A stretch of DNA of 64,000 nt from positions 124,001-188,000 of the forward strand of contig JAIXOL010000030.1 of assembly GCA_027486845.1 (NCBI GenBank), given 5' to 3'. Position numbers and translations under genes: made by a program. Positions 1-64,000 of the stretch are shown piece by piece. This DNA is from Cytophagaceae bacterium. GTDB lineage: Bacteria; Bacteroidota; Bacteroidia; Cytophagales; Spirosomataceae. Below the pieces are notes generated by a model. The model searched no databases. It saw nothing but the letters and a program-made list of their open reading frames with translations, and was not told the DNA's origin. Position 1 is the stretch's first letter. Each line of letters starts with the position of its first letter.

Positions 1-3000
1 CGTTACAGGAATCATCACTTCATCGTTTGGACTCAAAAATTTGGGAACTCCCGTACTGATTATAATTGGGTCTTTTACTTTCATGTTGGCATTGCCGGAA
101 CCAAAAGCCTCATCTTTGTATGCAACTGCCATGATACGTAAATCTCCGGAAAACTGTGGAATTTCAAATTCAAATTCTGCTTCGCCGCCCATGCCTGTTT
201 TCAAGATTCCTGACCAAACTGCAACCAACTTCGTGCGTCCGTTGCTCAATGGATTTACTCGTTTTTCGAGATTATATCCATCACCCCCAACACTACTGCT
301 TGCCAATGATAATTCGGGGAAAAGGAATTTATACAAATCGTGGCTGCTTACTTCGAGGGCCTGTTTTTGATAGAAATAATTGTAAATGTCAGGCGTTTTG
401 AAGTTTTTGATTTGCAAAATACCTTCATCAACCACCGAAATCGTAAGTTCGGTATTGGCTTTGGTTTTTATCCTAATTTTTTGCTTGCGTTTCGAGCGAG
501 ATTCTTTCACCGCCACAATTTCTACAGGCAATTGATTGGCTATTTTTTCAACTTTCATTGGTGCAAAACCATGAGCTACCGTTAGTGGCATATCAGTGCC
601 TTCAGGCGATGTCCCGCTCATTGGGCGAATGAGCGTTGCCGTTACATATACATTCGGCAACATTTCGTCAGTAATTTTGATGTCGATTTCGGCTGATTTT
701 TTATCGGTTTCTAGATAAAAATACTCTAAAACAGATCCTTTTTCAATTGTTATGAGCATTTTCCCAGCAAATGGTGTTTTCATCAAAACCTTTGCTTTAT
801 CGCCCACCTCGTATTTTTCTTTGTCGAATTCCATCAAAACTTGTCCTTCGTTGCTCACTTCAAATGAGCTGCTAGATGTATTTCCGTAGCCATAGGCATA
901 AAAACCTTGCGAAGCATAGCTTTTTGCTCCTGCTTGAGCAATACGAATTTCATATTCACCCGAAACTTGTGGAATGAATTTAATCGAAGATTTTCCTGCA
1001 GAAAAATTCACCTCTTTGGTCTGAATGAGTTTTTCTTGTCGCTTAGAATTATAACGAATAACACCATCAGTTTTCTCGACAACTGTTTGATATTCAATAC
1101 GATATACCAAAATTTCAGCTTTGGCAGATTTAGCTTTCCCATCAGTCGAAACGGCAGCAAGCGGAATCTCCATTGGGACATGCGTTCCAACATAATAATC
1201 CGGCAAACTAATGCCATAAAAAGTATCTTGTGTGAAAACATCAAAACTTTTTACTCGATTGAGCGGACGGCCAGTTTCATCAAAAACTGTTACAAAAACC
1301 TTACCTTCAAGCACGCCCATATCTTGATAAGTATTGACGAGTTGAAATGCCTGTTCAGCCTTTCCATTTTCATCTGTTAAACCTTGACGCAAATCATGGC
1401 TTAAAGCAGCCCCCTGAAGCTTTGTATCATTCTGAATATCAAACGAGTATGCTTCAAAACCTTTCGCAAAAAAGGCTTTTCTTTTCAAAGAAAAATCCAT
1501 TTCATAGTTTCGGCTCGATGCTGGCGGGCCAAATAAATTAGTTGCCGTTGCTACCAAACTTACGGTTTCACCAGTTTTATAAATATCTTTTGCCATTACG
1601 TCAACCTTGATACGATCGGGCATAAATTCTTCGATACTGATAGATTTCGAGGTAAGCAAAACATCATTTCCGTTCAGAATTTCGATAGCGTAAGTACCCG
1701 TTACAGCTGCACGGTCAAGTGGAATCGAAGTTTCTATTGCCCCTTGTGAATTGGTGTTTTTCAAGAAAGATTTAAACTCACGACCATTTGGTAAAATAAG
1801 TCTGATTTTCACAGGAATTTCGCTGGCAGAAGCCCATTTTGCATCACGTACAACGGTATTGAAATGAATCGTTTCTCCTGGACGATAAATGTCACGGTCG
1901 CCATAAACGAAGGCATCGAACCCAGTTGAATTTGCTCGTTTGCCTTCCACCTCAAAACGTGAAGTTTCTACCTTTGTATCTTCCAAAAGCATATAATTAA
2001 AATCGTCGTCGGTGCGAGCTGTAATCATGGCTAACTTGAAGTTTGGTGCTTTTTCTTTGAGTTTTTCAAATACAATAACACCCTTACTGTCAGTCTTTTG
2101 CGTTTCCATAACCTGATTATTGGTCGAAACAAGTTTTATCTCGACATCACCCATTGGCTCGGCATCAATGATTGAATTCACGAACACCATTAGTTGGTTG
2201 CCATCAGCCGATTTTTTGGCAATCATTCCTAAATCAGATATCGAAACTAGTTTAGTGGCATTCTCATAATATTCATCATTTGAGTTGAGATTAACCAAAT
2301 AAACTCCACGTAATTTGTCTTGCTTAGGCATTGGCATATTCAACACCGAAACCCCATGAACTTTCGACAAATTACCTGTCTCTATGGTTCGGTCAACGAT
2401 TATATCGCTATAAATTCCTTGGTCGTCAGTACTATAATTAAAACCATTTACTTTACTTTCTTCGCCATCATAATCGTAATTTTCGTATCGGTTATTTCGT
2501 ACGTACGAAAGCAAATTGTTTTCATAAATCTTCACGATTTTGAGTTTCACTTTCGGGATATTCGTGATACGGATTCCTACATTTCGACTGCCTTTTGATG
2601 ATAGATACAATCCTTTTTTGCTCGTAAACTCAATACTTGCTGGCATTTCTCCAAAAAACAAATCTTTGGTTACTTCACCATCGAGTTTTGCCCCGAGTGT
2701 GCCTCGTAGATTGTCTTTAATGGTCAGCGTATAAGTCTCTGAAGCACTAAAAAAGCCTTTGATTATAAATCCGTTTTCGGTTAATTCGGTTTGAGTTTCC
2801 ACAGCTGGATCGATTTTAAAAGCATCTTTGAGATTATCGCCCGAAATCTGTTGGGTCGTAATGACTTTTATAAAACCTTGATTTTTCTCGAAACCAGTTT
2901 CAATATCCGCAATTTTGACAATATACGGAGAAGGCAAAACTCCTTCAATTTCAAATTTTTCTTGGGTAGAACCAGCACCTCCTGCAATTTTTACACCTTT

Positions 3001-3669
3001 TTCGATAATTGTTTTGAGCGAACTTTCATCTTTTAGTGAAGGTGCATTATCGAGAGACAAAACCAATTTTTGGTCGTTGGGTGTACTATTTAGATTAAAT
3101 TTTGTATCAGTATCTTCGAGCTGCACTTTTAGCAAATTACTTACGTCAGTTTCTTGAACTGGGTAATTAAAATCAACTTTTACTTTGGCAACTGGTTTAT
3201 TATCAGTTCCCTTCATCCAATACGTTTCTATTTTCTGAGCCTTTAGGTATGGCGTATGAAACTCAAAAGATTCGTTATCTAAGCCATATTTTTTTGTAAC
3301 TGATTTACTTAAAAGAGATTTTGTCAAAACGGCTTTATAGTTGGTTGCATCTTTGAAACCATTCGACGGTGAAAACACCAATTCGTTTTTGGCTGACCAC
3401 TTAAAAACACCCTCAACTTTTGGTTCTATTCTTACATACTCAACGGCTTGCCAAGTTTCTAAGTCGGAATCAGAAACCAAATCTTTGTTGAATGTAAAAA
3501 CTAAGTTTTGGGCAAGCTGAATTTCATCCTCAAAGTTTCGGGCAGCTACACTAACTTCGTTGAGTTTTGAACAACCCGTAAATAGATAGGAGGTTTGAAA
3601 TACAAAATATGAGAAAAAGAGAACACGCACAAAGCTATTGGTTTTTAGTCGAGAAAAAGGAGCATTCAT
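1..3669 (-). CDS. Alpha-2-macroglobulin family lipoprotein (partial, N-terminal 1223 codons)
   Basis: The frame is open from an ATG at 3669 to the left edge, so the C-terminus is missing. The product starts with a lipoprotein signal ending in LFTG and Cys33, so it is probably anchored to a membrane facing the periplasm. It continues with long beta-rich MG-type repeats, including the segment DRDIYRPGETIHF typical of the MG2 domain. Near the edge it has a SVVDEGIL segment and then WSGILKTGMGGEAEFEF, matching the A2M domain core. Bacterial alpha-2-macroglobulins of the YfhM/MagD type are large (1500-1900 residues) and are thought to trap proteases. The thioester motif, if present, would lie beyond the edge. 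No neighbouring pbpC-like gene is in view. The family call is firm; the function is inferred from the family. Confidence 0.9.
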   Translation of the reverse strand, partial: MNAPFSRLKTNSFVRVLFFSYFVFQTSYLFTGCSKLNEVSVAARNFEDEIQLAQNLVFTFNKDLVSDSDLETWQAVEYVRIEPKVEGVFKWSAKNELVFSPSNGFKDATNYKAVLTKSLLSKSVTKKYGLDNESFEFHTPYLKAQKIETYWMKGTDNKPVAKVKVDFNYPVQETDVSNLLKVQLEDTDTKFNLNSTPNDQKLVLSLDNAPSLKDESSLKTIIEKGVKIAGGAGSTQEKFEIEGVLPSPYIVKIADIETGFEKNQGFIKVITTQQISGDNLKDAFKIDPAVETQTELTENGFIIKGFFSASETYTLTIKDNLRGTLGAKLDGEVTKDLFFGEMPASIEFTSKKGLYLSSKGSRNVGIRITNIPKVKLKIVKIYENNLLSYVRNNRYENYDYDGEESKVNGFNYSTDDQGIYSDIIVDRTIETGNLSKVHGVSVLNMPMPKQDKLRGVYLVNLNSNDEYYENATKLVSISDLGMIAKKSADGNQLMVFVNSIIDAEPMGDVEIKLVSTNNQVMETQKTDSKGVIVFEKLKEKAPNFKLAMITARTDDDFNYMLLEDTKVETSRFEVEGKRANSTGFDAFVYGDRDIYRPGETIHFNTVVRDAKWASASEIPVKIRLILPNGREFKSFLKNTNSQGAIETSIPLDRAAVTGTYAIEILNGNDVLLTSKSISIEEFMPDRIKVDVMAKDIYKTGETVSLVATATNLFGPPASSRNYEMDFSLKRKAFFAKGFEAYSFDIQNDTKLQGAALSHDLRQGLTDENGKAEQAFQLVNTYQDMGVLEGKVFVTVFDETGRPLNRVKSFDVFTQDTFYGISLPDYYVGTHVPMEIPLAAVSTDGKAKSAKAEILVYRIEYQTVVEKTDGVIRYNSKRQEKLIQTKEVNFSAGKSSIKFIPQVSGEYEIRIAQAGAKSYASQGFYAYGYGNTSSSSFEVSNEGQVLMEFDKEKYEVGDKAKVLMKTPFAGKMLITIEKGSVLEYFYLETDKKSAEIDIKITDEMLPNVYVTATLIRPMSGTSPEGTDMPLTVAHGFAPMKVEKIANQLPVEIVAVKESRSKRKQKIRIKTKANTELTISVVDEGILQIKNFKTPDIYNYFYQKQALEVSSHDLYKFLFPELSLASSSVGGDGYNLEKRVNPLSNGRTKLVAVWSGILKTGMGGEAEFEFEIPQFSGDLRIMAVAYKDEAFGSGNANMKVKDPIIISTGVPKFLSPNDEVMIPVT

Positions 3670-4120
3670 GGGCGATTTAGGATTTAAACAGGTTTCGAAG
3701 GTATTAACGAAGGAAGTTTGTGATATTGTAGTGGATTATCAAAATTAATTTTTTAATAAAGCAACACTTTTTCTAAAGGATTTATATATGAAGTCCAATA
3801 GAAGAATTATCAAAAAAATCAATGAAACCGAAAATGATGAGTATTAGTGAAAAAAATCAAATCTGATATTGAGGATTAATGACGAAAGTTGCCGTAGTTA
3901 AATCTCTTTTTACTTAGCTTAGAAGTTAGCCTTTCACTATTAATCTTGTAGTAATTGAAAGATATACTTTCCTTAATGCTCTTGAAGAATAGACTTTGTT
4001 GATAATATATATTAATCTCATCATAACCCTTAAAAGATTAAATAAAACTAATTGGATTGGTAGCAAAAGTTAAGAAATAGTATGAAAAGGAATTATTCAA
4101 ACTTAACATTATAAAATTTA

Positions 4121-4155
4121 AAATCGCAAAAAAAGTGACTTCTTTGCGATTTTTT
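4121..4155. terminator. Bidirectional hairpin terminator
   Basis: A perfect 10-bp stem (AAATCGCAAA with TTTGCGATTT) spans 4121-4152 with a short loop. It has T-rich flanks on both strands. On the minus strand it follows the terminator at 4172-4205 and may be a backup terminator for the sugar locus. Confidence 0.6.
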
Positions 4156-4171
4156 ACCATTTCATAAAAAA

Positions 4172-4205
4172 GTAAAAAAGCCGAGTAGTTTAGATTCAAC
4201 TCGGC
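4172..4205 (-). terminator. Intrinsic terminator of the sugar locus
   Basis: GCCGAGT at 4180-4186 pairs with ACTCGGC at 4199-4205. On the minus strand the stem is followed by a U-run. It lies about 10 bp after the stop codon of the aldolase-dehydrogenase gene, so it marks the end of the long minus-strand locus. Confidence 0.75.
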
Positions 4206-4214
4206 CTAAATATT

Positions 4215-6335
4215 TTATCTATAAAAACCCATTGCTACACCACCATCAACATTGATGGCATTGCCGGTTGATTTACTTAAAAGTCCGCCGACAAAGGCAA
4301 AACAAGCATTGGCTATATCAACAGGTAATATAATTTCGTTGAGCAATGTACGTTTGGCATAATATGCTGGTAATTCTTCAACAGTAATTCCATAGGCTTT
4401 TGCACGGCCTTCAGCCCAACCGCCTGCCCAGATATTTGAGTCAGAAATTACAGCGTCTGGATTTACAGTATTTACACGAATTTTGTCAGCTCCAACTTCG
4501 GCTGCCATAAGGCGAGTTAAGTGTGCTTGGGCTGCTTTTGCCGAGCCATAACCTGCATTATTAGGCCCCGCAACGACGGCATTTTTCGATACAATATTCA
4601 CAATATCACCCCCGAAACCTTGTTTTCTTATTACTTCGATACCCGCCTTCGAGACAATGAATTGTCCTTTCACCAAAATATCATATAATCTATCCCATTC
4701 TTCGAGACTATGTTCAGCAATTGATTTTGAGATACTGATTCCTGCATTATTTATCACAATATCAACACCGCCAAAGGCTAAGCAGGTAGCATCAAGTGCT
4801 TTTTCGGTGCTTTCGGCATCGGTTACGTTAAGCAAAGTAGCCGCAACAGCATCTCGTCCAAAAGTTTTGATAAACTCAGCTTTCGCACTTTCCAAACGCT
4901 CCTCATTAATATCATTGATGATTACACAAGCACCTTCTTCAGCAAATTTCTTGGCAATTGCTTTACCAATTCCGCCGGCCGAACCTGTAATCAATGCAAT
5001 ACGTCCTGAAAGTGCTTTTGGTTTTGGCATACGCTGTAATTTTGCTTCTTCCAATAACCAATATTCGATATTAAATGCCTCTTGACGTGGCAAAGATGTG
5101 TATTCCGAAACGGCTTCTGCACCTTTCATTACATTTACAGCATTGATATAATATTCTGATGCCAAACGAGCCGTTGTTTTATCTTTTGAGAAAGTAAACA
5201 TTCCAACACCTGGGTATAAAATTACGACAGGATTTGGGTCACGCATGGCAGGCGAATTTGGATGTTTACAAGTATTATAATACTCGGTGTACATCGCACG
5301 ATAAGCTTCAAATGCAGGTGTAAGCGTAGTTTTAATTACCGAAACATCAGTTAAATCTTGATTTGGAGCTAATTCAAGAACCAAAGGTGATATTTTTGTA
5401 CGTAAAAAATGGTCAGGACAAGAAGTTCCAAGTGGAGCAAGTCTATCCAAATCATTTGAATTAATGAATTCTAAAACTCTTGCATCGTCGGTAAAATGCC
5501 CAATCATTTTTCGTTCGGATGAACAAAAACCTCTTAAAATTGGAGCAATTTTAGCGGCTTGCAACTGTCGTGCATCAGTCGGCAGGCTTTCTATTTTCTG
5601 TCCACCAAAAACATTTTTATAATTACTTTCTAAATATTCCGCACATTTTTCGATTACTTCGAGCGTATTAATATAACTTTCGAAGGCAGTGTCTCCCCAA
5701 GTAAAAAGCCCGTGTGAACCTAGCATGATTCCACGCAATTTTATACCACGAGAAGCAGCTTCTTCCAAACAAGTTTGTAGCTGTAAACCTAAATCAAAAC
5801 CTGGACGTTGCCAACCAACCCAACCAACTTCACCATTGAATAACTCTTCGGTAATTTTCTTTCCATCTTTGGCAGCTGCAATCGCAATAGCTGCATCTGG
5901 GTGAAGATGGTCGATATGTTTGAAAGGTAAAAACCCGTGCAGAGGCGTATCGATTGAAGGGGCTTTTGAAGCTAAATCAAAAATACAATGATTAAAAAGT
6001 TCTACCATTTCATCTTCAAACTCGATTCCACGATATACCTTGGTAAGGTTTAGAAGCCTTTCCATGTAAAGTGCCGCACAGCCCGATTTTGTGAGCGTAC
6101 CAATATCGCCTCCAGAGCCTTTAATCCACATTACTTCAGCATCAGCACCTGTTAGTGGGTCTTTATCTATAATTTTTACTGAGGTATTTCCTCCTCCGTA
6201 ATTAGTTAATCTCAAATCAGCACCGAGAATATTTGAACGATATATAAACAAGGCTACTTCATCACCCGCCAATTCAGCAGCCTTTTCCTCATCCCACAAG
6301 TAGCTAACATGGTTGAAAGTTTTCGTATTTTTCAT
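4215..6335 (-). CDS. Bifunctional class II aldolase / short-chain dehydrogenase (RhaD/YuxG type)
   Basis: This 706-residue protein has an N-terminal class II aldolase domain (about 1-430) with a probable zinc site HIDHLHP near residues 141-147 and a GSHGLF segment. A C-terminal SDR domain follows, with the NAD(P)-binding TGSAGGIG loop near 446 and a YGSAK catalytic motif. The architecture and length match the bifunctional rhamnulose-1-phosphate aldolase/alcohol dehydrogenase family, in which a ketose 1-phosphate is split to dihydroxyacetone phosphate and lactaldehyde and the aldehyde is then oxidised. It is the last gene of the 22-kb locus and lies 45 bp after the binding-protein gene. No rhamnose isomerase or kinase is present here, so the true substrate may be another deoxy or branched ketose phosphate. 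The family call is secure; the substrate is not. Confidence 0.9.
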   Translation of the reverse strand: MKNTKTFNHVSYLWDEEKAAELAGDEVALFIYRSNILGADLRLTNYGGGNTSVKIIDKDPLTGADAEVMWIKGSGGDIGTLTKSGCAALYMERLLNLTKVYRGIEFEDEMVELFNHCIFDLASKAPSIDTPLHGFLPFKHIDHLHPDAAIAIAAAKDGKKITEELFNGEVGWVGWQRPGFDLGLQLQTCLEEAASRGIKLRGIMLGSHGLFTWGDTAFESYINTLEVIEKCAEYLESNYKNVFGGQKIESLPTDARQLQAAKIAPILRGFCSSERKMIGHFTDDARVLEFINSNDLDRLAPLGTSCPDHFLRTKISPLVLELAPNQDLTDVSVIKTTLTPAFEAYRAMYTEYYNTCKHPNSPAMRDPNPVVILYPGVGMFTFSKDKTTARLASEYYINAVNVMKGAEAVSEYTSLPRQEAFNIEYWLLEEAKLQRMPKPKALSGRIALITGSAGGIGKAIAKKFAEEGACVIINDINEERLESAKAEFIKTFGRDAVAATLLNVTDAESTEKALDATCLAFGGVDIVINNAGISISKSIAEHSLEEWDRLYDILVKGQFIVSKAGIEVIRKQGFGGDIVNIVSKNAVVAGPNNAGYGSAKAAQAHLTRLMAAEVGADKIRVNTVNPDAVISDSNIWAGGWAEGRAKAYGITVEELPAYYAKRTLLNEIILPVDIANACFAFVGGLLSKSTGNAINVDGGVAMGFYR

Positions 6336-6380
6336 TTCTTTTATCTATTTATAGCTTAAAATCTCTTTTTCTACTTAACA

Positions 6381-7313
6381 TTATTTCAAAAACTCTCCAA
6401 TATTCTCCTTCGTTACCAACTGAAAAGGTATCATTAATTCTTTTTCGTAAGGTTGCCCTTTGGCAATTTTTACAGCAGTTTCAATTGCTCCTTCACCTTG
6501 TTTCTTAGCATTCTGAAAAACAGTAGCATCAAGTGTGCCTTTCTTTACCGCCTGTAAAGCGTCAGCTATAGCATCAATGCTTACGACAATAACTTTATCT
6601 TTTAGACCAGCATCCTGTAGGGCTTTTAAAGCTCCTAAACCCATTTCGTCATTTTGAGCAAAAACTGCATTTATTTTTGTTCCGTAAGATTGAATCCAAT
6701 TTTGCATCAAATCCATACTTTTGGCTCTATCCCACTCGCCAGTTTGGTGAGAAATAAGTTTTAGATTAGGATATTCTTTTAAAATCTCTTTTGCACCTTG
6801 TTCTCGTTGAATCTGAGCAGCCTGCCCCATCAAACCATGAATCATTACAATATTTCCTTTTCCACCCAATTTTTCAGCAATAAATTTCATCGCTATTCTA
6901 CCAGATTCTACATCATTTGAACCTACAAACGCCGTTGGTTGAGTACTTGTAGCGGAATTTACATTGATAATCGGTATTTTGGCCGCCAAAGCCTTTGTAA
7001 TTGCCGGCGAACTTGCCTCAACTTCACAAGGATTCATGATGATAACATCTACTTTTTGAGCAATAAAGCTTTCAACTTGTTCGATTTGCTTCAACGGTTG
7101 ATGTTCTGCATCTACACTTATCAATTCAACTCCCAACTCTTCGGCTTTTTTGCTCATTTCATCGCTAATATTGACGATAAACTCATTTTGCATGCTGAGC
7201 ATTGTTACACCAACTTTAATTTTTTTATCGCTTCCATTTTCAGATTTATTTGACTTACTGCAACTAAAAAAAAAGAAAATCGAGATGAATAGTATTGAAT
7301 AAAGGTGTTTCAT
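6381..7313 (-). CDS. Sugar ABC transporter substrate-binding lipoprotein (RbsB type)
   Basis: This 310-residue periplasmic-binding protein begins with a very short hydrophobic signal and a lipobox cysteine (FFFFSC, Cys18), so it is probably a lipoprotein. The body shows the two-lobed RbsB fold of the Peripla_BP_4 type: KVGVTMLSMQNEFIV, a FVGSNDVESGRIA segment and VFAQNDEMGLGAL. It should capture a monosaccharide in the periplasm and pass it to the adjacent permease and ATPase. The gene sits between the permease gene and the aldolase gene on the same strand. Ligands of this class include ribose, allose, rhamnose and inositol; the sequence alone does not choose among them. Confidence 0.9.
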   Translation of the reverse strand: MKHLYSILFISIFFFFSCSKSNKSENGSDKKIKVGVTMLSMQNEFIVNISDEMSKKAEELGVELISVDAEHQPLKQIEQVESFIAQKVDVIIMNPCEVEASSPAITKALAAKIPIINVNSATSTQPTAFVGSNDVESGRIAMKFIAEKLGGKGNIVMIHGLMGQAAQIQREQGAKEILKEYPNLKLISHQTGEWDRAKSMDLMQNWIQSYGTKINAVFAQNDEMGLGALKALQDAGLKDKVIVVSIDAIADALQAVKKGTLDATVFQNAKKQGEGAIETAVKIAKGQPYEKELMIPFQLVTKENIGEFLK

Positions 7314-7344
7314 TTTTTAAATTTTGGTAAAATCAATTGTCACC

Positions 7345-7422
7345 AGCTAAAGCAGGTGAAAATTGAAACATGTACAACTTTTAATAGCTAAAGCAGTCGT
7401 TAATTGAAATATGCACAACCAT
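7345..7422. repeat. Two degenerate tandem copies of a 41-bp unit
   Basis: AGCTAAAGCAG occurs at 7345-7355 and again at 7386-7396. Each copy is followed by an ATTGAAA-ATG-ACAAC block, giving a period of 41 bp. The repeat lies in the permease/binding-protein spacer. It could affect mRNA stability between the two genes, but that is a guess. Confidence 0.6.
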
Positions 7423-7455
7423 TCAAAATTGGAGACAATTCAAAAACAAAAAGAA

Positions 7456-8394
7456 TTAACCATTACTTTTCTGATTCCAACCATCTAGAACTACTGCTCC
7501 AATAATTATTATTCCCATCACAACTTGCTGATAATAAGACGTTACATTGAGTAAATCGAGTCCATTATTAATAACTCCAATGAACAAAACACCAACTAAA
7601 GTTCCTGTCATTGTGCCAGTTCCACCCGATGTGCTAGTTCCGCCAATAACTGCCGCCGCAATGGCATCTAATTCAAAACCAGTTCCTGCGTTTGGTTGAC
7701 CAGTTGTGATTCTTGATGTCAATAAAATTCCTGCTAAACCTGCCAATAAACCCGAAATCGAATAAACTGCCATTTTAACTTGATTCACATTAATCCCAGA
7801 TGCTCTTGCTGCCTGTTCGTTGCCACCAACGGCATAAATATACCTTCCAAGCAATGTTTTTTTTAGTGTAATTGAACAAATAGCAAAGATTAAAATTAAT
7901 ACAATAATTGGAAAAGGAATACCTAAAACATCACCCCCACCAATAAAGTTAAACGAATCAGAAAGGTTTGAAACTGGGCGACCTTTACTTAAAATCAGAG
8001 CTAAACCTCGCCCGATTGTCATTGTTCCAAGCGTAACTATAAAGGGTGCAATTTTGCTTTTAGTGATAATAAAACCATTGAAAACACCCATCAAAAGCCC
8101 AGAAAATAAGCCTGCAAAAATCGGCAAGGCCACAGGAAATGTATCAGGATGAGCCAACATAGCGGCAGTTACGCCAGTTACAGCAACCATCGAACCCAAT
8201 GAAAGGTCTATTCCACCAGTAATTATCACAAAAGTCACACCAAAAGCCAATAAAGCGTTGATAGAAGCTTGAGTAATAATAATTGTCCAATTTGAAACTG
8301 TCAAGAATTGAGATGAAATAAAGGAAAGAATGAGGCAAATAATAATAAATACCACAAAAATTCCGTATTGCCTAAGACGATTGATTAAAAACAT
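7456..8394 (-). CDS. Sugar ABC transporter permease (RbsC type)
   Basis: This 312-residue integral membrane protein has about eight to ten hydrophobic segments and the RbsC/BPD_transp_2 signatures GGIDLSLGSMVAV near residues 61-73 and GGTSTSGGTGTMTGTLVG near the C-terminus. It would form the inner-membrane channel of the importer together with the ATPase gene upstream and the binding protein downstream. The length is normal for the family. Its spacers to the neighbouring genes are about 100-140 bp and contain repeats, which is loose for an ABC operon, but gene order and strand support one transcription unit. Confidence 0.92.
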   Translation of the reverse strand: MFLINRLRQYGIFVVFIIICLILSFISSQFLTVSNWTIIITQASINALLAFGVTFVIITGGIDLSLGSMVAVTGVTAAMLAHPDTFPVALPIFAGLFSGLLMGVFNGFIITKSKIAPFIVTLGTMTIGRGLALILSKGRPVSNLSDSFNFIGGGDVLGIPFPIIVLILIFAICSITLKKTLLGRYIYAVGGNEQAARASGINVNQVKMAVYSISGLLAGLAGILLTSRITTGQPNAGTGFELDAIAAAVIGGTSTSGGTGTMTGTLVGVLFIGVINNGLDLLNVTSYYQQVVMGIIIIGAVVLDGWNQKSNG

Positions 8395-8500
8395 ATTTAC
8401 TAATTACATTTGGAAATGACGAGTAAGAAATAACGAGTGACGAATTAAAAAATGCTATTTTTAGTCAAAATTAGTAAATCGTCATTCAAAAAATCGTCTT

Positions 8501-9991
8501 TCACTCCACTGCATATTGCATAATTTTTTCTTGTGTTGCTTCTTGTTTTGTGAATAAAGCGGTTTGCTTTCCTTTTGAAAGAACCAAAACCCTATCACTT
8601 ATTCCCAAAATTTCGGGTAATTCTGACGAAATCATAATGACTGCTATTCCTCTATCAGTCAACTGATTAATCAATTTATAAATTTCAAATTTTGCTCCAA
8701 TGTCAATGCCACGCGTGGGTTCATCCAAAATAACAAGACTTGGCGAGGTCAGTAAAACTTTACCAATTATTACTTTTTGTTGATTTCCACCACTCAAATT
8801 CATCACTTTTTGATTAATATTCGTTGACTTTATTTTCAAATCAATTGACAATTGAGCTGTTGCTTCTTTCTCATTCGTTGAATTGATAAACCAAGCTTTT
8901 GAATAATTTGCTAAACTCGACAAACTAATATTTTCATTGATTGACATCGCAGGCATAAAACCCAATGCCTTTCTATCTTCACTTACATAGCCAATACCTT
9001 TTTCAATTGCTTCTTTTGGTGATTTTAAATTAATTTTATTGCCTTTTAGTGTAATTTCTCCACTATCGTATTTGTCTAATCCATAAATTGCTCTTACAAT
9101 TTCTGTTCTACCTGCTCCCATCAAGCCTGCTATGCCAAGCACTTCTCCTGCATAAACTTCAAAATTAATATTCTCGAATTTGCCTTTTTTCGAAAAGTTT
9201 TTGATGGTTAAAATTGGTTTTTTTTTACATTTGAAAGTTACTTTTTCAGGAAAAATATTTTCAATTTCACGGCCCACCATTAAAGCAATTAAAGAGTTTT
9301 TGTCTAAATCGTTGGTATTTTTTGTATCAATATAATTTCCATCTCTGAAAATCGTAATTCTGTCGGTAATCTCAAATATTTCGTCCATTTTGTGCGAAAT
9401 ATAGATGATTGACACGCCCTTGGCTTTCAAATCATTGATAATTTTGAAAAGTATCTCCACCTCTGTATCTGAAAGTGCAGATGTTGGCTCATCCATGATG
9501 ATTACTTTTGCATTTGTTGAAATCGCTTTGGCAATTTCAACCATTTGCATTTGAGCAATACTCAAATTCTTAATTTTGGTTTGAGCATTGATTTTCACAC
9601 CTATCAAATCGAGCAATTCTTGAGCTTTCTGATTGATGGCCGTATCATTTAGCCAATATCGATAATTGGCTTCTCGACCTAAAAAAATATTTTGGGCAAC
9701 GGTTAATTCGGGAACGACAAGGATTTCTTGATGAATCATAGAAATGCCTTTCAGTAAATTTTCGTGAACGCTTTTGCTTTTTAATATTTTTCCTTCAAAA
9801 ACAATTTCGCCCGAATCAGCCGTAAATAAACCCATTAAAATCTTCATAAATGTCGATTTTCCAGCTCCATTTTCACCCATTAATGCATGAACTTCGCCTT
9901 TTTGGAGATCAAATTGAATGTTATCCAACGCCTTTACCCCTAAAAATGATTTAGAGAGATTTTTTACTTGGAGGATTAGATTTCTATTCAT
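8501..9991 (-). CDS. Sugar ABC transporter ATP-binding protein (RbsA type, two ABC domains)
   Basis: This 496-residue protein has two fused nucleotide-binding domains, as in RbsA, MglA and XylG. The first has Walker A GENGAGKST near residue 39 and Walker B IIMDEPTSAL. The second has the degenerate Walker A GLMGAGRTE that is usual in this subfamily, plus the signature LSGGNQQK and LVILDEPTRGID. It energises import through the adjacent permease. ABC monosaccharide importers are less common in Bacteroidota than proton or sodium symporters, so finding one inside a SusCD locus is notable. The family call is secure; the substrate is unknown. Confidence 0.93.
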   Translation of the reverse strand: MNRNLILQVKNLSKSFLGVKALDNIQFDLQKGEVHALMGENGAGKSTFMKILMGLFTADSGEIVFEGKILKSKSVHENLLKGISMIHQEILVVPELTVAQNIFLGREANYRYWLNDTAINQKAQELLDLIGVKINAQTKIKNLSIAQMQMVEIAKAISTNAKVIIMDEPTSALSDTEVEILFKIINDLKAKGVSIIYISHKMDEIFEITDRITIFRDGNYIDTKNTNDLDKNSLIALMVGREIENIFPEKVTFKCKKKPILTIKNFSKKGKFENINFEVYAGEVLGIAGLMGAGRTEIVRAIYGLDKYDSGEITLKGNKINLKSPKEAIEKGIGYVSEDRKALGFMPAMSINENISLSSLANYSKAWFINSTNEKEATAQLSIDLKIKSTNINQKVMNLSGGNQQKVIIGKVLLTSPSLVILDEPTRGIDIGAKFEIYKLINQLTDRGIAVIMISSELPEILGISDRVLVLSKGKQTALFTKQEATQEKIMQYAVE

Positions 9992-10004
9992 TATTCTAAA
10001 TTTC

Positions 10005-10035
10005 CGTAAGAACGTCCAAATTGGACGTTCTTACG
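10005..10035. repeat. Perfect 15-bp-arm palindrome (REP-like)
   Basis: The arm CGTAAGAACGTCCAA (10005-10019) is followed by one central base and then its exact reverse complement (10021-10035). It lies between the oxidoreductase and ATPase genes and has no T-tail. It is more like an intergenic REP element or mRNA-stabilising hairpin than a terminator. Confidence 0.8.
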
Positions 10036-10042
10036 AGTTTTT

Positions 10043-11221
10043 TCAAACAAAATCACCATCCACATTTGTATCTTTCCAGCTTCTCGAATTGGCCGAATCA
10101 ATAACTGCCGCACAAACTTTTTGAGTTTGAAGTGCTTCTTTGAATGTTGGAGAACAATCTTCACCAGTTTCCAAACTTTTCAAGAAATCGGCTACTTGAT
10201 GAACAAAACTATGCTCATAACCAATACCGCAACCTGGAATCCACCATTTATTCATGTAAGGTTGGTCGCCATCAGTCACATGAATTGACCTCCATCCTCG
10301 AACAATAGAATCATCACGATGGTCGAAATATTCAAGACGATTTAGGTCATGTAAATCCCAACGGATAGAAGCATCAGCACCGTTAATTTCAAAAGTATAG
10401 AGAGCCTTGTGTCCACGAGCATAACGAGTAGATTCAAAAAGTCCGAGTGAACCATTGGCAAAATGACAATGAAAAATACAGGCATCATCAATTCCAACAG
10501 GTTGAACTTTTCCCGTTAGCTGATGCATACGCTCTTTAATGAAAGTTTCGGTAACGGCAGAAACATCAGTAATTGCTCCGTTTAGCCACATAGCTGTATC
10601 AATGCAGTGAGCTAAAAGGTCGCCTGTTACGCCCGAACCTGCTGAATCTACGTCCATTCGCCATAAACCCTCACCCCCTTGTGGAAGGTCGGCACTAATA
10701 GTCCAATCTTGTAAAAAATTTGCTCGGTAATGATATATTTTACCCAATTTTCCAGAGTCAATAATTTGTTTTGCCAAAGTTACGGCGGGCATTCTACGGT
10801 AGTTATACCAAACCGTAGTTTTCAGTGGAACGCCGTCCGCTCCTGCTTTATCGATGGCATCTACCATTATTTGCCCTTCTTCCAAAGTACGAGCAAGCGG
10901 TTTTTCACACAAAATCATTTTTCCTGCCGCTGCCGCTGCCAAAGCAATTTCAGCGTGGGTATCGTTAGGTGTACAAATATCTATGGCATCAATATCATCA
11001 CGAGCAACGAGGGCTTTCCAATCGGTTTCGATAGATTCAAAACCCCATTGGTCAGCAAATGCTTGTACTTTTACGGCATTTCTTGAGCAAACGGCCTTTA
11101 AAACAGGCGTATATTCCAATTCAGGAAAAAAATTTGTAATACGATTATATCCATTAGAATGAGCTCTTCCCATGAGGCCCGTTCCTATTAATCCGATTCT
11201 GAGTTGTTTCTTCGTTGACAT
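10043..11221 (-). CDS. Gfo/Idh/MocA family sugar oxidoreductase
   Basis: This 392-residue protein starts with a Rossmann NAD(P)-binding loop, [16 protein letters not shown] at residues 9-24. It has the family's conserved EKP segment (ILCEKPLAR) near residues 103-111 and the usual C-terminal beta-sheet domain with substrate-facing His/Asp residues. No signal peptide is visible, so it is cytoplasmic. Enzymes of this family oxidise or reduce sugars, inositols or 3-keto sugars. Its place just upstream of the ABC importer genes suggests that it acts on the imported sugar or its lactone/keto form. The direction of the reaction and the substrate are not known. Confidence 0.9.
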
Positions 11222-11313
11222 AGTTTTATTAATTTTAGACCGGAGAACTTAGACAAGAGACAAGAAAATTATTGAATTAATCTCATGTCTTTTGTCTAAT
11301 ATCTTAAATAAAT

Positions 11314-12345
11314 TTACGCTTCATACCACCCGTGTTGTTTTCTGACATTTATCATGGCTGCCAAAATATCATTCCAAGTTTTTGGCTGAGTCATTACTGC
11401 GTTGTCAAACATACAGCCATCCCAACAAATATGTCGGAAAGCTTTGGTTAATTCGCCCGAATTATTGCGAAGCCAGAGGCCTGCATCGTGAGCTATATCA
11501 AGTTTTCCATTTGGGTCGGTAGCTTGACAATGACGTCCAGTTTTATCGTGTGAACCTGTGCCATGTACAGTTCCATCGTTTTGAGCAACGTGAAAGTCAA
11601 TTGTCCAAGGACGCAAAGCATCAGTGAGTTTTTTTAATCCTGCAAGGAAAGTTTCTCTGTCTCCCCATTGAAAATCTTCGGGCAAAATACGAGCTTCGGG
11701 AGCATTATAACCAAGCAAATAGAGCGTAGTATGCGACATATCGGCCTGAAAACCAATATTTGGGCGGTCAACTGCCTCTAAAGTATCAATCATTGCTTTC
11801 CATGAGTGCATTCCACCCCAACAAATTTCTCCTTCAGCTGCGAGTCTTTCACCATAATCGGCAGCTACATCGCAAGCTTCTCTGAATGTCTGTGCAATCA
11901 ATTTGGTATTTCCTACTGGGTCAGCAGCCCAACTTTGTGGACTACTCGCAGAATCAATTCTAACGATTCCGTTTGGACGAATGCCCATTTCACGCAATTT
12001 TTGACCGATATGACAAGATTTACGAACCATTTCTACAAAACTCGCTCGTTCCTCTTTGCTACCCATTGCTGGCCCTCCCCATATAGGAGCAACCAAACTG
12101 CCAATTTCAAGACCGTGTTTTGTAACTTTATCAGCCAATCTTTTGATGGCGTCATCAGAAGTATCAAGGTCATAGTGTGGGTCGAAAAGCCCTAAGTCAA
12201 CACCATCAAATTTTACACCATCTACCTCAGCAGCAGCTGTCATTTCGAGCATGGTATCTAACGAAATTGGGGGCTCAGAGTCAGACCCTTTTCCTACAAT
12301 ACCCGGCCATGTGGCATTGTGGAGTTTAGGATAGTTATTTTCCAT
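11314..12345 (-). CDS. Sugar phosphate isomerase/epimerase-like TIM-barrel protein
   Basis: This 343-residue protein has the AP-endonuclease-2/xylose-isomerase-like TIM-barrel pattern. Candidate metal ligands are the Glu in AEGEICWGG, the Asp/His in FQADMSHTT, and the His in [10 protein letters not shown], and it ends with a conserved Trp/Asp region. It has no signal peptide. Enzymes of this superfamily isomerise, epimerise or dehydrate free sugars, keto-inositols or hydroxypyruvate. It is the longest of the three TIM-barrel genes in the locus and lies directly upstream of the oxidoreductase gene, suggesting consecutive steps. The exact reaction cannot be read from the sequence. Confidence 0.82.
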
Positions 12346-12388
12346 AGTTTAATAGAATTTTAGGTTGATATTTTAATGAGTAAATGAT

Positions 12389-12472
12389 TGAGTGAATGAT
12401 TGAATTTCGAACGAATGTTTAATAATTAATGCAACTTCTCACAAAATATTCATTCATTCCATCATTCACTCA
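12389..12472. repeat. Imperfect inverted repeat
   Basis: TGAGTGAATGATTGAA at 12389-12404 is matched by an inverted copy at 12457-12472 with 15 of 16 bases paired. It sits between the cupin and TIM-barrel genes. It resembles the spacer palindromes found elsewhere in the window. Confidence 0.6.
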
Positions 12473-12480
12473 GTCTATGA

Positions 12481-13683
12481 TTATAAAATTAAATCAGGGT
12501 TGTTAGGTCCAAAATGCTTGAGCATCACGATTGGATCATTTGCTGAATGATTTGTAATTGTAACACCTTCCATTGCCGCTTTTTCGGTGATGAAAAACTC
12601 ATCATTTGTGAGTTGTCCGTAACGAATCAAGGCTGGTGTTTCGATATTCCAAACACCCATTTTACCGTGTCCTTGCATCATGATTATACCGTAAGCAGCA
12701 CTATCTTTAATTATTACAGTTTGTCCCGGTAAAACAGTCAATTCTTTTGCAGAAAATGCTTCTGAACGATAACAAACCCATTTTTCAATATAGCCTTCTG
12801 CTTCCATTTCAGCCATATCTTTTACTGGTTTTGGCTGCATAAATCGAGTTTCTAAAAGATTTGGATTGGTGTTAAGTTCCCAATCAATTACACCCATTAG
12901 TTGGTCATAATCGCCAATTTGGTCAGGAGGTGTGCCATTCCACAATAATTCTTCGGGAATAACTGCCTCATTTACCAAAGATTGATACATCGCAAAAACA
13001 TCCGATGCTTTTTGTGGCTCATACGTACACAAACTCCCCGGAGCATGCAACATTCCTGGAGGAACATCCCAGCCAGTTCCAGGAATTAATGGAAACGCCT
13101 GCGAAAACATCGTAATTTTATTATCGCCTTTCGTGAAATTCATCAAACATTCTTTGATTTGCTCCTTTGTTGTACCAGGAGCAATGCCAAAAAATGTATA
13201 GGGGAAATCTCCACCATGATTATTCAATTGTGGGGGATAATAATAGGCTTCAGGTTTGCCGAGTTGACCAATTTTGGCAGCTTCTTCGTCGTTATGGTGA
13301 ATGTGATGTGGCAAAGGCCCCATATTATCAAAAAACTTCGAGTACATTGGCCAACTTTTGTATTCATCCCAAAGGCGGTTTCCAATAATTTCTGCACCGA
13401 GTTCTTCAATTGCATCTTTTAAAAGCACTTTTTCATCACCTACAATAACGAAGCTTAAACCTTCATTTTCGCCCGTTAATGGGCCATTTTTTGCAGGAGT
13501 TGTTGACGAAAGCCAACGCTCGTCGATTCCGCCACGTACACCACCGAGTACATAATAATCATCGGGGTGAAGTTTTATTCTGCGGCCCGGCACACAAAAT
13601 GAACGTGGAACCCAAGTCGGTGCTAATCGTAAAATTCCTTTTCCTTGTTCTAAAGCTTTTTGTGCAATACTTAAATCTGACAT
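12481..13683 (-). CDS. Class I phosphomannose-isomerase-like cupin
   Basis: This 400-residue cytoplasmic protein has features of the type I mannose-6-phosphate isomerase fold. There is a metal-site region HHIHHN near residue 125, GKPEAYY about 18 residues later, and PPGMLHAPG near residue 211, which corresponds to the PAGxxHA metal motif. A second cupin-like barrel forms the C-terminal third. The classical QxHP motif is replaced by HHIHHN, so the substrate is probably not mannose 6-phosphate. A sugar-ketol isomerase of the imported sugar would fit the locus. The fold is fairly certain; the reaction is not. Confidence 0.75.
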   Translation of the reverse strand: MSDLSIAQKALEQGKGILRLAPTWVPRSFCVPGRRIKLHPDDYYVLGGVRGGIDERWLSSTTPAKNGPLTGENEGLSFVIVGDEKVLLKDAIEELGAEIIGNRLWDEYKSWPMYSKFFDNMGPLPHHIHHNDEEAAKIGQLGKPEAYYYPPQLNNHGGDFPYTFFGIAPGTTKEQIKECLMNFTKGDNKITMFSQAFPLIPGTGWDVPPGMLHAPGSLCTYEPQKASDVFAMYQSLVNEAVIPEELLWNGTPPDQIGDYDQLMGVIDWELNTNPNLLETRFMQPKPVKDMAEMEAEGYIEKWVCYRSEAFSAKELTVLPGQTVIIKDSAAYGIIMMQGHGKMGVWNIETPALIRYGQLTNDEFFITEKAAMEGVTITNHSANDPIVMLKHFGPNNPDLIL

Positions 13684-13748
13684 AATATAATATTTGAAGG
13701 GTTGAATTTGTATTATTAGTCCAAAAGGAACGGTTTAATATTAAAGCG

Positions 13749-13884
13749 GTGGATTTTAACCCACTGAAATAATTCAATTAAGTACTTGTAAATCCCATTA
13801 GAATGGGCTATTTAATGTGCTCCGAACCAGCGGTTCTTAATTACTGTTTCTTTGTTTTACGATGGGTTAAAAACCCATCTCTAC
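13749..13884. repeat. Cluster of four short palindromes
   Basis: The spacer between the DUF4432 and cupin genes holds four hairpin-forming palindromes: 13749-13764 (GTGG/CCAC ends), 13794-13807 (CCCATT/AATGGG), 13824-13836 (GAACC/GGTTC) and 13862-13878 (ATGGGTT/AACCCAT). On the minus strand the last is preceded by TGTAGAG, resembling the TGTAGA that precedes the palindrome at 30231. The cluster looks like REP-type intergenic elements. Confidence 0.6.
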
Positions 13885-13909
13885 AAGATTTAATATGCCG
13901 ATGAGACTT

Positions 13910-14947
13910 TTACAGGTTTTGTTTTTCAAAAACTTTCACTTCCAAATCAAACGAACGAGTTTCGTAAGATTCAAGAAAAATTAATTCATTATTGGCTCTT
14001 GCTTGTGCTTGTCCAATTGGAGGATTTGTTGCGGGTTCGATGCCTGTTACGTACTCGCCTTTGCCCCAATGTTGCCAATTAACTAAGTGTGGTAATTGGT
14101 CTTTCTTGAAAATAATCTCTACTCTTAGCCCAATTTTAGCATTATAAAGTCCTGCCATACACATTCCCGAACCATCAGAATTTGGGTCAATGAAGACAAC
14201 TTCTTCACCCGTGCCGAGATGTTCATTTAAGGGTGATGGGCAGGTTTTGAAATCATTACCTTCTTTGAAAATCTTGGCATTCTCATCGCCAAAACGTGGT
14301 TTCCATTTTCCTTCCCAAAGTATTTTTGTTCCCTCATCAACCATCGGATAACCAAAATTGAAGTGATACATAAGCATCAGCGGTGTGGGGGTATTTCCAC
14401 GATTGATAACTTCATCATGAATTTTTAGCGTTGGCTCACCGAGTGTTCCCGAAATTGTTCTTCTTAGCTCTAAACTTGGCCCAAAAACTTTGGTTTCTTT
14501 AATAATTCCCGTGATACTCATTTCCATTTTTCCTGCCACAGGGTCAGGTTGAATGATAGAAACAATTTCAGCAGGAAGATTTGAAATATTTCCATGAATA
14601 CCTCTTTCACCAAATTCATCTTTCTCAGGGCCACCCACATGTGAAAGTCCGCACGTAGTTAAGAGTCCGCCACCGAAAGTTTTAAGCCAATCGATTCCTC
14701 GGTCAGAGTTGGGTTGTGGAACAATAAAACCACCGTGACTAAGCCAAGCCAAACTATGTTGGTTATAGAACGCCTCAGCAATGTCCATTCCTCTATCAAT
14801 GACCACTTTATATCTCAAGCCAGTTCCTGTATTTATCCAAGCGATACGATTTCCACGACCTAAACCATTGTCAAGAACGGAAGTTTCTATGCCTCCCATT
14901 TGGGCATGATTTGATATTTTATCTTTAAAGTTTTGAATTTCGCTCAT
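13910..14947 (-). CDS. DUF4432 family aldose-1-epimerase-like protein
   Basis: This 345-residue protein matches the DUF4432 pattern in the galactose-mutarotase superfamily. It has an N-terminal DNGLGRGNR segment, VIDRGMDIAEAFY, GGLLTTCGLSHVGGP, GERGIHGNISNLPAE and a C-terminal GIEPATNP motif. The conserved His and Glu residues would sit in the sugar-binding cleft of the beta-supersandwich. It has no signal peptide. Proteins of this family often occur in sugar catabolic operons and probably interconvert anomers or bind the sugar ring. It lies between the hydrolase and cupin genes on the same strand. Confidence 0.85.
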   Translation of the reverse strand: MSEIQNFKDKISNHAQMGGIETSVLDNGLGRGNRIAWINTGTGLRYKVVIDRGMDIAEAFYNQHSLAWLSHGGFIVPQPNSDRGIDWLKTFGGGLLTTCGLSHVGGPEKDEFGERGIHGNISNLPAEIVSIIQPDPVAGKMEMSITGIIKETKVFGPSLELRRTISGTLGEPTLKIHDEVINRGNTPTPLMLMYHFNFGYPMVDEGTKILWEGKWKPRFGDENAKIFKEGNDFKTCPSPLNEHLGTGEEVVFIDPNSDGSGMCMAGLYNAKIGLRVEIIFKKDQLPHLVNWQHWGKGEYVTGIEPATNPPIGQAQARANNELIFLESYETRSFDLEVKVFEKQNL

Positions 14948-14984
14948 CGAAAATTAATTGACAAAGTTTTTAATTTAAAACATT

Positions 14985-15794
14985 TTAATGATGTAAAAAC
15001 CAGTCTGTAACCCGAATATTAAAGTCTTCCACGTTTTCAAAATGGAAGGCATGACCCGCTTTTTCGTAAAGGAAAAGTTCGGCATTAGGCATTATTGCCA
15101 CAATTTCGTTGGCCATCCATTCAGGGGTAAAAATATCTTCTTTACCACCAATTACTAATGTCGGCTGAGAAACTGAACTTAATTCTGCAAGCACCGAATG
15201 ATTGATACATGCAGCAGCCTGACCTTTTAGTCCGTGTAGTGGTTGAGGATTTGGGTCTAAATGAGCATTTTTTCGACCTTCCTCCAGTTCGGCCACAAAC
15301 TTTTCATTGTCCCACGAAGCTTTTGAAAAAATTAATAATTGAATATAGAGACTAAATTCCTCTGGATTAAACTTTGCTTTACAATTGACAATATGCTGAA
15401 AAATTGCTTTTGCTGTATTATCACAGCGAGCCCAAGGACACATTAAAACTAAAGACTTTACTTTTTTGGGGTGTCTGATTGCCAATTCTTGGGCGATTGT
15501 ACTTCCCATTGAGCAGCCAATTACGTGGGCATTTTCGATTTGAAGTTCGTCGAGTAAACCAGCATAATCATCGGCCATCATTGCTGTTGTATAATCTCCT
15601 TCTGGCTTATCGGTTTGACCCACACCACGATTATCTCCGATTATACATCTAAAATTTTTTTCAAAATAAGCAGTATGAGGCTCCCAAACAGTACCAGCTG
15701 CGGTAATTCCCATTATCATCAAAAGAGGTGTAGCCGAACTTAGACCACGCTCTTCGTAGTAAAAATTGATTCCGTTTGTTTGTACGAATGGCAT
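14985..15794 (-). CDS. Alpha/beta hydrolase (3-oxoadipate enol-lactonase-like)
   Basis: I place the start at the ATG at 15794 (MPFVQTNG), although an in-frame TTG at 15803 is possible. The 269-residue protein has the alpha/beta-hydrolase nucleophile elbow GCSMGS near residue 95, a late acidic residue in IGGKEDIFTP and the catalytic His in KAGHAFHFE. It resembles enol-lactonases and other soluble hydrolases. It almost abuts the TIM-barrel gene upstream, so the two are probably translated together. In this locus it could open a sugar lactone or remove an acyl group. The substrate is unknown. Confidence 0.85.
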   Translation of the reverse strand: MPFVQTNGINFYYEERGLSSATPLLMIMGITAAGTVWEPHTAYFEKNFRCIIGDNRGVGQTDKPEGDYTTAMMADDYAGLLDELQIENAHVIGCSMGSTIAQELAIRHPKKVKSLVLMCPWARCDNTAKAIFQHIVNCKAKFNPEEFSLYIQLLIFSKASWDNEKFVAELEEGRKNAHLDPNPQPLHGLKGQAAACINHSVLAELSSVSQPTLVIGGKEDIFTPEWMANEIVAIMPNAELFLYEKAGHAFHFENVEDFNIRVTDWFLHH

Positions 15795-15803
15795 ACAATT
15801 CAA

Positions 15804-16631
15804 CTATTTTAGATTAGGAATTAGGTCATTTAATATCCATTTACCATCATGAAGTGTTACAAAATCGGGGTCATCTAAAGCTTCTTCCCCCTCATCTTCA
15901 CAAATAATCCAACCTTTATAATTAATATCTTTGAGCCATTGAGTAATTGAAAGAAGGTCAACTTTTCCTTTACCCATCAAAGTAAATTCGGGTTCCCCGT
16001 TCCAATCCTTGTAATGAACATGGTTGATGAGCGAAGCATATTCCTTCATTTTTTCGAGTGGATTCATATCACCGTTGATAATATGCCCAACGTCGGGTGT
16101 CCAGCCTGTTACCGTACTATCCAAAGATTCTAAAACTAATTTATAATCTGACTCTGTTCTAATAATTGAACTATGCGGTGAATTTGGGTGAAAACTGCAA
16201 GGAATACCTTTATCGGCTGCTCTTTTTGAAACTGTATTAACGATATTTACCAAATTTCTTTGGCGATTTTCTAAATCATGGCGACCCGTTGGAATTTGAA
16301 CTGTATTTAAAATAGCTCCGGGAAAACGCTCTAACAATTTAATGGCATTATCGGCTATTTGCTTTTCGTATTCTGATTCCTCTGACCCATTCCATTCTAA
16401 AGCCAATGCAAGAGCCGCTAACTCTATGCCTTGCTCTTTTAGTTTTGCTTCCAAACGATCGGCATCAACTAAATCGCCCATCCAAGTAAAAATTGGTTGA
16501 ATACCTGTAAAACCCGATTTGGCAATAATTTCTATCATATGAGCCAATCGCCCTTGGTGCGTTTGTCCGTTGCCACTCATAAACCATGTATAAACTTCCG
16601 AACCAAATCGAAAAGGCAATTTTTCTTTCAT
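15804..16631 (-). CDS. TIM-barrel sugar isomerase/dehydratase (IolE/hydroxypyruvate isomerase-like)
   Basis: This 275-residue protein has the AP_endonuc_2 TIM-barrel fold. Likely metal ligands fall in SFHPNSPHSS, TPDVGHII, HVHYKDWNG and the C-terminal ICEDEGEEA. The spacing resembles inosose dehydratase (IolE) and related keto-sugar dehydratases more than ketose epimerases. It has no signal sequence. It immediately precedes the hydrolase gene with no spacer, supporting translational coupling. In the 3-keto-glycoside pathways known from Bacteroidota, a TIM-barrel hydratase works with a DUF1080 protein, which is also present here. The role is an inference from that context. Confidence 0.78.
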   Translation of the reverse strand: MKEKLPFRFGSEVYTWFMSGNGQTHQGRLAHMIEIIAKSGFTGIQPIFTWMGDLVDADRLEAKLKEQGIELAALALALEWNGSEESEYEKQIADNAIKLLERFPGAILNTVQIPTGRHDLENRQRNLVNIVNTVSKRAADKGIPCSFHPNSPHSSIIRTESDYKLVLESLDSTVTGWTPDVGHIINGDMNPLEKMKEYASLINHVHYKDWNGEPEFTLMGKGKVDLLSITQWLKDINYKGWIICEDEGEEALDDPDFVTLHDGKWILNDLIPNLK

Positions 16632-16655
16632 TTTTATATCGGGTGAACAGTTATT

Positions 16656-16781
16656 GGTTACTTGTTATTTGTAAAATGGTTACTGATTTGTGGTTATTAG
16701 TTACTAATGAGTATTTTTTTATATTTAATTAAGAGATAATCAGCAAATTAAAACAAAACAAACAACCAATAACGAGTAACC
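16656..16781. repeat. Inverted repeat with 94-bp spacer
   Basis: GGTTACTTGTTATTTG at 16656-16671 is mirrored by CCAATAACGAGTAACC at 16766-16781 with 14 of 16 bases pairing. The repeat fills the spacer between two TIM-barrel genes. It looks like a small non-coding intergenic element, perhaps a MITE remnant. Confidence 0.5.
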
Positions 16782-16790
16782 ATTAACTAA

Positions 16791-17642
16791 TTATAATCCA
16801 TGTTTCATGCACATTTCTTTGATAAATTTCAGACCACCTTCGGCTATGTCCCATGGGTCGTTGTACTCACGCCAAACATTGATTGCATTGGCAAAATCTG
16901 GGTCGTTTCTTGAAAAAGCCTCAATTGTTAGCCATCCTTTGTAATTTATAGAAGCCAGTGCCGCAAAAGCATCATCAAATGGTATGTGTCCATCACCTGG
17001 TGTACCTCGGTCGTTTTCGCTGATGTGTACGTGGCTCAAGTATGGAGCAATTGAATTGATTGCCGAAGCGTATTTTTTTTCTTCAATATTGGCGTGATGC
17101 GTATCAAACATTGCTTGAACATTCGGATGATTGACCATTTTTATCAATTTTGCCAACTGTTCCATCGTATTGCACAAATAGCACTCAAAACGATTGAGGG
17201 CTTCGGGAGCTAAAATGATATTGGCTTGCTTAGCGTGTTCACCTGCTTGGTACAAAATTTCGGCTGCTCTTTTATATTCCTCGTCGAGAGCTGGATGTGC
17301 CTCAAAATGTGCGTGAGCAGAATGAAAAGGTCCACAAAGCACTGTAGAACCCAAATCATACGAGCGATCAATTGCCCATCTTATTCGGTCTAATCCTTTC
17401 TGACGCACACTCGCCGACTCATTGATTGGATTGGCATCTGGACTTACGACCGTAACCGTTGTAACTTCCAAGCCAATATCTTTTGAGTGTTTACCAACTA
17501 TTTTATAAGCATTTTCGTCGGCTGCCCCTACAAAATATTCTACTCCATCATAACCAATGGTTTTTAATCTCTCAATAATCGGAAATAACTCCTCTGAAAC
17601 ATTGGCCGACCATGCCAAAACATTGAATCCTATTTTATTCAT
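16791..17642 (-). CDS. Ketose 3-epimerase-like TIM-barrel protein
   Basis: This 283-residue protein carries the four metal-binding segments of D-tagatose/D-psicose 3-epimerases: a Glu in LAPEALNRFECY near 146, an Asp in MFDTHHANIEE near 179, a His in SHVHISENDRGTPG near 202 and a Glu in LTIEAFSR near 240. The ENDRGTPGDGH segment is especially typical of this family. The enzyme would interconvert ketohexoses, ketopentoses or deoxyketoses at C3. Together with a class II aldolase at the end of the locus, this points to a ketose intermediate. It is cytoplasmic and has normal length. The substrate is undefined. Confidence 0.82.
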   Translation of the reverse strand: MNKIGFNVLAWSANVSEELFPIIERLKTIGYDGVEYFVGAADENAYKIVGKHSKDIGLEVTTVTVVSPDANPINESASVRQKGLDRIRWAIDRSYDLGSTVLCGPFHSAHAHFEAHPALDEEYKRAAEILYQAGEHAKQANIILAPEALNRFECYLCNTMEQLAKLIKMVNHPNVQAMFDTHHANIEEKKYASAINSIAPYLSHVHISENDRGTPGDGHIPFDDAFAALASINYKGWLTIEAFSRNDPDFANAINVWREYNDPWDIAEGGLKFIKEMCMKHGL

Positions 17643-17652
17643 TACTTACTTG

Positions 17653-17669
17653 GGCGTATGCGATACACC
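17653..17669. repeat. REP-like palindrome, GGCGTATGCGATACxCC family
   Basis: GGCGTATGCGATACACC is a near-perfect palindrome and differs by one base from the element at 53221-53237. It lies between the epimerase and DUF1080 genes. Confidence 0.7.
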
Positions 17670-17682
17670 ACTACGTTATTTT

Positions 17683-18459
17683 CTATTTCAATTCTTTAAT
17701 TCTTAAATTACGATACTGAACTTTCATTGGTGGGCCAACGTGTACTTGTACGCCCAAAATACCTTTCGATTTTCCATTAACTAAATCATTGTCGCTTACA
17801 TCGCTCATCAGAATATCATTGATGTAGTGCTGTAAACGGTTGCCTTTGATTACCAAGTGAAATGTATTCCAATCTTGCTTATTAATTTTGGTTTTTAATG
17901 CTTCATTTTCTCCTAAACTTCCTGTTACTTTTAGCTCTGTCCAAGCATTTTTTTGCACTTTCTTGCGAACTTCTTCGGGCGTCATTGGGCTTATTTGTGG
18001 ATTGATACTTGTAATCTGACCACGATAAGCCAAAGTAGTTCGACCACGTTCTTCATAATTTTGGCCGGTATAAGTATTATTTCCGTCAATATCAGCTTGA
18101 TAACCTCTTAATGCAAACTGAATATCGGGCAATTTTACGCTTCTGTAATTAATGCCTGAATTTCCTTTTTCGGTAATATTGAATTCACCTTTTAGCTCGA
18201 AATCTGCGGGTTCTCCACCTTTCCATGTAATAAATGAATTGGTTTTGAGTAAGGTTTCAGGGGTAATCTCACCCACTAAATTACCATTTTCTACTCTCCA
18301 ATATTTAGCATCACCTTCCCAATTGTTTAAGGTTTTTCCATCGAAAATTGACTTGAAACCCTTTTCATTTTGAGCAGTACTCGAAACTTTGCAACCAACT
18401 GCCAAGATAGCAATTAGAACAATAATATTCCAATATTTTAAATTAAATTTTGTTGTCAT
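17683..18459 (-). CDS. DUF1080 lipoprotein (3-keto-glycoside hydrolase/lyase-like)
   Basis: The preferred start is the ATG at 18459, giving 258 residues with a signal peptide and lipobox AVGC. An in-frame start at 18561 would add 34 residues ahead of the signal and is unlikely. The mature part has the DUF1080/LamG-like jelly-roll: SIFDGKTLNNWEGDAKYWRVENGNLVGE at the N-terminus, then GNSGINYRS, and a C-terminal GILGVQVHVGPPMKVQYRNLRIKEL. Characterised members act on 3-keto-disaccharides or 3-keto-glycosides in the periplasm. It sits beside a secreted sugar-dehydrogenase-like cytochrome, so a 3-keto intermediate is plausible. The family is certain; the chemistry is inferred. Confidence 0.88.
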   Translation of the reverse strand: MTTKFNLKYWNIIVLIAILAVGCKVSSTAQNEKGFKSIFDGKTLNNWEGDAKYWRVENGNLVGEITPETLLKTNSFITWKGGEPADFELKGEFNITEKGNSGINYRSVKLPDIQFALRGYQADIDGNNTYTGQNYEERGRTTLAYRGQITSINPQISPMTPEEVRKKVQKNAWTELKVTGSLGENEALKTKINKQDWNTFHLVIKGNRLQHYINDILMSDVSDNDLVNGKSKGILGVQVHVGPPMKVQYRNLRIKELK

Positions 18460-18586
18460 TGGTGTATGATTAAAAAGAGTATTCTGTTTTAAATTCTTTG
18501 TTTCCGAACATATAAGTTCAATTTTAAATATGCCTGCCCAAATTCGTTGATACTCCTTCAAGCAAGCATATAAAACTTAATCATAT

Positions 18587-21277
18587 TTACTTTTTAACTT
18601 CCGCTTTTGACTTAAACATGGCATTGTTTTCACTTCCTCCAGCCATCAAATAGGCCATTAAATCTTTTAGTTCATCTTCGTTCAAGCTATTTATCAAGCC
18701 ACCAAACATAATAGATGCAGCTGATGGTTTTGACGATATTACATTCTTTTTCAAAACTTTCTCAAGCTCATTTGGTGCATAAGGGTTTTGAGAAATGTAA
18801 TAAGCAGTTTTGTCTTCGTTTACTAAACGTCCTACGATTGAACTGCCATTTCTTAGGCTGTAATAAGTAGCTGCGTATTGGTCAGAAACCGTTTTGTTTG
18901 GTTCGATAATTGACTCCAACATATCCTTTGATGAGAAACGTGAATATAGTTGGCTTAAATCTGGTCCAATTGCTCCACCATCGCCTTTCATCGAATGGCA
19001 CATTTTACAGGTAGTTGCGGCATACATGGCTTTTCCATTGTCAAAATCTCGGTCAGTTAGTCCTTTTTCTATGATTGGTAAAGCATTTTCCATTCTCCAG
19101 TTTCTACCTGGACCTTTTGGTGCGGTTAACGAAATAAAATCATTTCCATTTTTACTTAATCTCTCTGCACCAGCTAGTTTCTCAAAGTAAGCTCTTTTAC
19201 TATCGGGAACATTTTTCAAGGCCAATTTTAATGATCTGTCCAAGAAACCTATATAACTGTTTCCCCCTTTGTATTCAAAGGCTTTGTAGTACCATTTAAA
19301 ATATTTGTCTTGAAGTTCAGGTGTCCAGCCTTCTTTCGCTAAACTCAACATAACAGCATAATAAGTATGCTGAGCTGGTGGTAAATTTGCTAACATTGCA
19401 GCAATATCTTTACCATATTGAGGGTTTCTCAAAATTAAATCACTTGAAGCAGTAGCGGTTTCAGTGTTTAGTGCATCGCTACCTGGCTCGGTTTTAACAT
19501 CCATTAAAGCCAAAGTTTTTGCAACTGCTTCTGGAGCGTCTAAATAAATCAACAATTTACTTAATGAGCGATTCAAATGTGCAGTATTGGCAGGATAAAG
19601 CGGGTTTAGATATGCTATCACTTTAGGTTTTTGTGTAGCATCTGGTTGACCCATGCGAAGGAATGTGAGTTCAAATGCTCTCAATAAATCTAATTGTTGA
19701 GATTGTTGTAAAGTTTTGAAATTTACAGCCAAAAGAGCATTTACAATATCGTTTTTCTTAGAGCCATCGCCCATACGAATCAATGAAATCAATGATTGGG
19801 TTAGAGCAACTGGATCTTTTTCTTTTAAAGCTAAATCTTGCCATTGAGCAATTGGTTGATGCTCCAATGCCATACGTGCCGCATAACGAATAAATCTATC
19901 TGGGCTTTTTAATTGTGGCCAAGCCGTAGCGACTGCAGCAGGATTTGCTCCACCAGTATGAAATTTCTCCAAACTTCTACGTAAAGCATTGGCTGGATTA
20001 ATTGGTGCTGCCGCTATCGGAGCAGTGCTTTCGTTACCAACATAAGAAACACGGTATAAATCACAATCTAAACGACGACCACCTGTGAGGAAGTACAAAG
20101 CACCATCTGGGCCAATTACACCATCTGTCAATGGAAGTGGAATGCCTGATAAAAACTCCTCTCTTTCGCCAGAAAAAGTTGAACCAGAAGGTTTTAGGTG
20201 AATAGCGTGCATTACACCAAAAGTCCAGTCGAAAGCCAAGAGGGTATTTTTATATTTTGCTGGAAATTTAGCATCTTTTAAATGAAGTAAATTGGTAGGT
20301 GAACCTTGCCCAATATTAATTACAGGAGGAAGATTATCTGGAAAAGTTGGCGACCATTTGCTGTTTCCTGTTCTCCAACCAAATTCTGATGCACTTGTTG
20401 CATGACAAATACGAGTCGGACGATACCAAGGTAAACCAAAATCCCATTCCATATCGGCATCATAAACAAACAAATCTCCATTCGCATCGAAGGCCATATC
20501 GAAAGCATTTCTGTAACCGGCACTTACCAATTCCCACTTTTTGCCTTCGGGGTCAAGATTCGCAATCCATCCTCCTGGAGCCATACGGTCGTTGGCGTGG
20601 CCACGAGGGTCTTTAATAAGCGGAAACATTTGGTCTTCTTTCCAATTTGATGGCAATTTATAAGCATCTAATGGTGGCACATCAGTGTGATTTCCATTAA
20701 TTACAAAAAGTGATTGTTTATCAGGCGAAAGAATAATACTATGTGGGCCGTGTTCTCCATCACCAACCAACTCTTTCAATAAAGTAACTTTATCGAATTG
20801 GTCATCATTGTTAGTATCTTGAAGACGATACAAACCACTTTTTTTCGTAAAAATCTTATTACCCTTACTATTGTTTATCATTACGTAAAGGCTATTAAAC
20901 GCATAAAGCAATCCATGTGCATAGCCCATACCCATTGTGTCAGTAGCAGGTCCAACTTTTAATTTTTCTACATCTGAAGCTGAGATTTTACCATCAACTG
21001 CAGGCATTTTTAGGCGAAAAAGTTTTCCATATTGGTCTGAGCAAATCATTCGGCCTTTATCGTCGAAAGTCATTGAAACCCATGAACCTATTTTGTTTTC
21101 AGAAGGGCTAAAAAGGTGTTCGGCTTTAAACCCTGCAGGATATTTTAGTTTGTCCAGTTTAGGGTCACCCGTAGTTATTGCAGACAGGTTAGGCTCTTTT
21201 AGGAGAGTAAATGAAGCAGCCGTGGCAATAGCGACTATTCCAATCCCCATTTTAATGGAGTTTTTTTTAGAAAACAT
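18587..21277 (-). CDS. PQQ-dehydrogenase-like beta-propeller protein with HEAT-like region and C-terminal cytochrome c (PVC type)
   Basis: This 896-residue protein begins with a hydrophobic export signal (residues 10-25). Residues about 40-430 form a glucose/sorbosone-dehydrogenase-like beta-propeller with motifs such as GDGEHGPHSI and SAGYRNAFDMAFDANGDLFVYD. Residues about 440-700 are helical and HEAT-like. The C-terminal 150 residues are a cytochrome c domain with heme site CKMCH at Cys757, Cys760 and His761. It should oxidise a sugar in the periplasm and pass electrons through its own heme. It lies between susD and the DUF1080 gene, which suggests that it acts on the sugar imported by SusCD. 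Whether PQQ is actually bound is uncertain. Confidence 0.85.
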   Translation of the reverse strand: MFSKKNSIKMGIGIVAIATAASFTLLKEPNLSAITTGDPKLDKLKYPAGFKAEHLFSPSENKIGSWVSMTFDDKGRMICSDQYGKLFRLKMPAVDGKISASDVEKLKVGPATDTMGMGYAHGLLYAFNSLYVMINNSKGNKIFTKKSGLYRLQDTNNDDQFDKVTLLKELVGDGEHGPHSIILSPDKQSLFVINGNHTDVPPLDAYKLPSNWKEDQMFPLIKDPRGHANDRMAPGGWIANLDPEGKKWELVSAGYRNAFDMAFDANGDLFVYDADMEWDFGLPWYRPTRICHATSASEFGWRTGNSKWSPTFPDNLPPVINIGQGSPTNLLHLKDAKFPAKYKNTLLAFDWTFGVMHAIHLKPSGSTFSGEREEFLSGIPLPLTDGVIGPDGALYFLTGGRRLDCDLYRVSYVGNESTAPIAAAPINPANALRRSLEKFHTGGANPAAVATAWPQLKSPDRFIRYAARMALEHQPIAQWQDLALKEKDPVALTQSLISLIRMGDGSKKNDIVNALLAVNFKTLQQSQQLDLLRAFELTFLRMGQPDATQKPKVIAYLNPLYPANTAHLNRSLSKLLIYLDAPEAVAKTLALMDVKTEPGSDALNTETATASSDLILRNPQYGKDIAAMLANLPPAQHTYYAVMLSLAKEGWTPELQDKYFKWYYKAFEYKGGNSYIGFLDRSLKLALKNVPDSKRAYFEKLAGAERLSKNGNDFISLTAPKGPGRNWRMENALPIIEKGLTDRDFDNGKAMYAATTCKMCHSMKGDGGAIGPDLSQLYSRFSSKDMLESIIEPNKTVSDQYAATYYSLRNGSSIVGRLVNEDKTAYYISQNPYAPNELEKVLKKNVISSKPSAASIMFGGLINSLNEDELKDLMAYLMAGGSENNAMFKSKAEVKK

Positions 21278-21337
21278 GATAGAGTAAGGGTTAAATATTA
21301 TTTATTGTCGAATAGTGTAATTTCGTCTCTAAATAAT

Positions 21338-21380
21338 CGCTGTATATTGTCGAGTAGAAATTCAACGACAATATACAGCG
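21338..21380. other. Stable 15-bp hairpin between susD and the cytochrome gene
   Basis: CGCTGTATATTGTCG (21338-21352) pairs perfectly with 21366-21380 across a 13-nt loop. On the minus strand it follows the susD stop after about 25 AT-rich bases and has no strong U-tract after it. It may attenuate transcription or protect the susCD mRNA end, giving high susCD expression relative to downstream enzymes. Confidence 0.6.
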
Positions 21381-21403
21381 AAAAATGATATTAATAAAAA
21401 AAA

Positions 21404-22912
21404 TTAAAAATGCGGCGTTAAAGCTGCTTCATCAGCAGGAAGGCCGTATAGTAAACTAATATTAGTGAAGGCATTACTTCTCGGCAATGCACCTTCTGGA
21501 TAATAATGAGCTACGGGATTAGCTTTTACTTGATTTCCGTAAGCGGTGATAATTTCAATGGCTCTTCCAGTGCGTACCAATTCGAACCAGCGTTTGTTTT
21601 CAAAAGCTAACTCGCTTCTACGGTCTTGATAAATTTGTGTTCTTAAAGCTGCTTGTGCAGTTGCCGTTGCTGCAGGTAAGCCAGCACGTGAACGCACTAG
21701 ATTAAGAATTGGTAAAGCTTCTGACATTTTCCCTTGCTCAGTCAATGCTTCTGCCAAGAACAACAAAGTTTCAGCATAGCGATAAATTGGGAAATTATTA
21801 CCAGTGTTAGCATGTAAAGAGTGAGCCTTAGCAAACTTTTTATTGTAAGGGAATCTTTTATCTGCTCTTAAACTTCCACTAATTGTAACGTAGGCAATTG
21901 TTCCATCCAATCGTTTATCTCCTTTTTCAAAAGACGCAATCAAATTGGGTGTTGGAGCACCATTTCCTTCGCCTGTTAGTGGCTGTGGATTAGATGTACC
22001 AGAAATTGGTCTCAGTTCATCAGGACTCATTGGGCGTGGTAAATAATTATAGATGATTGCACCGTTTAGTCCTGCTGCTCCTTCTATAAACTGGACTTCA
22101 AAGATTGATTCAGCGTTATTTTTATTTCCGGTATTAGTCGAAAAAGCATCATTAAAGTCTGGCATCAGTTTGTATTCATTACTGGCAACAATTTCTTTTA
22201 ATAATTTTTCAGCCTCTGCCCATTTTTTCTGCACCATATACACATTCGCGAGTAGCATTCTTGCAGTTCCCGAGGTTACTCTACCTGCTTCTTGAGTTGA
22301 TTTTGGTAATAATCCCGTTATTGCGGCAGAAGCATCTTTGATGATTTGTGCATATATTTCGTCAACAGTTGCCAAAGGCAATGCTGCTTCTTGACGGTTG
22401 GTTACTGGAGTAAGGTGCAAAGGAACTTTCCCGAAATATTGCACTAATTCAAAATAAGCATAAGCTCTCAAGAATTGTGCTTGACCTTTCAAGTTATTTT
22501 TTGAAGCCGCCGGAAACTCAACTGCATCAATTGAAGCCAAAATCTGATTGGCACGTGCAATGATTTGATAATCAAGACGATACTGATTCAATACGTGAGT
22601 GTTAGAAGTCACGCCATTGGCAGTTGGCACTGCAAAATCTGCTAAGTCTTCTTGCTGCTCAGTTGCTCCAAAAAGGATATTTCTATAATAATATGCATTA
22701 TCAGAGTGCATTTCACTCAAAAGCCATGCACGGTCGTTGACGATTGCTCGTAATGGTACATAGTTGGCATTTACTGCTTGTTGAAAATCAGCTTCTTTTG
22801 TAAAAAATATGGCGGTACTTAGGTTAGTTTCTGGAACAACCGTTAAAAAGTCTTTATCACAACTCATTAAGCCCAGAAACACAAATATTGCTGTTGTTAT
22901 TATCTTTTTCAT
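21404..22912 (-). CDS. SusD/RagB-family nutrient-binding outer membrane lipoprotein
   Basis: This 502-residue lipoprotein has a signal peptide ending in LMSC (Cys18) and the SusD-like tetratricopeptide fold: N-terminal FLTVVPETNLSTAIFFTKEADF, a central FLRAYAYFELVQYFGKVPL helix and a C-terminal YQDRRSELAFENKRWFELVRTGRA segment. It would sit on the cell surface as the lid of the SusC transporter encoded 22 bp upstream and capture an oligosaccharide or glycoside. The length is typical. It belongs to the RagB/SusD group found in Cytophagales. The ligand cannot be deduced. Confidence 0.95.
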   Translation of the reverse strand: MKKIITTAIFVFLGLMSCDKDFLTVVPETNLSTAIFFTKEADFQQAVNANYVPLRAIVNDRAWLLSEMHSDNAYYYRNILFGATEQQEDLADFAVPTANGVTSNTHVLNQYRLDYQIIARANQILASIDAVEFPAASKNNLKGQAQFLRAYAYFELVQYFGKVPLHLTPVTNRQEAALPLATVDEIYAQIIKDASAAITGLLPKSTQEAGRVTSGTARMLLANVYMVQKKWAEAEKLLKEIVASNEYKLMPDFNDAFSTNTGNKNNAESIFEVQFIEGAAGLNGAIIYNYLPRPMSPDELRPISGTSNPQPLTGEGNGAPTPNLIASFEKGDKRLDGTIAYVTISGSLRADKRFPYNKKFAKAHSLHANTGNNFPIYRYAETLLFLAEALTEQGKMSEALPILNLVRSRAGLPAATATAQAALRTQIYQDRRSELAFENKRWFELVRTGRAIEIITAYGNQVKANPVAHYYPEGALPRSNAFTNISLLYGLPADEAALTPHF

Positions 22913-22934
22913 TATCTTAAAATAATTTCGTTAA

Positions 22935-25900
22935 TTAAAAATTTAAGTTTAAACCAACAGTGTAGGTTCTTGGAACTGGATAGTTTGATAAGTCAACTCC
23001 TTGGCTCAAGTTTCCGCCATCGCCATTTCCAGCACCGTTTGCACTTGTTTCAGGATTTGGACCTCCCCAATATTTTGTAAATACATATAATTGTTGAACA
23101 GAAGCATAAATACGAGCCGATTTAAATATTTTATTGCTCTTAGGAATTGTATAACCAAGTGTTACGTTTTTGATGGTGAAAAATGACGCATCAGCAATAA
23201 AACGACTATTCATCCAGTCTCTTTCAATACCTGTCACATTGCCACCACCAACTGTTGTTCCGTACATTCCTTTGCCAGGATTTGCTTCTGAGCGAAAACG
23301 GTCTTTTACTTCAGCCACCATATTAAATACACCATCAAGATTGGCAGTACTATAAATATGACGAACCAATAACTGATTTCCTTGCGAACCAGAACCCACG
23401 ATACTAGCATCGAAATTGCCATAAGTAAAGTTATTGGTGATACCGTAAGTAAATGTCGGGAAAGGATTTCCCATGATTACTCTATCATCAAAGTCACCAC
23501 CATTTGTAATAATTCCGTCACCGTTTTGGTCGGTCAATTTGATACTACCAATCGTCGAACGGCCTGGTACTTGTGGTGAACTTTTTAAATCTTCGGCATT
23601 TTTGTAAACTCCCTGCGAAATATGTCCATAGAATTGTCCAAAAGGTTTTCCAACTTGGGTAATGTGGAAAGATCCATAAACACGGTCAATACCATCGGCT
23701 AATGCAATTACTTTATTACGGTTAAATGAGATATTAGCGTTTGTACTCCATTTCAACTTACCCGTTGTATTTTTGGTATTTAACGCAAATTCATGTCCCC
23801 AAAACTTAATTTCTCCGATATTATCGTTAAAGTTGCCAAAGCCAGCTTCTTGTGCAATTTGCACACTATATAATAAGTTTGTAGTACGTTTTGTGTAATA
23901 ATCATATACCAAAGTAATGCGGTCATTGAAGAAACCTAAATCTAAACCTAAATCAATTTGTTTGGTAGTTTCCCAACCTAAATTGCTGTTTGCTAAAGTC
24001 GTAACAACTGCACCAGGAGCAACATTATTACCGAATGCGGCATTTACAGTATTGTTTACCAAGGCATAAGGTGTATAATTACCGATATTATTATTACCAA
24101 TTACTCCATAACTACCTCTCAATTTTGCAAAAGAAACCTTAGGCATTGATTTCATAAAATCTTCATCCGATAAAACCCAACCCGCTGAAAACGACGGGAA
24201 AGTACCCCAACGATTGTTTGAACCAAAACGAGAAGAGCCATCACGACGAACCGCTGCAGTAAACAGATATTTGCCTTTGAAATTATAAGTTAATCTTGAT
24301 AAAAGAGAAGTCAAAGCCCACTCTTGAACACCTGTGTTTGTACCAGCACGATTGACGTTAATTGCACCCTGTACAGTTGGAAGACGGTCATCGGCATAAG
24401 TATCTGCCTGAATTCTTGTACTTTCCTGCATGAATTTTTGTTGAGAAAAACCTCCCAAAATTTCAAAATTATGGTCGTCGATACTTTTTGAATAAGTAGC
24501 TAAATTTTCGTTCAACCAAGTAAGGTTTTCAACATTCTGACGAATAGAAACGGCAGTGGTTGGAATAGCCACATTGATTGCACTCGTTGCAGTTGATGGG
24601 TTGAAGAAGAAAAACTTAGAACGCAACATTTCTACATTGAAAGTAGATTTTAAAACTAAATCTTTGATTGGGCGATATTGAATAAAAGCATTTGTTAATA
24701 AGTTGGTTGTCGTAGTTTCGTTTACCAATTCATTGGCTGCTCTCACCCAGTTTGGATACGCAAAAATATTTCCCGTACTGGCAGGAAACCTATTAAATAA
24801 AGTCAAAGTTTGACCATCAGCTTCATAAATCGGCATTACTGGCCATGTGTGCAAGGCATTAAATAAAATCCCCGTTCCTCTGTCACCATCCGTACGTGGC
24901 GTGTTATCAAATACGTATTGCGGTGCAACATTAAATCCAACCGTAACTTTATCCGAAATATCATATTCGGAATTCATTCTTAATGAATATCTTTTATATT
25001 CATTATTAATTACAACCCCTTGTTGGTTGAACACTCCACCGACAAAGGATGTACGTGAGCGATCTTTGTTAGACGTAACTGTTAGGTTATAACTTTGTAG
25101 AGGGGCTTTTCTTAGTAATGATTTATACCAATCATTATTTTTTCCTGCATATTGTGAAGGATTTTGAAACTCGGCAGGTACCGGTTGCTTGGCATCTTCA
25201 TAATATTCTTTCTTAAATTGAGCAAATTCTTCAGCCGTAAGCATTTGAATTAATCCTCTATCTGGCACTTCTTGAGTACCTACAAATGTATTAAAACTAA
25301 CATTTGTACCATTTGCTTTGCCTTTTTTAGTTGTAATCAAAACTACACCATTGGCCGCACGAGAACCATATAATGAAGTAGAAGAAGCATCTTTCAAGAT
25401 TGAAATATCTTCAATCTCGTCGGGGTTCATTGCTCCGATATCACCCGTAATAGGAAATCCATCGATTACATACAAAGGGTCGCTACCTGCCGAAACCGAT
25501 AATTGCCCACGAATTCTGACACTCATCCCCTGTCCAGGCTTTCCCGTTGTCTGATTGATTTGTACACCAGCTAACTGACCTTGTAGTTTTTGAGCAACTT
25601 GTGATACAGGAATGTCTTTAATTTCTTTTGAGCCAATTGTCTGAACAGCTCCCGTCACATTTTTCTTTAATTGACTACCGTAACCAACTACAACTATTTC
25701 ACTTAATAGTTTGTCGTCAAGAACTAAAGAAACATTGATTTCTTTTTGACCTGTGTAAGCAACTTCGTTGGCTGTATAACCCACAAAGCTAAATACCAAG
25801 GTCGAATTATTTGGTACATCCAATTTGTAGCTACCATCGGCATCAGACTGTGTGCCTCGATTTACACCTTTGATAGTTACACTTACCCCCACTAAAGCTT

Positions 25901-26030
25901 CGCCATTTTGGCCAGTCACTTTGCCCTTAACTTGTTGGGCAAACGCAAATGAAGTACATAACAAACCCAACATCAGCGAGAAAACACTCGCATAGAGTTT
26001 TGTTTTGTACAAAGTAAATCTTTGTCTCAT
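22935..26030 (-). CDS. SusC/RagA-family TonB-linked outer membrane transporter
   Basis: This 1031-residue protein begins with a signal peptide ending in SFAFAQ, followed by a carboxypeptidase-regulatory-like domain (about 34-110, VKGKVTGQNGEALVGVSVTIKG), then a plug domain (SEIVVVGYGSQLKKNVTGAV; DPLYVIDGFPI; SSTSLYGSRAANGVVLITTKKG) and a long 22-strand barrel ending in an aromatic residue (GLNLNF). It imports the substrate across the outer membrane with TonB energy and pairs with the SusD protein encoded just downstream. It is the first gene of the long minus-strand locus. No anti-sigma/sigma pair is adjacent, and no STN domain is present, so ECF-type signalling is unlikely. Confidence 0.96.
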   Translation of the reverse strand: MRQRFTLYKTKLYASVFSLMLGLLCTSFAFAQQVKGKVTGQNGEALVGVSVTIKGVNRGTQSDADGSYKLDVPNNSTLVFSFVGYTANEVAYTGQKEINVSLVLDDKLLSEIVVVGYGSQLKKNVTGAVQTIGSKEIKDIPVSQVAQKLQGQLAGVQINQTTGKPGQGMSVRIRGQLSVSAGSDPLYVIDGFPITGDIGAMNPDEIEDISILKDASSTSLYGSRAANGVVLITTKKGKANGTNVSFNTFVGTQEVPDRGLIQMLTAEEFAQFKKEYYEDAKQPVPAEFQNPSQYAGKNNDWYKSLLRKAPLQSYNLTVTSNKDRSRTSFVGGVFNQQGVVINNEYKRYSLRMNSEYDISDKVTVGFNVAPQYVFDNTPRTDGDRGTGILFNALHTWPVMPIYEADGQTLTLFNRFPASTGNIFAYPNWVRAANELVNETTTTNLLTNAFIQYRPIKDLVLKSTFNVEMLRSKFFFFNPSTATSAINVAIPTTAVSIRQNVENLTWLNENLATYSKSIDDHNFEILGGFSQQKFMQESTRIQADTYADDRLPTVQGAINVNRAGTNTGVQEWALTSLLSRLTYNFKGKYLFTAAVRRDGSSRFGSNNRWGTFPSFSAGWVLSDEDFMKSMPKVSFAKLRGSYGVIGNNNIGNYTPYALVNNTVNAAFGNNVAPGAVVTTLANSNLGWETTKQIDLGLDLGFFNDRITLVYDYYTKRTTNLLYSVQIAQEAGFGNFNDNIGEIKFWGHEFALNTKNTTGKLKWSTNANISFNRNKVIALADGIDRVYGSFHITQVGKPFGQFYGHISQGVYKNAEDLKSSPQVPGRSTIGSIKLTDQNGDGIITNGGDFDDRVIMGNPFPTFTYGITNNFTYGNFDASIVGSGSQGNQLLVRHIYSTANLDGVFNMVAEVKDRFRSEANPGKGMYGTTVGGGNVTGIERDWMNSRFIADASFFTIKNVTLGYTIPKSNKIFKSARIYASVQQLYVFTKYWGGPNPETSANGAGNGDGGNLSQGVDLSNYPVPRTYTVGLNLNF

Positions 26031-26096
26031 TTGATTAATGTTTTAGGTTGAAATAGAATGATTAATAATAAAAGGATATTTTTCCTTCATATAATA

Positions 26097-26123
26097 CAAA
26101 TATAAAAACATTCCAATATCAAA
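26097..26123 (-). promoter_or_regulatory. Candidate promoter of the susC-led sugar locus
   Basis: On the minus strand the sequence reads TATATTTG (26097-26104), matching the Bacteroidota -7 box TAnnTTTG. A TTTG (26120-26123) upstream could serve as the -33 element. The 15-bp space between them is shorter than usual. The box lies about 67 bp upstream of the susC start. Confidence 0.45.
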
Positions 26124-26128
26124 CTATC

Positions 26129-26148
26129 CTGTACTGTACTGTGCTGTG
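26129..26148. repeat. Four tandem CTGTR pentamers upstream of susC
   Basis: CTGTACTGTACTGTGCTGTG is four 5-bp repeats in a row. It lies just upstream of the candidate -33 element of susC. Such short tandem repeats can change in copy number and so alter promoter activity, or form a regulator site; neither is shown. Confidence 0.6.
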
Positions 26149-26361
26149 TAAAGAAAAAATAGTATTATTTATAGTTTTTTAATACAAAATCCACAAACAC
26201 GGTGAAGTGAGATTAAGTTTTATATTTTTGTTTTTTTAAAACAAATAAAAGTTGCGATAAGATGTTAAAATCTGCTCAAAAAAGGCTTTTTTTACTCATT
26301 AAACATAATCTATTCATTTTCAATAAAAATATTTTAGCAATATAATTTTTCAAATTCACTA

Positions 26362-26850
26362 ATGGAAGAACCTATAATCAATATTTTAGCACAAAAAGTA
26401 CTCATCGGGAAAAAACTCGAAATGAGTTATTCAAATAACCGAACTGTAGAATTATGGCGTAGTTTTATGCCAAGAAGAAAAGAGATACGCAATCAAGTCG
26501 GTTCTGAGCTTTATTCAATGCAGATTTATAATGGTGTTTTCGACTTTCAAAACTTTAACCCAATGGATACTTTTACGAAATGGGCAGCCTCAGAAGTGAC
26601 TGATTTTGAGTATATTCCACAAGAAATGGAAAGTTATACGCTCAAAGGTGGACTATATGCAGTATTCACGCATAAAGGCTCTTCGTTGGATTTCCAGAAA
26701 ACATTTCAATCCATTTTCAACGTTTGGCTACCAAATTCTGATTTTCAGATTGACGACAGAGAGCATTTTGAACTTTTAGGCGAAAAGTATAAAAACGAAA
26801 GCCCCGATTCGGAAGAAGAAATTTGGATACCAATAAAACCTTGCTCTTAA
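26362..26850 (+). CDS. GyrI-like / AraC effector-binding domain protein
   Basis: This 162-residue protein resembles the stand-alone GyrI-like small-molecule-binding domain: YSNNRTVELWRSFMPRRKEI, a central GGLYAVFTHKGSSLDFQKTFQSIFNVWLPNSDFQIDDREHFEL region and an acidic EEEIWIPIKP ending. There is no DNA-binding helix-turn-helix, so it is not a complete AraC regulator. It is transcribed divergently from susC across a 331-bp spacer. It may bind a ligand or act with an unlinked regulator. The fold call is good; the role is unknown. Confidence 0.75.
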   Translation: MEEPIINILAQKVLIGKKLEMSYSNNRTVELWRSFMPRRKEIRNQVGSELYSMQIYNGVFDFQNFNPMDTFTKWAASEVTDFEYIPQEMESYTLKGGLYAVFTHKGSSLDFQKTFQSIFNVWLPNSDFQIDDREHFELLGEKYKNESPDSEEEIWIPIKPCS

Positions 26851-26984
26851 ATATACAAAAACACTCACCAATCATCGAAGGCGAAAAAGCCGACTCTTAT
26901 CTTGATAAGAATGAAATTCTCTACTCCTACTTGAAAAGTCTTAAAGGCATTGTAGAAAACAGTGACAGATATAATAAGTTATAG
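26847..26984 (+). pseudogene. Possible short gene remnant downstream of the GyrI-like gene
   Basis: A frame different from the upstream gene stays open through about 45 codons (containing KHSPIIEGEKADSYLDKNEI and LYSYLKSLKGIVENSDRYNKL) to TAG at 26982. It has no ATG start and no ribosome-binding site that I can see. The composition looks coding-like but I recognise no family. It could be a truncated gene or chance. Confidence 0.25.
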
Positions 26985-27317
26985 ATTACCCTTGATGGAT
27001 TCGTTTCGAAAACACTGAAAGCAAGGAATATTACTTGCGGCTCATCCCATGCTCCCGAGTTGGTCTTTTAAGCCCTTCAATTGGGCTGTTGCATGCCTCA
27101 ATGTTTCATGCTAAGAACTTTTTTTTCATTGTTTTTTTGTTATTTGATTTTGTGTAAACCTATTTTTGGATAAGGCACTGTTGAAGACCCTAATAAAACT
27201 TAGTTGAAGATATTAAAACCCATCAAAATATTAGTTTAAAGCAACAAAGGAATATCATTACAATATTTCCTTTATTGCTTTTTATTGAATAAATTGGCTA
27301 AAAAGGTGATTATTTCA
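26985..27317. other. Intergenic region, no gene recognised
   Basis: The stretch contains a small hairpin, AGCCC with GGGCT around 27069-27088, and the terminator-like hairpin at 27241-27283. No reading frame is convincing. Confidence 0.4.
27241..27283. terminator. Long hairpin with T-run, likely terminator
   Basis: GCAACAAAGGAATAT at 27241-27255 pairs with ATATTTCCTTTATTGC at 27263-27278 almost completely, followed by TTTTTATT on the plus strand. On the plus strand it would end transcripts from the GyrI-like gene; on the minus strand it lies about 40 bp after the hydrolase stop and may end that mRNA too. Confidence 0.6.
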
Positions 27318-28619
27318 TTATTTCGCTCCTTCAGCATGAAGCATTTCTAAACCTACCGAAGCACGAGGCTTGAAGCCTGTCCAAGGTTTATCGTTTGAAT
27401 TTTGGTTTACCTCTAAGTATTTGGCGTAATCTTTTTTCTTGAGATGAATACCTAAAAAAGCAGTTACGAAATGTTGATTAATATTATTGATACGGCGTTC
27501 GTTCCAAGCGGGTTCGGCGTAACGGTAATATTCATCAAAATGTAAACCTGGCTTCAGTGATTCAGCAGGCGGTGGATTTGGTGCGACATTATGGCGAGCG
27601 TTCATGTAAGTTAGCATATATCTATTGGCATTGACTGCTCCGTTATAAATCGCCTTGATTCCTTTCTCATAGCCCGAAACATCGTCTTGACTTCCAGCCA
27701 CAAAAAATGTCGGAATCTTTAAGCCTTTCAAAGTTTCGGTATCCCAAGCTCCACGTTCCATTCCCCACGGAGCAAAAGCTACCACTGCTTTTATACGAGG
27801 GTCGATACTTGCTTTGTATTCAGCATTATTGCCAGTACGGACTTCTATTGCTTTACTACCACCACTCAAAGCACCAAAAGTTTTGATAATTTGGTCGCTA
27901 TACCCAGCACCTGCCACATTCAAAACACCATATCCACCCATCGAATAGCCAATCAGACCAATATTTTGGTCGTCAACAATTCCTGATAAAAAACTGTAGT
28001 TATCCTTTCCTAAATTCGCAATCTGATTCATGATAAAAATATCATCTTTCGAGCGGTTGAGTAAGGTGCTTTGAAAACCAGCAGCATCATGAAAAGTCGA
28101 TTCTGTATGATCAATAGCTACTACGATATAGCCTTTTGAGGCCAAGTTTTCGGTCAAATAAGTCAATAAAAGTCTCGAACCTAAATATCCGTGTGAAACT
28201 ATAACGAGCGGAAATGCTCCATCGGTGGTTTTGGGAGCAGCATCACGCACGGCACGACCTAAGAATGTAAACGGAATCAATGGGCGTTTGGGGTCATTTG
28301 AAGAACCCATCACTTGGTCGTAAATTACTAAATCATTTACATCGGCCGCCACATTGGCTGGATACCAGACCTCCACTTTGAGTTGTCGGTCGTAGGTTGG
28401 GTCAATGCCACCTTTCGATTTTAGGACATCAACTTGGTTTTTATTCACAAAACCAAGTGTCCGAACGCCTATTTTGTATTCACCACGCGAAGCAAGTTCG
28501 GGAGCATCAGGCAAGGCATCGCCATAGATAAAAGTTTCGGCGGTGTTTTGGGCAAATGAATTTGAATAAAACACTAAACTGATTGCAAGAATCAGTAATT
28601 TGATGGAAATTAATTTCAT
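27318..28619 (-). CDS. Secreted alpha/beta hydrolase (PAF-acetylhydrolase/dienelactone-hydrolase-like)
   Basis: This 433-residue protein has a cleavable signal peptide ending in NSFAQ. The core has PLVIVSHGYLGSR (oxyanion region), IDHTES and a nucleophile elbow GYSMGG with Ser226. A later VAGSQDD segment offers the acid and the His follows near NARHNVAP. It resembles platelet-activating-factor acetylhydrolase-like and dienelactone-type esterases. It is a single gene with its own terminator. It is likely periplasmic and acts on an ester whose identity is unknown. Confidence 0.85.
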   Translation of the reverse strand: MKLISIKLLILAISLVFYSNSFAQNTAETFIYGDALPDAPELASRGEYKIGVRTLGFVNKNQVDVLKSKGGIDPTYDRQLKVEVWYPANVAADVNDLVIYDQVMGSSNDPKRPLIPFTFLGRAVRDAAPKTTDGAFPLVIVSHGYLGSRLLLTYLTENLASKGYIVVAIDHTESTFHDAAGFQSTLLNRSKDDIFIMNQIANLGKDNYSFLSGIVDDQNIGLIGYSMGGYGVLNVAGAGYSDQIIKTFGALSGGSKAIEVRTGNNAEYKASIDPRIKAVVAFAPWGMERGAWDTETLKGLKIPTFFVAGSQDDVSGYEKGIKAIYNGAVNANRYMLTYMNARHNVAPNPPPAESLKPGLHFDEYYRYAEPAWNERRINNINQHFVTAFLGIHLKKKDYAKYLEVNQNSNDKPWTGFKPRASVGLEMLHAEGAK

Positions 28620-29036
28620 TGTCTAAGGTAAAATTTGAATGATAATATTTCTGCAAATTAGACAAGAAAAAAGGATTTTTGTTGGTGATTTTCTATTTTT
28701 TTTAGTTGGCTATTTTTACCAAAAAATATTTACTTTTTTTCTTATTAACATACTTTTCAGCCGAAACCTTTGCTCAAAACTAATTCGATAGTTTGAAACA
28801 AGTTTAAGTGAAAACTACAATTATTTCTAATTGACTTAATATTTTAAGGAATATCATCAACCAAAGCTTGAAAATTTGCGTGAAAGCCCATTTCATAATG
28901 CAAATCTTTTATATATTAACTTGGCATATTTAAAAAATCTCAATTTATTTTAAAACTTTGAATAATAAAACAATAGCATAATCTGTTTTGAATTAGGTTT
29001 ATAGAAAGATAAAGCCTTCATCGAAAATAGAAAACT
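28620..29036. other. Divergent intergenic region, no gene recognised
   Basis: This 417-bp AT-rich spacer separates the secreted hydrolase gene (minus) from the small secreted-protein gene (plus). It must hold both promoters, but I find no unambiguous box. No RNA gene is seen. Confidence 0.4.
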
Positions 29037-29432
29037 ATGCAAAAACGACTTATCATTTTGTTATTTGCCTTAATCGGCTTTCAAGCATTTGCTCAACCTC
29101 AAGCGGGCCCTAGAGGTGAACGCCCACCAATGCCAAATGCAGAACGGTTTACTGAAAGGATGACCAAAGAATTGAACCTAAATGCGACTACCTCAAAAAA
29201 AGTAAATGATGCTTTTTTGAATAATATCAAGAAAATGGACGCAGTTTTTGTTAGTAAATTAGAAGAAAAAGATAAAAGGGCTGCAATGGATGCTAATAAA
29301 AAGGAGTTTCAAAAATCTATGAAAAGCATTCTTAGTCCAGCTCAATATGTCCAATTTTTAAAGTTGGAAGACGAACGTCCAGGGCCACCACCTCCTCCTC
29401 CGAGTGGTGGACGACCACCAAGACAAAGATAA
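29037..29432 (+). CDS. Small secreted protein with Pro/Gly-rich tail (Spy/DUF4890-like)
   Basis: This 131-residue protein has a signal peptide ending in FQAFAQ. The mature part begins with a Pro/Arg-rich stretch, then a helical region (ERFTERMTKELNLNATTSKKVNDAF, with later LSPAQYVQFLKLE), and ends in GPPPPPPSGG and PPRQR. The helical part resembles Spy/LTxxQ-type periplasmic chaperones or DUF4890 proteins common in Bacteroidota. It has a clear terminator 5 bp after the stop. Its function is not established. Confidence 0.7.
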   Translation: MQKRLIILLFALIGFQAFAQPQAGPRGERPPMPNAERFTERMTKELNLNATTSKKVNDAFLNNIKKMDAVFVSKLEEKDKRAAMDANKKEFQKSMKSILSPAQYVQFLKLEDERPGPPPPPPSGGRPPRQR

Positions 29433-29436
29433 AAAA

Positions 29437-29472
29437 AATCGGTTTAAGGTTATGAATCTTAAACCGATTTTT
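29437..29472. terminator. Bidirectional intrinsic terminator
   Basis: AATCGGTTTAAG (29437-29448) pairs perfectly with CTTAAACCGATT (29458-29469), followed by T's on the plus strand and preceded by eight A's. It serves the small secreted-protein gene (plus) and, from the other side, lptB (minus, stop at 29489). Confidence 0.85.
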
Positions 29473-29488
29473 GTTAAAAGCGTATCTT

Positions 29489-30226
29489 TTAAACCTTACG
29501 TTTCAACTCAAAATGCTGCCCGAGATATACTTTTCTTACCAATTCATCGCTTGCCAATTCTTCGGCTGTTCCTTGTCGGAGGATTTTTCCTTCAAAAAGC
29601 AAATAGGCACGGTCAGTGATTGAAAGTGTTTCATTTACGTTGTGGTCAGTTATTAAAATTCCAATGTTTCTGACTTTAAGTTTAGACACAATTCCTTGTA
29701 TCTCCTCTACTGCAATTGGGTCAACACCTGCAAAAGGTTCATCAAGTAAAATAAACTTAGGGTCAACAGATAAAGCACGAGCGATTTCAGTTCGACGGCG
29801 TTCACCACCCGAACACACTATTCCTTTATTTTTACGCACGTGGGTCAAGCTAAATTCTTCGAGCAGCGATTCGGTTTTTTCTTTACGTTCGACTTTTGTC
29901 ATGTTGGGTTTTGCCAATTCCAAAACTCCCAAAATATTTTCTTCGACCGTCAAATCTCTAAAGATTGATGCTTCTTGTGCCAAATATCCTACGCCCAATT
30001 TTGCACGTTTATACATAGGCAACGAAGTAATATCCAAATCATCAAGCCAAACTTTGCCACTATTTGGTTTTACAAGGCCAGTTGCCATATAAAACGATGT
30101 AGTTTTTCCCGCACCGTTTGGGCCGAGTAGTCCAACAATTTCCCCCTGCCCTACTTGGTAGCTTACGTTATTATTGACCAATCTTTGACCGTACTTTTTT
30201 ATTAAATTTTCTGTTCTTAAAATCAT
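29489..30226 (-). CDS. lptB: LPS export ABC transporter ATP-binding protein LptB
   Basis: This 245-residue ATPase has Walker A GPNGAGKT (35-42), signature [15 protein letters not shown], Walker [14 protein letters not shown] and the switch histidine in ILITDHN. The sequence layout, including [15 protein letters not shown], is that of LptB, the cytoplasmic motor that drives lipopolysaccharide extraction with LptFG. It is the first of two minus-strand genes flanking a REP-like palindrome, with recJ upstream. LptD is encoded 11 kb away in the same window. Confidence 0.93.
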
Positions 30227-30230
30227 ATTT

Positions 30231-30299
30231 TGTAGAACAGGTTTTCAACCTGTTGTTTTTCTCGTTCTCTGTTTTAACAGGTTGAAAACCTGTCTTACA
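30231..30299. repeat. Paired palindromes forming a long inverted repeat (BIME-like)
   Basis: Two 24-bp arms (30231-30254 and 30276-30299) are inverted copies with two mismatches, and each arm contains its own palindrome (AACAGGTT...AACCTGTT). The arms start with TGTAGA/TGTAAG-type ends. This head-to-head pair is typical of bacterial interspersed mosaic REP elements. It lies between lptB and recJ. Confidence 0.85.
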
Positions 30300-30343
30300 A
30301 ACAAAATTACGCTTTAATCAACAAAAATCAGCGTTAATATTTC

Positions 30344-32059
30344 TTAACTATACTTAATATCCTTTATCATCAATTGCAAAGATGTCTTATTATTGAAAGT
30401 ATTTTCATCTACTTGATAAGCAACACTAAAATATTTATTAGTGTTCAATCGCTCAAAATGCTCTTCTACCATTCCGAAACCGATGGCGGACAAAATTGCT
30501 CCTGTTTCTTCTTCAAAAAGCTCTAGTTTTAAGTGCTTTTCTTTCATTACTCTCGGGGCATATTTTAGCGTAAGATTCTCTGTTACGAAAACTGGCTGCA
30601 TGTTTTCAGGGCCAAAAGGAGCCATTTGATTCATAATTCGATAAAATTTAGGGTTTATTTGAGCCAATTTTATCTTCAAATCAACGGTCACGACGGGCGT
30701 TAATTGCTCAGGCGTGATGTATTTACTTACAACTCTATCAAATTCTAAGCGAAAAGCATCAATGTTTTCGATGGGCATTGTCATACCTGCGGCGTGGGTG
30801 TGTCCGCCATATTGTTCGAGTAAATCGGCACATTCTTCAATCGCACCGTAAAGGTTAAAACCCGCAACCGAACGAGCCGAACCTGCCGCTTTTTCGTGCG
30901 ATTTTGTGAGAATAATTGTTGGGCGATAATATTTTTCGATACAACGACTTGCTACAATTCCGATAACTCCTTTGTGCCAGTCTTCTCGATAAAGCACCGT
31001 GCTTTTGGCAGTATTGAGTAGCCATTCATCACCCTCAATCATAGCCAGAGCTTCTTCTGTAATGCGAGAATCAAAGGTTTTCCGCTCTGAATTATGTTTC
31101 TGAATCTCGCCTGCAAATGCCAACGCTTCATCATAATCATTTGATAATAAAAGCTGAACGGCGGCTTTTGCGTGTTTTATTCTTCCTGCGGCATTGATTC
31201 TTGGGCCTAATACAAAAACCACATTTTCGACTGTCATTGGAGTCTTAAAACCCGCAACATCTTTCAAAGCCTTTAATCCGATTCGTGGGTTTTCGTTGAG
31301 TTTTTTCAAGCCATAATAGGCTAAAACTCGATTTTCGCCTGTTATTGGTACAATATCAGAGCCTATGCTGACAACACATAAATCCAAAAATTCATACAAA
31401 TTTTCAATTGGCATTTCAGTACGAGTGCAGAAAGCCTGAAGTAGTTTGAATCCAACGCCATTTCCTGTCAATTCTTTGTATGGATACGAACAATCTTTAC
31501 GTTTTGGGTCAAGTACAGCTACTGCGTTGGGTAAGGTTTCGTCAGGTTCGTGGTGGTCACAAATGATAAAATCTATGTTGAATTTATCTTTCGCCAATGC
31601 CACTTTATCTTGGGCTTTGATGCCACAGTCAAGACAAATAACGAGAGAAACGCCTTGTACAGCCGCCCATTCGATTCCTTGGACTGACACACCATAACCC
31701 TCTTCGTAGCGGTCAGGATTATAATATTCTAAATTGCTATAAAACGTTGATAGAAAACCATATACGAGTGCAACTGCCGTTGTACCATCAACGTCATAAT
31801 CGCCGTAAATCATTATTTTTTCACCATTTCCTATTGCTTCTCTGAGTCGTATAACAGCCCTTTCCATATCGGGCATCAGAAATGGGTCGTGCAAATGGCT
31901 TAGTTGTGGACGAAAAAAATCTCTGGCATCGTCAAAATCTGTGACGCCTCGCTGAAGGAGCATAGCGGCAAGGGCTGTATCGATATTGATGGTTTGCGAA
32001 AGTTCGTGAACTGATTCGGTACTTGGACTAGGTTTATATGACCAACGTTTTTCGGACAT
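30344..32059 (-). CDS. recJ: Single-stranded-DNA-specific exonuclease RecJ
   Basis: This 571-residue protein has the RecJ DHH phosphoesterase signatures: motif YGDYDVDGTTA at residues 85-95, CLDCG near 143, the DHH triplet at 168-170, and in the DHHA1 domain YGGHTHAAGMT. A C-terminal OB-fold region follows. RecJ degrades single-stranded DNA 5' to 3' in recombination and mismatch repair. Length is normal. The spacer to lptB holds the BIME-like repeat, so the two may be separate units. Confidence 0.96.
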   Translation of the reverse strand: MSEKRWSYKPSPSTESVHELSQTINIDTALAAMLLQRGVTDFDDARDFFRPQLSHLHDPFLMPDMERAVIRLREAIGNGEKIMIYGDYDVDGTTAVALVYGFLSTFYSNLEYYNPDRYEEGYGVSVQGIEWAAVQGVSLVICLDCGIKAQDKVALAKDKFNIDFIICDHHEPDETLPNAVAVLDPKRKDCSYPYKELTGNGVGFKLLQAFCTRTEMPIENLYEFLDLCVVSIGSDIVPITGENRVLAYYGLKKLNENPRIGLKALKDVAGFKTPMTVENVVFVLGPRINAAGRIKHAKAAVQLLLSNDYDEALAFAGEIQKHNSERKTFDSRITEEALAMIEGDEWLLNTAKSTVLYREDWHKGVIGIVASRCIEKYYRPTIILTKSHEKAAGSARSVAGFNLYGAIEECADLLEQYGGHTHAAGMTMPIENIDAFRLEFDRVVSKYITPEQLTPVVTVDLKIKLAQINPKFYRIMNQMAPFGPENMQPVFVTENLTLKYAPRVMKEKHLKLELFEEETGAILSAIGFGMVEEHFERLNTNKYFSVAYQVDENTFNNKTSLQLMIKDIKYS

Positions 32060-32258
32060 TATGGTTTCTTATAAAATTGAAGTATAAAATTACGGATTTA
32101 TCATACGATTAAAAAATATTATCAGCATCAGAAGGATTAATAGTAAGTAAATTAATAGTTTTTTACCAAATTCCCCTTTAACTTCATAGATTTCACATCT
32201 TTATAAAATCTTTATGTGCTGATAACTTTGTTTTACATTTCATTTATAAACTTCCACC

Positions 32259-32266
32259 TACATTTG
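32259..32266 (+). promoter_or_regulatory. Candidate -7 box for the kdpD-like gene
   Basis: TACATTTG matches TAnnTTTG and lies 24 bp before the ATG at 32290. A -33 TTTG at the usual distance is not clear. Confidence 0.4.
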
Positions 32267-32289
32267 CATCATCATAATTACCAACAATA

Positions 32290-33384
32290 ATGAAGCAAAT
32301 TCTTAGTCAAAAATATACACAAGGCAATCCAGCATATTTGATTAGTATCATCATAATATGCTTTATTTCGGCGGTATGTTATCCTTTTACTGATTTTATC
32401 GGCTACCGAACTGTTGCACTTATACTTTTGTTTACGGTTTCGGTGTTAGCCATGAAACTCAGTCTTTATCCTGTGCTTTTATCAGCCATATTAAGTGCTT
32501 TTATTTGGGATTTTTTCTTTATTCCACCACATTTTACTTTTCATGTGTCGAAGTCAGAAGATGTGCTTATGCTAGCGATGTATTTTATTGTAGCGATGCT
32601 CAACGGCGTACTTACGGCTCGAATTAAGCATTTTGAAAGTTTGGCAATTCAGCGAGAAGAAAGGGTAAATGCCTTGAAACTTTACGACACATTATTTAAT
32701 TCTATTTCGCACGAATTTCGCACACCAATTGCTGCCATTTTGGGAGCTACCGATAATTTATTGACCGATAATTCTAAATTTAGCGAAACCAGCAAAACAA
32801 ATCTTTATCAGGAAATAAATACCGCAGCCGATAGACTCAATCGACTCGTGGGAAACTTATTGAATGTTTCGAGACTGGAATCGGGGTCAATTCGCCCAAA
32901 ATTAGATTGGTACGACCTCAACGAACTGATTCACACTGCTATCAATCAATTAGAAACTGAGTTGAAATCTCACGAAGTAAAAGTAGAAATGCCTCCGAAT
33001 TTGCCTTTTTTAAAGCTCGATTTTGGGCTGCTCGAACAAGTAATTTATAATATTTTGTATAATTGTTCAATTTATACACCCGAAAAAACACTCATTCAGG
33101 TTTCGGCCGATTACAACAATGGCAAATGTATTATTCAGATTCAAGATAATGGAAAAGGTTTTCCGAAAGGCGATTTATCTCAAGTATTCAGTAAATTTTA
33201 TCGCTCAAAAAATACGCAAACTGGCGGTTTAGGTTTGGGTTTATCAATCACCAAAGGCTTTATTGAGGCTCACGGAGGTACAATAAAAGTAGAAAATACC
33301 GCAGGAAGTGGTGCTTTATTTACTATTGAAATTCCAACACAAGCTAATTGGGGCGATGATTTTAGTGGAGGATTTTTACAATAA
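32290..33384 (+). CDS. KdpD-like sensor histidine kinase (DUF4118, no KdpD N-domain)
   Basis: This 364-residue protein has four transmembrane segments in a DUF4118-like region (about 16-110, with WDFFFIPPHFTF typical of KdpD), a HisKA domain with phospho-acceptor SHEFRTPIA at His141, and a HATPase domain with DNGKGFP and GLGLGLS. It lacks the long N-terminal KdpD and USP domains that full KdpD has, so it is a short form. In Bacteroidota the two halves are often separate genes. It is followed 14 bp later by a KdpE-like regulator gene. The signal is probably potassium or turgor, as inferred from the family. Confidence 0.88.
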   Translation: MKQILSQKYTQGNPAYLISIIIICFISAVCYPFTDFIGYRTVALILLFTVSVLAMKLSLYPVLLSAILSAFIWDFFFIPPHFTFHVSKSEDVLMLAMYFIVAMLNGVLTARIKHFESLAIQREERVNALKLYDTLFNSISHEFRTPIAAILGATDNLLTDNSKFSETSKTNLYQEINTAADRLNRLVGNLLNVSRLESGSIRPKLDWYDLNELIHTAINQLETELKSHEVKVEMPPNLPFLKLDFGLLEQVIYNILYNCSIYTPEKTLIQVSADYNNGKCIIQIQDNGKGFPKGDLSQVFSKFYRSKNTQTGGLGLGLSITKGFIEAHGGTIKVENTAGSGALFTIEIPTQANWGDDFSGGFLQ

Positions 33385-33397
33385 AACTCAAAAAGCA

Positions 33398-34087
33398 ATG
33401 AATAACCCAACAATATTAGTCATCGACGACGAAATTCAGATTCGTAAACTTTTAGAAATCACGCTTTCAGCAAATGGCTTTCGAGTACACGAAGCGGGAA
33501 CGGGCAAAGAAGGGCAAATTTCGGCAGCCATGCACCCACCCGATTTGATTTTGCTCGATTTGGGTTTACCCGATGAAGACGGACAAAGTATCTTGAAAAA
33601 ACTCAGAGAATGGTACAAAGCTCCTGTCATTATTTTGTCGGTCAGAGATAACGAAGATGATATCATTCAAGCACTTGATAGCGGTGCAAACGATTATCTG
33701 ACCAAACCTTTTCGCACGGGTGAATTATTAGCAAGAATAAGAACAGCTCTCCGATTGGCTCAAAATACCGAAAATTTGCCTTTGATAGAATACGGTAGTT
33801 TGAGTATAGACTTTACTGCTCGAATAGTAAAGAAAAACCAAGAAATATTGAAACTAACCACAACCGAATATCAACTTTTAACTTTGATGGCACAAAATGA
33901 AAGTCGAGTATTGACACACCAATTTCTCTTGAAAACCATTTGGGGGCCAAGTTATCTCGAACAATCACAATATTTACGGGTTTTTGTGCGACAACTCCGC
34001 AAAAAAATTGAAGACAATCCTGACCAACCAAAATTTATCATTACCGAATCGGGCGTTGGATACAGGTTTGTTGGTGGCGGAAAATGA
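33398..34087 (+). CDS. KdpE-like OmpR-family response regulator
   Basis: The start is the ATG at 33398 (MNNPTILVIDDE); an upstream in-frame start at 33308 would overlap the kinase gene. The 229-residue protein has a receiver domain with Asp10/Asp11, phospho-acceptor Asp54 and Lys103, and an OmpR-type winged-helix domain with LTTTEYQLLTLMA and ESGVGYRF. It should be phosphorylated by the adjacent KdpD-like kinase. A kdpFABC target is absent here, but the kup gene 2 kb downstream is a candidate. Confidence 0.92.
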   Translation: MNNPTILVIDDEIQIRKLLEITLSANGFRVHEAGTGKEGQISAAMHPPDLILLDLGLPDEDGQSILKKLREWYKAPVIILSVRDNEDDIIQALDSGANDYLTKPFRTGELLARIRTALRLAQNTENLPLIEYGSLSIDFTARIVKKNQEILKLTTTEYQLLTLMAQNESRVLTHQFLLKTIWGPSYLEQSQYLRVFVRQLRKKIEDNPDQPKFIITESGVGYRFVGGGK

Positions 34088-34124
34088 GTATTTTTGCCTA
34101 CAATTTTATCAAAATATTATCGAA

Positions 34125-35204
34125 ATGAAGCGTTTTATCTTATTTTTAATTCTTTCCACCAATTTTTCACTCATTGCAAATGCCCAAAATGATTCATCGC
34201 AAGCATTAACCTTGAGTGCTTATATTGAGACTTATTATGGTTATGATTTTGCAAACCCTGATAATCATTTAAGACCAAATTTTATTTATTCGCATAACCG
34301 CCACAATGAAGTAAATCTCAATTTGGGTTTTGTAAAAGCAGCTTATCTGAAAGCCAACATCAGAGCAAATATGGCTTTAATGGCCGGCACTTATGCCAAT
34401 GCCAATCTTGGTACCGAAACTGGTGTTTTGAAAAATATCTTGGAAGCGAACATTGGAATTAAAATTTCAAAAAATAAAAATCTGTGGCTCGACGCAGGCA
34501 TTTTTAGCTCTCATATTGGTTTTGAAAGTGCTATTAGTAAAGATTGTTGGACTTTGACAAGAAGTATTTTGGCCGAGAATTCGCCTTATTATGAAAGTGG
34601 TGCAAAGATTTCATATAATTCTGATAACGAAAAATGGTTTTTAAGTGCCTTAGTACTTAATGGTTGGCAACGAATACAAAGGCTTGAAGGCAATAATTCA
34701 CCTGCCTTTGGGCATCAGATTACGTTTAAACCAAACGCTACAATCACATTAAATAGCAGTTCATTTGTTGGAAGCGACACTCCCGATGCAGAGCGACTGA
34801 TGCGATATTTTCATAATTTTTATGGCATATTTCAGTTCAACGACAAGTTTGATCTAACGCTTGGTTTTGATGTTGGTTTTCAACAAAAAACTCCCAAGAA
34901 TAAAAATTATAATGTTTGGTATTCGCCAGTGCTTATTGCTCGTTATGCACCAACTAAGAAGTTAAATTTTATTGCTCGTAGCGAATTTTATTCTGATAAA
35001 AACCAAGTGATTATCAGCACCAAAACTCCAAAAGGTTTTCAAACATTCGGTAATTCGTTCAATATAGATTATCATTTTTCTAATAACCTTTTATGGCGAA
35101 TTGAGTACCGAAATCTAAGTAGTAAAGATGCTATTTTTCAGAAAAAAGACTTGTTTGTTCACAAAAACAATCTCATAATCAGCTCTTTAGCAATTGCTTT
35201 CTAA
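34125..35204 (+). CDS. Outer-membrane beta-barrel porin-like protein
   Basis: The start chosen is the ATG at 34125 (MKRFILFLILSTNF), followed by a signal peptide ending in IANAQ; an earlier in-frame start at 33984 would overlap the regulator. The 359-residue mature protein is rich in amphipathic beta strands and ends in an Ala-Phe (LAIAF), as outer-membrane barrels do. It resembles the OmpL-like barrel proteins encoded beside kdp genes in Bacteroidota. It is 37 bp after the kdpE-like gene and on the same strand. The substrate is unknown; ion passage would fit the context. Confidence 0.78.
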   Translation: MKRFILFLILSTNFSLIANAQNDSSQALTLSAYIETYYGYDFANPDNHLRPNFIYSHNRHNEVNLNLGFVKAAYLKANIRANMALMAGTYANANLGTETGVLKNILEANIGIKISKNKNLWLDAGIFSSHIGFESAISKDCWTLTRSILAENSPYYESGAKISYNSDNEKWFLSALVLNGWQRIQRLEGNNSPAFGHQITFKPNATITLNSSSFVGSDTPDAERLMRYFHNFYGIFQFNDKFDLTLGFDVGFQQKTPKNKNYNVWYSPVLIARYAPTKKLNFIARSEFYSDKNQVIISTKTPKGFQTFGNSFNIDYHFSNNLLWRIEYRNLSSKDAIFQKKDLFVHKNNLIISSLAIAF

Positions 35205-35288
35205 GTTCTAAAAATCAATTTAGTATTCAAAAAAATAGGCTAATCAGTTTTACTGATGAAGGTTATCATTTTGTCTAAAAAAAGGATA

Positions 35289-35642
35289 TTATGGCACAGA
35301 AATCCTTGTTTCAATCAGTCTGAAAACCTTATGTAAGGTCATTGGTTCTGACGAATAAATATTATCACTACTACCAATATGTTGATGAAAAGGATAAGTT
35401 TCAATATGATTATGGTGCGGCGAATTGTCCCACCTAATTATGAGTTCATTATTAGCGGATGTCCACTGATAACCGTATTCAAATCATCGAGTTTCTTGAA
35501 TTGTAACTTCGCTTACATACAAAATAGAATCATCAATTAACTCAAATTTCATTTTGACTTTGGTGATGTCATTGCGGCGAATATTTGTGAGAAGTTATAC
35601 TTTTTTAATAAGATGGTCGAAATCTGAGTAATTAGGAATCAT
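35289..35642 (-). pseudogene. Decayed TumE-like (DUF6516) toxin gene with two in-frame stops
   Basis: Reading from an ATG at 35642, one frame of 118 codons carries two internal stops, TAA at codon 16 and TGA in the middle. It otherwise reads as one protein: NIRRNDITKVKMKFEL, DDSILYVSEVTIQETR, stop, FEYGYQWTSANNELIIRWDN, SPHHNHIETYPFHQHIG and SEPMTLHKVFRLIETRI. The WDNxPHH motif and overall layout resemble the DUF6516/TumE toxin family. The ATG overlaps the stop of the upstream small gene (ATGA), the coupling expected of a toxin-antitoxin pair. The family name rests on recall of the pattern. Confidence 0.65.
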
Positions 35643-35965
35643 AAGAGTTTAGCTAATCTTTTTTCATTGATTCGTAAAACTTCTAATTCAGCTCTCCATT
35701 CCATTCCATCGTCTTCTTTTTCAAAAACACTAAATGAAGTTAATTGATGGAATTGTTCAAAGAATTCTTGGTAAGACATCTCATATTTCTCTTCATAAAC
35801 AGCCATGATACGCAGAGATTCTTGCATATCTTTCAAAATTTCGTCTTTGATTTTTTGAAGAGCAAATTCACCAATAGAATTAAAACCTCTGCTATGAACA
35901 GCGTTTTCAAGTTCTATCGTTTGTTGCAGTCCCATGCTTTCATTATTAAAATTTGTAGCTGTCAT
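35639..35965 (-). CDS. Small helical protein, probable antitoxin partner of the TumE-like remnant
   Basis: This 108-residue protein is predicted helical and charged (QKIKDEILKDMQESLRIMAV, YEEKYEMSYQEFFEQFH) with no signal peptide. No DNA-binding motif is obvious. Its stop overlaps the start of the decayed TumE-like gene by 4 bp, so it is likely the antitoxin, left intact after the toxin was lost. I recognise no named family. If the toxin assignment is wrong, this is a hypothetical protein. Confidence 0.6.
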   Translation of the reverse strand: MTATNFNNESMGLQQTIELENAVHSRGFNSIGEFALQKIKDEILKDMQESLRIMAVYEEKYEMSYQEFFEQFHQLTSFSVFEKEDDGMEWRAELEVLRINEKRLAKLL

Positions 35966-36055
35966 ACGTTTAATATTTTATCCAAAATTACAAAAAAAAT
36001 GAATTCTCAATCACAAGCATCTTTTTAGAAAAACAAGAAATAAACACGTAAAAAA

Positions 36056-37987
36056 ATGACTCATTCTAACACAAAAAAAATTACGGCTGCTTCGCTGCTC
36101 GTTGCCCTCGGAATTATCTACGGCGATATTGGCACGAGTCCACTTTATGTATTCAAATCAATCATCGGTGAGCGTGAAATCTCCGAAATATTGGTCTATG
36201 GAGCAATCTCTTGCGTCTTTTGGACACTGACTTTTCAGACAACTTTCAAGTATATTATCCTGACCTTAATGGCCGATAATCATGGCGAAGGTGGCGTTTT
36301 TTCACTCTATGCCTTGGTGAGGCGTTTCGGCAAGAATCTCATTATTCCAACAATATTGGGAGCAACTACACTCTTGGCAGATGGCATCATTACACCACCG
36401 ATTTCAGTCGCTTCGGCTGTCGAAGGTCTTGAAATTGTTGTTCCTCACCTGCCCACCGTACCGATTGTGATTGTGATTTTATCATTACTTTTCTTTTTTC
36501 AGAGATTCGGCACCCAAAAAGTCGGTAGTGCATTTGGTCCGATGATGGTTGTTTGGTTTACGATGCTTTTTACACTCGGAATTTCTCAAATTATTAAACA
36601 TCCCGAAGTTTTAAAAGCCATCAATCCGTATTATGCTTATGAATTACTCGCCAAATATCCGCAAGGTTTTTGGTTGCTGGGTGCAATTTTTTTGTGTACA
36701 ACTGGTGCCGAAGCTCTTTACTCAGATTTGGGGCATTGCGGCCGAGAAAACATTCGCATCAGCTGGATTTTTGTCAAAATATGTCTTTTGGTCAATTATC
36801 TGGGGCAAGCAGCTTGGGTATTGAATCAAGGCGAAAGCGTGCTTAGCGGTCGAAATCCATTCTACGAAATCATGCCCGATTGGTTTCTGATTCCAGGCGT
36901 AATTATTGCCACTGCTGCTACCGTTATTGCATCGCAAGCACTTATCAGCGGCTCATATACGCTTATCAGTGAGGCCATTAGCATGAATTTTTGGCCAAGA
37001 GTTACGGTCAGAAATCCAACCGAACTGAAAGGACAGATTTATATTCCGAGTGTCAATAATATTCTTTGGATTGGCTGTGTGATGATGATTTTGTATTTCC
37101 AAAGTTCTTCAAATATGGAAGCAGCTTATGGTTTTTCGATTACAGTAGCCATGATTATGACCACGATTCTTCTGGCTTACTTTATGCGGTACATCAAAAA
37201 ATGGAATCCGTGGATTATTGGAGTAATTTTAATCGTTTTTATTGTAATCGAAGGCTCGTTTTTCATCACGAATGTGGCAAAAATCAAAGAAAGATGGATG
37301 TTTTTGTTCTTTGAAGTATTCATATTTTTGGTGATGTATGTTTGGTACAAAGCCCGAAAAATAAATAATAAACTCGTCAATTTTATTGATTTAAGGCATT
37401 ATATTTCAAGAATCACCGAATTGAGCGGAGACGAAAACATCCCAAAATTTTCGACGCATTTGGTATATTTATCGAAAGCCGACCGCAAAAATCATATTGA
37501 AGAAAAAATTGTAAAATCTATTTTCTCGAAAAAGCCCAAACGTGCCGATGTTTATTGGTTTGTGCATATCAATCGCACCGATGAGCCTTATACGCTCAAC
37601 TATGAAGTAAGCGAATTACTAGATGATAAAATCATCAAAATCGACATCAATACTGGCTTTAGAGTACAACCACGAGTAGAACTTTATTTCAAGAAAATCG
37701 TGCAGGATTTGGTCGAACGAAAAGAATTGAATCTTCATATTCGTCCCGATGGCTCAACGAAATATAATCCCGAACCCGACTTTAAATTTGTAGTAATTGA
37801 GAAATTCCTTTCGGTTGAGAATGAATTTTCGGTGAAAGAAGGAATTTTACTAAACTCTTATTTCTTCTTAAAAAGAATGAGTTTATCAGACGAAAAAGCC
37901 TTTGGACTTGATAAATCGGATGTAGAAGTAGAATACACGCCTTTGGTGTATCATCCTGTTGAGAAATTGGAACTCATAAGAAAGTAA
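36056..37987 (+). CDS. kup: KUP/HAK/KT family potassium uptake protein
   Basis: This 643-residue membrane protein has the KUP signature GIIYGDIGTSPLYVFKS at residues 19-35 and LADGIITPPISV in the third segment. About twelve transmembrane segments run to near residue 440, followed by a cytoplasmic C-terminal domain of about 200 residues. Kup imports K+ with protons. The gene is on the same strand as the KdpD/KdpE-like genes 2 kb upstream, though the antitoxin-like gene on the opposite strand lies between them. A long hairpin follows the stop. Confidence 0.95.
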   Translation: MTHSNTKKITAASLLVALGIIYGDIGTSPLYVFKSIIGEREISEILVYGAISCVFWTLTFQTTFKYIILTLMADNHGEGGVFSLYALVRRFGKNLIIPTILGATTLLADGIITPPISVASAVEGLEIVVPHLPTVPIVIVILSLLFFFQRFGTQKVGSAFGPMMVVWFTMLFTLGISQIIKHPEVLKAINPYYAYELLAKYPQGFWLLGAIFLCTTGAEALYSDLGHCGRENIRISWIFVKICLLVNYLGQAAWVLNQGESVLSGRNPFYEIMPDWFLIPGVIIATAATVIASQALISGSYTLISEAISMNFWPRVTVRNPTELKGQIYIPSVNNILWIGCVMMILYFQSSSNMEAAYGFSITVAMIMTTILLAYFMRYIKKWNPWIIGVILIVFIVIEGSFFITNVAKIKERWMFLFFEVFIFLVMYVWYKARKINNKLVNFIDLRHYISRITELSGDENIPKFSTHLVYLSKADRKNHIEEKIVKSIFSKKPKRADVYWFVHINRTDEPYTLNYEVSELLDDKIIKIDINTGFRVQPRVELYFKKIVQDLVERKELNLHIRPDGSTKYNPEPDFKFVVIEKFLSVENEFSVKEGILLNSYFFLKRMSLSDEKAFGLDKSDVEVEYTPLVYHPVEKLELIRK

Positions 37988-37995
37988 AACTAAAA

Positions 37996-38032
37996 ATCCG
38001 TGTTAAGTCAAAAAACATGACTTACCACGGAT
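37996..38032. terminator. Hairpin after kup
   Basis: ATCCGTGTTAAGTCA (37996-38010) pairs with TGACTTACCACGGAT (38018-38032), 14 of 15 bp, with a 7-nt loop. It lies 9 bp after the kup stop. The T-run is on the minus side rather than after the plus-strand stem, so termination of kup may be weak. Confidence 0.6.
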
Positions 38033-38122
38033 AAACTTTGGTTTATAACTATGACAAAATACGCTTGAATTTATCGTCTATTTTCACACTTAAATCGGTT
38101 ATTATCCTACAAAAATAACGAA

Positions 38123-38614
38123 CTAATACCCTATTAGAAGAATTCCTTTAAGAGGAAGATGAAGACGATTTGAGATATAGAGTGTTTCTAAAAATGTATG
38201 AATAATTTCAAAATCTTTATGCTTACGATAAACTTTTCTGACAACAATTACTAAATACTCTACTTCAAACATCATACATGCTTGAAATATATCTTTCAAA
38301 AATTAATTATTTTCAGTTGCACGACCAGCTTCTATTTCAATTACTATTTTACCATCATTGCTCACTGCATCAGCATTAAATGCTTTATCTATTTTGTTAT
38401 CATAGCCAAATAATACTGGAACACTAATTTTCTTCTCTTTTGTCTTTCCTGTTTCACAAGTAAAATCCAATTTTTCTAAATGAGGTCGAACTATTTCTAA
38501 TACTTCATTACTCGAAAGATTAAAATCGGGAGATTTTATTTTTTCATATTCAATTTGGAAAGAAGAAATTACAGCTTGTATTTCACGATTGATACCTTGT
38601 GAACGTGGAAAAAA
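38123..38614 (-). pseudogene. Interrupted gene, possible PD-(D/E)XK nuclease-like protein
   Basis: One frame is open from 38614 to a TAG at 38123 except for a single TAA at 38303-38305. It encodes RSQGINREIQAVISSFQIEY and SFQIEYEKIKSPDFNLSS, VPVLFGYDNKIDKAFNADAV, GKIVIEIEAGRATENN, stop, FLKDIFQACMMFEVEYLVIV and LHLPLKGILLIGY. The ADAV...VIEIEAG layout is like a PD-(D/E)XK nuclease core. The start codon also appears lost (no ATG or strong alternative). I recall similar intact hypothetical proteins in Bacteroidota, but the family assignment is tentative. Confidence 0.6.
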
Positions 38615-38625
38615 TTAAAAACGTA

Positions 38626-38865
38626 TCATCTAATATTTGAAGTTATAAGGTTCATCAACTCGTAACTACTTAGTTCTATTTCAGATTCTTCAACAAAATA
38701 AAATATACTTTCATCAACTGAGATAGCCTCATTGGAAACATACCTACCATTCTTATCCAACAATAATTCATTGAGTGAATTAGTAGAAACTAAAACAGTA
38801 CCCATCTCAGGAAACTCTATTTCTTTGGCTTTAAATTCTCTATTTTGAAATTGGATTATTTCCAT
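38626..38865 (-). CDS. Hypothetical 79-residue protein upstream of the nuclease-like pseudogene
   Basis: The protein begins MEIIQFQNREFKAKEIEFPE and ends LMNLITSNIR. It is acidic with no signal peptide or membrane segment. It lies just upstream of the interrupted nuclease-like gene on the same strand, so the two may have formed one unit. I recognise no family. The ATG start has a purine-rich upstream but no distinctive ribosome-binding site. Confidence 0.5.
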   Translation of the reverse strand: MEIIQFQNREFKAKEIEFPEMGTVLVSTNSLNELLLDKNGRYVSNEAISVDESIFYFVEESEIELSSYELMNLITSNIR

Positions 38866-38948
38866 TGAAGTTGTATTTACATTGCTGAAAAAACTAAAAT
38901 CACTATCAACACAAATTTATGGTTTATTATGAAACTACCAAAATAAAA

Positions 38949-38976
38949 AGTCCTAACCATTGGAGCGGTTAGGACT
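38949..38976 (-). terminator. Intrinsic terminator of the MCE gene
   Basis: AGTCCTAACC (38949-38958) pairs with GGTTAGGACT (38967-38976). On the minus strand the stem is followed by TTTTT. It lies about 30 bp after the stop of the MCE/MlaD gene. Confidence 0.75.
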
Positions 38977-39006
38977 AAAATATTTTTCATCAAAAGGTTT
39001 TCAAAA

Positions 39007-39936
39007 CTACTTCTTCTCTTTTTTCCCAAACAGCGAAAAATGCACATATCGCTTAGGATTTGTTTTCATATCAGCCATCAGAAGAGCAATATTTGCGGCA
39101 GTTCTATCAAGATTTACATAAAGAGAATCATCTTTTGCGAGCTTGCCCAATGTCCCTTTTCCTTGATTGATTTCTTTGATAACACCCTGTAAACCAGCAA
39201 TCGAACTATTCAATTGATTGACTGTTTGCCCCAAACGCATGGCATTGAGTGAGTCGGCGAAAGTGCTACTTTTCTGCAAAATTGGTTTAATCTGAGCATC
39301 AAGATTATTCGATAGAGTATTCAAATTGGCAGTCAAAGTTGCGGCATTGGCTGTAATTGCCGAAAGATTTTTTGAGTTTGCCGCCACAATTCCGTTGACA
39401 CCTGCAGTAGTTTGGGTAGCACTTGCCATCAAGGCTTTGAGAGCCAAAGCCGTTTGGTCAAATTGTTTGATGATTGACGTAGTTGTAGTCAGAAGCGAAT
39501 CAACGTTTTTGAGGGTTGGAGTGAGTTTATCTGTTACCGAAGCTACCATTCCTTTCTCGATTTCGCTTAATATAATACCTTCGTCACCTAAATCCTTTCC
39601 TGCGTCTATTCTGAGTTTTACTACTTTTCCGCCTAAAAGACCATTATCAGCCAATATAGCAGTGGTTTTATCGCTCAATTTAATATCTCGCTTGATAGCT
39701 AGCATCACTTTTATACGATTTTTATCTTGTTCTGGCTCTACCAAAACCACACGTCCAACCGACACACCATTATAAGTCACAGGGTTTGATGTCTGTAATC
39801 CCTCGGCATTTTCGTAGTAGGTAAAATATTCATTCTCGGTACGGAAAATATCCAAACCTTTCAAGAAATTAAACCCTAAATAAAATATTGCAAATGCAAT
39901 AATACCCAATAAACCAACTTTGTATTCTTTTTTCAT
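39007..39936 (-). CDS. MlaD/MCE-family lipid-transport protein
   Basis: This 309-residue protein has one N-terminal transmembrane segment (KVGLLGIIAFAIFYLGFNFL) and an MCE domain at about 35-115 (GLQTSNPVTYNGVSVGRV). The rest is a long helical region of hydrophobic repeats (LTANLNTLSNNLDAQIKPIL). It is the periplasmic, membrane-anchored subunit of a Mla-type lipid transporter, thought to move phospholipids between the membranes. No mlaE/mlaF genes are nearby. The amidase gene lies about 160 bp upstream on the same strand. Confidence 0.88.
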   Translation of the reverse strand: MKKEYKVGLLGIIAFAIFYLGFNFLKGLDIFRTENEYFTYYENAEGLQTSNPVTYNGVSVGRVVLVEPEQDKNRIKVMLAIKRDIKLSDKTTAILADNGLLGGKVVKLRIDAGKDLGDEGIILSEIEKGMVASVTDKLTPTLKNVDSLLTTTTSIIKQFDQTALALKALMASATQTTAGVNGIVAANSKNLSAITANAATLTANLNTLSNNLDAQIKPILQKSSTFADSLNAMRLGQTVNQLNSSIAGLQGVIKEINQGKGTLGKLAKDDSLYVNLDRTAANIALLMADMKTNPKRYVHFSLFGKKEKK

Positions 39937-39968
39937 AAAAACGAGTGAAGCACCATTAAGTAATATAT

Positions 39969-40068
39969 AATTAAGAATGGCTCGCCCGAGCGTTGAAGAA
40001 TTAAGAATGAGTGAGGAAAATTTTCTTAATGCTTTTCTTAAATATCACACAAAAATACATTCTTAATT
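39969..40068. repeat. Inverted AATTAAGAATG repeats in MCE/amidase spacer
   Basis: AATTAAGAATG occurs at 39969-39979 and 39999-40009, with an inverted copy at 40058-40068. The same 11-mer recurs twice at 56364-56388, between the RND transporter and membrane-fusion genes. It is a dispersed intergenic element. Confidence 0.6.
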
Positions 40069-40095
40069 CTTAATTCTCAATTCTTAATTAAAATA

Positions 40096-40860
40096 TCATT
40101 TCTCCTTTTCTTCTTTATACGCCTTTACTGCCTTAAATATTGCATCGGCTAGCTTGTCTTGTCCATCAGCGTTTCCTAAAATCTTTTTGTCACTGGCATT
40201 GGTCAGATATCCAGTTTCGACATAAATACTTGGCATCGTTGTTTGCCATAAAAGCTGAAATCCAGCTTGTTTAACTCCTCGACTACGATGCCCCACTTTC
40301 GAGATTTGTTTCTCAACCATACTTGCCAATTTTACACTTTCTTTCATAAAAGCATTCTGATAATTGGCGAGCATAATATTGGCCATTGGCGAACTTAAGT
40401 CATACCCTTTGTAGTTTTTCTTATAGTTTTCTTCCATCAAGATAACTTCGTTTTCACGCATAGCAAGTTCGAGATTATCTTCGGTTTTGTGCAAACCCAT
40501 CACATAAGTTTCTGAACCGCTCAGTTTGGATGAATGCGGATTTGCATTAACATGGATACAAATAAATAAATCAGCTTTATTGCGATTAGCAATAGCAGCT
40601 CGCTCATGTAGCGGAATAAAAACATCGGTTTTTCGGGTATAAATGACTTTGACCCCAGGAAGATTTTGTTGCAATTTTTTTCCCAGTTTGAGCGTCAAAT
40701 TCAGAGCAATATCTTTTTCTTGGAGCTTATTATGATGCGTGCCTGGGTCTTTACCACCATGCCCTGCATCAATCACAATCGTTCGAATTTTCCCGCTCTG
40801 AGCAAATGCAATTTCGAGCGAAAATAATAAGATAAGTATGACTTTAAGAATTTTTAACAT
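40096..40860 (-). CDS. N-acetylmuramoyl-L-alanine amidase
   Basis: This 254-residue protein has a signal peptide ending in IAFAQ and an Amidase_3 domain. Zinc ligands are probably His34 (IDAGHGGKDPG), Glu49 and His103 (FICIHVNANP), with the catalytic Glu in IYVETGYLTN near 217. It cleaves the bond between muramic acid and the peptide stem in the periplasm, aiding cell separation or wall turnover. It is divergent from the lptD gene. Confidence 0.93.
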   Translation of the reverse strand: MLKILKVILILLFSLEIAFAQSGKIRTIVIDAGHGGKDPGTHHNKLQEKDIALNLTLKLGKKLQQNLPGVKVIYTRKTDVFIPLHERAAIANRNKADLFICIHVNANPHSSKLSGSETYVMGLHKTEDNLELAMRENEVILMEENYKKNYKGYDLSSPMANIMLANYQNAFMKESVKLASMVEKQISKVGHRSRGVKQAGFQLLWQTTMPSIYVETGYLTNASDKKILGNADGQDKLADAIFKAVKAYKEEKEK

Positions 40861-40971
40861 GATTTTATGAGCAAACGTTCTTTCGATACTTTATAATAGC
40901 TAATTTTGTGCCATTAATAAGCGTAGAGTACTGAAAAACAAGAAACGAGATCTAGAATTAGAGATAAAATC

Positions 40972-43900
40972 TTGATTATCAACAAATTATATATATATAT
41001 TATTGTTGCTTATTTTCGTCTGAGTACTTATTATAATAGTTTTTGTAGAAAAAGCCCAAAAATTGAAGTTTTAGATAAATATTCGTCACAGCTTTCTCTC
41101 GTAGGTCATAATTATAGGACATTTTTTACAAAGATACGTTTTTTGGAACAACTGAAAAAATATTCAACAGCCCAACTCATCAGCAACAGCTGCAGCCCCA
41201 ATAGGGTGAGGCTTTTGGGGGCTCTTTTTTTAAATATTAAGAGACAACTCATCTTTTTATCAAATATTTTAAAAAAAGGATTTAGTGTACTTCTATTTTT
41301 GCTGTCATTCAATACTTATGCACAGTTTCCTGGGAGTGGACGATTACAGAATCTTGGAGGAGGAAATACCTCTCGCCCTACCACAACTCGGCCTAATAGC
41401 ACAGCCAAACCATTTGGCAATAAACTTTTTGAAGAGAAGAAAGACACTACTCGTGTATCGATTCCCGACTCCCTTCGTAGTAAAGACTCAGGTTTACAGT
41501 CGACGGTAAAGTACGTAGCAGAAGATTCGACGGTAATGGATGTTTCAGGAGAAGTACTGAATCTTTATGGAAAAGCAGTGGTGACTTACGGAGACATCGA
41601 ACTAAAAGCAGATTACATAAAAATAGACTGGGGAAAAAGCGAAATTTTTGCTTACGGATCACCCGATACCACAAAGGCGAATCGAACGAAAGGGAAGCCG
41701 ATTTTTTCTCAAGGTGGTGATAGTTATAATACCGATACTATTCGATATAATTTTAAGTCTAGAAAAGCAATCATCAAAGGTATCGTAACTCAACAAGGCG
41801 AAGGTTTTGTAACTGGAGAGCGAGTAAAAAAAGACGAACATGACGATATGTATTTGGTCAATGCTAAATACACAACTTGTAATTTAAAAGAGCCACACTT
41901 TCATATTTCTGCCAGAAAAATCAAACTTGTCAATAAAAAACAAATTATTTCGGGGCCATTCAATTTTGTGCTGAGTGGAATTCCACTGCCCATCGGATTG
42001 CCTTTTGGGTTCTTTCCTGTACCAAAAAACAAAGAAGCTGGTACTTCAGGCATCATTATGGGCACGTATGGCGAAGACCCCAATAATCGAGGTTTTTATT
42101 TCAAAGATTTTGGTTATTATTTTGCTATAAACGAAAAAATAGGCGTAAAACTTATAGGTCAAATTTATACGAAAGGTAGTTTCGGACTTGGAATTCAATC
42201 AAATTACTCGAAGCGATATAAGTATTCGGGAAGTTTAAATTTTCAGTATAATTTCAATAATAATACGCCTGAAGTTGTTGGTACTGATGATAACAATAAT
42301 TATAAAACCAAAGATTTTAACCTAAGTTGGTCGCATTCGCCAGCCAATAAACGCCCCGACCGTAGCTTTTCTTCATCAGTAAATTTACGAAGTAATGGTT
42401 TCAACCGAAATAACGTAAATACGGTTGATGTGAGCAATTATTTGAGTAGTACTTCAAATTCCTCGGTGCAATTTGGACGTACTTTTGCCCAAAAAGTTGT
42501 GACAAGTTCGGGGATAAATATTTCACAAAACTTCACCACTGGGCAAGTTGATGCCTCCGCCAATTATAGCATTGGTCTGAACCAATTTAATCCTTTTGTG
42601 CCAGAAAAAAAGCAAATCGGCCGTTGGTTTGAGTCATTTAGGCTTGGTTTAAACGTAAGTGGCGGTTATCAAGCAACAAATACAAGAGTAAATAGTATTA
42701 CGAATTATTCAGATTATAAAATTGTCCGTGAAAATGACAATGGCACCTATTCTACAATCGAAGCAAAACCTTTGACCAATGAAGAAATCAAACTCCGTGA
42801 TGCCAATCCTTTAACCTTAACTATCGAAGAAAGAATTGCCCAAAAAGCCTTACAAGAACGACTTAGTAATGTCAGAAAACTAAATGGTTTAGATGCCATC
42901 AATGAGGTTTTGAAAGATGGAAAGTTTACAAGTACTTACTCTATTCCGATTGCCTTACCAAACTTCAAGATAGCACGCTACATTAACTTTACGCCAAGTA
43001 TATCGCTCAGAGGTGATATTTCTACACAAAGCCTTAGTTATGAATATGTTGCTAGCGAAAACGCGGTAAAAATAGATACCGTGAATGGCTTTTTCCCGAC
43101 ATATCAAACATCAGTTTCGGGTGGAATGAATACCCGAGTATATGGCACTTATCAGTTTAAGGGAAAAGGACGTTTACAAGCAATTCGCCATACTTTAGCA
43201 CCTTCATTGAGTTTGAGTTATGCACCCGATTTTACGAAGCGACTTTTTGATTATAAAATAGTTAGAATCGATAAAAGTACTACAAATGGTGTTACAACTT
43301 ATGATACACTACGACGACTTTTATCAAAATATCCAACTTTAGGTTCTTCGGCCGGTGCATCGGGAAATATAAGTTTTAGTTTAACCAACCAACTCGAAGC
43401 AAAAGTTCGCTCAAAATCTGATACCGCAGCCAAGGCATTTGAAAAAGTTTCATTGCTTGATAATCTTAGCCTTAGCACAAGTTATAATCTCTTGGCCATA
43501 GGTGATTCGATGAATCTTTCAAATATTAATTTGAGTGCTAACACCAATTTATTCAAAAATCTAATCAATCTAAATATGGGTGCAACACTTGACCCCTATT
43601 TTTATCAAGAAGAAAGTACAGCCGAGTTGAGAGCCTTAAATCCCGCGGGACGTATTCGTCGTTTTTATAAAATTCAGCAAGTGCAAGGCTTTGCTGGTTT
43701 GGCAACCTTACGCTCAGCTAATATCGCTATTTCGACTCGTCTTTCGCCAGAAACTTTCAATCCAGATAAGGCAAAACCAAAGACAAATCCGCAAAGTAAT
43801 AACCCACAAATGGACGCCATGAAAAAATTTGTGGCGGCCAATCCTGAATTATACGTAGATTTCACAATTCCGTGGACGCTGAGTTTTAGCTATAACTTTA

Positions 43901-44211
43901 ACTACAACAAACAAGGTTTGGCAAAAGCACAAATCACACAGGCCATTACAGTTCAAGGAGATTTAAGTCTTACACCAAAATGGAAATTGGGTTTTAATAC
44001 GGGTTATGATATGGTATTAAAGGCACCAACGCTCACTAATATCACGATTAATCGTGAATTACATTGTTGGGATATGGCTTTCAACTGGACTCCGATTTCG
44101 GGGTATTCGGCCAATAGTAGTTATTCGTTTACGCTCAATGTGCGTAGTGCTTTATTGCAAGAATTGAAAGTAAGCCGTAGAAGACAATATTATGGAAGTG
44201 GCGGGTTTTAA
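40972..44211 (+). CDS. Putative LPS-assembly protein LptD (start uncertain)
   Basis: The mature part, after a signal ending in LLSFNTYAQ near 41322, has an OstA/LptA-like region (about residues 180-300: VLNLYGKAVVTYGDIELKADYIKIDW) and a large beta-barrel. This is the Bacteroidota LptD layout, the outer-membrane LPS translocon. The frame opens with a TTG at 40972 about 100 codons before the signal; those residues look unlike an export signal. No in-frame ATG precedes the signal, so the true start may be a GTG at 41206 or TTG at 41215, or unusual. A terminator-like hairpin lies inside the leader. Confidence 0.82.
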   Translation: MIINKLYIYIIVAYFRLSTYYNSFCRKSPKIEVLDKYSSQLSLVGHNYRTFFTKIRFLEQLKKYSTAQLISNSCSPNRVRLLGALFLNIKRQLIFLSNILKKGFSVLLFLLSFNTYAQFPGSGRLQNLGGGNTSRPTTTRPNSTAKPFGNKLFEEKKDTTRVSIPDSLRSKDSGLQSTVKYVAEDSTVMDVSGEVLNLYGKAVVTYGDIELKADYIKIDWGKSEIFAYGSPDTTKANRTKGKPIFSQGGDSYNTDTIRYNFKSRKAIIKGIVTQQGEGFVTGERVKKDEHDDMYLVNAKYTTCNLKEPHFHISARKIKLVNKKQIISGPFNFVLSGIPLPIGLPFGFFPVPKNKEAGTSGIIMGTYGEDPNNRGFYFKDFGYYFAINEKIGVKLIGQIYTKGSFGLGIQSNYSKRYKYSGSLNFQYNFNNNTPEVVGTDDNNNYKTKDFNLSWSHSPANKRPDRSFSSSVNLRSNGFNRNNVNTVDVSNYLSSTSNSSVQFGRTFAQKVVTSSGINISQNFTTGQVDASANYSIGLNQFNPFVPEKKQIGRWFESFRLGLNVSGGYQATNTRVNSITNYSDYKIVRENDNGTYSTIEAKPLTNEEIKLRDANPLTLTIEERIAQKALQERLSNVRKLNGLDAINEVLKDGKFTSTYSIPIALPNFKIARYINFTPSISLRGDISTQSLSYEYVASENAVKIDTVNGFFPTYQTSVSGGMNTRVYGTYQFKGKGRLQAIRHTLAPSLSLSYAPDFTKRLFDYKIVRIDKSTTNGVTTYDTLRRLLSKYPTLGSSAGASGNISFSLTNQLEAKVRSKSDTAAKAFEKVSLLDNLSLSTSYNLLAIGDSMNLSNINLSANTNLFKNLINLNMGATLDPYFYQEESTAELRALNPAGRIRRFYKIQQVQGFAGLATLRSANIAISTRLSPETFNPDKAKPKTNPQSNNPQMDAMKKFVAANPELYVDFTIPWTLSFSYNFNYNKQGLAKAQITQAITVQGDLSLTPKWKLGFNTGYDMVLKAPTLTNITINRELHCWDMAFNWTPISGYSANSSYSFTLNVRSALLQELKVSRRRQYYGSGGF
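41194..41231 (+). promoter_or_regulatory. Terminator-like hairpin in the lptD leader
   Basis: AGCCCCAA (41194-41201) pairs with TTGGGGGCT (41215-41223), allowing one bulge, followed by CTTTTTTT. It lies upstream of the likely lptD signal peptide and within the nominal N-terminal extension. It could be an attenuator for lptD or the end of a small RNA transcribed from 41000-41230; the sequence does not decide. Confidence 0.5.
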
Positions 44212-44236
44212 TAATCTAATATATTTTGTCAAAGCA

Positions 44237-44270
44237 AAAAGGCAGTGTTGAAATCTCAAAACTGCCTTTT
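44237..44270. terminator. Bidirectional terminator between lptD and valS
   Basis: AAAAGGCAGT (44237-44246) pairs with ACTGCCTTTT (44261-44270) between two convergent genes. A/T-rich flanks make it work on both strands. Confidence 0.8.
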
Positions 44271-44288
44271 AAAATTATTTCAAAATCC

Positions 44289-46970
44289 TCAACCCAATTT
44301 CGCCAAAGCTTCTTCCAAAGCATTAATCTTAATTTCGGCATCGACCAATTTTTGGCGTTCTTTTTCGATGATTTCTGGCTTTGCATTTTGTACAAAACGC
44401 TCATTCGATAACTTCGCTTCAGTCGATTTCTTAAAACCTAAAATATAATTTAAATCTTTTTGTAAAGCTGCTTTTTCTTCTTCAATATCAAGATTTTTGC
44501 CTAAATCAATTGTTAGTTCATCTCCTTTAATAACGAAACTCACACCATCAGCTTTATCGCTAACGTATTGAATATCAGAGATATTTGCCATTTTCTTTAT
44601 TAAGCCAGATAATGTTTCATAACGTGCTTGATTCTCGGTTTTTACTGCCAATGGCAATGCTTCTTTTGGAGAAATTTGCTTTGAGTTTCGGGTATTACGA
44701 ACTGTTGAAACGATTTCGTATAATAACTCAAAATCAGCTAATAGAACTTCATCAACTTCGCCACCTTGTGGGAATTGAGCCAAACAAATGGATTCATTTT
44801 CGTTCCTTTCTCTAATCGTTTGCCAAATTTCTTCCGAAATAAATGGCATCCAAGGATGAATCAAACGCATCAATTCATCAAAAATTTCGAGCGTTGAATT
44901 GTATGTTTCTTGGTCGATTGGTAAGCCTTTTCCATCAACATAAGCAGGTTTAATCATCTCCAAATATAACGAACAGAAATCGTCCCAAATGAGGTTGTAG
45001 GTACTCATTAAGGCATCCGACATTCTGAACTTATTGTAATGGTCAAGTGTCTCAACAACCACTTTATTCATTTTCGAACGGAACCAAGCTACTGCCAGCC
45101 CCCCATCCCCCAAAGGGGGAGTTGCTATCGGAGAAGTCCCCCCTCTGGGGGCGGAGGGGGCTATTTCCCAGCCTTGAATTAGGCGGAAGGCATTCCAAAT
45201 TTTATTGCTAAAATTACGTCCTTGCTCACATAGTTTTTCATCAAAAGGTAAATCATTTCCTGCGGGTGAGCTAAACAACATACCTGTACGAACACCGTCG
45301 GCACCGTATTTTTCAATCAATTCGATTGGGTCTGGTGAATTACCCAAAGATTTTGACATTTTTCGACCTTGTTTGTCTCTTACGATACCCGTCAAATATA
45401 CATTTTTGAATGGATATGTACCTTTATATTCATAACCAGCAATAATCATACGTGCTACCCAGAAAAATAAAATCTCAGGAGCAGTTACTAAATCATTAGT
45501 CGGATAGTAATAATTAATATCTTCATTATATGGTTCGCCGTCCGCAGTCTCTTTGAAGCCATCAAAAACTGAAATTGGCCATAACCACGAACTGAACCAA
45601 GTATCCAAAACGTCTTCGTCTTGCGTTAGGTCGGTTTCGCTCAAAGCAAATAATTGATATTTATCACGGGCAATTTTCAAAGCCGCTTTTTTATCTTTTG
45701 CCACGATACAAGTACCATCGGGCATATAAAACGCTGGAATACGATGTCCCCACCAAAGTTGGCGGCTGATACACCAATCTCTTACGTTGGCCATCCAATG
45801 ATTATACGTATTCTTGAATTTCGGTGGAATCAACTGAATCGTATCATTCATTACATTTTCCAACGCAGGCTCCGAAAGGCGTTTCATTTTCAAGAACCAT
45901 TGCAACGAAATTTTTGGCTCGATAATCGCACCCGTACGCTCAGAGGTTCCAACAGTAGATTTGTAGTCTTCTTCTTTTACTAAATTACCCGATTCAGTCA
46001 ATAATTTAGCAATTTTCTTACGAGCTACAAATCTATCTTCACCGATTAAAATCAATGCCTTTTCGTTCAATTTACCTTCATCGGTCAAAATATCAATGAT
46101 TTCTAAGCCGTGTTTTTGTCCGAGGGCATAGTCGTTTTGGTCGTGGGCAGGTGTTACTTTCAAGCACCCAGTTCCGAAATCCATCGTTACATATTCATCG
46201 GCAACAATAGTAATTTCACGGTTGATTAGCGGAATTCTTACTTTTTTACCAATCAAATCTTGAAAACGTTCATCGGCAGGATTCACACATATAGCCGCAT
46301 CGGCCATGATAGTTTCAGGGCGAGTTGTGGCAATTGTCACGCTTCCCTCCGCTCCATCGTATCTGATATAATACAATTTTTGCTGAACATCCTTCATAAT
46401 AACCTCTTCGTCCGAAACCGTTGTTTTGGCTTGCGGGTCCCAGTTTACCATGCGGTGTCCACGATAAATATCTCCTTTATTATGTAAATCAATAAAAACA
46501 TCAATTACGGCTTCATACAAACTTGGTTCCATCGTGAAGCGAGTTCTGTCCCAATCGCACGACGCACCGAGTTTACGAAGTTGTTGCAAGATAATTCCGC
46601 CATACTTTTCAGTCCATTCCCAGCAATATTTCAAGAATTCTTCACGAGTAAGGTCAGCTTTATTGATTCCTTGTTCTTTCAGCATCGCCACAACTTTTGC
46701 TTCGGTTGCGATAGAAGCATGGTCAGTTCCTGGTACCCAACAAGCCTCTTTGCCTTCCATACGTGCCTTACGAGTCAATACATCTTGAATCGTATTGTTG
46801 AGCATGTGGCCCATGTGCAAGACACCTGTGACGTTTGGCGGAGGAATCACGATAGTATAAGGCTCTTTATCAGGATTTGGTTTTGACTTAAAATACTGAT
46901 TATCAATCCAATACTTATACCATTTATCTTCTATCTCTTTCGGATTATACGTTTTGCTGATTTCTGTCAT
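44289..46970 (-). CDS. valS: Valyl-tRNA synthetase with in-frame repeat-derived linker
   Basis: The ATG at 46970 (MTEISKTYNPKEIEDKWYKYW) gives 893 residues, normal for ValS. Class I signatures are PPNVTGVLHMGHM near residue 42 and KMSKSLGNSP before the anticodon-binding domain, and a C-terminal coiled-coil follows. The enzyme charges tRNA-Val. Around residues 603-625, after RLIQGWE, the sequence APSAPRGGTSPIATPPLGDG is encoded by a C/G-rich inverted repeat (45097-45162), which replaces the ordinary linker. The frame is kept, so the enzyme is probably functional. Confidence 0.95.
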   Translation of the reverse strand: MTEISKTYNPKEIEDKWYKYWIDNQYFKSKPNPDKEPYTIVIPPPNVTGVLHMGHMLNNTIQDVLTRKARMEGKEACWVPGTDHASIATEAKVVAMLKEQGINKADLTREEFLKYCWEWTEKYGGIILQQLRKLGASCDWDRTRFTMEPSLYEAVIDVFIDLHNKGDIYRGHRMVNWDPQAKTTVSDEEVIMKDVQQKLYYIRYDGAEGSVTIATTRPETIMADAAICVNPADERFQDLIGKKVRIPLINREITIVADEYVTMDFGTGCLKVTPAHDQNDYALGQKHGLEIIDILTDEGKLNEKALILIGEDRFVARKKIAKLLTESGNLVKEEDYKSTVGTSERTGAIIEPKISLQWFLKMKRLSEPALENVMNDTIQLIPPKFKNTYNHWMANVRDWCISRQLWWGHRIPAFYMPDGTCIVAKDKKAALKIARDKYQLFALSETDLTQDEDVLDTWFSSWLWPISVFDGFKETADGEPYNEDINYYYPTNDLVTAPEILFFWVARMIIAGYEYKGTYPFKNVYLTGIVRDKQGRKMSKSLGNSPDPIELIEKYGADGVRTGMLFSSPAGNDLPFDEKLCEQGRNFSNKIWNAFRLIQGWEIAPSAPRGGTSPIATPPLGDGGLAVAWFRSKMNKVVVETLDHYNKFRMSDALMSTYNLIWDDFCSLYLEMIKPAYVDGKGLPIDQETYNSTLEIFDELMRLIHPWMPFISEEIWQTIRERNENESICLAQFPQGGEVDEVLLADFELLYEIVSTVRNTRNSKQISPKEALPLAVKTENQARYETLSGLIKKMANISDIQYVSDKADGVSFVIKGDELTIDLGKNLDIEEEKAALQKDLNYILGFKKSTEAKLSNERFVQNAKPEIIEKERQKLVDAEIKINALEEALAKLG
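45097..45162. repeat. C/G-rich inverted repeat inside valS
   Basis: The left part (45097-45123, beginning AGCCCCCCATCCCCCAAAGG) and the right part (45134-45162, ending GGCGGAGGGGGCT) form an imperfect inverted repeat with runs of C and G. Its base composition contrasts sharply with the AT-rich flanks. The layout resembles CCCCC/AAA/GGGGG intergenic palindromes in other Bacteroidota genomes, here in a coding sequence. Confidence 0.8.
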
Positions 46971-47050
46971 TATTCTTTGAGTCAAGGGTCGATAGACGAC
47001 CAACGACGGTTATTTGTTATTAATAGTGCAAAAATAGGGAATTTTAGGCC

Positions 47051-47089
47051 ATAAAAAAACCTGTAAGAACTCTTTAAGCCTTACAGGTT
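47051..47089 (-). terminator. Intrinsic terminator of the GIN-domain gene
   Basis: AACCTGTAAG (47059-47068) pairs with CTTACAGGTT (47080-47089). On the minus strand it is followed by a run of T's. It lies just after the stop of the gene at 47111. Confidence 0.8.
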
Positions 47090-47110
47090 TTAGTTTTAAC
47101 GAATTTATTT

Positions 47111-47830
47111 TCAATTAGCATCAAAAATCTTTCCCGAACCCGAAATTCGTTGGCTGATGCGTGGATTTCCTCTAAACCAAACACTTCCACTTCCCGAAAT
47201 ACTTACGTCAAGATTGCTCAGTGCAGTAGTTTCACATCGTCCAGAGCCACTGATTATAATGTCCGAATTATCTGCGTGCATTCCGAATGACTCAATTTTT
47301 CCACTTCCCGAAACATCATAAATGCCATTGTAAGTATCGCCTTCCATAAAAATTAGTCCAGAACCACTCAAATCGGCTACTAAATCATTTTTTACATCTA
47401 AAGCAACATCAATGAGTCCGCTTCCCGATAAGCGTAGATTTATATTTTTCGAGAAAATTTTATTATCGCCGATTACACGGCCACTTCCCGAAACAAAAAT
47501 AGCGTTGATGTCGGGTACTTGTACATAGATTTTAACATTGTGGCTGCTACGAAGGCGGCCGTAATCATCTAAAACCAAGGTATTTCCGCTTACTCGACTA
47601 TAAACCAAATCAATGATGTTGCTTTCGGCAGTTATTTCAATATCTTTGGTTGTACCTTGACGAATAATTACTTCGGCAGGAAATAACAATTCGATTCGAT
47701 TAAAATAGGCCATTCGACGAAATTCCGTCTGAACAATGCCGCTACCATCAATAATTTCGTAAGTATTACAAGATGACAATCCAAATACTCCCAAAAGGAT
47801 TGTGATGATTACAATATTTGAACGTTTCAT
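47111..47830 (-). CDS. Lipoprotein with head GIN domain (DUF2807)
   Basis: This 239-residue protein has a lipobox LSSC (Cys21) and a right-handed beta-helix-like DUF2807 domain made of repeated SGSG turns (VSGSGRVIGD, LSGSGLIDVALD, DLSGSGLIFMEGD, VSGSGKIESFG, ISGSGRCETTALS, ISGSGSVWFRG, ISGSGKIF). It is probably an adhesin-like or polymer-binding lipoprotein on the envelope. The function of the family is unknown. Its promoter lies in a spacer that also holds the 73-bp tandem repeat and the ROK kinase promoter. Confidence 0.9.
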   Translation of the reverse strand: MKRSNIVIITILLGVFGLSSCNTYEIIDGSGIVQTEFRRMAYFNRIELLFPAEVIIRQGTTKDIEITAESNIIDLVYSRVSGNTLVLDDYGRLRSSHNVKIYVQVPDINAIFVSGSGRVIGDNKIFSKNINLRLSGSGLIDVALDVKNDLVADLSGSGLIFMEGDTYNGIYDVSGSGKIESFGMHADNSDIIISGSGRCETTALSNLDVSISGSGSVWFRGNPRISQRISGSGKIFDAN

Positions 47831-47936
47831 GGTAATAATTCTAATTTAGCTTTTAATAAAAATTGTTGTCTTTAAGGATAAGATGCTATAAGTTTGTAAT
47901 ACGTTGCTCAAACATTTGTTAATGAGTCGTTAACGG

Positions 47937-48080
47937 CGTTTTTAGTTGTTTTTGTTGGAAATTGTTGCAAATGGTTACAAATTGTTCCTTTTCCAACAAC
48001 GTGAAACGACGTTTTTAGTTATTTTTGTTGGAGATTGTTGCAAATGGTTACAAATTGTTCCTTTTCCAACAACGTGAAAC
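47937..48080. repeat. 73-bp tandem duplication in the GIN/ROK divergent spacer
   Basis: A 73-bp unit starting CGTTTTTAGTT at 47937 is repeated at 48010. The copies differ at only two positions. Each holds GTTGGA and TTCCAAC segments that can pair. The second copy ends 44 bp before the ROK kinase ATG, so promoter elements may be duplicated. Confidence 0.9.
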
Positions 48081-48124
48081 AATGTGCAACCATCTAAAAC
48101 AATTTTAAACAAAAAAAATAAAAA

Positions 48125-49039
48125 ATGAAGACACTTTGGGGTGTAGACTTAGGTGGCACGAAAATCGAAGGCGTAGTGATGAATGCCGAAAATAATGAAA
48201 TTTTATTAAGAAAAAGAATTCCGACAGAAGCCACTAAAGGTTACGAACATATTATCAGTCAAGTTGTAAGATTGATTGATTCTATCATAGAGGAAATAAA
48301 TATCTCTCCAACAGCCATTGGATTCAGTACGCCCGGGACGACCGACCCAACTACGCAGACCATGAAAAACTGCAATACGACGTCGATGAATGGACGACCA
48401 ATGAAAGCTGACCTTGCAAAAGCTCTTGGCGTGCCGGTTGAATTAGCCAATGATGCCAATTGTTTTGCTTTGGCAGAAGCAACGATGGGAATTGTGAAAG
48501 ATGTTTTGCCCGATGCCAAAGTTATTTTTGGAGTAATTCTCGGTACTGGCGTTGGTGGTGGAGTTGTGGTAAATGGTCAGGTAATCAACGGAAGGCATGG
48601 AATAGGTGGCGAATGGGGACATAATTTCTTTGAAGAAGATGGCGTAATGTGCTATTGTGGAAAAACTGGATGCAACGAAAATGTATTTTCTGGCCCAGCT
48701 TTGCAGCAATATTATAAGAAATTGAGCGGAAATGACCTAACAATGAAGGAAATCTACGAACTACATAAAGCTGGAACAGACTCTCACGCAACAGCTACGC
48801 TTAAGCATTTAGTAAAATCTTTCGGACGTGCTATTTCTTCTATTGTCAATGTACTTGACCCTGATGCGATTGTAATTGGTGGCGGTGTAGGTAATATTGA
48901 TATGATTTATGAGGCTTTCCCCGAAGAACTCAAAAACTGGATTTTCAATAACCGTAAAGTAGAAACGCTTTTCTTAAAACCAAAACTCGGCGATAGTGCA
49001 GGTGTTTTTGGTGCAATTGAGTTGGTTAGGGGGTATTAA
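48125..49039 (+). CDS. ROK-family sugar kinase
   Basis: This 304-residue protein has the ATP-binding GVDLGGTKIEG at residues 6-16, the catalytic Asp110 in ANDANCFA, and a zinc site made of His166 (GGEWGH) and the CYCGKTGC cysteines 176, 178 and 183. The ILGTGVGGG phosphate loop is also present. ROK kinases phosphorylate glucose, N-acetylglucosamine, mannose or fructose. It is separate from the large sugar locus. A glucokinase role is plausible but not fixed by the sequence. Confidence 0.92.
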   Translation: MKTLWGVDLGGTKIEGVVMNAENNEILLRKRIPTEATKGYEHIISQVVRLIDSIIEEINISPTAIGFSTPGTTDPTTQTMKNCNTTSMNGRPMKADLAKALGVPVELANDANCFALAEATMGIVKDVLPDAKVIFGVILGTGVGGGVVVNGQVINGRHGIGGEWGHNFFEEDGVMCYCGKTGCNENVFSGPALQQYYKKLSGNDLTMKEIYELHKAGTDSHATATLKHLVKSFGRAISSIVNVLDPDAIVIGGGVGNIDMIYEAFPEELKNWIFNNRKVETLFLKPKLGDSAGVFGAIELVRGY

Positions 49040-49067
49040 GGAATTTCATATTTACCGAGCGTCGGCT

Positions 49068-49133
49068 GCCACAGAGGCACAGAATACACAAAGTTTCACG
49101 AAAATTATCTATGAAAATCTGTACCTCTGTGGC
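49068..49133. repeat. Imperfect palindrome after the ROK gene
   Basis: GCCACAGAGGCACAG (49068-49082) is inverted at 49119-49133 with 14 of 15 bases paired. It belongs to a type of CCACAGAGG inverted repeat common in intergenic DNA of several bacteria. It lies between the convergent ROK and redoxin genes. Confidence 0.7.
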
Positions 49134-49164
49134 GAAAGTACTCATAATTTGACGTTCGCTCAAA

Positions 49165-50316
49165 TTAAAAATAGCGACCAATCTTAGGATGGTCAACAAT
49201 TATTCTTTTGAGTTTTTGGTTCTCGATACTTCCTTGAATGCTGTAAACTACTTTGCCGTTTGGCTCAACCAAAAGCGTATAAGGTAAAGCTCCATTCCAT
49301 TTTGGGTCGATAGCTTCAATGAGTTTATAAATATCTTCATCTTTAAAAATATAATTTTTCACGCCTGAATGTTTTTCTTTCAGAAACTTCAAAGCTTTAT
49401 CTTTTTTCTCCAACTTATCAGCCGAAACTGACACAAATTCAAAATCTCTTGCTCCGTACATTCGGTGAATATCTAAAAAATCAGGATATTCCATCACACA
49501 TGGTCCGCACCATGTTGCCCAAACATTTATAAGTCGAAGTTTATCCGAATCATCATTTTTTACTAGTTTTTTGATGCCTTCTGTGTTTATTTCTTCAAGA
49601 TTTACAGGGCGAGAAGTCCAATTCTTTTCGTTTTTCTCGTTATATTCGGTTTTCCAAGCCCATTTTATCGAACATCCGAATGTTTTGGTGGTGGGTGTTG
49701 TTACTTCTTTTCCTGCCAAAATTTCATCAATTGCATTACGTAAATCTTCCGAATTTGCACCTTTATTTGGATTTTCAAGGGCATCGAGGCGGCCATTATA
49801 CTTCAGAATACGTTGATTGTCAAATACATACGCATGAGGTGTAGCCACTGGACCGTATTTTATCGAAACGGCTTCATTGTCGCCATCATAAAGATACGGA
49901 AAGTTAAATTGCTTTTCTTTTGCTCTGATTTTCATGTTATCAAAATCATCGTTGAGGTCTGAATAACCCAATTCTTCCAACAAAAGTCCATTTGGACTAT
50001 TTGGTGAAATGGCAACTACCGCCACACCTTTACTTTTATAACCATCCACAATTTTCTTGATTCGGTCTTCATAAGCCTGTGCTGTTGGGCAGTGTGTACA
50101 GGTAAAGACGATTACCAAAACCTTTGCCGAAGCAAAATCCTTTAATGAATAAAATTTACCATCATAATTTGGAAGTCGAAAATCAGGAGCTTTTGAACCA
50201 ATAGCCAATGTAGGCGTTTCTTGAGATGGAATTGCTTGCGGACGAGCCACAAATTTATTTTGTGCATGGGCAAAGCAGGATACACAAAGCATCAAAATAA
50301 GAAAAAAAGATTTCAT
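49165..50316 (-). CDS. Secreted fusion of a peroxiredoxin-like domain and a TlpA-like thioredoxin domain
   Basis: This 383-residue protein has a signal peptide ending in CFAHAQ. The first domain (about 35-190) is AhpC/TSA-like with Cys73 and Cys76 in FTCTHC. The second (about 235-375) is TlpA-like with WCGPC at residues 269-273. It is likely a periplasmic dithiol protein that reduces or protects envelope proteins. Two redox sites in one chain could pass electrons between each other. Partners are unknown. Confidence 0.88.
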   Translation of the reverse strand: MKSFFLILMLCVSCFAHAQNKFVARPQAIPSQETPTLAIGSKAPDFRLPNYDGKFYSLKDFASAKVLVIVFTCTHCPTAQAYEDRIKKIVDGYKSKGVAVVAISPNSPNGLLLEELGYSDLNDDFDNMKIRAKEKQFNFPYLYDGDNEAVSIKYGPVATPHAYVFDNQRILKYNGRLDALENPNKGANSEDLRNAIDEILAGKEVTTPTTKTFGCSIKWAWKTEYNEKNEKNWTSRPVNLEEINTEGIKKLVKNDDSDKLRLINVWATWCGPCVMEYPDFLDIHRMYGARDFEFVSVSADKLEKKDKALKFLKEKHSGVKNYIFKDEDIYKLIEAIDPKWNGALPYTLLVEPNGKVVYSIQGSIENQKLKRIIVDHPKIGRYF

Positions 50317-50432
50317 CTTATAAGGTTGAATAGAGAGAAATTATTATTAAATCAATTATCAAATTTATATAAAAATTTAATAAAATAATGATACTTTTTC
50401 AGAAATAATAGTAATGAATTAAAGAAATAGTG

Positions 50433-50440
50433 TATTTTTG
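50433..50440 (+). promoter_or_regulatory. Candidate -7 box for the Tat-exported oxidoreductase
   Basis: TATTTTTG fits TAnnTTTG and lies 36 bp before the ATG at 50476. A -33 element is not clear. Confidence 0.4.
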
Positions 50441-50475
50441 TTATTCAATTATTCAACTCAATAATCAAACAGATA

Positions 50476-51777
50476 ATGAACTCAAATTTCTCACGTCGTG
50501 ATTTCGTGAAAGCTTCAGCAGCCGCGGTGGGTGGCATCTCGATGACTTCCTTACCAATCGAAACATTCGCTAATTCTTCGGTTGAAGATACTATTAAAGT
50601 TGCCTTAATTGGCTGCGGTGGTCGTGGCACAGGTGCAGCTTTACAAGCACTTTCGGTCAAACAAAACGTAAAACTCGTGGCAATGGCCGATGCTTTTCGT
50701 GACAGAATTGACTCAAGCTACCAAAACTTAACTAAAGGAAAAGTTAAAGACCGTGTAGATGTACCAGAAGACCGTAAATTTGTAGGCTTTGATGGCTACA
50801 AACAAGCAATTGCATTGGCAGATGTTGTGCTTCTGACAACTCCCCCAGGTTTCCGTCCAATCCATTTTGAAGAGGCTGTTCGTCAAGGAAAGCACGTTTT
50901 CATGGAAAAGCCAGTAGCGACCGATGCACCGGGTATTCGTAGAGTTTTGGCAGCAGCCGAGGAGTCGAAAAAGAAAAACTTGAAAGTGGTTGTAGGTTTA
51001 CAACGCCATTATCAAAAATCCTATCTTGAAACTTACAAAAAAGTAATTGACGAAGGTGCAATCGGCGACATCGTAGCGGCTCGTTGTTATTGGAATAATG
51101 ATGGTGTTTGGGTGAAAGAACGCCAAGCTAACCAAACCGAAATGGAATACCAAATGCGTAATTGGTACTATTTTGTGTGGCTCTGCGGCGACCACATCAA
51201 CGAACAGCACATTCATAACATTGATGTAATCAATTGGTTCAAAGGTGGTTATCCAACTGAAGCTCTTGGAATGGGCGGTCGTCAGGTGAGAACTGATAAG
51301 AAATTTGGCGAAATTTATGACCACCACTATGTTGAGTTTAAATACGCTGATGGAATGATTTTATCAAGTTCGTGCCGCCACCAACCCGGTACAGTTTCTG
51401 ATGTTTCTGAGCATTTGATCGGTACAAAAGGACGAGCTACTGAAGGCAAGATTTTTGACCTAAAGGGAAATAATATTTGGCGACACAAAGGCGAGGGTGA
51501 TGGCGACCCATATCAAGTTGAGCACGAAGTTTTATTTGATTGTATTGTAAACAATAAGCCAATCAATGATGCTGAAAGAGGTGCGAAAAGCACAATGACT
51601 GCCATTATGGGTCGTATGGCTACTTATTCGGGCAAAAGAGTAAAGTGGGAAGAAGCTCTAAACTCTGATATTAACCTTATGCCAGACGCTTATACTTGGG
51701 ATACTTTGCCTAAAACTTTACCTGATAAAGATGGAAATTATCAGATTCCGATGCCAGGTAAAACGAAAACGGTGTAG
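50476..51777 (+). CDS. Tat-exported Gfo/Idh/MocA family oxidoreductase
   Basis: This 433-residue protein begins SRRDFVKASAAAVGG, a twin-arginine export signal. The Rossmann loop IGCGGRGTGAA follows near residue 53 and the conserved EKP motif is FMEKPVATD near residues 146-154. The C-terminal domain includes WICGD-like and GDPYQVEHEV segments. Exported members carry a tightly bound NAD(P) and act on sugars or glycosides in the periplasm. It is a single gene followed by a strong hairpin. The substrate is unknown. Confidence 0.92.
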   Translation: MNSNFSRRDFVKASAAAVGGISMTSLPIETFANSSVEDTIKVALIGCGGRGTGAALQALSVKQNVKLVAMADAFRDRIDSSYQNLTKGKVKDRVDVPEDRKFVGFDGYKQAIALADVVLLTTPPGFRPIHFEEAVRQGKHVFMEKPVATDAPGIRRVLAAAEESKKKNLKVVVGLQRHYQKSYLETYKKVIDEGAIGDIVAARCYWNNDGVWVKERQANQTEMEYQMRNWYYFVWLCGDHINEQHIHNIDVINWFKGGYPTEALGMGGRQVRTDKKFGEIYDHHYVEFKYADGMILSSSCRHQPGTVSDVSEHLIGTKGRATEGKIFDLKGNNIWRHKGEGDGDPYQVEHEVLFDCIVNNKPINDAERGAKSTMTAIMGRMATYSGKRVKWEEALNSDINLMPDAYTWDTLPKTLPDKDGNYQIPMPGKTKTV

Positions 51778-51789
51778 TTTTTAATTTAT

Positions 51790-51846
51790 AATTGAAAATG
51801 GATAATGTAAAAATGATTAATTCATTTACATTATCCATTTTCAATT
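51790..51846. terminator. 22-bp perfect stem-loop between convergent genes
   Basis: A 22-bp arm starting AATTGAAAATGGATAATG (51790-51811) pairs perfectly with 51825-51846 across a 13-nt loop. It lies between the stops of the oxidoreductase (plus) and TolC-like (minus) genes and can end both transcripts. It may also be a dispersed repeat. Confidence 0.7.
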
Positions 51847-51858
51847 TTACATTATCAA

Positions 51859-53151
51859 TTACCTAACGAGTTCTCCGCTCAAACGCATGATTTGTAACTC
51901 TGAGATTTTGATATTATAACGAGCATTTGTAAGCCGATTCAATGAAGTATTTAAACTTCGTTGTGCTTCGTTCAATTCTAAGATTGAAGAGCCACCCAAC
52001 TTAAATTTCTCTAACGAAATCTTCAAGTTTTCTTCGGCTACTTCGTTGTTTTCTTCTTCAAGTTTCAATAATTCTTTATCAGTTTGATATTGATTATAAG
52101 CACGCATTAACTCTGACTCAATCTGAATCCAAAGGTCTTCTTCTTGCTTTCGCAAAATATCAGTATTGATTTTGGATGTCTGAATCTGGCGACGAACAAT
52201 TTCTCCATTGAAAATATTCCAAGTTGCCCCCAAACCTACGTTTAGACCAATATTTTGGTTATACAAAAACAAACCCGCATTGGTTTTGCTCAAAGAATAC
52301 CCAAATGATGAGTTTAACGTAACTCTTGGAAGTTTTGCTGCTGCCACTTCTCTCTGCGTAATCAGGCTTATGTCAGTTGATTTACGTAAGGCTTGTAAGC
52401 CTTTATTGGCGGCACGAGCTTGACTTTTAAGTTGTTCGGTTGTAGGGTCAAACATAATTCCAACAACTTCTTGTACATCGAAATCTTGGTCGGCAGTTCT
52501 TACCAAAAGGTTATTGACCGTTACTTTTGCATTTTTCAAAGAGTTTTTAGCTTGAACCAATTGTGTAATTTGTGTATTCAGCTCAGTTTTTGATTGCAAA
52601 TAATCAAGTTTTGAACCTTTACCAAATTCCCAACGCTGTTGTGTAATTGTCAAACGTTCTTCATAATATTTAATAATTGTCTGCAAAAAAGCTACCGTTT
52701 GTTTCTGACGCATCACTTCATAATAGGCCTGCATAACATTTACAACGGCATTTTCCATCATTTGGCGAGTCTGCAATTGACTTAATTGACCTTGACCTTT
52801 TAGGCGGTCGAGCGTTGCGTACATTCGTTTTCCATCATAGAGTACCCACGACATTGCCACGTTTGTGATTGGAGCAAGACTACTACCAAAACGGTTGATT
52901 TCAGTACCATTCGAGAGTTTTTGACTTACTCCGTTGAAGGCACTACCGACGTTGGCATTCAAATCTACTCTTGGCAACATTCCTGCATTTCCTTTAAAGA
53001 CTTGCAATTCCGATGCTTGTTGTTGCATTTGAGCAACTTTTATATCGAAGCTTTTTTCGAGAGCAGTTCCAACGGCATTTTCGAGTGTTAATATTTCTTG
53101 GGCTTGTAAAACAGCAGGTAACAAAAATATAAACAGAAAGTATTTTTTCAT
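51859..53151 (-). CDS. TolC-family outer membrane efflux protein
   Basis: The ATG at 53151 gives 430 residues and a signal peptide ending in AVLQAQ; earlier in-frame starts would run through a palindromic repeat at 53174-53200. The protein has the two OEP repeats of TolC, with long coiled-coil helices (ETLENA and GSKLDYLQSKTELNTQ; SSILELNEAQRSLNTSLNRL near the end). It should form the outer-membrane exit duct for the RND pump encoded just upstream. It is the last gene of the efflux operon. Confidence 0.93.
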   Translation of the reverse strand: MKKYFLFIFLLPAVLQAQEILTLENAVGTALEKSFDIKVAQMQQQASELQVFKGNAGMLPRVDLNANVGSAFNGVSQKLSNGTEINRFGSSLAPITNVAMSWVLYDGKRMYATLDRLKGQGQLSQLQTRQMMENAVVNVMQAYYEVMRQKQTVAFLQTIIKYYEERLTITQQRWEFGKGSKLDYLQSKTELNTQITQLVQAKNSLKNAKVTVNNLLVRTADQDFDVQEVVGIMFDPTTEQLKSQARAANKGLQALRKSTDISLITQREVAAAKLPRVTLNSSFGYSLSKTNAGLFLYNQNIGLNVGLGATWNIFNGEIVRRQIQTSKINTDILRKQEEDLWIQIESELMRAYNQYQTDKELLKLEEENNEVAEENLKISLEKFKLGGSSILELNEAQRSLNTSLNRLTNARYNIKISELQIMRLSGELVR

Positions 53152-53173
53152 GATTAAGGATTTCATTCTGTAT

Positions 53174-53237
53174 GTAAGAGCGTATCGCATACGCCCTTAC
53201 AACGAGTAGTTGTACTTGTAGGCGTATGCGATACGCC
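53174..53237. repeat. Two inverted REP-like palindromes before the TolC gene
   Basis: A 27-nt palindrome (53174-53200) and a second GGCGTATGCGATACGCC palindrome (53221-53237) lie in opposite orientation in the short spacer between the RND and TolC genes. The second recurs with one change at 17653-17669. Confidence 0.85.
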
Positions 53238-53245
53238 ATATATCT

Positions 53246-56200
53246 TTAAGCCAATTCAGCTTCGTGAGCAATTTCTTCGATTTGTTTCATACGCTCGAAA
53301 TTTTTGTTGCGAGACAAGAAAGTGTAAATCGCAGGAATTACGTATAAGGTCAGAACCAATGAGAATAATAAACCTCCCATGATAACGATACCCATAGCCA
53401 TACGGCTTTTTCCAGCCGAACCCAATGCAAAGGCAATTGGTGCCGCACCTAGAACTGTTGCAAAACTTGTCATCAAGATTGGGCGGAAACGCATAGAGGC
53501 AGCTTCAATTGCGGCTTCTCTGACGCTCATGCCTTTTTCTCTTAATTGATTGGCAAATTCTACAATTAAAATACCATTTTTAGTTACCAAACCAATGAGC
53601 ATAATCATACCAATTTGGCTGAAAATATTAAGCGTTTGGTTGAAATACCACAATGAAAACACCGCTCCAGCAATAGCTAAAGGTACAGTAAGCATGATAA
53701 TAAATGGGTCAACGAAACTCTCGAACTGAGCAGCCAAAATCAAATACACTAATACCAATGCCAATAAGAACATATAAAAAGTATTTGATGAACTTTCAGA
53801 AAAATCTCTTGATGAACCAGCCAAAGCTGTTCTGATTACTTCATCGCCCATCTTATCTCTGATTTTGTCCATTGCCTTGATACCATCGCCAACCGTCTTT
53901 CCTGGTGCTAAACCAGCCGAAACAGTGGCACTCATATAGCGATTGAAGTGATATAACTGCGGTGGGCTACTTTCTTCGTTAATCTTGACGATATTATCTA
54001 ATTGGATGATTTCACCACGATTATTTTTTACATAAGTATTTTTTAAATCAAGTGGTTCGTCACGGTTGGCACGGTCAAATTGCCCAATAACTTGATACTG
54101 ACGACCATTCATCGTGAAATATCCAAAACGTTGTCCAGCAAAAGCCAATTGCATTGACTGAGCCACATCCGTTACCGAAACCCCCATACTTTTAGCTTTT
54201 TCACGGTCAATACTCACTTCAAGTTCAGGTTTATTAAACTTCAAGTTCAAATCGGATATCATGAAGGTTGGATCTTTCGCCACTTCTTCCATAAATTTCG
54301 GCACATACTGACGAAGTTTCTCGAAATCTGGTGCTTGAATCACGTATTGTACTGGCAATCCACCTCTTTTATCTAAAGATATTGTTTCTTGTTGAAGCAC
54401 AAACGCTCTAGCATCTGGCATTTTCTTAGTGATTTTACCTACTTGGTCAGCAATTTGTTGTTGCGTACGTTTTCTGTCTTGCGGGTCGTTGAGAACTAAT
54501 CTAGTAAAACCTGTATTAGCAGCACCCGATCCAGAAAATCCAGGGGCGGTCATCGTAACGACAACATTCGCTTCTGGCACTGAGTCACGAATAGTTTTTC
54601 CGAGTTTTTGGATATAATTATCGGTAAATTCAAAAGAGGAACCCTCAGGAGCCGTGATTTGTAAACGCATGGCACTACGGTCGTCGAGTGGAGCTAATTC
54701 TTGTTGAAGATCTTTTCCAAAAAACCATGTCATACCGAATGTAAGCAAAACCAACGGAATGGCAACCCAACGAATATTCATAAAACTTGTCAAACGAGCT
54801 TTGTATCCATTAATTACTCTTAAAAAGAAAGGTTCGGTAATTTCGTAGAAACGACTATGTCTTTGATTTTTTCTTACTAAGTATGCATTCAACATTGGCG
54901 TAAGTGTCAATGAAACGAATGCAGAAATCAATACAGCAGTGGCTAGTACGATACCGAATTCTCGGAAAAGACGACCAACGAAACCTTCCATAAATATAAC
55001 TGGCAAGAATACCGAAGCAAGCGTAATTGAGGTAGAAAGTACTGCAAACATGATTTCGTTTGCTCCTTTGATTGCAGCCTCAATCGGCTTCATGCCTTCT
55101 TCAATTTTTTTATAAATATTTTCAGTAACAACGATACCATCATCAACTACGAGACCAGTTGCCAAAACAATAGCAAGTAATGTAAGAACATTGACTGAGA
55201 ACCCGAATATATACATGAAGAAAAACGTACCAATGAGCGATACAGGAATATCAATCAATGGACGAACGGCTATAATCCAATCACGGAAGAATAAGAATAT
55301 AATAATAACAACCAACCCGATAGCAATCATAAGGGTCTCTCCAACTTCTTCCACTGATTTTTTGATGAAAGTAGTGTTATCAGACATCAACTCCATTCTG
55401 TAATCTTTCGGAAGCTCTTTTTTGATTTCGGCCAAACGCTTGTTCACTTGTGCCGAAATATCAAGATAGTTTGCACCAGGCTGTGGTACTATTGCCAAAC
55501 CAATCGAAGGAATACCGTTGATTCGCATGACTGTTTCTTCGTTTTCAGCACCAAGTTCTGCATCACCAATATCTTTGAAACGAATAATTTTTTCGCCTAC
55601 TGTTTTTACAATCAAATTATTAAAATCTTCTTCACCCTTGAATCGACCAATCGTTTTTACAGTTAATTCTGTATTATCTCCGGCTAGTTTTCCACTCGGA
55701 AGCTCTACGTTTTCACGGTCAAGAGCTAATTTTACATCTTGCGTTGTTACGCCTTGTGCGGCCAATTTGTTGGGATCCATCCAAAGACGCATAGAGAATT
55801 TTTTTTGTCCCCAAATCATTACTTGGCTGATACCTTGAATGGTCTGAAGGCGTTGAGCAACTACGTTTTCTGCGTAGTCGCTGATTTCCATGTGGCTTCT
55901 AACGTCCGACTGCAAGAGCATACTCATGATTGGATCAGAGTTTGCATCGGCTTTTGAAACCGTTGGAGGACCATCAATATCTTGCGGGAGCTGACGTACT
56001 GCACTCGAAACTTTGTCACGAACGTCGTTGGCGGCAGTTTCCATATCAACGCCGATTTCAAATTCGATGGTAATTTGGCTTGAACCATTGTTTGACGACG
56101 AATTAATAGACTTTATTCCCTCTATAGCATTTAATGCTTTTTCGAGAGGTTCGGTAATCTGAGACTCAATAATGTCGGAATTAGCACCAACGTAATTGGT

Positions 56201-56344
56201 ACGCACCGAAACAACAGGAGGGTCAATGGATGGATACTCACGTACACCCAAAAATGTATAGCCAATTGCCCCAAACAAAATGATGAGAAGATTCATCACG
56301 ATGGCTAATACAGGACGTTTGATAGAAATGGTTGAGATTGACAT
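53246..56344 (-). CDS. RND efflux transporter (AcrB/MexB type, HAE1)
   Basis: This 1032-residue inner-membrane protein has twelve transmembrane segments and two large periplasmic loops. The proton-relay aspartates lie in GLVVDDGIVVTEN, and segments such as STISIKRPVLAIVMNLLIILFG at the N-terminus and YILAAQFESFVDPFIIM in the second half are typical of HAE1 transporters. It pumps hydrophobic compounds out with the membrane-fusion and TolC proteins of the same operon. A 93-bp spacer precedes it and contains AATTAAGAATG repeats. Confidence 0.95.
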   Translation of the reverse strand: MSISTISIKRPVLAIVMNLLIILFGAIGYTFLGVREYPSIDPPVVSVRTNYVGANSDIIESQITEPLEKALNAIEGIKSINSSSNNGSSQITIEFEIGVDMETAANDVRDKVSSAVRQLPQDIDGPPTVSKADANSDPIMSMLLQSDVRSHMEISDYAENVVAQRLQTIQGISQVMIWGQKKFSMRLWMDPNKLAAQGVTTQDVKLALDRENVELPSGKLAGDNTELTVKTIGRFKGEEDFNNLIVKTVGEKIIRFKDIGDAELGAENEETVMRINGIPSIGLAIVPQPGANYLDISAQVNKRLAEIKKELPKDYRMELMSDNTTFIKKSVEEVGETLMIAIGLVVIIIFLFFRDWIIAVRPLIDIPVSLIGTFFFMYIFGFSVNVLTLLAIVLATGLVVDDGIVVTENIYKKIEEGMKPIEAAIKGANEIMFAVLSTSITLASVFLPVIFMEGFVGRLFREFGIVLATAVLISAFVSLTLTPMLNAYLVRKNQRHSRFYEITEPFFLRVINGYKARLTSFMNIRWVAIPLVLLTFGMTWFFGKDLQQELAPLDDRSAMRLQITAPEGSSFEFTDNYIQKLGKTIRDSVPEANVVVTMTAPGFSGSGAANTGFTRLVLNDPQDRKRTQQQIADQVGKITKKMPDARAFVLQQETISLDKRGGLPVQYVIQAPDFEKLRQYVPKFMEEVAKDPTFMISDLNLKFNKPELEVSIDREKAKSMGVSVTDVAQSMQLAFAGQRFGYFTMNGRQYQVIGQFDRANRDEPLDLKNTYVKNNRGEIIQLDNIVKINEESSPPQLYHFNRYMSATVSAGLAPGKTVGDGIKAMDKIRDKMGDEVIRTALAGSSRDFSESSSNTFYMFLLALVLVYLILAAQFESFVDPFIIMLTVPLAIAGAVFSLWYFNQTLNIFSQIGMIMLIGLVTKNGILIVEFANQLREKGMSVREAAIEAASMRFRPILMTSFATVLGAAPIAFALGSAGKSRMAMGIVIMGGLLFSLVLTLYVIPAIYTFLSRNKNFERMKQIEEIAHEAELA

Positions 56345-56363
56345 AGTGCCTTGTGCAATTATG

Positions 56364-56388
56364 AATTAAGAATGTAGAATTAAGAATG
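56364..56388. repeat. Two direct AATTAAGAATG copies between RND and MFP genes
   Basis: AATTAAGAATG occurs at 56364-56374 and 56378-56388. The same 11-mer is found at 39969 and 39999. It is a dispersed intergenic motif. Confidence 0.6.
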
Positions 56389-56437
56389 TTCTGAGAAACA
56401 CCATCAATTCGTTTATTATCAGCGACTTATCAAAACT

Positions 56438-57547
56438 TTACTTATTTGCTCCTTTAACTTTTATTGATGCATCTTTTTTCAATGCCATTATACCCGAAAC
56501 GATTAAAGAATCGCCGGCTTGCAGTCCGCTTGTAACTTGAATTTTCTTATCATTCCGAACACCCGTTTCAATCATAACTTCAGCAGCTTTGCCATCACGA
56601 ACCACATAAACTTTTTTACCTTTCAAAACTGGCACAACTGCTTCAGTAGGAATCATGATTGCTTGAGCAATGTCTAAATCAACCGAAACTCTTACGAACA
56701 TACCTGGAATGAGTCTATCAGATGGATTTTTAGCCAATGCTCTGAGTTTCATAGTACGAAGATTTGGATCGATTTTTGGGTCGATAGCCACAACATTGGC
56801 GTAATAAGCTTCGGGCTGGCCTTCAACTTCAAATTTTACATTTCTGCCAACTCTGATGAGTGTAGAATATTTTTCTGGAATCGAAAAATCAACTTTTACA
56901 GGATTTGTTTGTACGAGTGTTGCCAAACTTGTGGCTGGCGTAACGTACGCTCCTTGACTAACATTTTTCAATCCTATTTTTCCTGCAAATGGTGCTTTCA
57001 AAACTGTTTTTTCGACATTTGCCTCGATGAGTTCTTTGTCGGCATTGAGGGTATTAATTTTATTAGCCGTAATTTCATACTCTTCTTTGCTAATAGCGTT
57101 AATATCCAATAATTTTTTCTGACGAGCTTCAGTTTGTTTTGCCAATTCTATCTCGAAATTAAGCTTTTTCAACTGAGCTTGAAGGTCCGTATCCTTGATA
57201 CGAGCTATCACTTGTCCTGCTGCAACTTGGCTACCTTCTTTGATATTGAGAGCAAGAATTCGGCCAGAAGCCTCAGCTCTCAATTCGATTTCTTCATTCG
57301 GGAAAATCGTACCTGATGATGTAATTACATTATCAAGACTTTCAGTATTGACCACAAAAACATTTACCGAAACAGAAGGGCCAGCACCTTTCATATCTTT
57401 GCCTTTTTCGCCTCCTTTACCGCCCGACGCTCCTGCACCTGCTCCGCCACCTGGGCTTTTTTCACCTAAATCAGGCTTTTTAAAAAAGAAAATTTTGCCA
57501 AGTACCAAGACCGCAACAACAGCAACAATAGTCAGAATCGTACGCAT
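56438..57547 (-). CDS. RND efflux membrane-fusion protein (AcrA type)
   Basis: This 369-residue protein has an N-terminal membrane anchor (TILTIVAVVAVLVLGKIFFF), a striking Gly/Lys-rich linker at about 33-58 (GGGAGAGASGGKGGEKGKDM), and then the lipoyl, alpha-hairpin and beta-barrel domains of the family (LNIKEGSQVAAGQVIARI; VLKAPFAGKIGLKNVSQGAY). It bridges the RND pump and TolC in the periplasm. It is the first gene of the efflux operon. The long Gly/Lys linker is unusual. Confidence 0.93.
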   Translation of the reverse strand: MRTILTIVAVVAVLVLGKIFFFKKPDLGEKSPGGGAGAGASGGKGGEKGKDMKGAGPSVSVNVFVVNTESLDNVITSSGTIFPNEEIELRAEASGRILALNIKEGSQVAAGQVIARIKDTDLQAQLKKLNFEIELAKQTEARQKKLLDINAISKEEYEITANKINTLNADKELIEANVEKTVLKAPFAGKIGLKNVSQGAYVTPATSLATLVQTNPVKVDFSIPEKYSTLIRVGRNVKFEVEGQPEAYYANVVAIDPKIDPNLRTMKLRALAKNPSDRLIPGMFVRVSVDLDIAQAIMIPTEAVVPVLKGKKVYVVRDGKAAEVMIETGVRNDKKIQVTSGLQAGDSLIVSGIMALKKDASIKVKGANK

Positions 57548-57974
57548 ATTAAACTTAATGATTAGTGGAGTATCTGTTAGAAATGTTAAATATTTTTATA
57601 AACTAAATACAAAAATATACCTAACTATTACGATAATAAAAGTTTTTGCATTAATCCTACTAAATAATCGACCTAAGGGGTGTTTTTCACGACTGTTGGA
57701 GTAAAATTAACTAGTTTGATAATTATTTTTTCCAAAAAGAAATTGAATTTCATTTTGAAAAAAATATTCTTCAATACAAAAAACTTGATTATAGCTACAA
57801 TGGAATTATTTCTACATAAAACAATAATAGTTCTATTCGCAATTCTAAATCTTAACAAGGATGAAATTATTAAATATTACAATTCCATTCCTTTGTAGTT
57901 TTCCCTGCTAATGTCATAACGTTTCCTATACCTTGTTTTACTCCTTTGGAGCTAAAATTTAATATTTGGAAGTA
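57548..57974. other. Intergenic region, no gene recognised
   Basis: This 427-bp AT-rich stretch should hold the efflux operon promoter. A possible -7 box on the minus strand is TATTTTTG at 57610-57617. Partial inverted similarity between CTACAATGGAATT near 57800 and AATTCCATTCCTTTGTAG near 57880 suggests an old element. No reading frame is convincing. Confidence 0.4.
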
Positions 57975-58403
57975 CTACAAAAAATACATCACCCCAAATT
58001 CATAACCTTTTAAGCCCAAACCTGTAATCATTCCTTTGCAAACACGAGTAAGATATGAATGATGACGAAAAGCCTCACGGGTGTGAATATTCGAGATATG
58101 TACCTCAACAGCAGGCGTTTTTACAGCCGAAAGAGCATCGGCAATTGCAACCGAAGTATGAGTATATGCCCCAGCATTAATTATAATTCCTGCAAATTCG
58201 GTTTCACCATAGCCTATATCATGAATTTTATCAATGATTGCTCCCTCATGGTTCGACTGAAAATAATGTAATATAACATCAGGAAAAATCGCCTTTAATT
58301 CTTCAAAATAAGCCTCAAAAGTCAGACTTCCATAAATATGTGGTTCACGTTTTCCCAAAAGGTTAAGGTTTGGGCCGTTGATAATGATGATATTTTTCGA
58401 CAT
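57975..58403 (-). CDS. aroQ: 3-dehydroquinate dehydratase, type II
   Basis: The start at ATG 58403 ([16 protein letters not shown]) is preferred to a TTG at 58418. The 142-residue enzyme has the type II signature [17 protein letters not shown] with the catalytic Tyr24 and Arg19, [10 protein letters not shown], and [18 protein letters not shown]. It converts 3-dehydroquinate to 3-dehydroshikimate in the shikimate pathway and forms dodecamers. No other shikimate genes are adjacent. Confidence 0.96.
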
Positions 58404-58418
58404 ATATTTTTTGTTCAA

Positions 58419-58719
58419 TCCCTTGTTTCATGATTGTTTTTTGATGTTACAAAGTTTCTAGGTGAAAATAAATGAAACAAAGATACCACTGATAACATAG
58501 ATTTTCACAGATAAGAACTAAAATCAGTATAAATCTCATAAAATCAGAGGTATTATGGTGCAATCATGACAACTCAAAATTTTGTATGAAAGTTATAATT
58601 GCTATTATAAATTGTTCAGAAACTAGGTTCAACCTAACAATTTTGCAACTAAAACAACTTTAAAAACTATTTTTACAAGATAAAAGACTTATTTTGCTGT
58701 AAAATTAATAGAATAACTT
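58419..58719. other. Intergenic region with a degenerate palindrome
   Basis: The 301-bp spacer holds ATACCACTGAT (58483-58493) and its near-inverse ATCAGAGGTAT (58543-58553), within an 80-bp imperfect palindrome of the ACCACTGATTACACAGATTTTC type seen in many bacterial genomes. No gene is seen. Confidence 0.5.
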
Positions 58720-59667
58720 TTGAATTGGCCAATCTACATACAGCATTTTAAAAATTATTTGCGTTTAGAGCGTTCGATGTCTGAGAACTCTATCGAAGCG
58801 TATGTACGTGATATAGAAAAACTCAGTCAATTTACCGAACTTGCCAAACACAAGCCAAAGCCAGAAACCATCACCGAACGTGATATAATGGACTTTCTGG
58901 AATATCTGAATGACTTAGGACTTTCTGCAACCTCGCAAGCACGAATTTTGTCGGGCGTTAAGTCGTTTTACAAATACATGGCAATCGAAAACCTAATTCA
59001 GTCCGACCCTACGCACTTGATAGAATCGCCAAAAGTGGGTAGGAAATTACCCGATACGCTGTCTTTTCCCGAAATCGAACAAATGCTAGAAATAATTGAT
59101 GTTTCAACGCCTGAAGGGACTCGCAACCGAGCAATTTTAGAGGTTTTGTATAGCTGTGGCATGCGAGTTTCGGAATTGATTGATTTGAAATTGACCAGCT
59201 GTTATTTCGATATTGGTTTTGTGAGAGTTTTTGGAAAAGGACGAAAAGTAAGATTGATTCCAATCGGCAATGATGCTATTAAATTCACAAAAATATATTT
59301 GGAAAACATCCGAAACCATCAAGAAATTAAAGAAGAATCAGAAGACATAGTATTCTTGAATCGACGAGGAAAACAACTTTCAAGAGTAATGATTTTCTTG
59401 ATAATCAAAGACTTAGCCGAGAGAGCAGGTATTCAGAAAAATATTTCTCCGCATACGTTCCGCCATTCATTTGCCACGCATCTCATTGAAGGTGGAGCAG
59501 ATTTAAGAGCAGTACAAGAAATGCTCGGCCACGAATCAATCACAACCACTGAGATTTATACCCATCTTGATAGTGTGTTTTTAGAAGAAACCATGAGAAG
59601 TTTTCATCCGAGAGAGAATAGAAGTTCAGTTGAGACAAGGCATGCCTTGTCTGTGCCGAAAAATTGA
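58720..59667 (+). CDS. Site-specific tyrosine recombinase (XerC/XerD)
   Basis: A TTG at 58720 is the only start that keeps the N-terminal SAM-like domain (MNWPIYIQHFKNYLRLERSM); the frame is closed by a TAA just before it. Catalytic residues are Arg149, Lys174, His245, Arg248, His271 and Tyr280, in the expected order. The enzyme resolves chromosome dimers at dif. The last 16 or so residues after SFHPREN are extended, because a palindromic repeat (59633-59652) is read through, ending HALSVPKN. XerD is more likely than XerC on sequence, but I cannot separate them. Confidence 0.92.
   Translation: MNWPIYIQHFKNYLRLERSMSENSIEAYVRDIEKLSQFTELAKHKPKPETITERDIMDFLEYLNDLGLSATSQARILSGVKSFYKYMAIENLIQSDPTHLIESPKVGRKLPDTLSFPEIEQMLEIIDVSTPEGTRNRAILEVLYSCGMRVSELIDLKLTSCYFDIGFVRVFGKGRKVRLIPIGNDAIKFTKIYLENIRNHQEIKEESEDIVFLNRRGKQLSRVMIFLIIKDLAERAGIQKNISPHTFRHSFATHLIEGGADLRAVQEMLGHESITTTEIYTHLDSVFLEETMRSFHPRENRSSVETRHALSVPKN
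59633..59652. repeat. 20-bp perfect palindrome at the 3' end of the xer gene
   Basis: AGACAAGGCATGCCTTGTCT is a perfect palindrome overlapping the last codons of the xer gene. It encodes part of the unusual C-terminal tail. It belongs to a common Bacteroidota intergenic repeat type. Confidence 0.85.
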
Positions 59668-59690
59668 TTATGTATCGTAATACCAACATT

Positions 59691-60623
59691 ATGTCAAATA
59701 AAATAATTACCCTCACAGTCAATCCAGCGGTTGATAAAAGTACAAAGTTTTCAGGCTTGGTTGCAGAACAGAAAATTCGTTGCGAAAACCCACATTTCGA
59801 TGCTGGTGGTGGCGGAATAAATGTATCAAAAGCTATTGCTCGCTTAGGCGGACAATCAAGAGCAGTTTTCACAGTAGGAGGCCCAACTGGAAATTTACTG
59901 CAAGATTTACTAAGAAAAGAAAACATTGATTTTCAAGCTATTACAACCAAAAATTGGACTCGTGAAAACTTCATTGCGGTTGATGTGCTAACCAATGCAC
60001 AATATCGTTTTGGAATGCCTGGTACAGAAATTTTACCCGAAGAGGCTACCGAAATTTTGAAACAAATCGAAGCATTAAAACCTGATTTTTTGGTAGCTAG
60101 TGGTAGTCTTTCGGCAGGTTTGGGCGATGATTTCTATGAAAAAGTTGCAGCAGTTTCTCGAAAAATCGGTTCAAAACTCATCATTGATACTTCGGGCGAA
60201 CCACTCAAACATGCCATTGATGAAGGTGTTTATTTGCTAAAACCAAACGTTGGCGAACTCGCCAAACTGGTAGGCGTTGAAGCTTTAGAAATTGACCAAG
60301 TTGACGAAGCCGCTCGTGAAATAATCGCCAAAGGTGGTTGTGAAATCGTGGTAGTTTCACTTGGGCCACAGGGGGCTGTATTGGTAACGAAGGATACTTG
60401 TGAGCATATTCCCGCTCCATCTGTCACGAAAAAAAGTACCGTTGGTGCAGGTGACAGCATGGTTGGCGGCATGGTTTGGGCATTATCGGAAGGTAAAAGT
60501 GTTCAAGAAATGCTTCGTTGGGGAGTAGCGTGCGGCTCAGCGGCAACCATGAATGAAGGTACGCAACTTTTCAAAATCGAAGACGCAAAAAGATTATTTA
60601 CTTGGTTGCAAAAATACAAATAG
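59691..60623 (+). CDS. PfkB-family hexose kinase (1-phosphofructokinase/tagatose-6-phosphate-kinase-like)
   Basis: The preferred start is the ATG at 59691 (MSNKIITLTVNPAVDKS); other in-frame starts lie at 59664 and 59670, the first overlapping the xer stop. The 310-residue kinase has the N-terminal GGGGINVSKAIARLGG sugar site and the C-terminal GAGDSMVGG catalytic Asp motif. It resembles FruK and LacC, which phosphorylate sugar phosphates, and PfkB, which can replace Pfk. It is a free-standing gene. The substrate is uncertain. Confidence 0.9.
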   Translation: MSNKIITLTVNPAVDKSTKFSGLVAEQKIRCENPHFDAGGGGINVSKAIARLGGQSRAVFTVGGPTGNLLQDLLRKENIDFQAITTKNWTRENFIAVDVLTNAQYRFGMPGTEILPEEATEILKQIEALKPDFLVASGSLSAGLGDDFYEKVAAVSRKIGSKLIIDTSGEPLKHAIDEGVYLLKPNVGELAKLVGVEALEIDQVDEAAREIIAKGGCEIVVVSLGPQGAVLVTKDTCEHIPAPSVTKKSTVGAGDSMVGGMVWALSEGKSVQEMLRWGVACGSAATMNEGTQLFKIEDAKRLFTWLQKYK

Positions 60624-60667
60624 AGCAAGTTTCCGAACTTGCTTAAATCAATATAAACCTTATAAAC

Positions 60668-61417
60668 ATGAAAAAACTCTTTTTGTTCTCTGCTATACTT
60701 TTGGCTATAAGTAGCAACATTTTCGCCCAAATCATTCATTCTCATAATGATTATGAGCAAAAACAACCATTTTTTGCGGCTTACGATTTAGGTTTTGATT
60801 CGATAGAAGCCGATTTATATTTAAAAGATGGCGAACTTTGCGTAGCCCACAACCTTAAAGATGTATCCACCGAGCGAACACTCAGAAAACTTTATATTGA
60901 ACCACTTTTGGCAAAAATTAAAGAAAATGGCGGTTATCCTTACCCTAATAAAAAATCTTTGCATTTATTGCTCGACCTAAAAACACAAGGCAAAGAAATT
61001 ATGAAAGTGCTTGATGCACAGCTAAATCCTTATAAAAAAGAACTTCGCCACGTAAAAATTTCTATTAGTGGCGATATGCCAAAACCCGAAGAATTTCAGA
61101 ATTACGATAAGATGTTTTCATTTGATGGTCGAAAAAGCCTAGCTTACTCAAAAAAAGCCTTCAAAAGAATATACATGGTCAGTGCCAGTTTTACTGACTT
61201 CGGGAAATATTGGGCTGGAAAAGAGCCTCTTTCTCAAGAAGTTGACGAAAAAATCAGTGTTTTTGTCAATGAAATGCACGCCAAAAACAAAAAAGTAAGG
61301 CTTTGGGGAACACCCAACACAACGCTGGGATTTGAAACCCTCAAAGCCTTACAAGTTGATGTAATCGGAGCAGATGATTTGCCTTTACTTAGAAATTTTA
61401 TTGATAGTTCGAAATAA
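60668..61417 (+). CDS. Secreted PI-PLC/glycerophosphodiesterase-like protein
   Basis: This 249-residue protein has a signal peptide ending in NIFAQ. The PLC-like TIM-barrel starts IIHSHNDYEQKQPFFAAYDLGFDSIEADLYLKDGELCVAHN, with the His, Glu and Asp residues placed as in glycerophosphodiester phosphodiesterases. It is likely periplasmic and may cleave a phosphodiester lipid or glycerophosphodiester. It follows the PfkB gene by 44 bp and may be cotranscribed. Confidence 0.82.
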   Translation: MKKLFLFSAILLAISSNIFAQIIHSHNDYEQKQPFFAAYDLGFDSIEADLYLKDGELCVAHNLKDVSTERTLRKLYIEPLLAKIKENGGYPYPNKKSLHLLLDLKTQGKEIMKVLDAQLNPYKKELRHVKISISGDMPKPEEFQNYDKMFSFDGRKSLAYSKKAFKRIYMVSASFTDFGKYWAGKEPLSQEVDEKISVFVNEMHAKNKKVRLWGTPNTTLGFETLKALQVDVIGADDLPLLRNFIDSSK

Positions 61418-61424
61418 GTTTATA

Positions 61425-62396
61425 TCAAGGAATATCTTTCGGTGGACGAGCAAAATACGCTTCAATTTCTTCTTTTGAAGGCTGTTTTACTGGCCTTACT
61501 ACTCTAAAACCTAAAAATGGGGCATTAGTCAGCCACCAATCAGATTTCGGAATTTGGGGGTCACGTTGCTTCAACTCTGGTGTTGAAGTCAGTCGAGATG
61601 CACTACGGAGTTTATCAGCGTCATCGTCCCAATGCCCGCCCCGAATCACGTGCGGATAATGATTGGTTGGTTTGATATATGGGTTGTTAGTGGCTTCGGG
61701 TTTGCTATAAAAATCGGCTACGTAAAGGTCAGAAGTCCATTCAGCTACATTTCCGTACATATCGTAAAGTCCCCAAGCATTGGGTTTTAGTTGACCAGAT
61801 TTTTTATATGCCCCATCGGAATTTTCAAAATACCACGCATATTCTTTCATTTTTGAGGCATCATCGCCAAAATAAAACGTAGTTTTCGAGCCTGCACGAG
61901 CGGCATATTCCCACTCAGCTTCTGTTGGGAGTCGGTAAAAATATCCTGTTTTTGCATAAAGCCATTTACAAAACGAGCGAGCAGCAAACTGCGTAACATT
62001 ACAAACAGGAAAACCACTTTCTTTTCCTTGCCCGAATGACATCTCGACGTAAGGTTGAGTCGGGCGTGCAACTGTACCAACACGAGTAGCTACTTCGGCA
62101 GTATTTTTTTCGTCTTTTACTTCGAGTTCTTTATTAAAATATGCCTCGTACATTTCCCATGAAGTTTCATATTTAGCCATCCAAAAAGCATCAATTATTA
62201 CTTTATGTTGCGGACCTTCATCGGGTTTGCGGTCTTTTTCAGACGCTGGACTTCCCATGGTAAATTCACCAGCGGGAATCGGCTGCATATCCAAACCATG
62301 TTGTAAGCCGGGAATATGCTCAGTATAAGGTTTAAAGTCTTCGCTACGAAAAGCTACGCAAGCAAAGATAAGTAGGGAGAAGATAAATTTTTTCAA
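61425..62396 (-). CDS. Formylglycine-generating-enzyme-like (SUMF1/FGE-sulfatase) protein
   Basis: The frame starts with TTG at 62396 directly before a signal peptide (KKFIFSLLIFACVAF), so TTG is the likely start. The 323-residue protein has the FGE-sulfatase fold: PIPAGEFTMGSPASEKDR, RLPTEAEWEYAARAG, NAWGLYDMYGNVAEW and VIRGGHWDDDADKLRSASR. The two active-site cysteines of true FGE are not evident. Such proteins often lack sulfatase activation and serve in envelope or gliding machinery. No sulfatase gene is nearby. Confidence 0.85.
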   Translation of the reverse strand: MKKFIFSLLIFACVAFRSEDFKPYTEHIPGLQHGLDMQPIPAGEFTMGSPASEKDRKPDEGPQHKVIIDAFWMAKYETSWEMYEAYFNKELEVKDEKNTAEVATRVGTVARPTQPYVEMSFGQGKESGFPVCNVTQFAARSFCKWLYAKTGYFYRLPTEAEWEYAARAGSKTTFYFGDDASKMKEYAWYFENSDGAYKKSGQLKPNAWGLYDMYGNVAEWTSDLYVADFYSKPEATNNPYIKPTNHYPHVIRGGHWDDDADKLRSASRLTSTPELKQRDPQIPKSDWWLTNAPFLGFRVVRPVKQPSKEEIEAYFARPPKDIP

Positions 62397-62713
62397 GGTT
62401 GAATGAGTTTTTTTTACAAATATAGTCTATGAATTGACTTAGGTTAAAATGATTTGTCATAAATTTAAAGACATTTAGTAAATTAGCACACTAAAAGTTT
62501 TTTGTTCCTTTATAAAAATCCACAAACTAATTTGAAAACATCAATCAGCATTTACCTTGAAACTTATAAGCAGATTTATGATCAAATCCCTCAGTCAAAT
62601 TAGAAAAATGCTTGCCAAAAAATAAATTCTTTAATCATTTTATAACAAATGTGATAGCTAAATGAGTTTTAGATTTCGGCACTTTACACAAGAAACATCA
62701 AACAATCAAAATT
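62397..62713. other. Divergent intergenic region, no gene recognised
   Basis: This 317-bp AT-rich spacer separates the FGE-like gene from the DUF2141 gene. It must contain both promoters, but I see no clear box. Confidence 0.4.
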
Positions 62714-63136
62714 ATGAAATCATTTTTTTTGCTCACTTCCTTACTGTTCTTTGGTTTTTCAGAAAGCCAAGGACAAACTTTTAACTTAAAAATCTCCAGC
62801 ATAAAAAGTACAGCTTTACTTAGAATTGCTTTTTATAAGAAAGAAAACAAATTTCCGGATGAAGGTAAATTTGCATTTGCAAAAGAAATAAAGCCAACGA
62901 AAACTGGCGATATTACCCTCGCATTTACCGACATTCCAGCGGGCGAATATGCTTTAGCTATCTATCAAGATTCAAATGGCAATAAAAAGCTGGATACTAA
63001 TTTAGTTGGCTACCCGAAAGAGCCCTTTGCTTTTTCGCAAAACATCAAACCAAAGTTCTCAGCTCCAAACTATGAAGAATGTAAAATAATATTCGATACC
63101 AATAACACGACATTTTCAATCAAACTAATCAACTAA
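62714..63136 (+). CDS. DUF2141 family secreted protein
   Basis: This 140-residue protein has a signal peptide ending in SESQGQ and the DUF2141 beta-sandwich: LRIAFYKKENKFPDE, then ITLAFTDIPAGEYALAIYQD, NGNKKLDTNLVGYPKEPFAFS. The family is common in Bacteroidota and of unknown function. It is 1 bp before the membrane protein gene, so the two are cotranscribed. Confidence 0.88.
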   Translation: MKSFFLLTSLLFFGFSESQGQTFNLKISSIKSTALLRIAFYKKENKFPDEGKFAFAKEIKPTKTGDITLAFTDIPAGEYALAIYQDSNGNKKLDTNLVGYPKEPFAFSQNIKPKFSAPNYEECKIIFDTNNTTFSIKLIN

Positions 63137-63137
63137 C

Positions 63138-63572
63138 ATGAACGCTTCTTCAATTTTTCAATTTGGCAATTCTTTTATCATTTTTGGTTGGCTATTGCTA
63201 ATAATAGCTCCGAACTGGAAACATACACAAAACATCATTCTGAATGGTTTCATCCTCTTGTTTGCAGTCATTTATACCGTCTTAATTCTAAAGGATATTG
63301 GAGATTTCAAAGCTGATAGTTTTAGTACATTATCAAACGTAAAAGCATTATTTCAGAATGATAATGCCGTGGCGGCAGGTTGGTTTCACTATTTAGCTTT
63401 TGATTTGTTTGTGGGGGCTTATATCGTACGTGCGGCCAAGAAACTTAATATTTCTCGCTGGTGGGCTACGCTCCCATTACCTTTTACGTTTATGTTTGGC
63501 CCAATGGGGTTTCTTGTTTTTTTTATCATAAAAACCATTATATCCGCATCTAAAAATGACACAAATAAATGA
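63138..63572 (+). CDS. ABA4-like (DUF4281) membrane protein
   Basis: This 144-residue protein has four transmembrane segments and the ABA4/DUF4281 motif WFHYLAFDLFVGAYIVRAAK, and ends in LPFTFMFGPMGFLVFFIIK. ABA4 homologues are linked to neoxanthin synthesis in plants; the bacterial role is unknown, possibly carotenoid-related. It overlaps the operon of the DUF2141 gene. No carotenoid genes are in the window. Confidence 0.88.
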   Translation: MNASSIFQFGNSFIIFGWLLLIIAPNWKHTQNIILNGFILLFAVIYTVLILKDIGDFKADSFSTLSNVKALFQNDNAVAAGWFHYLAFDLFVGAYIVRAAKKLNISRWWATLPLPFTFMFGPMGFLVFFIIKTIISASKNDTNK

Positions 63573-63792
63573 AATATATCAAGAAATAAATTGTTGATTT
63601 TTGCAACTTTTCAATGATTTCAGTATAAAATCCCATATAAATAAACTAACATTTATAATTTAATTCCTTCGGGATTTAAAATTCCTGTGACTTATTTTTT
63701 CTGTAAACATATCATCTCTTCGGGTTTTTATACTAAACATTTTTTTTAAGACTTTGTGGATTGTTGACCCTCGAACGTGAACCTAAAAACGC
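63573..63792. other. Convergent intergenic region with small UUCG hairpins
   Basis: Two short CTTCGG loops occur near 63667 (ATTCCTTCGGGATTT) and 63720. They are small and not clearly terminators. Confidence 0.35.
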
Positions 63793-64000
63793 TCACTTCA
63801 CCGAAATCACATTTTCTAAATCTGCCTTTTGTTTTGTGGTATTTCCTACTTTTTGAAATGGAAATTTTTTTAAAATTCGTTTTACTTTCATACAGAATAT
63901 CTCGGTAGCATAAGCTGGATTATCAATGATTTCGCCCGCAGTTCCACGCCAAACCAACTGCCCAGTTTGAGCATCTACAATATCAATGATTAATGTTCCG
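63793..64000 (-). CDS. DUF4136-like protein (partial, C-terminal 69 codons)
   Basis: A minus-strand frame is open from the right edge to TGA at 63793-63795. It reads TLIIDIVDAQTGQLVWRGTA, then IIDNPAYATEIFCMKVKRIL and ENVISVK. This is the end of the DUF4136 family, a Bacteroidota lipoprotein type, with the conserved LVWRG motif. The N-terminus, including any signal, lies outside the window. Confidence 0.75.
   Translation of the reverse strand, partial: GTLIIDIVDAQTGQLVWRGTAGEIIDNPAYATEIFCMKVKRILKKFPFQKVGNTTKQKADLENVISVK

Follow-up and report, generated by a model that had tools for sequence, protein, structure and literature searches.

A conserved Bacteroidota sugar locus carrying a RhaEW-type aldolase, and its relation to described glycoside and rhamnose pathways

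Proteins of the DUF1080 type form a family of 3-ketoglycoside hydrolases, and in a lactose cluster of Caulobacter the neighbours of a DUF1080 gene encode a transporter, a pair of epimerases and a reductase (passages of PMC9007349). For the levoglucosan pathway, passages of PMC10066097 give lengths of about 275 aa for LgdB1 and about 325 aa for LgdB2 and place LgdB1 next to 253 of 265 LgdA genes; LgdC, which is near 151 of these genes and absent near 114, is not a strict feature of that pathway. The bifunctional enzyme RhaEW has been demonstrated to be active in vitro for two homologues, and its orthologues are always located inside rha loci according to passages of PMC3870299.

The window analysed here, a 64,000-nucleotide stretch of a Cytophagaceae genome, contains a locus that shares parts with all of these systems. 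In this report, we compare its genes with those of related genomes and consider which sugars they might process.

Architecture of the locus

An ORF check of the window identified 15 ORFs between positions 4215 and 26030, all co-directional on the minus strand, just as an earlier sequence-only reading had described. Thirteen of the 14 intergenic gaps are 0-159 bp long, and the gap between the DUF4432 and cupin genes is 226 bp. The features are as follows, in the direction of transcription.

22935..26030, minus: SusC/RagA-type TonB-dependent outer-membrane transporter (TIGR04056 811.5 bits, cut-off 368)
21404..22912, minus: SusD-type outer-membrane lipoprotein (PF07980 98.6 bits, PF14322 95.2 bits)
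18587..21277, minus: PVC-type beta-propeller/heme protein with C757xxC760H761 (TIGR02603 86.8 bits, above cut-off; TIGR02604 74.5, below cut-off 122)
17683..18561, minus: DUF1080 protein, 3-keto-disaccharide hydrolase family, lipobox AVGC (PF06439 114.8 bits, cut-off 26.8)
16791..17642, minus: TIM283, D-tagatose/D-psicose 3-epimerase-like TIM barrel, optional module (PF01261 147.7 bits)
15804..16631, minus: TIM275, weakly IolE-like TIM barrel, optional module (PF01261 82.7 bits; TIGR04379 62.6 of 290)
14985..15803, minus: alpha/beta hydrolase, PcaD/lactonase-like, optional module (PF00561 114 bits; TIGR02427 119, below cut-off 256)
13910..14947, minus: DUF4432, aldose-1-epimerase-like, core (PF14486 333.7 bits; 3ty1 E 2.6e-22)
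12481..13683, minus: Cupin400, ManA-superfamily candidate aldose-ketose isomerase, core (profile and predicted-model similarity to ManA)
11314..12345, minus: TIM343, PF01261 TIM barrel of an uncharacterised branch, core (PF01261 53.3 bits)
10043..11221, minus: Gfo/Idh/MocA NAD-dependent sugar oxidoreductase (Gfo), core (NF052479 315.9 bits, cut-off 650; 4h3v E 1.4e-100, 6a3f E 6.3e-76)
8501..9991, minus: RbsA-like sugar ABC ATPase (PF00005, two stretches; NF008030 552 bits, below cut-off 745)
7456..8394, minus: RbsC-like permease (PF02653 161.8 bits)
6381..7313, minus: RbsB-like substrate-binding lipoprotein, lipobox FFSC (PF13407 230 bits)
4215..6335, minus: AldSDR, RhaEW-type L-rhamnulose-1-P aldolase/L-lactaldehyde dehydrogenase fusion (NF006191, NF006189, TIGR02632)
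4174..4205, minus: terminator-like inverted repeat GCCGAGT...ACTCGGC followed by T6, directly after AldSDR (sequence inspection)

The gene families named in the sequence-only reading agree with the Pfam and NCBIfam matches, the cupin being suggested only by a profile and a moderate-confidence model. The locus carries the SusC/SusD pair of a SusCD polysaccharide utilisation locus (TIGR04056, PF07980). Among the 15 genes, Pfam scans detected no glycoside hydrolase or other CAZy-type hydrolase or lyase, and likewise no kinase, as had been noted before.

We infer that the 15 genes are co-transcribed. The inverted repeat at the 3' end has a 12-base loop that lies outside the rule of our stem-loop scan, and it is not listed by that scan. 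Stem-loops are also present in several intergenic gaps and could divide the operon. Scans for sigma-70 promoters gave background counts (31 found versus 32.9 expected, and 41 versus 45.2), and a search for the Bacteroidetes-type promoter pattern, run without a shuffle control, gave one strict match in the region, downstream of AldSDR.

Alignments of the locus proteins reveal conserved residues of catalytic type, and the roles that we give to these residues are presumed. The CxxCH motif of the heme protein is conserved in 54 aligned rows, and this protein would be a periplasmic dehydrogenase or electron carrier. The DUF1080 protein scores well above the family cut-off. The TTG starts of its gene and of the alpha/beta hydrolase gene are doubtful; 58 of 62 DUF1080 relatives have 245-300 aa (median 260), compared with 292 aa for the window protein. 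TIM283 matches D-tagatose 3-epimerase 7dz2 (E 2.3e-37) and gives 139.6 bits with NF051856, below the cut-off of 300. For TIM343, no relative was found among PDB structures with either a single sequence or a profile.

A gene set conserved across Bacteroidota

To compare gene order we used a sample of 80 named loci, 59 of which form a long set of at least 18 kb, and 22 loci from the family. Gfo, TIM343, the cupin of approximately 400 aa, DUF4432 and DUF1080 form a core that recurs in many genera of Bacteroidota. Among the 59 long loci, 56-58 contain any given one of the four partners together with the cupin (58 for Gfo and for TIM343, 57 for DUF4432), and TIM343 and DUF4432 each immediately adjoin it in 55. 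The core was also seen in the 22 loci compared within the family, and families f1, f2, f7, f8 and f24 contain the block. Because of this recurrence and of the cupin adjacency in 55 of 59 loci, the gene arrangement is beyond chance. SusC/SusD, the cytochrome and RbsABC are frequent near the core and not constant; TIM275 is present in only 23 of the 59 long loci, and the alpha/beta hydrolase usually accompanies it. ThuA-like proteins account for 14 cluster-by-locus cases among the 80 named loci (one cluster in 10, another in 4).

These comparisons support the view that the locus is one conserved, uncharacterised Bacteroidota catabolic gene set for a sugar compound, in agreement with the proposal of a single sugar locus containing 3-keto-glycoside-type enzymes (DUF1080 with TIM barrels and Gfo). 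The further statement that the full set does not match a described pathway also stands, as none was found in the open-licence literature searched. Of the 222 family genomes, 166 have the cupin, and across the genome collection at least 588 stretches encode a relative, including some from Aquirufa, whose genomes are 2-3 Mb. Given this distribution, including the small Aquirufa genomes, the substrate of the locus is probably a common one.

One described route that might account for part of the set is the degradation of levoglucosan (1,6-anhydroglucose) by enzymes like LgdA, LgdB1, LgdB2 and LgdC. The best NCBIfam model for Gfo is NF052479, levoglucosan dehydrogenase, and Gfo also matches 6a3f, which we take to be a levoglucosan enzyme. 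TIM275 and TIM343 resemble LgdB1 and LgdB2 in size (passages of PMC10066097), but TIM275 is far less regular a companion of the core than LgdB1 is of LgdA in that account. Moreover, Gfo reaches less than half of the NF052479 cut-off and is the only Gfo protein among the 15, with no second, LgdC-like copy. We set this pathway aside on the shortfall of the Gfo family score, and consider it very unlikely.

Cupin400 itself gives no Pfam or NCBIfam match. Its family profile finds mannose-6-phosphate isomerases as the best matches (E 0.0014), all 11 best entries being ManA and mostly variants of one enzyme. The first profile to match ManA had included a ManA-like row, L094, and when this row was omitted, leaving fewer rows, the best E value changed from 3.5e-9 to 0.0014. 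Pfam PMI domains give no score for Cupin400, and among 24 aligned relatives they score only L094, below the gathering scores. A structural model built from five sequences had a pLDDT of only 40.6 and was useless; with a later model of moderate confidence (pLDDT 62.9), the top Foldseek match was 5zvx (E 1.5e-5, TM 0.32), and other cupins had similar E values. Residues H127, H129, E145 and H213 are invariant in 18 aligned rows. The profile and the model suggest that Cupin400 belongs to the mannose-6-phosphate isomerase (ManA) superfamily. Cupin homologues of 34-38% identity occupy other clusters, and the cluster in L090 includes a xylulokinase and GH10 and GH2 enzymes.

The aldolase and the rhamnose genes of the genome

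AldSDR exceeds the curated cut-offs of all three models, with 1379 bits for NF006191 (cut-off 1240), an unspecific aldolase/SDR model, and 967 (634) and 927 (568) bits for NF006189 and TIGR02632, which carry rhamnulose or rhamnulose-1-P labels. H143, H145, H208, Y596 and K600 are invariant in 25 rows; we take the histidines to be those of the metal site and the Tyr and Lys to be the SDR YxxxK pair. In a tree, the window protein nests among copies from ordinary rhamnose clusters, and 20 loci fetched around family copies contain RhaI in 13 cases, an FGGY kinase in 10, and three Lut-like genes in 8, 7 and 6. By sequence, AldSDR appears to be an ordinary L-rhamnose-type RhaEW that was recruited to the locus. 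It is not part of the core, being found in one of the 59 long named loci (within about 10 kb) and in three of the 22 family loci, and AldSDR and RhaI are each present in 211 of 222 family genomes, including some where the cupin was not found (e.g. G101, G103 and G104).

The locus had been described as self-contained, and from its lack of a kinase it had been concluded that the sugar is new or the pathway non-phosphorylating. Neither claim is supported by a search of the genome, which carries, unlinked to the locus, an FGGY kinase that is 43-51% identical to ten rhamnose-cluster kinases and a cluster with RhaI followed by LutABC-like genes, and which also has a second AldSDR. From its sequence, the FGGY protein could well be the kinase that seemed to be missing. 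Cleavage of an unphosphorylated ketose by AldSDR would fit 15 genes without a kinase, but the presence of both a kinase and RhaI at other sites of the genome and the grouping of AldSDR with rhamnose-cluster copies argue against it. We set this reading aside on finding the two unlinked genes and give it hardly any credence. The sequence-only reading had itself allowed that the set might prove to be a characterised pathway such as rhamnose use, and this holds for AldSDR and not for the core.

It is possible, if doubtful, that the locus has nothing to do with rhamnose, that AldSDR is a hitch-hiker downstream of rbsB, and that the core feeds ordinary hexose metabolism. The rhamnose link may indeed be incidental, since AldSDR is near the core in so few of the long named loci, and nearly every genome of the family has RhaEW in any case. 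However, the tree places separate AldSDR lineages at the cupin locus (g1, the G047/G403 pair, a G200 copy about 21 kb away, and L083), and AldSDR has joined the locus in more than one lineage. In addition, it lies within 25 kb of the cupin in three of six out-of-family genomes (cupin identity of at least 73%), which is above chance (P about 3e-5 for random placement).

In one related genome, G403, AldSDR and a 456-aa kinase, weakly similar to rhamnulokinase (TIGR02627, 67 of 528 bits), are divergent from the GntR regulator gene that opens the cupin operon, and neither RhaI (at E<=1e-20) nor RhaA was detected. As the cupin block there lies beside a kinase and an aldolase in a genome where neither isomerase was found, Cupin400 may be a new sugar isomerase. 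Under this explanation, the core would yield a ketose that a RhaB-like kinase phosphorylates and AldSDR splits to DHAP and lactaldehyde, with neither RhaA nor RhaI taking part. G047, whose cupin operon holds both AldSDR and a kinase, and the ManA similarity are consistent with it. Yet RhaI is kept in G000 and in the other seven genomes checked alongside G403, with that of G047 lying elsewhere, the two absences come from a single genome of 30 contigs searched with similarity thresholds, and most named loci lack an adjacent aldolase. We think this explanation rather unlikely. As a general replacement for RhaI in the family, Cupin400 is rejected because of the presence of RhaI in 211 of 222 genomes, and the idea is kept for G403 only. 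Also unlikely is that Cupin400 founds a new isomerase family of the ManA superfamily which, with TIM343 and Gfo, converts a glycoside-derived (deoxy)sugar to a ketose that is then split by a RhaB-like kinase and RhaEW. Such a route, of rhamnose or deoxyhexose type and independent of RhaA and RhaI, would be most compact in G403 and disassembled across Bacteroidota.

The reading to which we would give an even chance is a conserved Bacteroidota catabolic operon with 3-keto-glycoside logic, to which a RhaEW was added late. Its reactions and substrate are proposed from the computed gene families, conservation, tree and unlinked kinase and isomerase. SusC/SusD would import a small glycoside through the outer membrane, and in the periplasm the cytochrome and the DUF1080 lipoprotein would oxidise it and cleave the keto-glycoside. 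The released sugar would enter through RbsABC or another importer. Once in the cytosol, it would be turned into a common sugar by Gfo, TIM343, DUF4432 and the cupin, whose combined activities might, in some order, be those of a reductase, an epimerase or eliminating enzyme, a mutarotase and an isomerase. AldSDR, a late addition at the 3' end, would complete rhamnose use with the unlinked kinase and RhaI. Since rhamnose genes have come to this locus repeatedly, its natural substrate may well contain L-rhamnose or a different 6-deoxyhexose. Against this reading, AldSDR is rare near the core, AldSDR and RhaI also occur in genomes where the cupin was not found, and the locus has neither a PF13618-type 3-dehydrogenase subunit nor a glycoside hydrolase.

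Comparison with described systems

Cupin400 (400 aa) and TIM343 (343 aa), two of the most conserved proteins of the locus, are without an assigned family function. Knowledge of the substrate would improve our understanding of the use of small glycosides by Bacteroidota, which is incomplete at this point. The rhamnose clue and G403 reduce the question to a few direct assays.

Compared with type I ManA, the His/His/Glu/His set of Cupin400 aligns with Gln/His/Glu/His of a ManA-like protein, so that the Gln of the first ManA motif is replaced by His, and the genomic setting is different. With the levoglucosan pathway (lgdA-lgdB1-lgdB2-lgdC), as presented in PMC7676230 and PMC10066097, the locus shares an LgdA-like Gfo, PF01261 TIM barrels and a sugar ABC importer; in contrast, its Gfo falls below the equivalog cut-off and has no LgdC-like partner, and a cupin, DUF4432, DUF1080, a cytochrome and SusC/SusD are added. 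The 3'-ketolactose and 3-ketotrehalose pathways, in the passages of PMC9007349, likewise cluster the gene for a periplasmic DUF1080 protein with those for a transporter, epimerases acting on sugars and a reductase. The window locus differs in its extra ManA-like cupin and TIM343, in a Gfo that scores far below the cut-offs of NF058561 (28.7 of 750 bits) and NF058563 (26.9 of 650), models of characterised 3-dehydrogenases, and in having no LacABC-type/PF13618 dehydrogenase; PF13618-type subunits are encoded in seven copies elsewhere in the genome.

Finally, AldSDR in the window differs from the RhaEW genes of rha loci (passages of PMC3870299) in following an RbsABC importer within an operon of another kind, and the kinase and isomerase genes are unlinked here. 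With the RhaEW of that L-rhamnose pathway it shares domain architecture, family scores, the aldolase histidines and the SDR Tyr and Lys, and the difference is thus one of context, not of protein identity.

Layout and conservation of the locus

The ORF scan of the window placed 15 ORFs between 4215 and 26030, all on the minus strand, and family scans bore out the families that the sequence-only reading had named for them. From the 5′ end, the order is SusC, SusD, a PVC-type heme protein, a DUF1080 lipoprotein, the TIM barrels TIM283 and TIM275, an alpha/beta hydrolase, DUF4432, Cupin400, a third TIM barrel (TIM343), a Gfo/Idh/MocA oxidoreductase (Gfo), RbsA, RbsC, RbsB and a RhaEW-type aldolase-SDR fusion (AldSDR).

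4174-4205: terminator-like inverted repeat and T run 3′ of AldSDR, absent from the list of a rule-based scan
4215-6335, minus strand: AldSDR
11314-12345, minus strand: TIM343
12481-13683, minus strand: Cupin400

Co-transcription of the 15 genes is plausible. Intergenic gaps are 0-226 bp, susC lies 1287 bp from the next minus-strand gene, and inside the locus just two plus-strand ORFs reach 120 aa, both short and antisense (142 and 129 aa). Several gaps hold stem-loops, for example that between SusD and the heme protein. Long stem-loops between operon genes occur at 21278-21403, 9992-10042, 7314-7455 and 12346-12480, and the Gfo/RbsA gap carries a 14-pair inverted repeat (10005-10035). Outside the locus, 1-3669 encodes a very large bacterial alpha-2-macroglobulin-family protein (minus strand, truncated by the window edge) and 27318-28619 an alpha/beta hydrolase that scores as PETase-like in Pfam (PF12740, 61.6 bits).

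The locus is real and conserved. Cupin400 was found in 166 of 222 Spirosomataceae genomes and in 32 of 395 drawn evenly across the phylum; these 32 comprise 10 at ≥73% identity (the window's genome among them), 9 at 36-51% and 13 weak, partial-length matches. A scan of a genome collection gave at least 588 confirmed stretches, the best 80 of which all carry Bacteroidota names, judged from titles (Spirosoma, Dyadobacter, Runella, Aquirufa, Cyclobacterium, Zobellia, Maribacter, Chitinophaga and others). Partners (≥40% identity) were counted in those 59 of the best 80 loci with a length of 18 kb or more, the 21 shorter ones being excluded, with flanks of up to 10 kb per side and with records near the window's genome possibly missing from the scan. 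Gfo and TIM343 each occur in 58 of the 59, DUF4432 in 57 and DUF1080 in 56, followed by the heme protein (41), SusC (28), RbsA (28), SusD (27), RbsB (26), RbsC (23) and TIM283, TIM275 and the hydrolase (23 each). ThuA-like proteins adjoin the core in some relatives among the best 80 loci.

Related arrangements were also seen. Cupin400 homologues at 34-36% identity from other Bacteroidota families (loci L087, L088, L089, L090, L092 and L093) share another gene cluster, which in L090 includes a xylulokinase (TIGR01312, 608 bits), two GH10 enzymes and one GH2 enzyme. On a short contig of genome G420 (L085), a cupin at 50% identity is flanked by a TIM barrel on one side and an RbsB-like gene on the other; this arrangement may represent an intermediate form. 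In Cyclobacterium and kin (L117, L122, L123, L162 and L171) a conserved series of protein clusters c27-c31 comes after the cupin operon, some loci lacking one or more of the five; this series resembles an ebo-type operon.

Assignment of Cupin400

Cupin400 matched no family in Pfam or NCBIfam. A profile of 18 relatives, built with a ManA-like row omitted, gave mannose-6-phosphate isomerases as top matches (E 0.0014), the 11 best entries being mostly variants of one enzyme. The structure model is of moderate confidence (pLDDT 62.9, pTM 0.70); its top Foldseek match is a phosphomannose isomerase (E 1.5e-5), yet with a TM-score of 0.32, and single cupin domains of other functions match nearly as well. 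H127, H129, E145 and H213 are unchanged across the 18 rows and line up with the corresponding motif in locus L094, which has weak PMI-domain matches; the equivalent residues bind metal in ManA. Cupin400 is most likely a metal-dependent isomerase of the ManA superfamily.

The aldolase and a possible rhamnose link

AldSDR surpasses two rhamnulose-labelled models and one unspecific model, and is present in 211 of 222 family genomes. Around 20 hand-chosen family copies, three of which belong to the cupin operon in members of the window's genus (L188, L189 and L206), the neighbours were isomerase c1 (13 loci), an FGGY kinase (10) and three LutABC-like genes (8, 7 and 6). The c1 isomerase scores as RhaI (TIGR02629, 484 bits, under the curated 647) and the kinase has a weak rhamnulokinase score (66.7 of 528).

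All six genomes of the phylum sample outside the family with a cupin at ≥73% identity carry AldSDR, in three of them within 25 kb of the cupin (G392, 1.7 kb; G403, 6.2 kb; G297, 13.3 kb), for which random placement gives a probability of ~3e-5; in the others the distance is 119 kb in one and the genes lie on different contigs in two. Within the family, same-contig gaps below 25 kb were read by eye in at least nine genomes (G000, the window's own, G100, G102, G108, G047, G188, G200, G212 and G215), a lower bound from related and so non-independent genomes; in many others the two genes are far apart or on separate contigs. AldSDR sits inside the cupin operon in 3 of 22 family genomes compared, window included (G000, G108 and G047), where G155 had no AldSDR-side flank and G043, G174 and G108 had a short one; further genomes of the window's genus with this arrangement are G100, G102 and G107. 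Against a rhamnose link stands the count among the best 80 loci, where AldSDR lies near the cupin in only 1 of the 59 long ones. The weight first placed on the aldolase as a part of the locus was wrong.

A tree built from 25 copies places the window's AldSDR with the other operon copies of its genus and next with a rhamnose-cluster copy from another genus, g17 (92/97). The copies of G047 and L079 pair separately, a grouping that at 84/100 is not firm by bootstrap, and the cupin-near copy of G200 is sister to that genome's own rhamnose copy (100/100); the copy in L083, from G392, is very distant and unsurely placed. Given these separate groupings, AldSDR most likely joined the cupin locus more than once. 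Beside AldSDR in L083 (4978-8007), a 251-aa ORF matches FGGY kinase in two separate stretches and is, judged by its sequence, a shortened or decayed kinase.

In G403 the operon (GntR-heme-DUF1080-DUF4432-cupin-TIM343-hydrolase-TIM275-Gfo) is arranged divergently to AldSDR and a kinase of 456 aa. In this genome, listed as 100% complete, RhaI was not found at E≤1e-20 (present in 7 of 8 genomes tested), nor was RhaA, for which one of the eight had a match, weak and located on its RhaI. G403 is the only genome whose gene content makes the cupin look like the candidate for the isomerase acting with kinase and aldolase, and a single genome makes thin evidence.

The reading that the locus has no kinase holds for the 15 genes; the window's genome as a whole has six FGGY_N matches, including an isolated, unlinked 464-aa FGGY gene on contig C74 with 43-51% identity to ten rhamnose-cluster kinases, which reached no NCBIfam model at 1e-10 and which, we infer, would phosphorylate rhamnulose. 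Contig C43 carries RhaI (58% identical to the query) and then three genes with CCG, LUD and LutB_C domains, 70, 67 and 45% identical to LutABC-like genes of other rhamnose clusters, and contig C68 a second AldSDR (67%) and then a GntR regulator. With these three sets of genes, the rhamnose pathway thus looks complete but scattered. The genome is also rich in keto-glycoside-type machinery (17 DUF1080 and 7 PF13618 matches).

Comparison with known systems

The locus is apparently uncharacterised so far, its general kind being already known; what is new is Cupin400, TIM343 and the rhamnose linkage. According to one report (PMC9007349), DUF1080 proteins are hydrolases of 3-keto-glycosides, and in a lactose cluster of Caulobacter such a protein is combined with a transporter, a reductase and two epimerases. 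Two others describe levoglucosan users in which an LgdA-type Gfo works with TIM barrels that catalyse elimination and hydration (PMC7676230, PMC10066097). The core is made up of comparable components; any reaction order or substrate proposed for it would be a prediction. It scores below the cut-off of the levoglucosan equivalog model.
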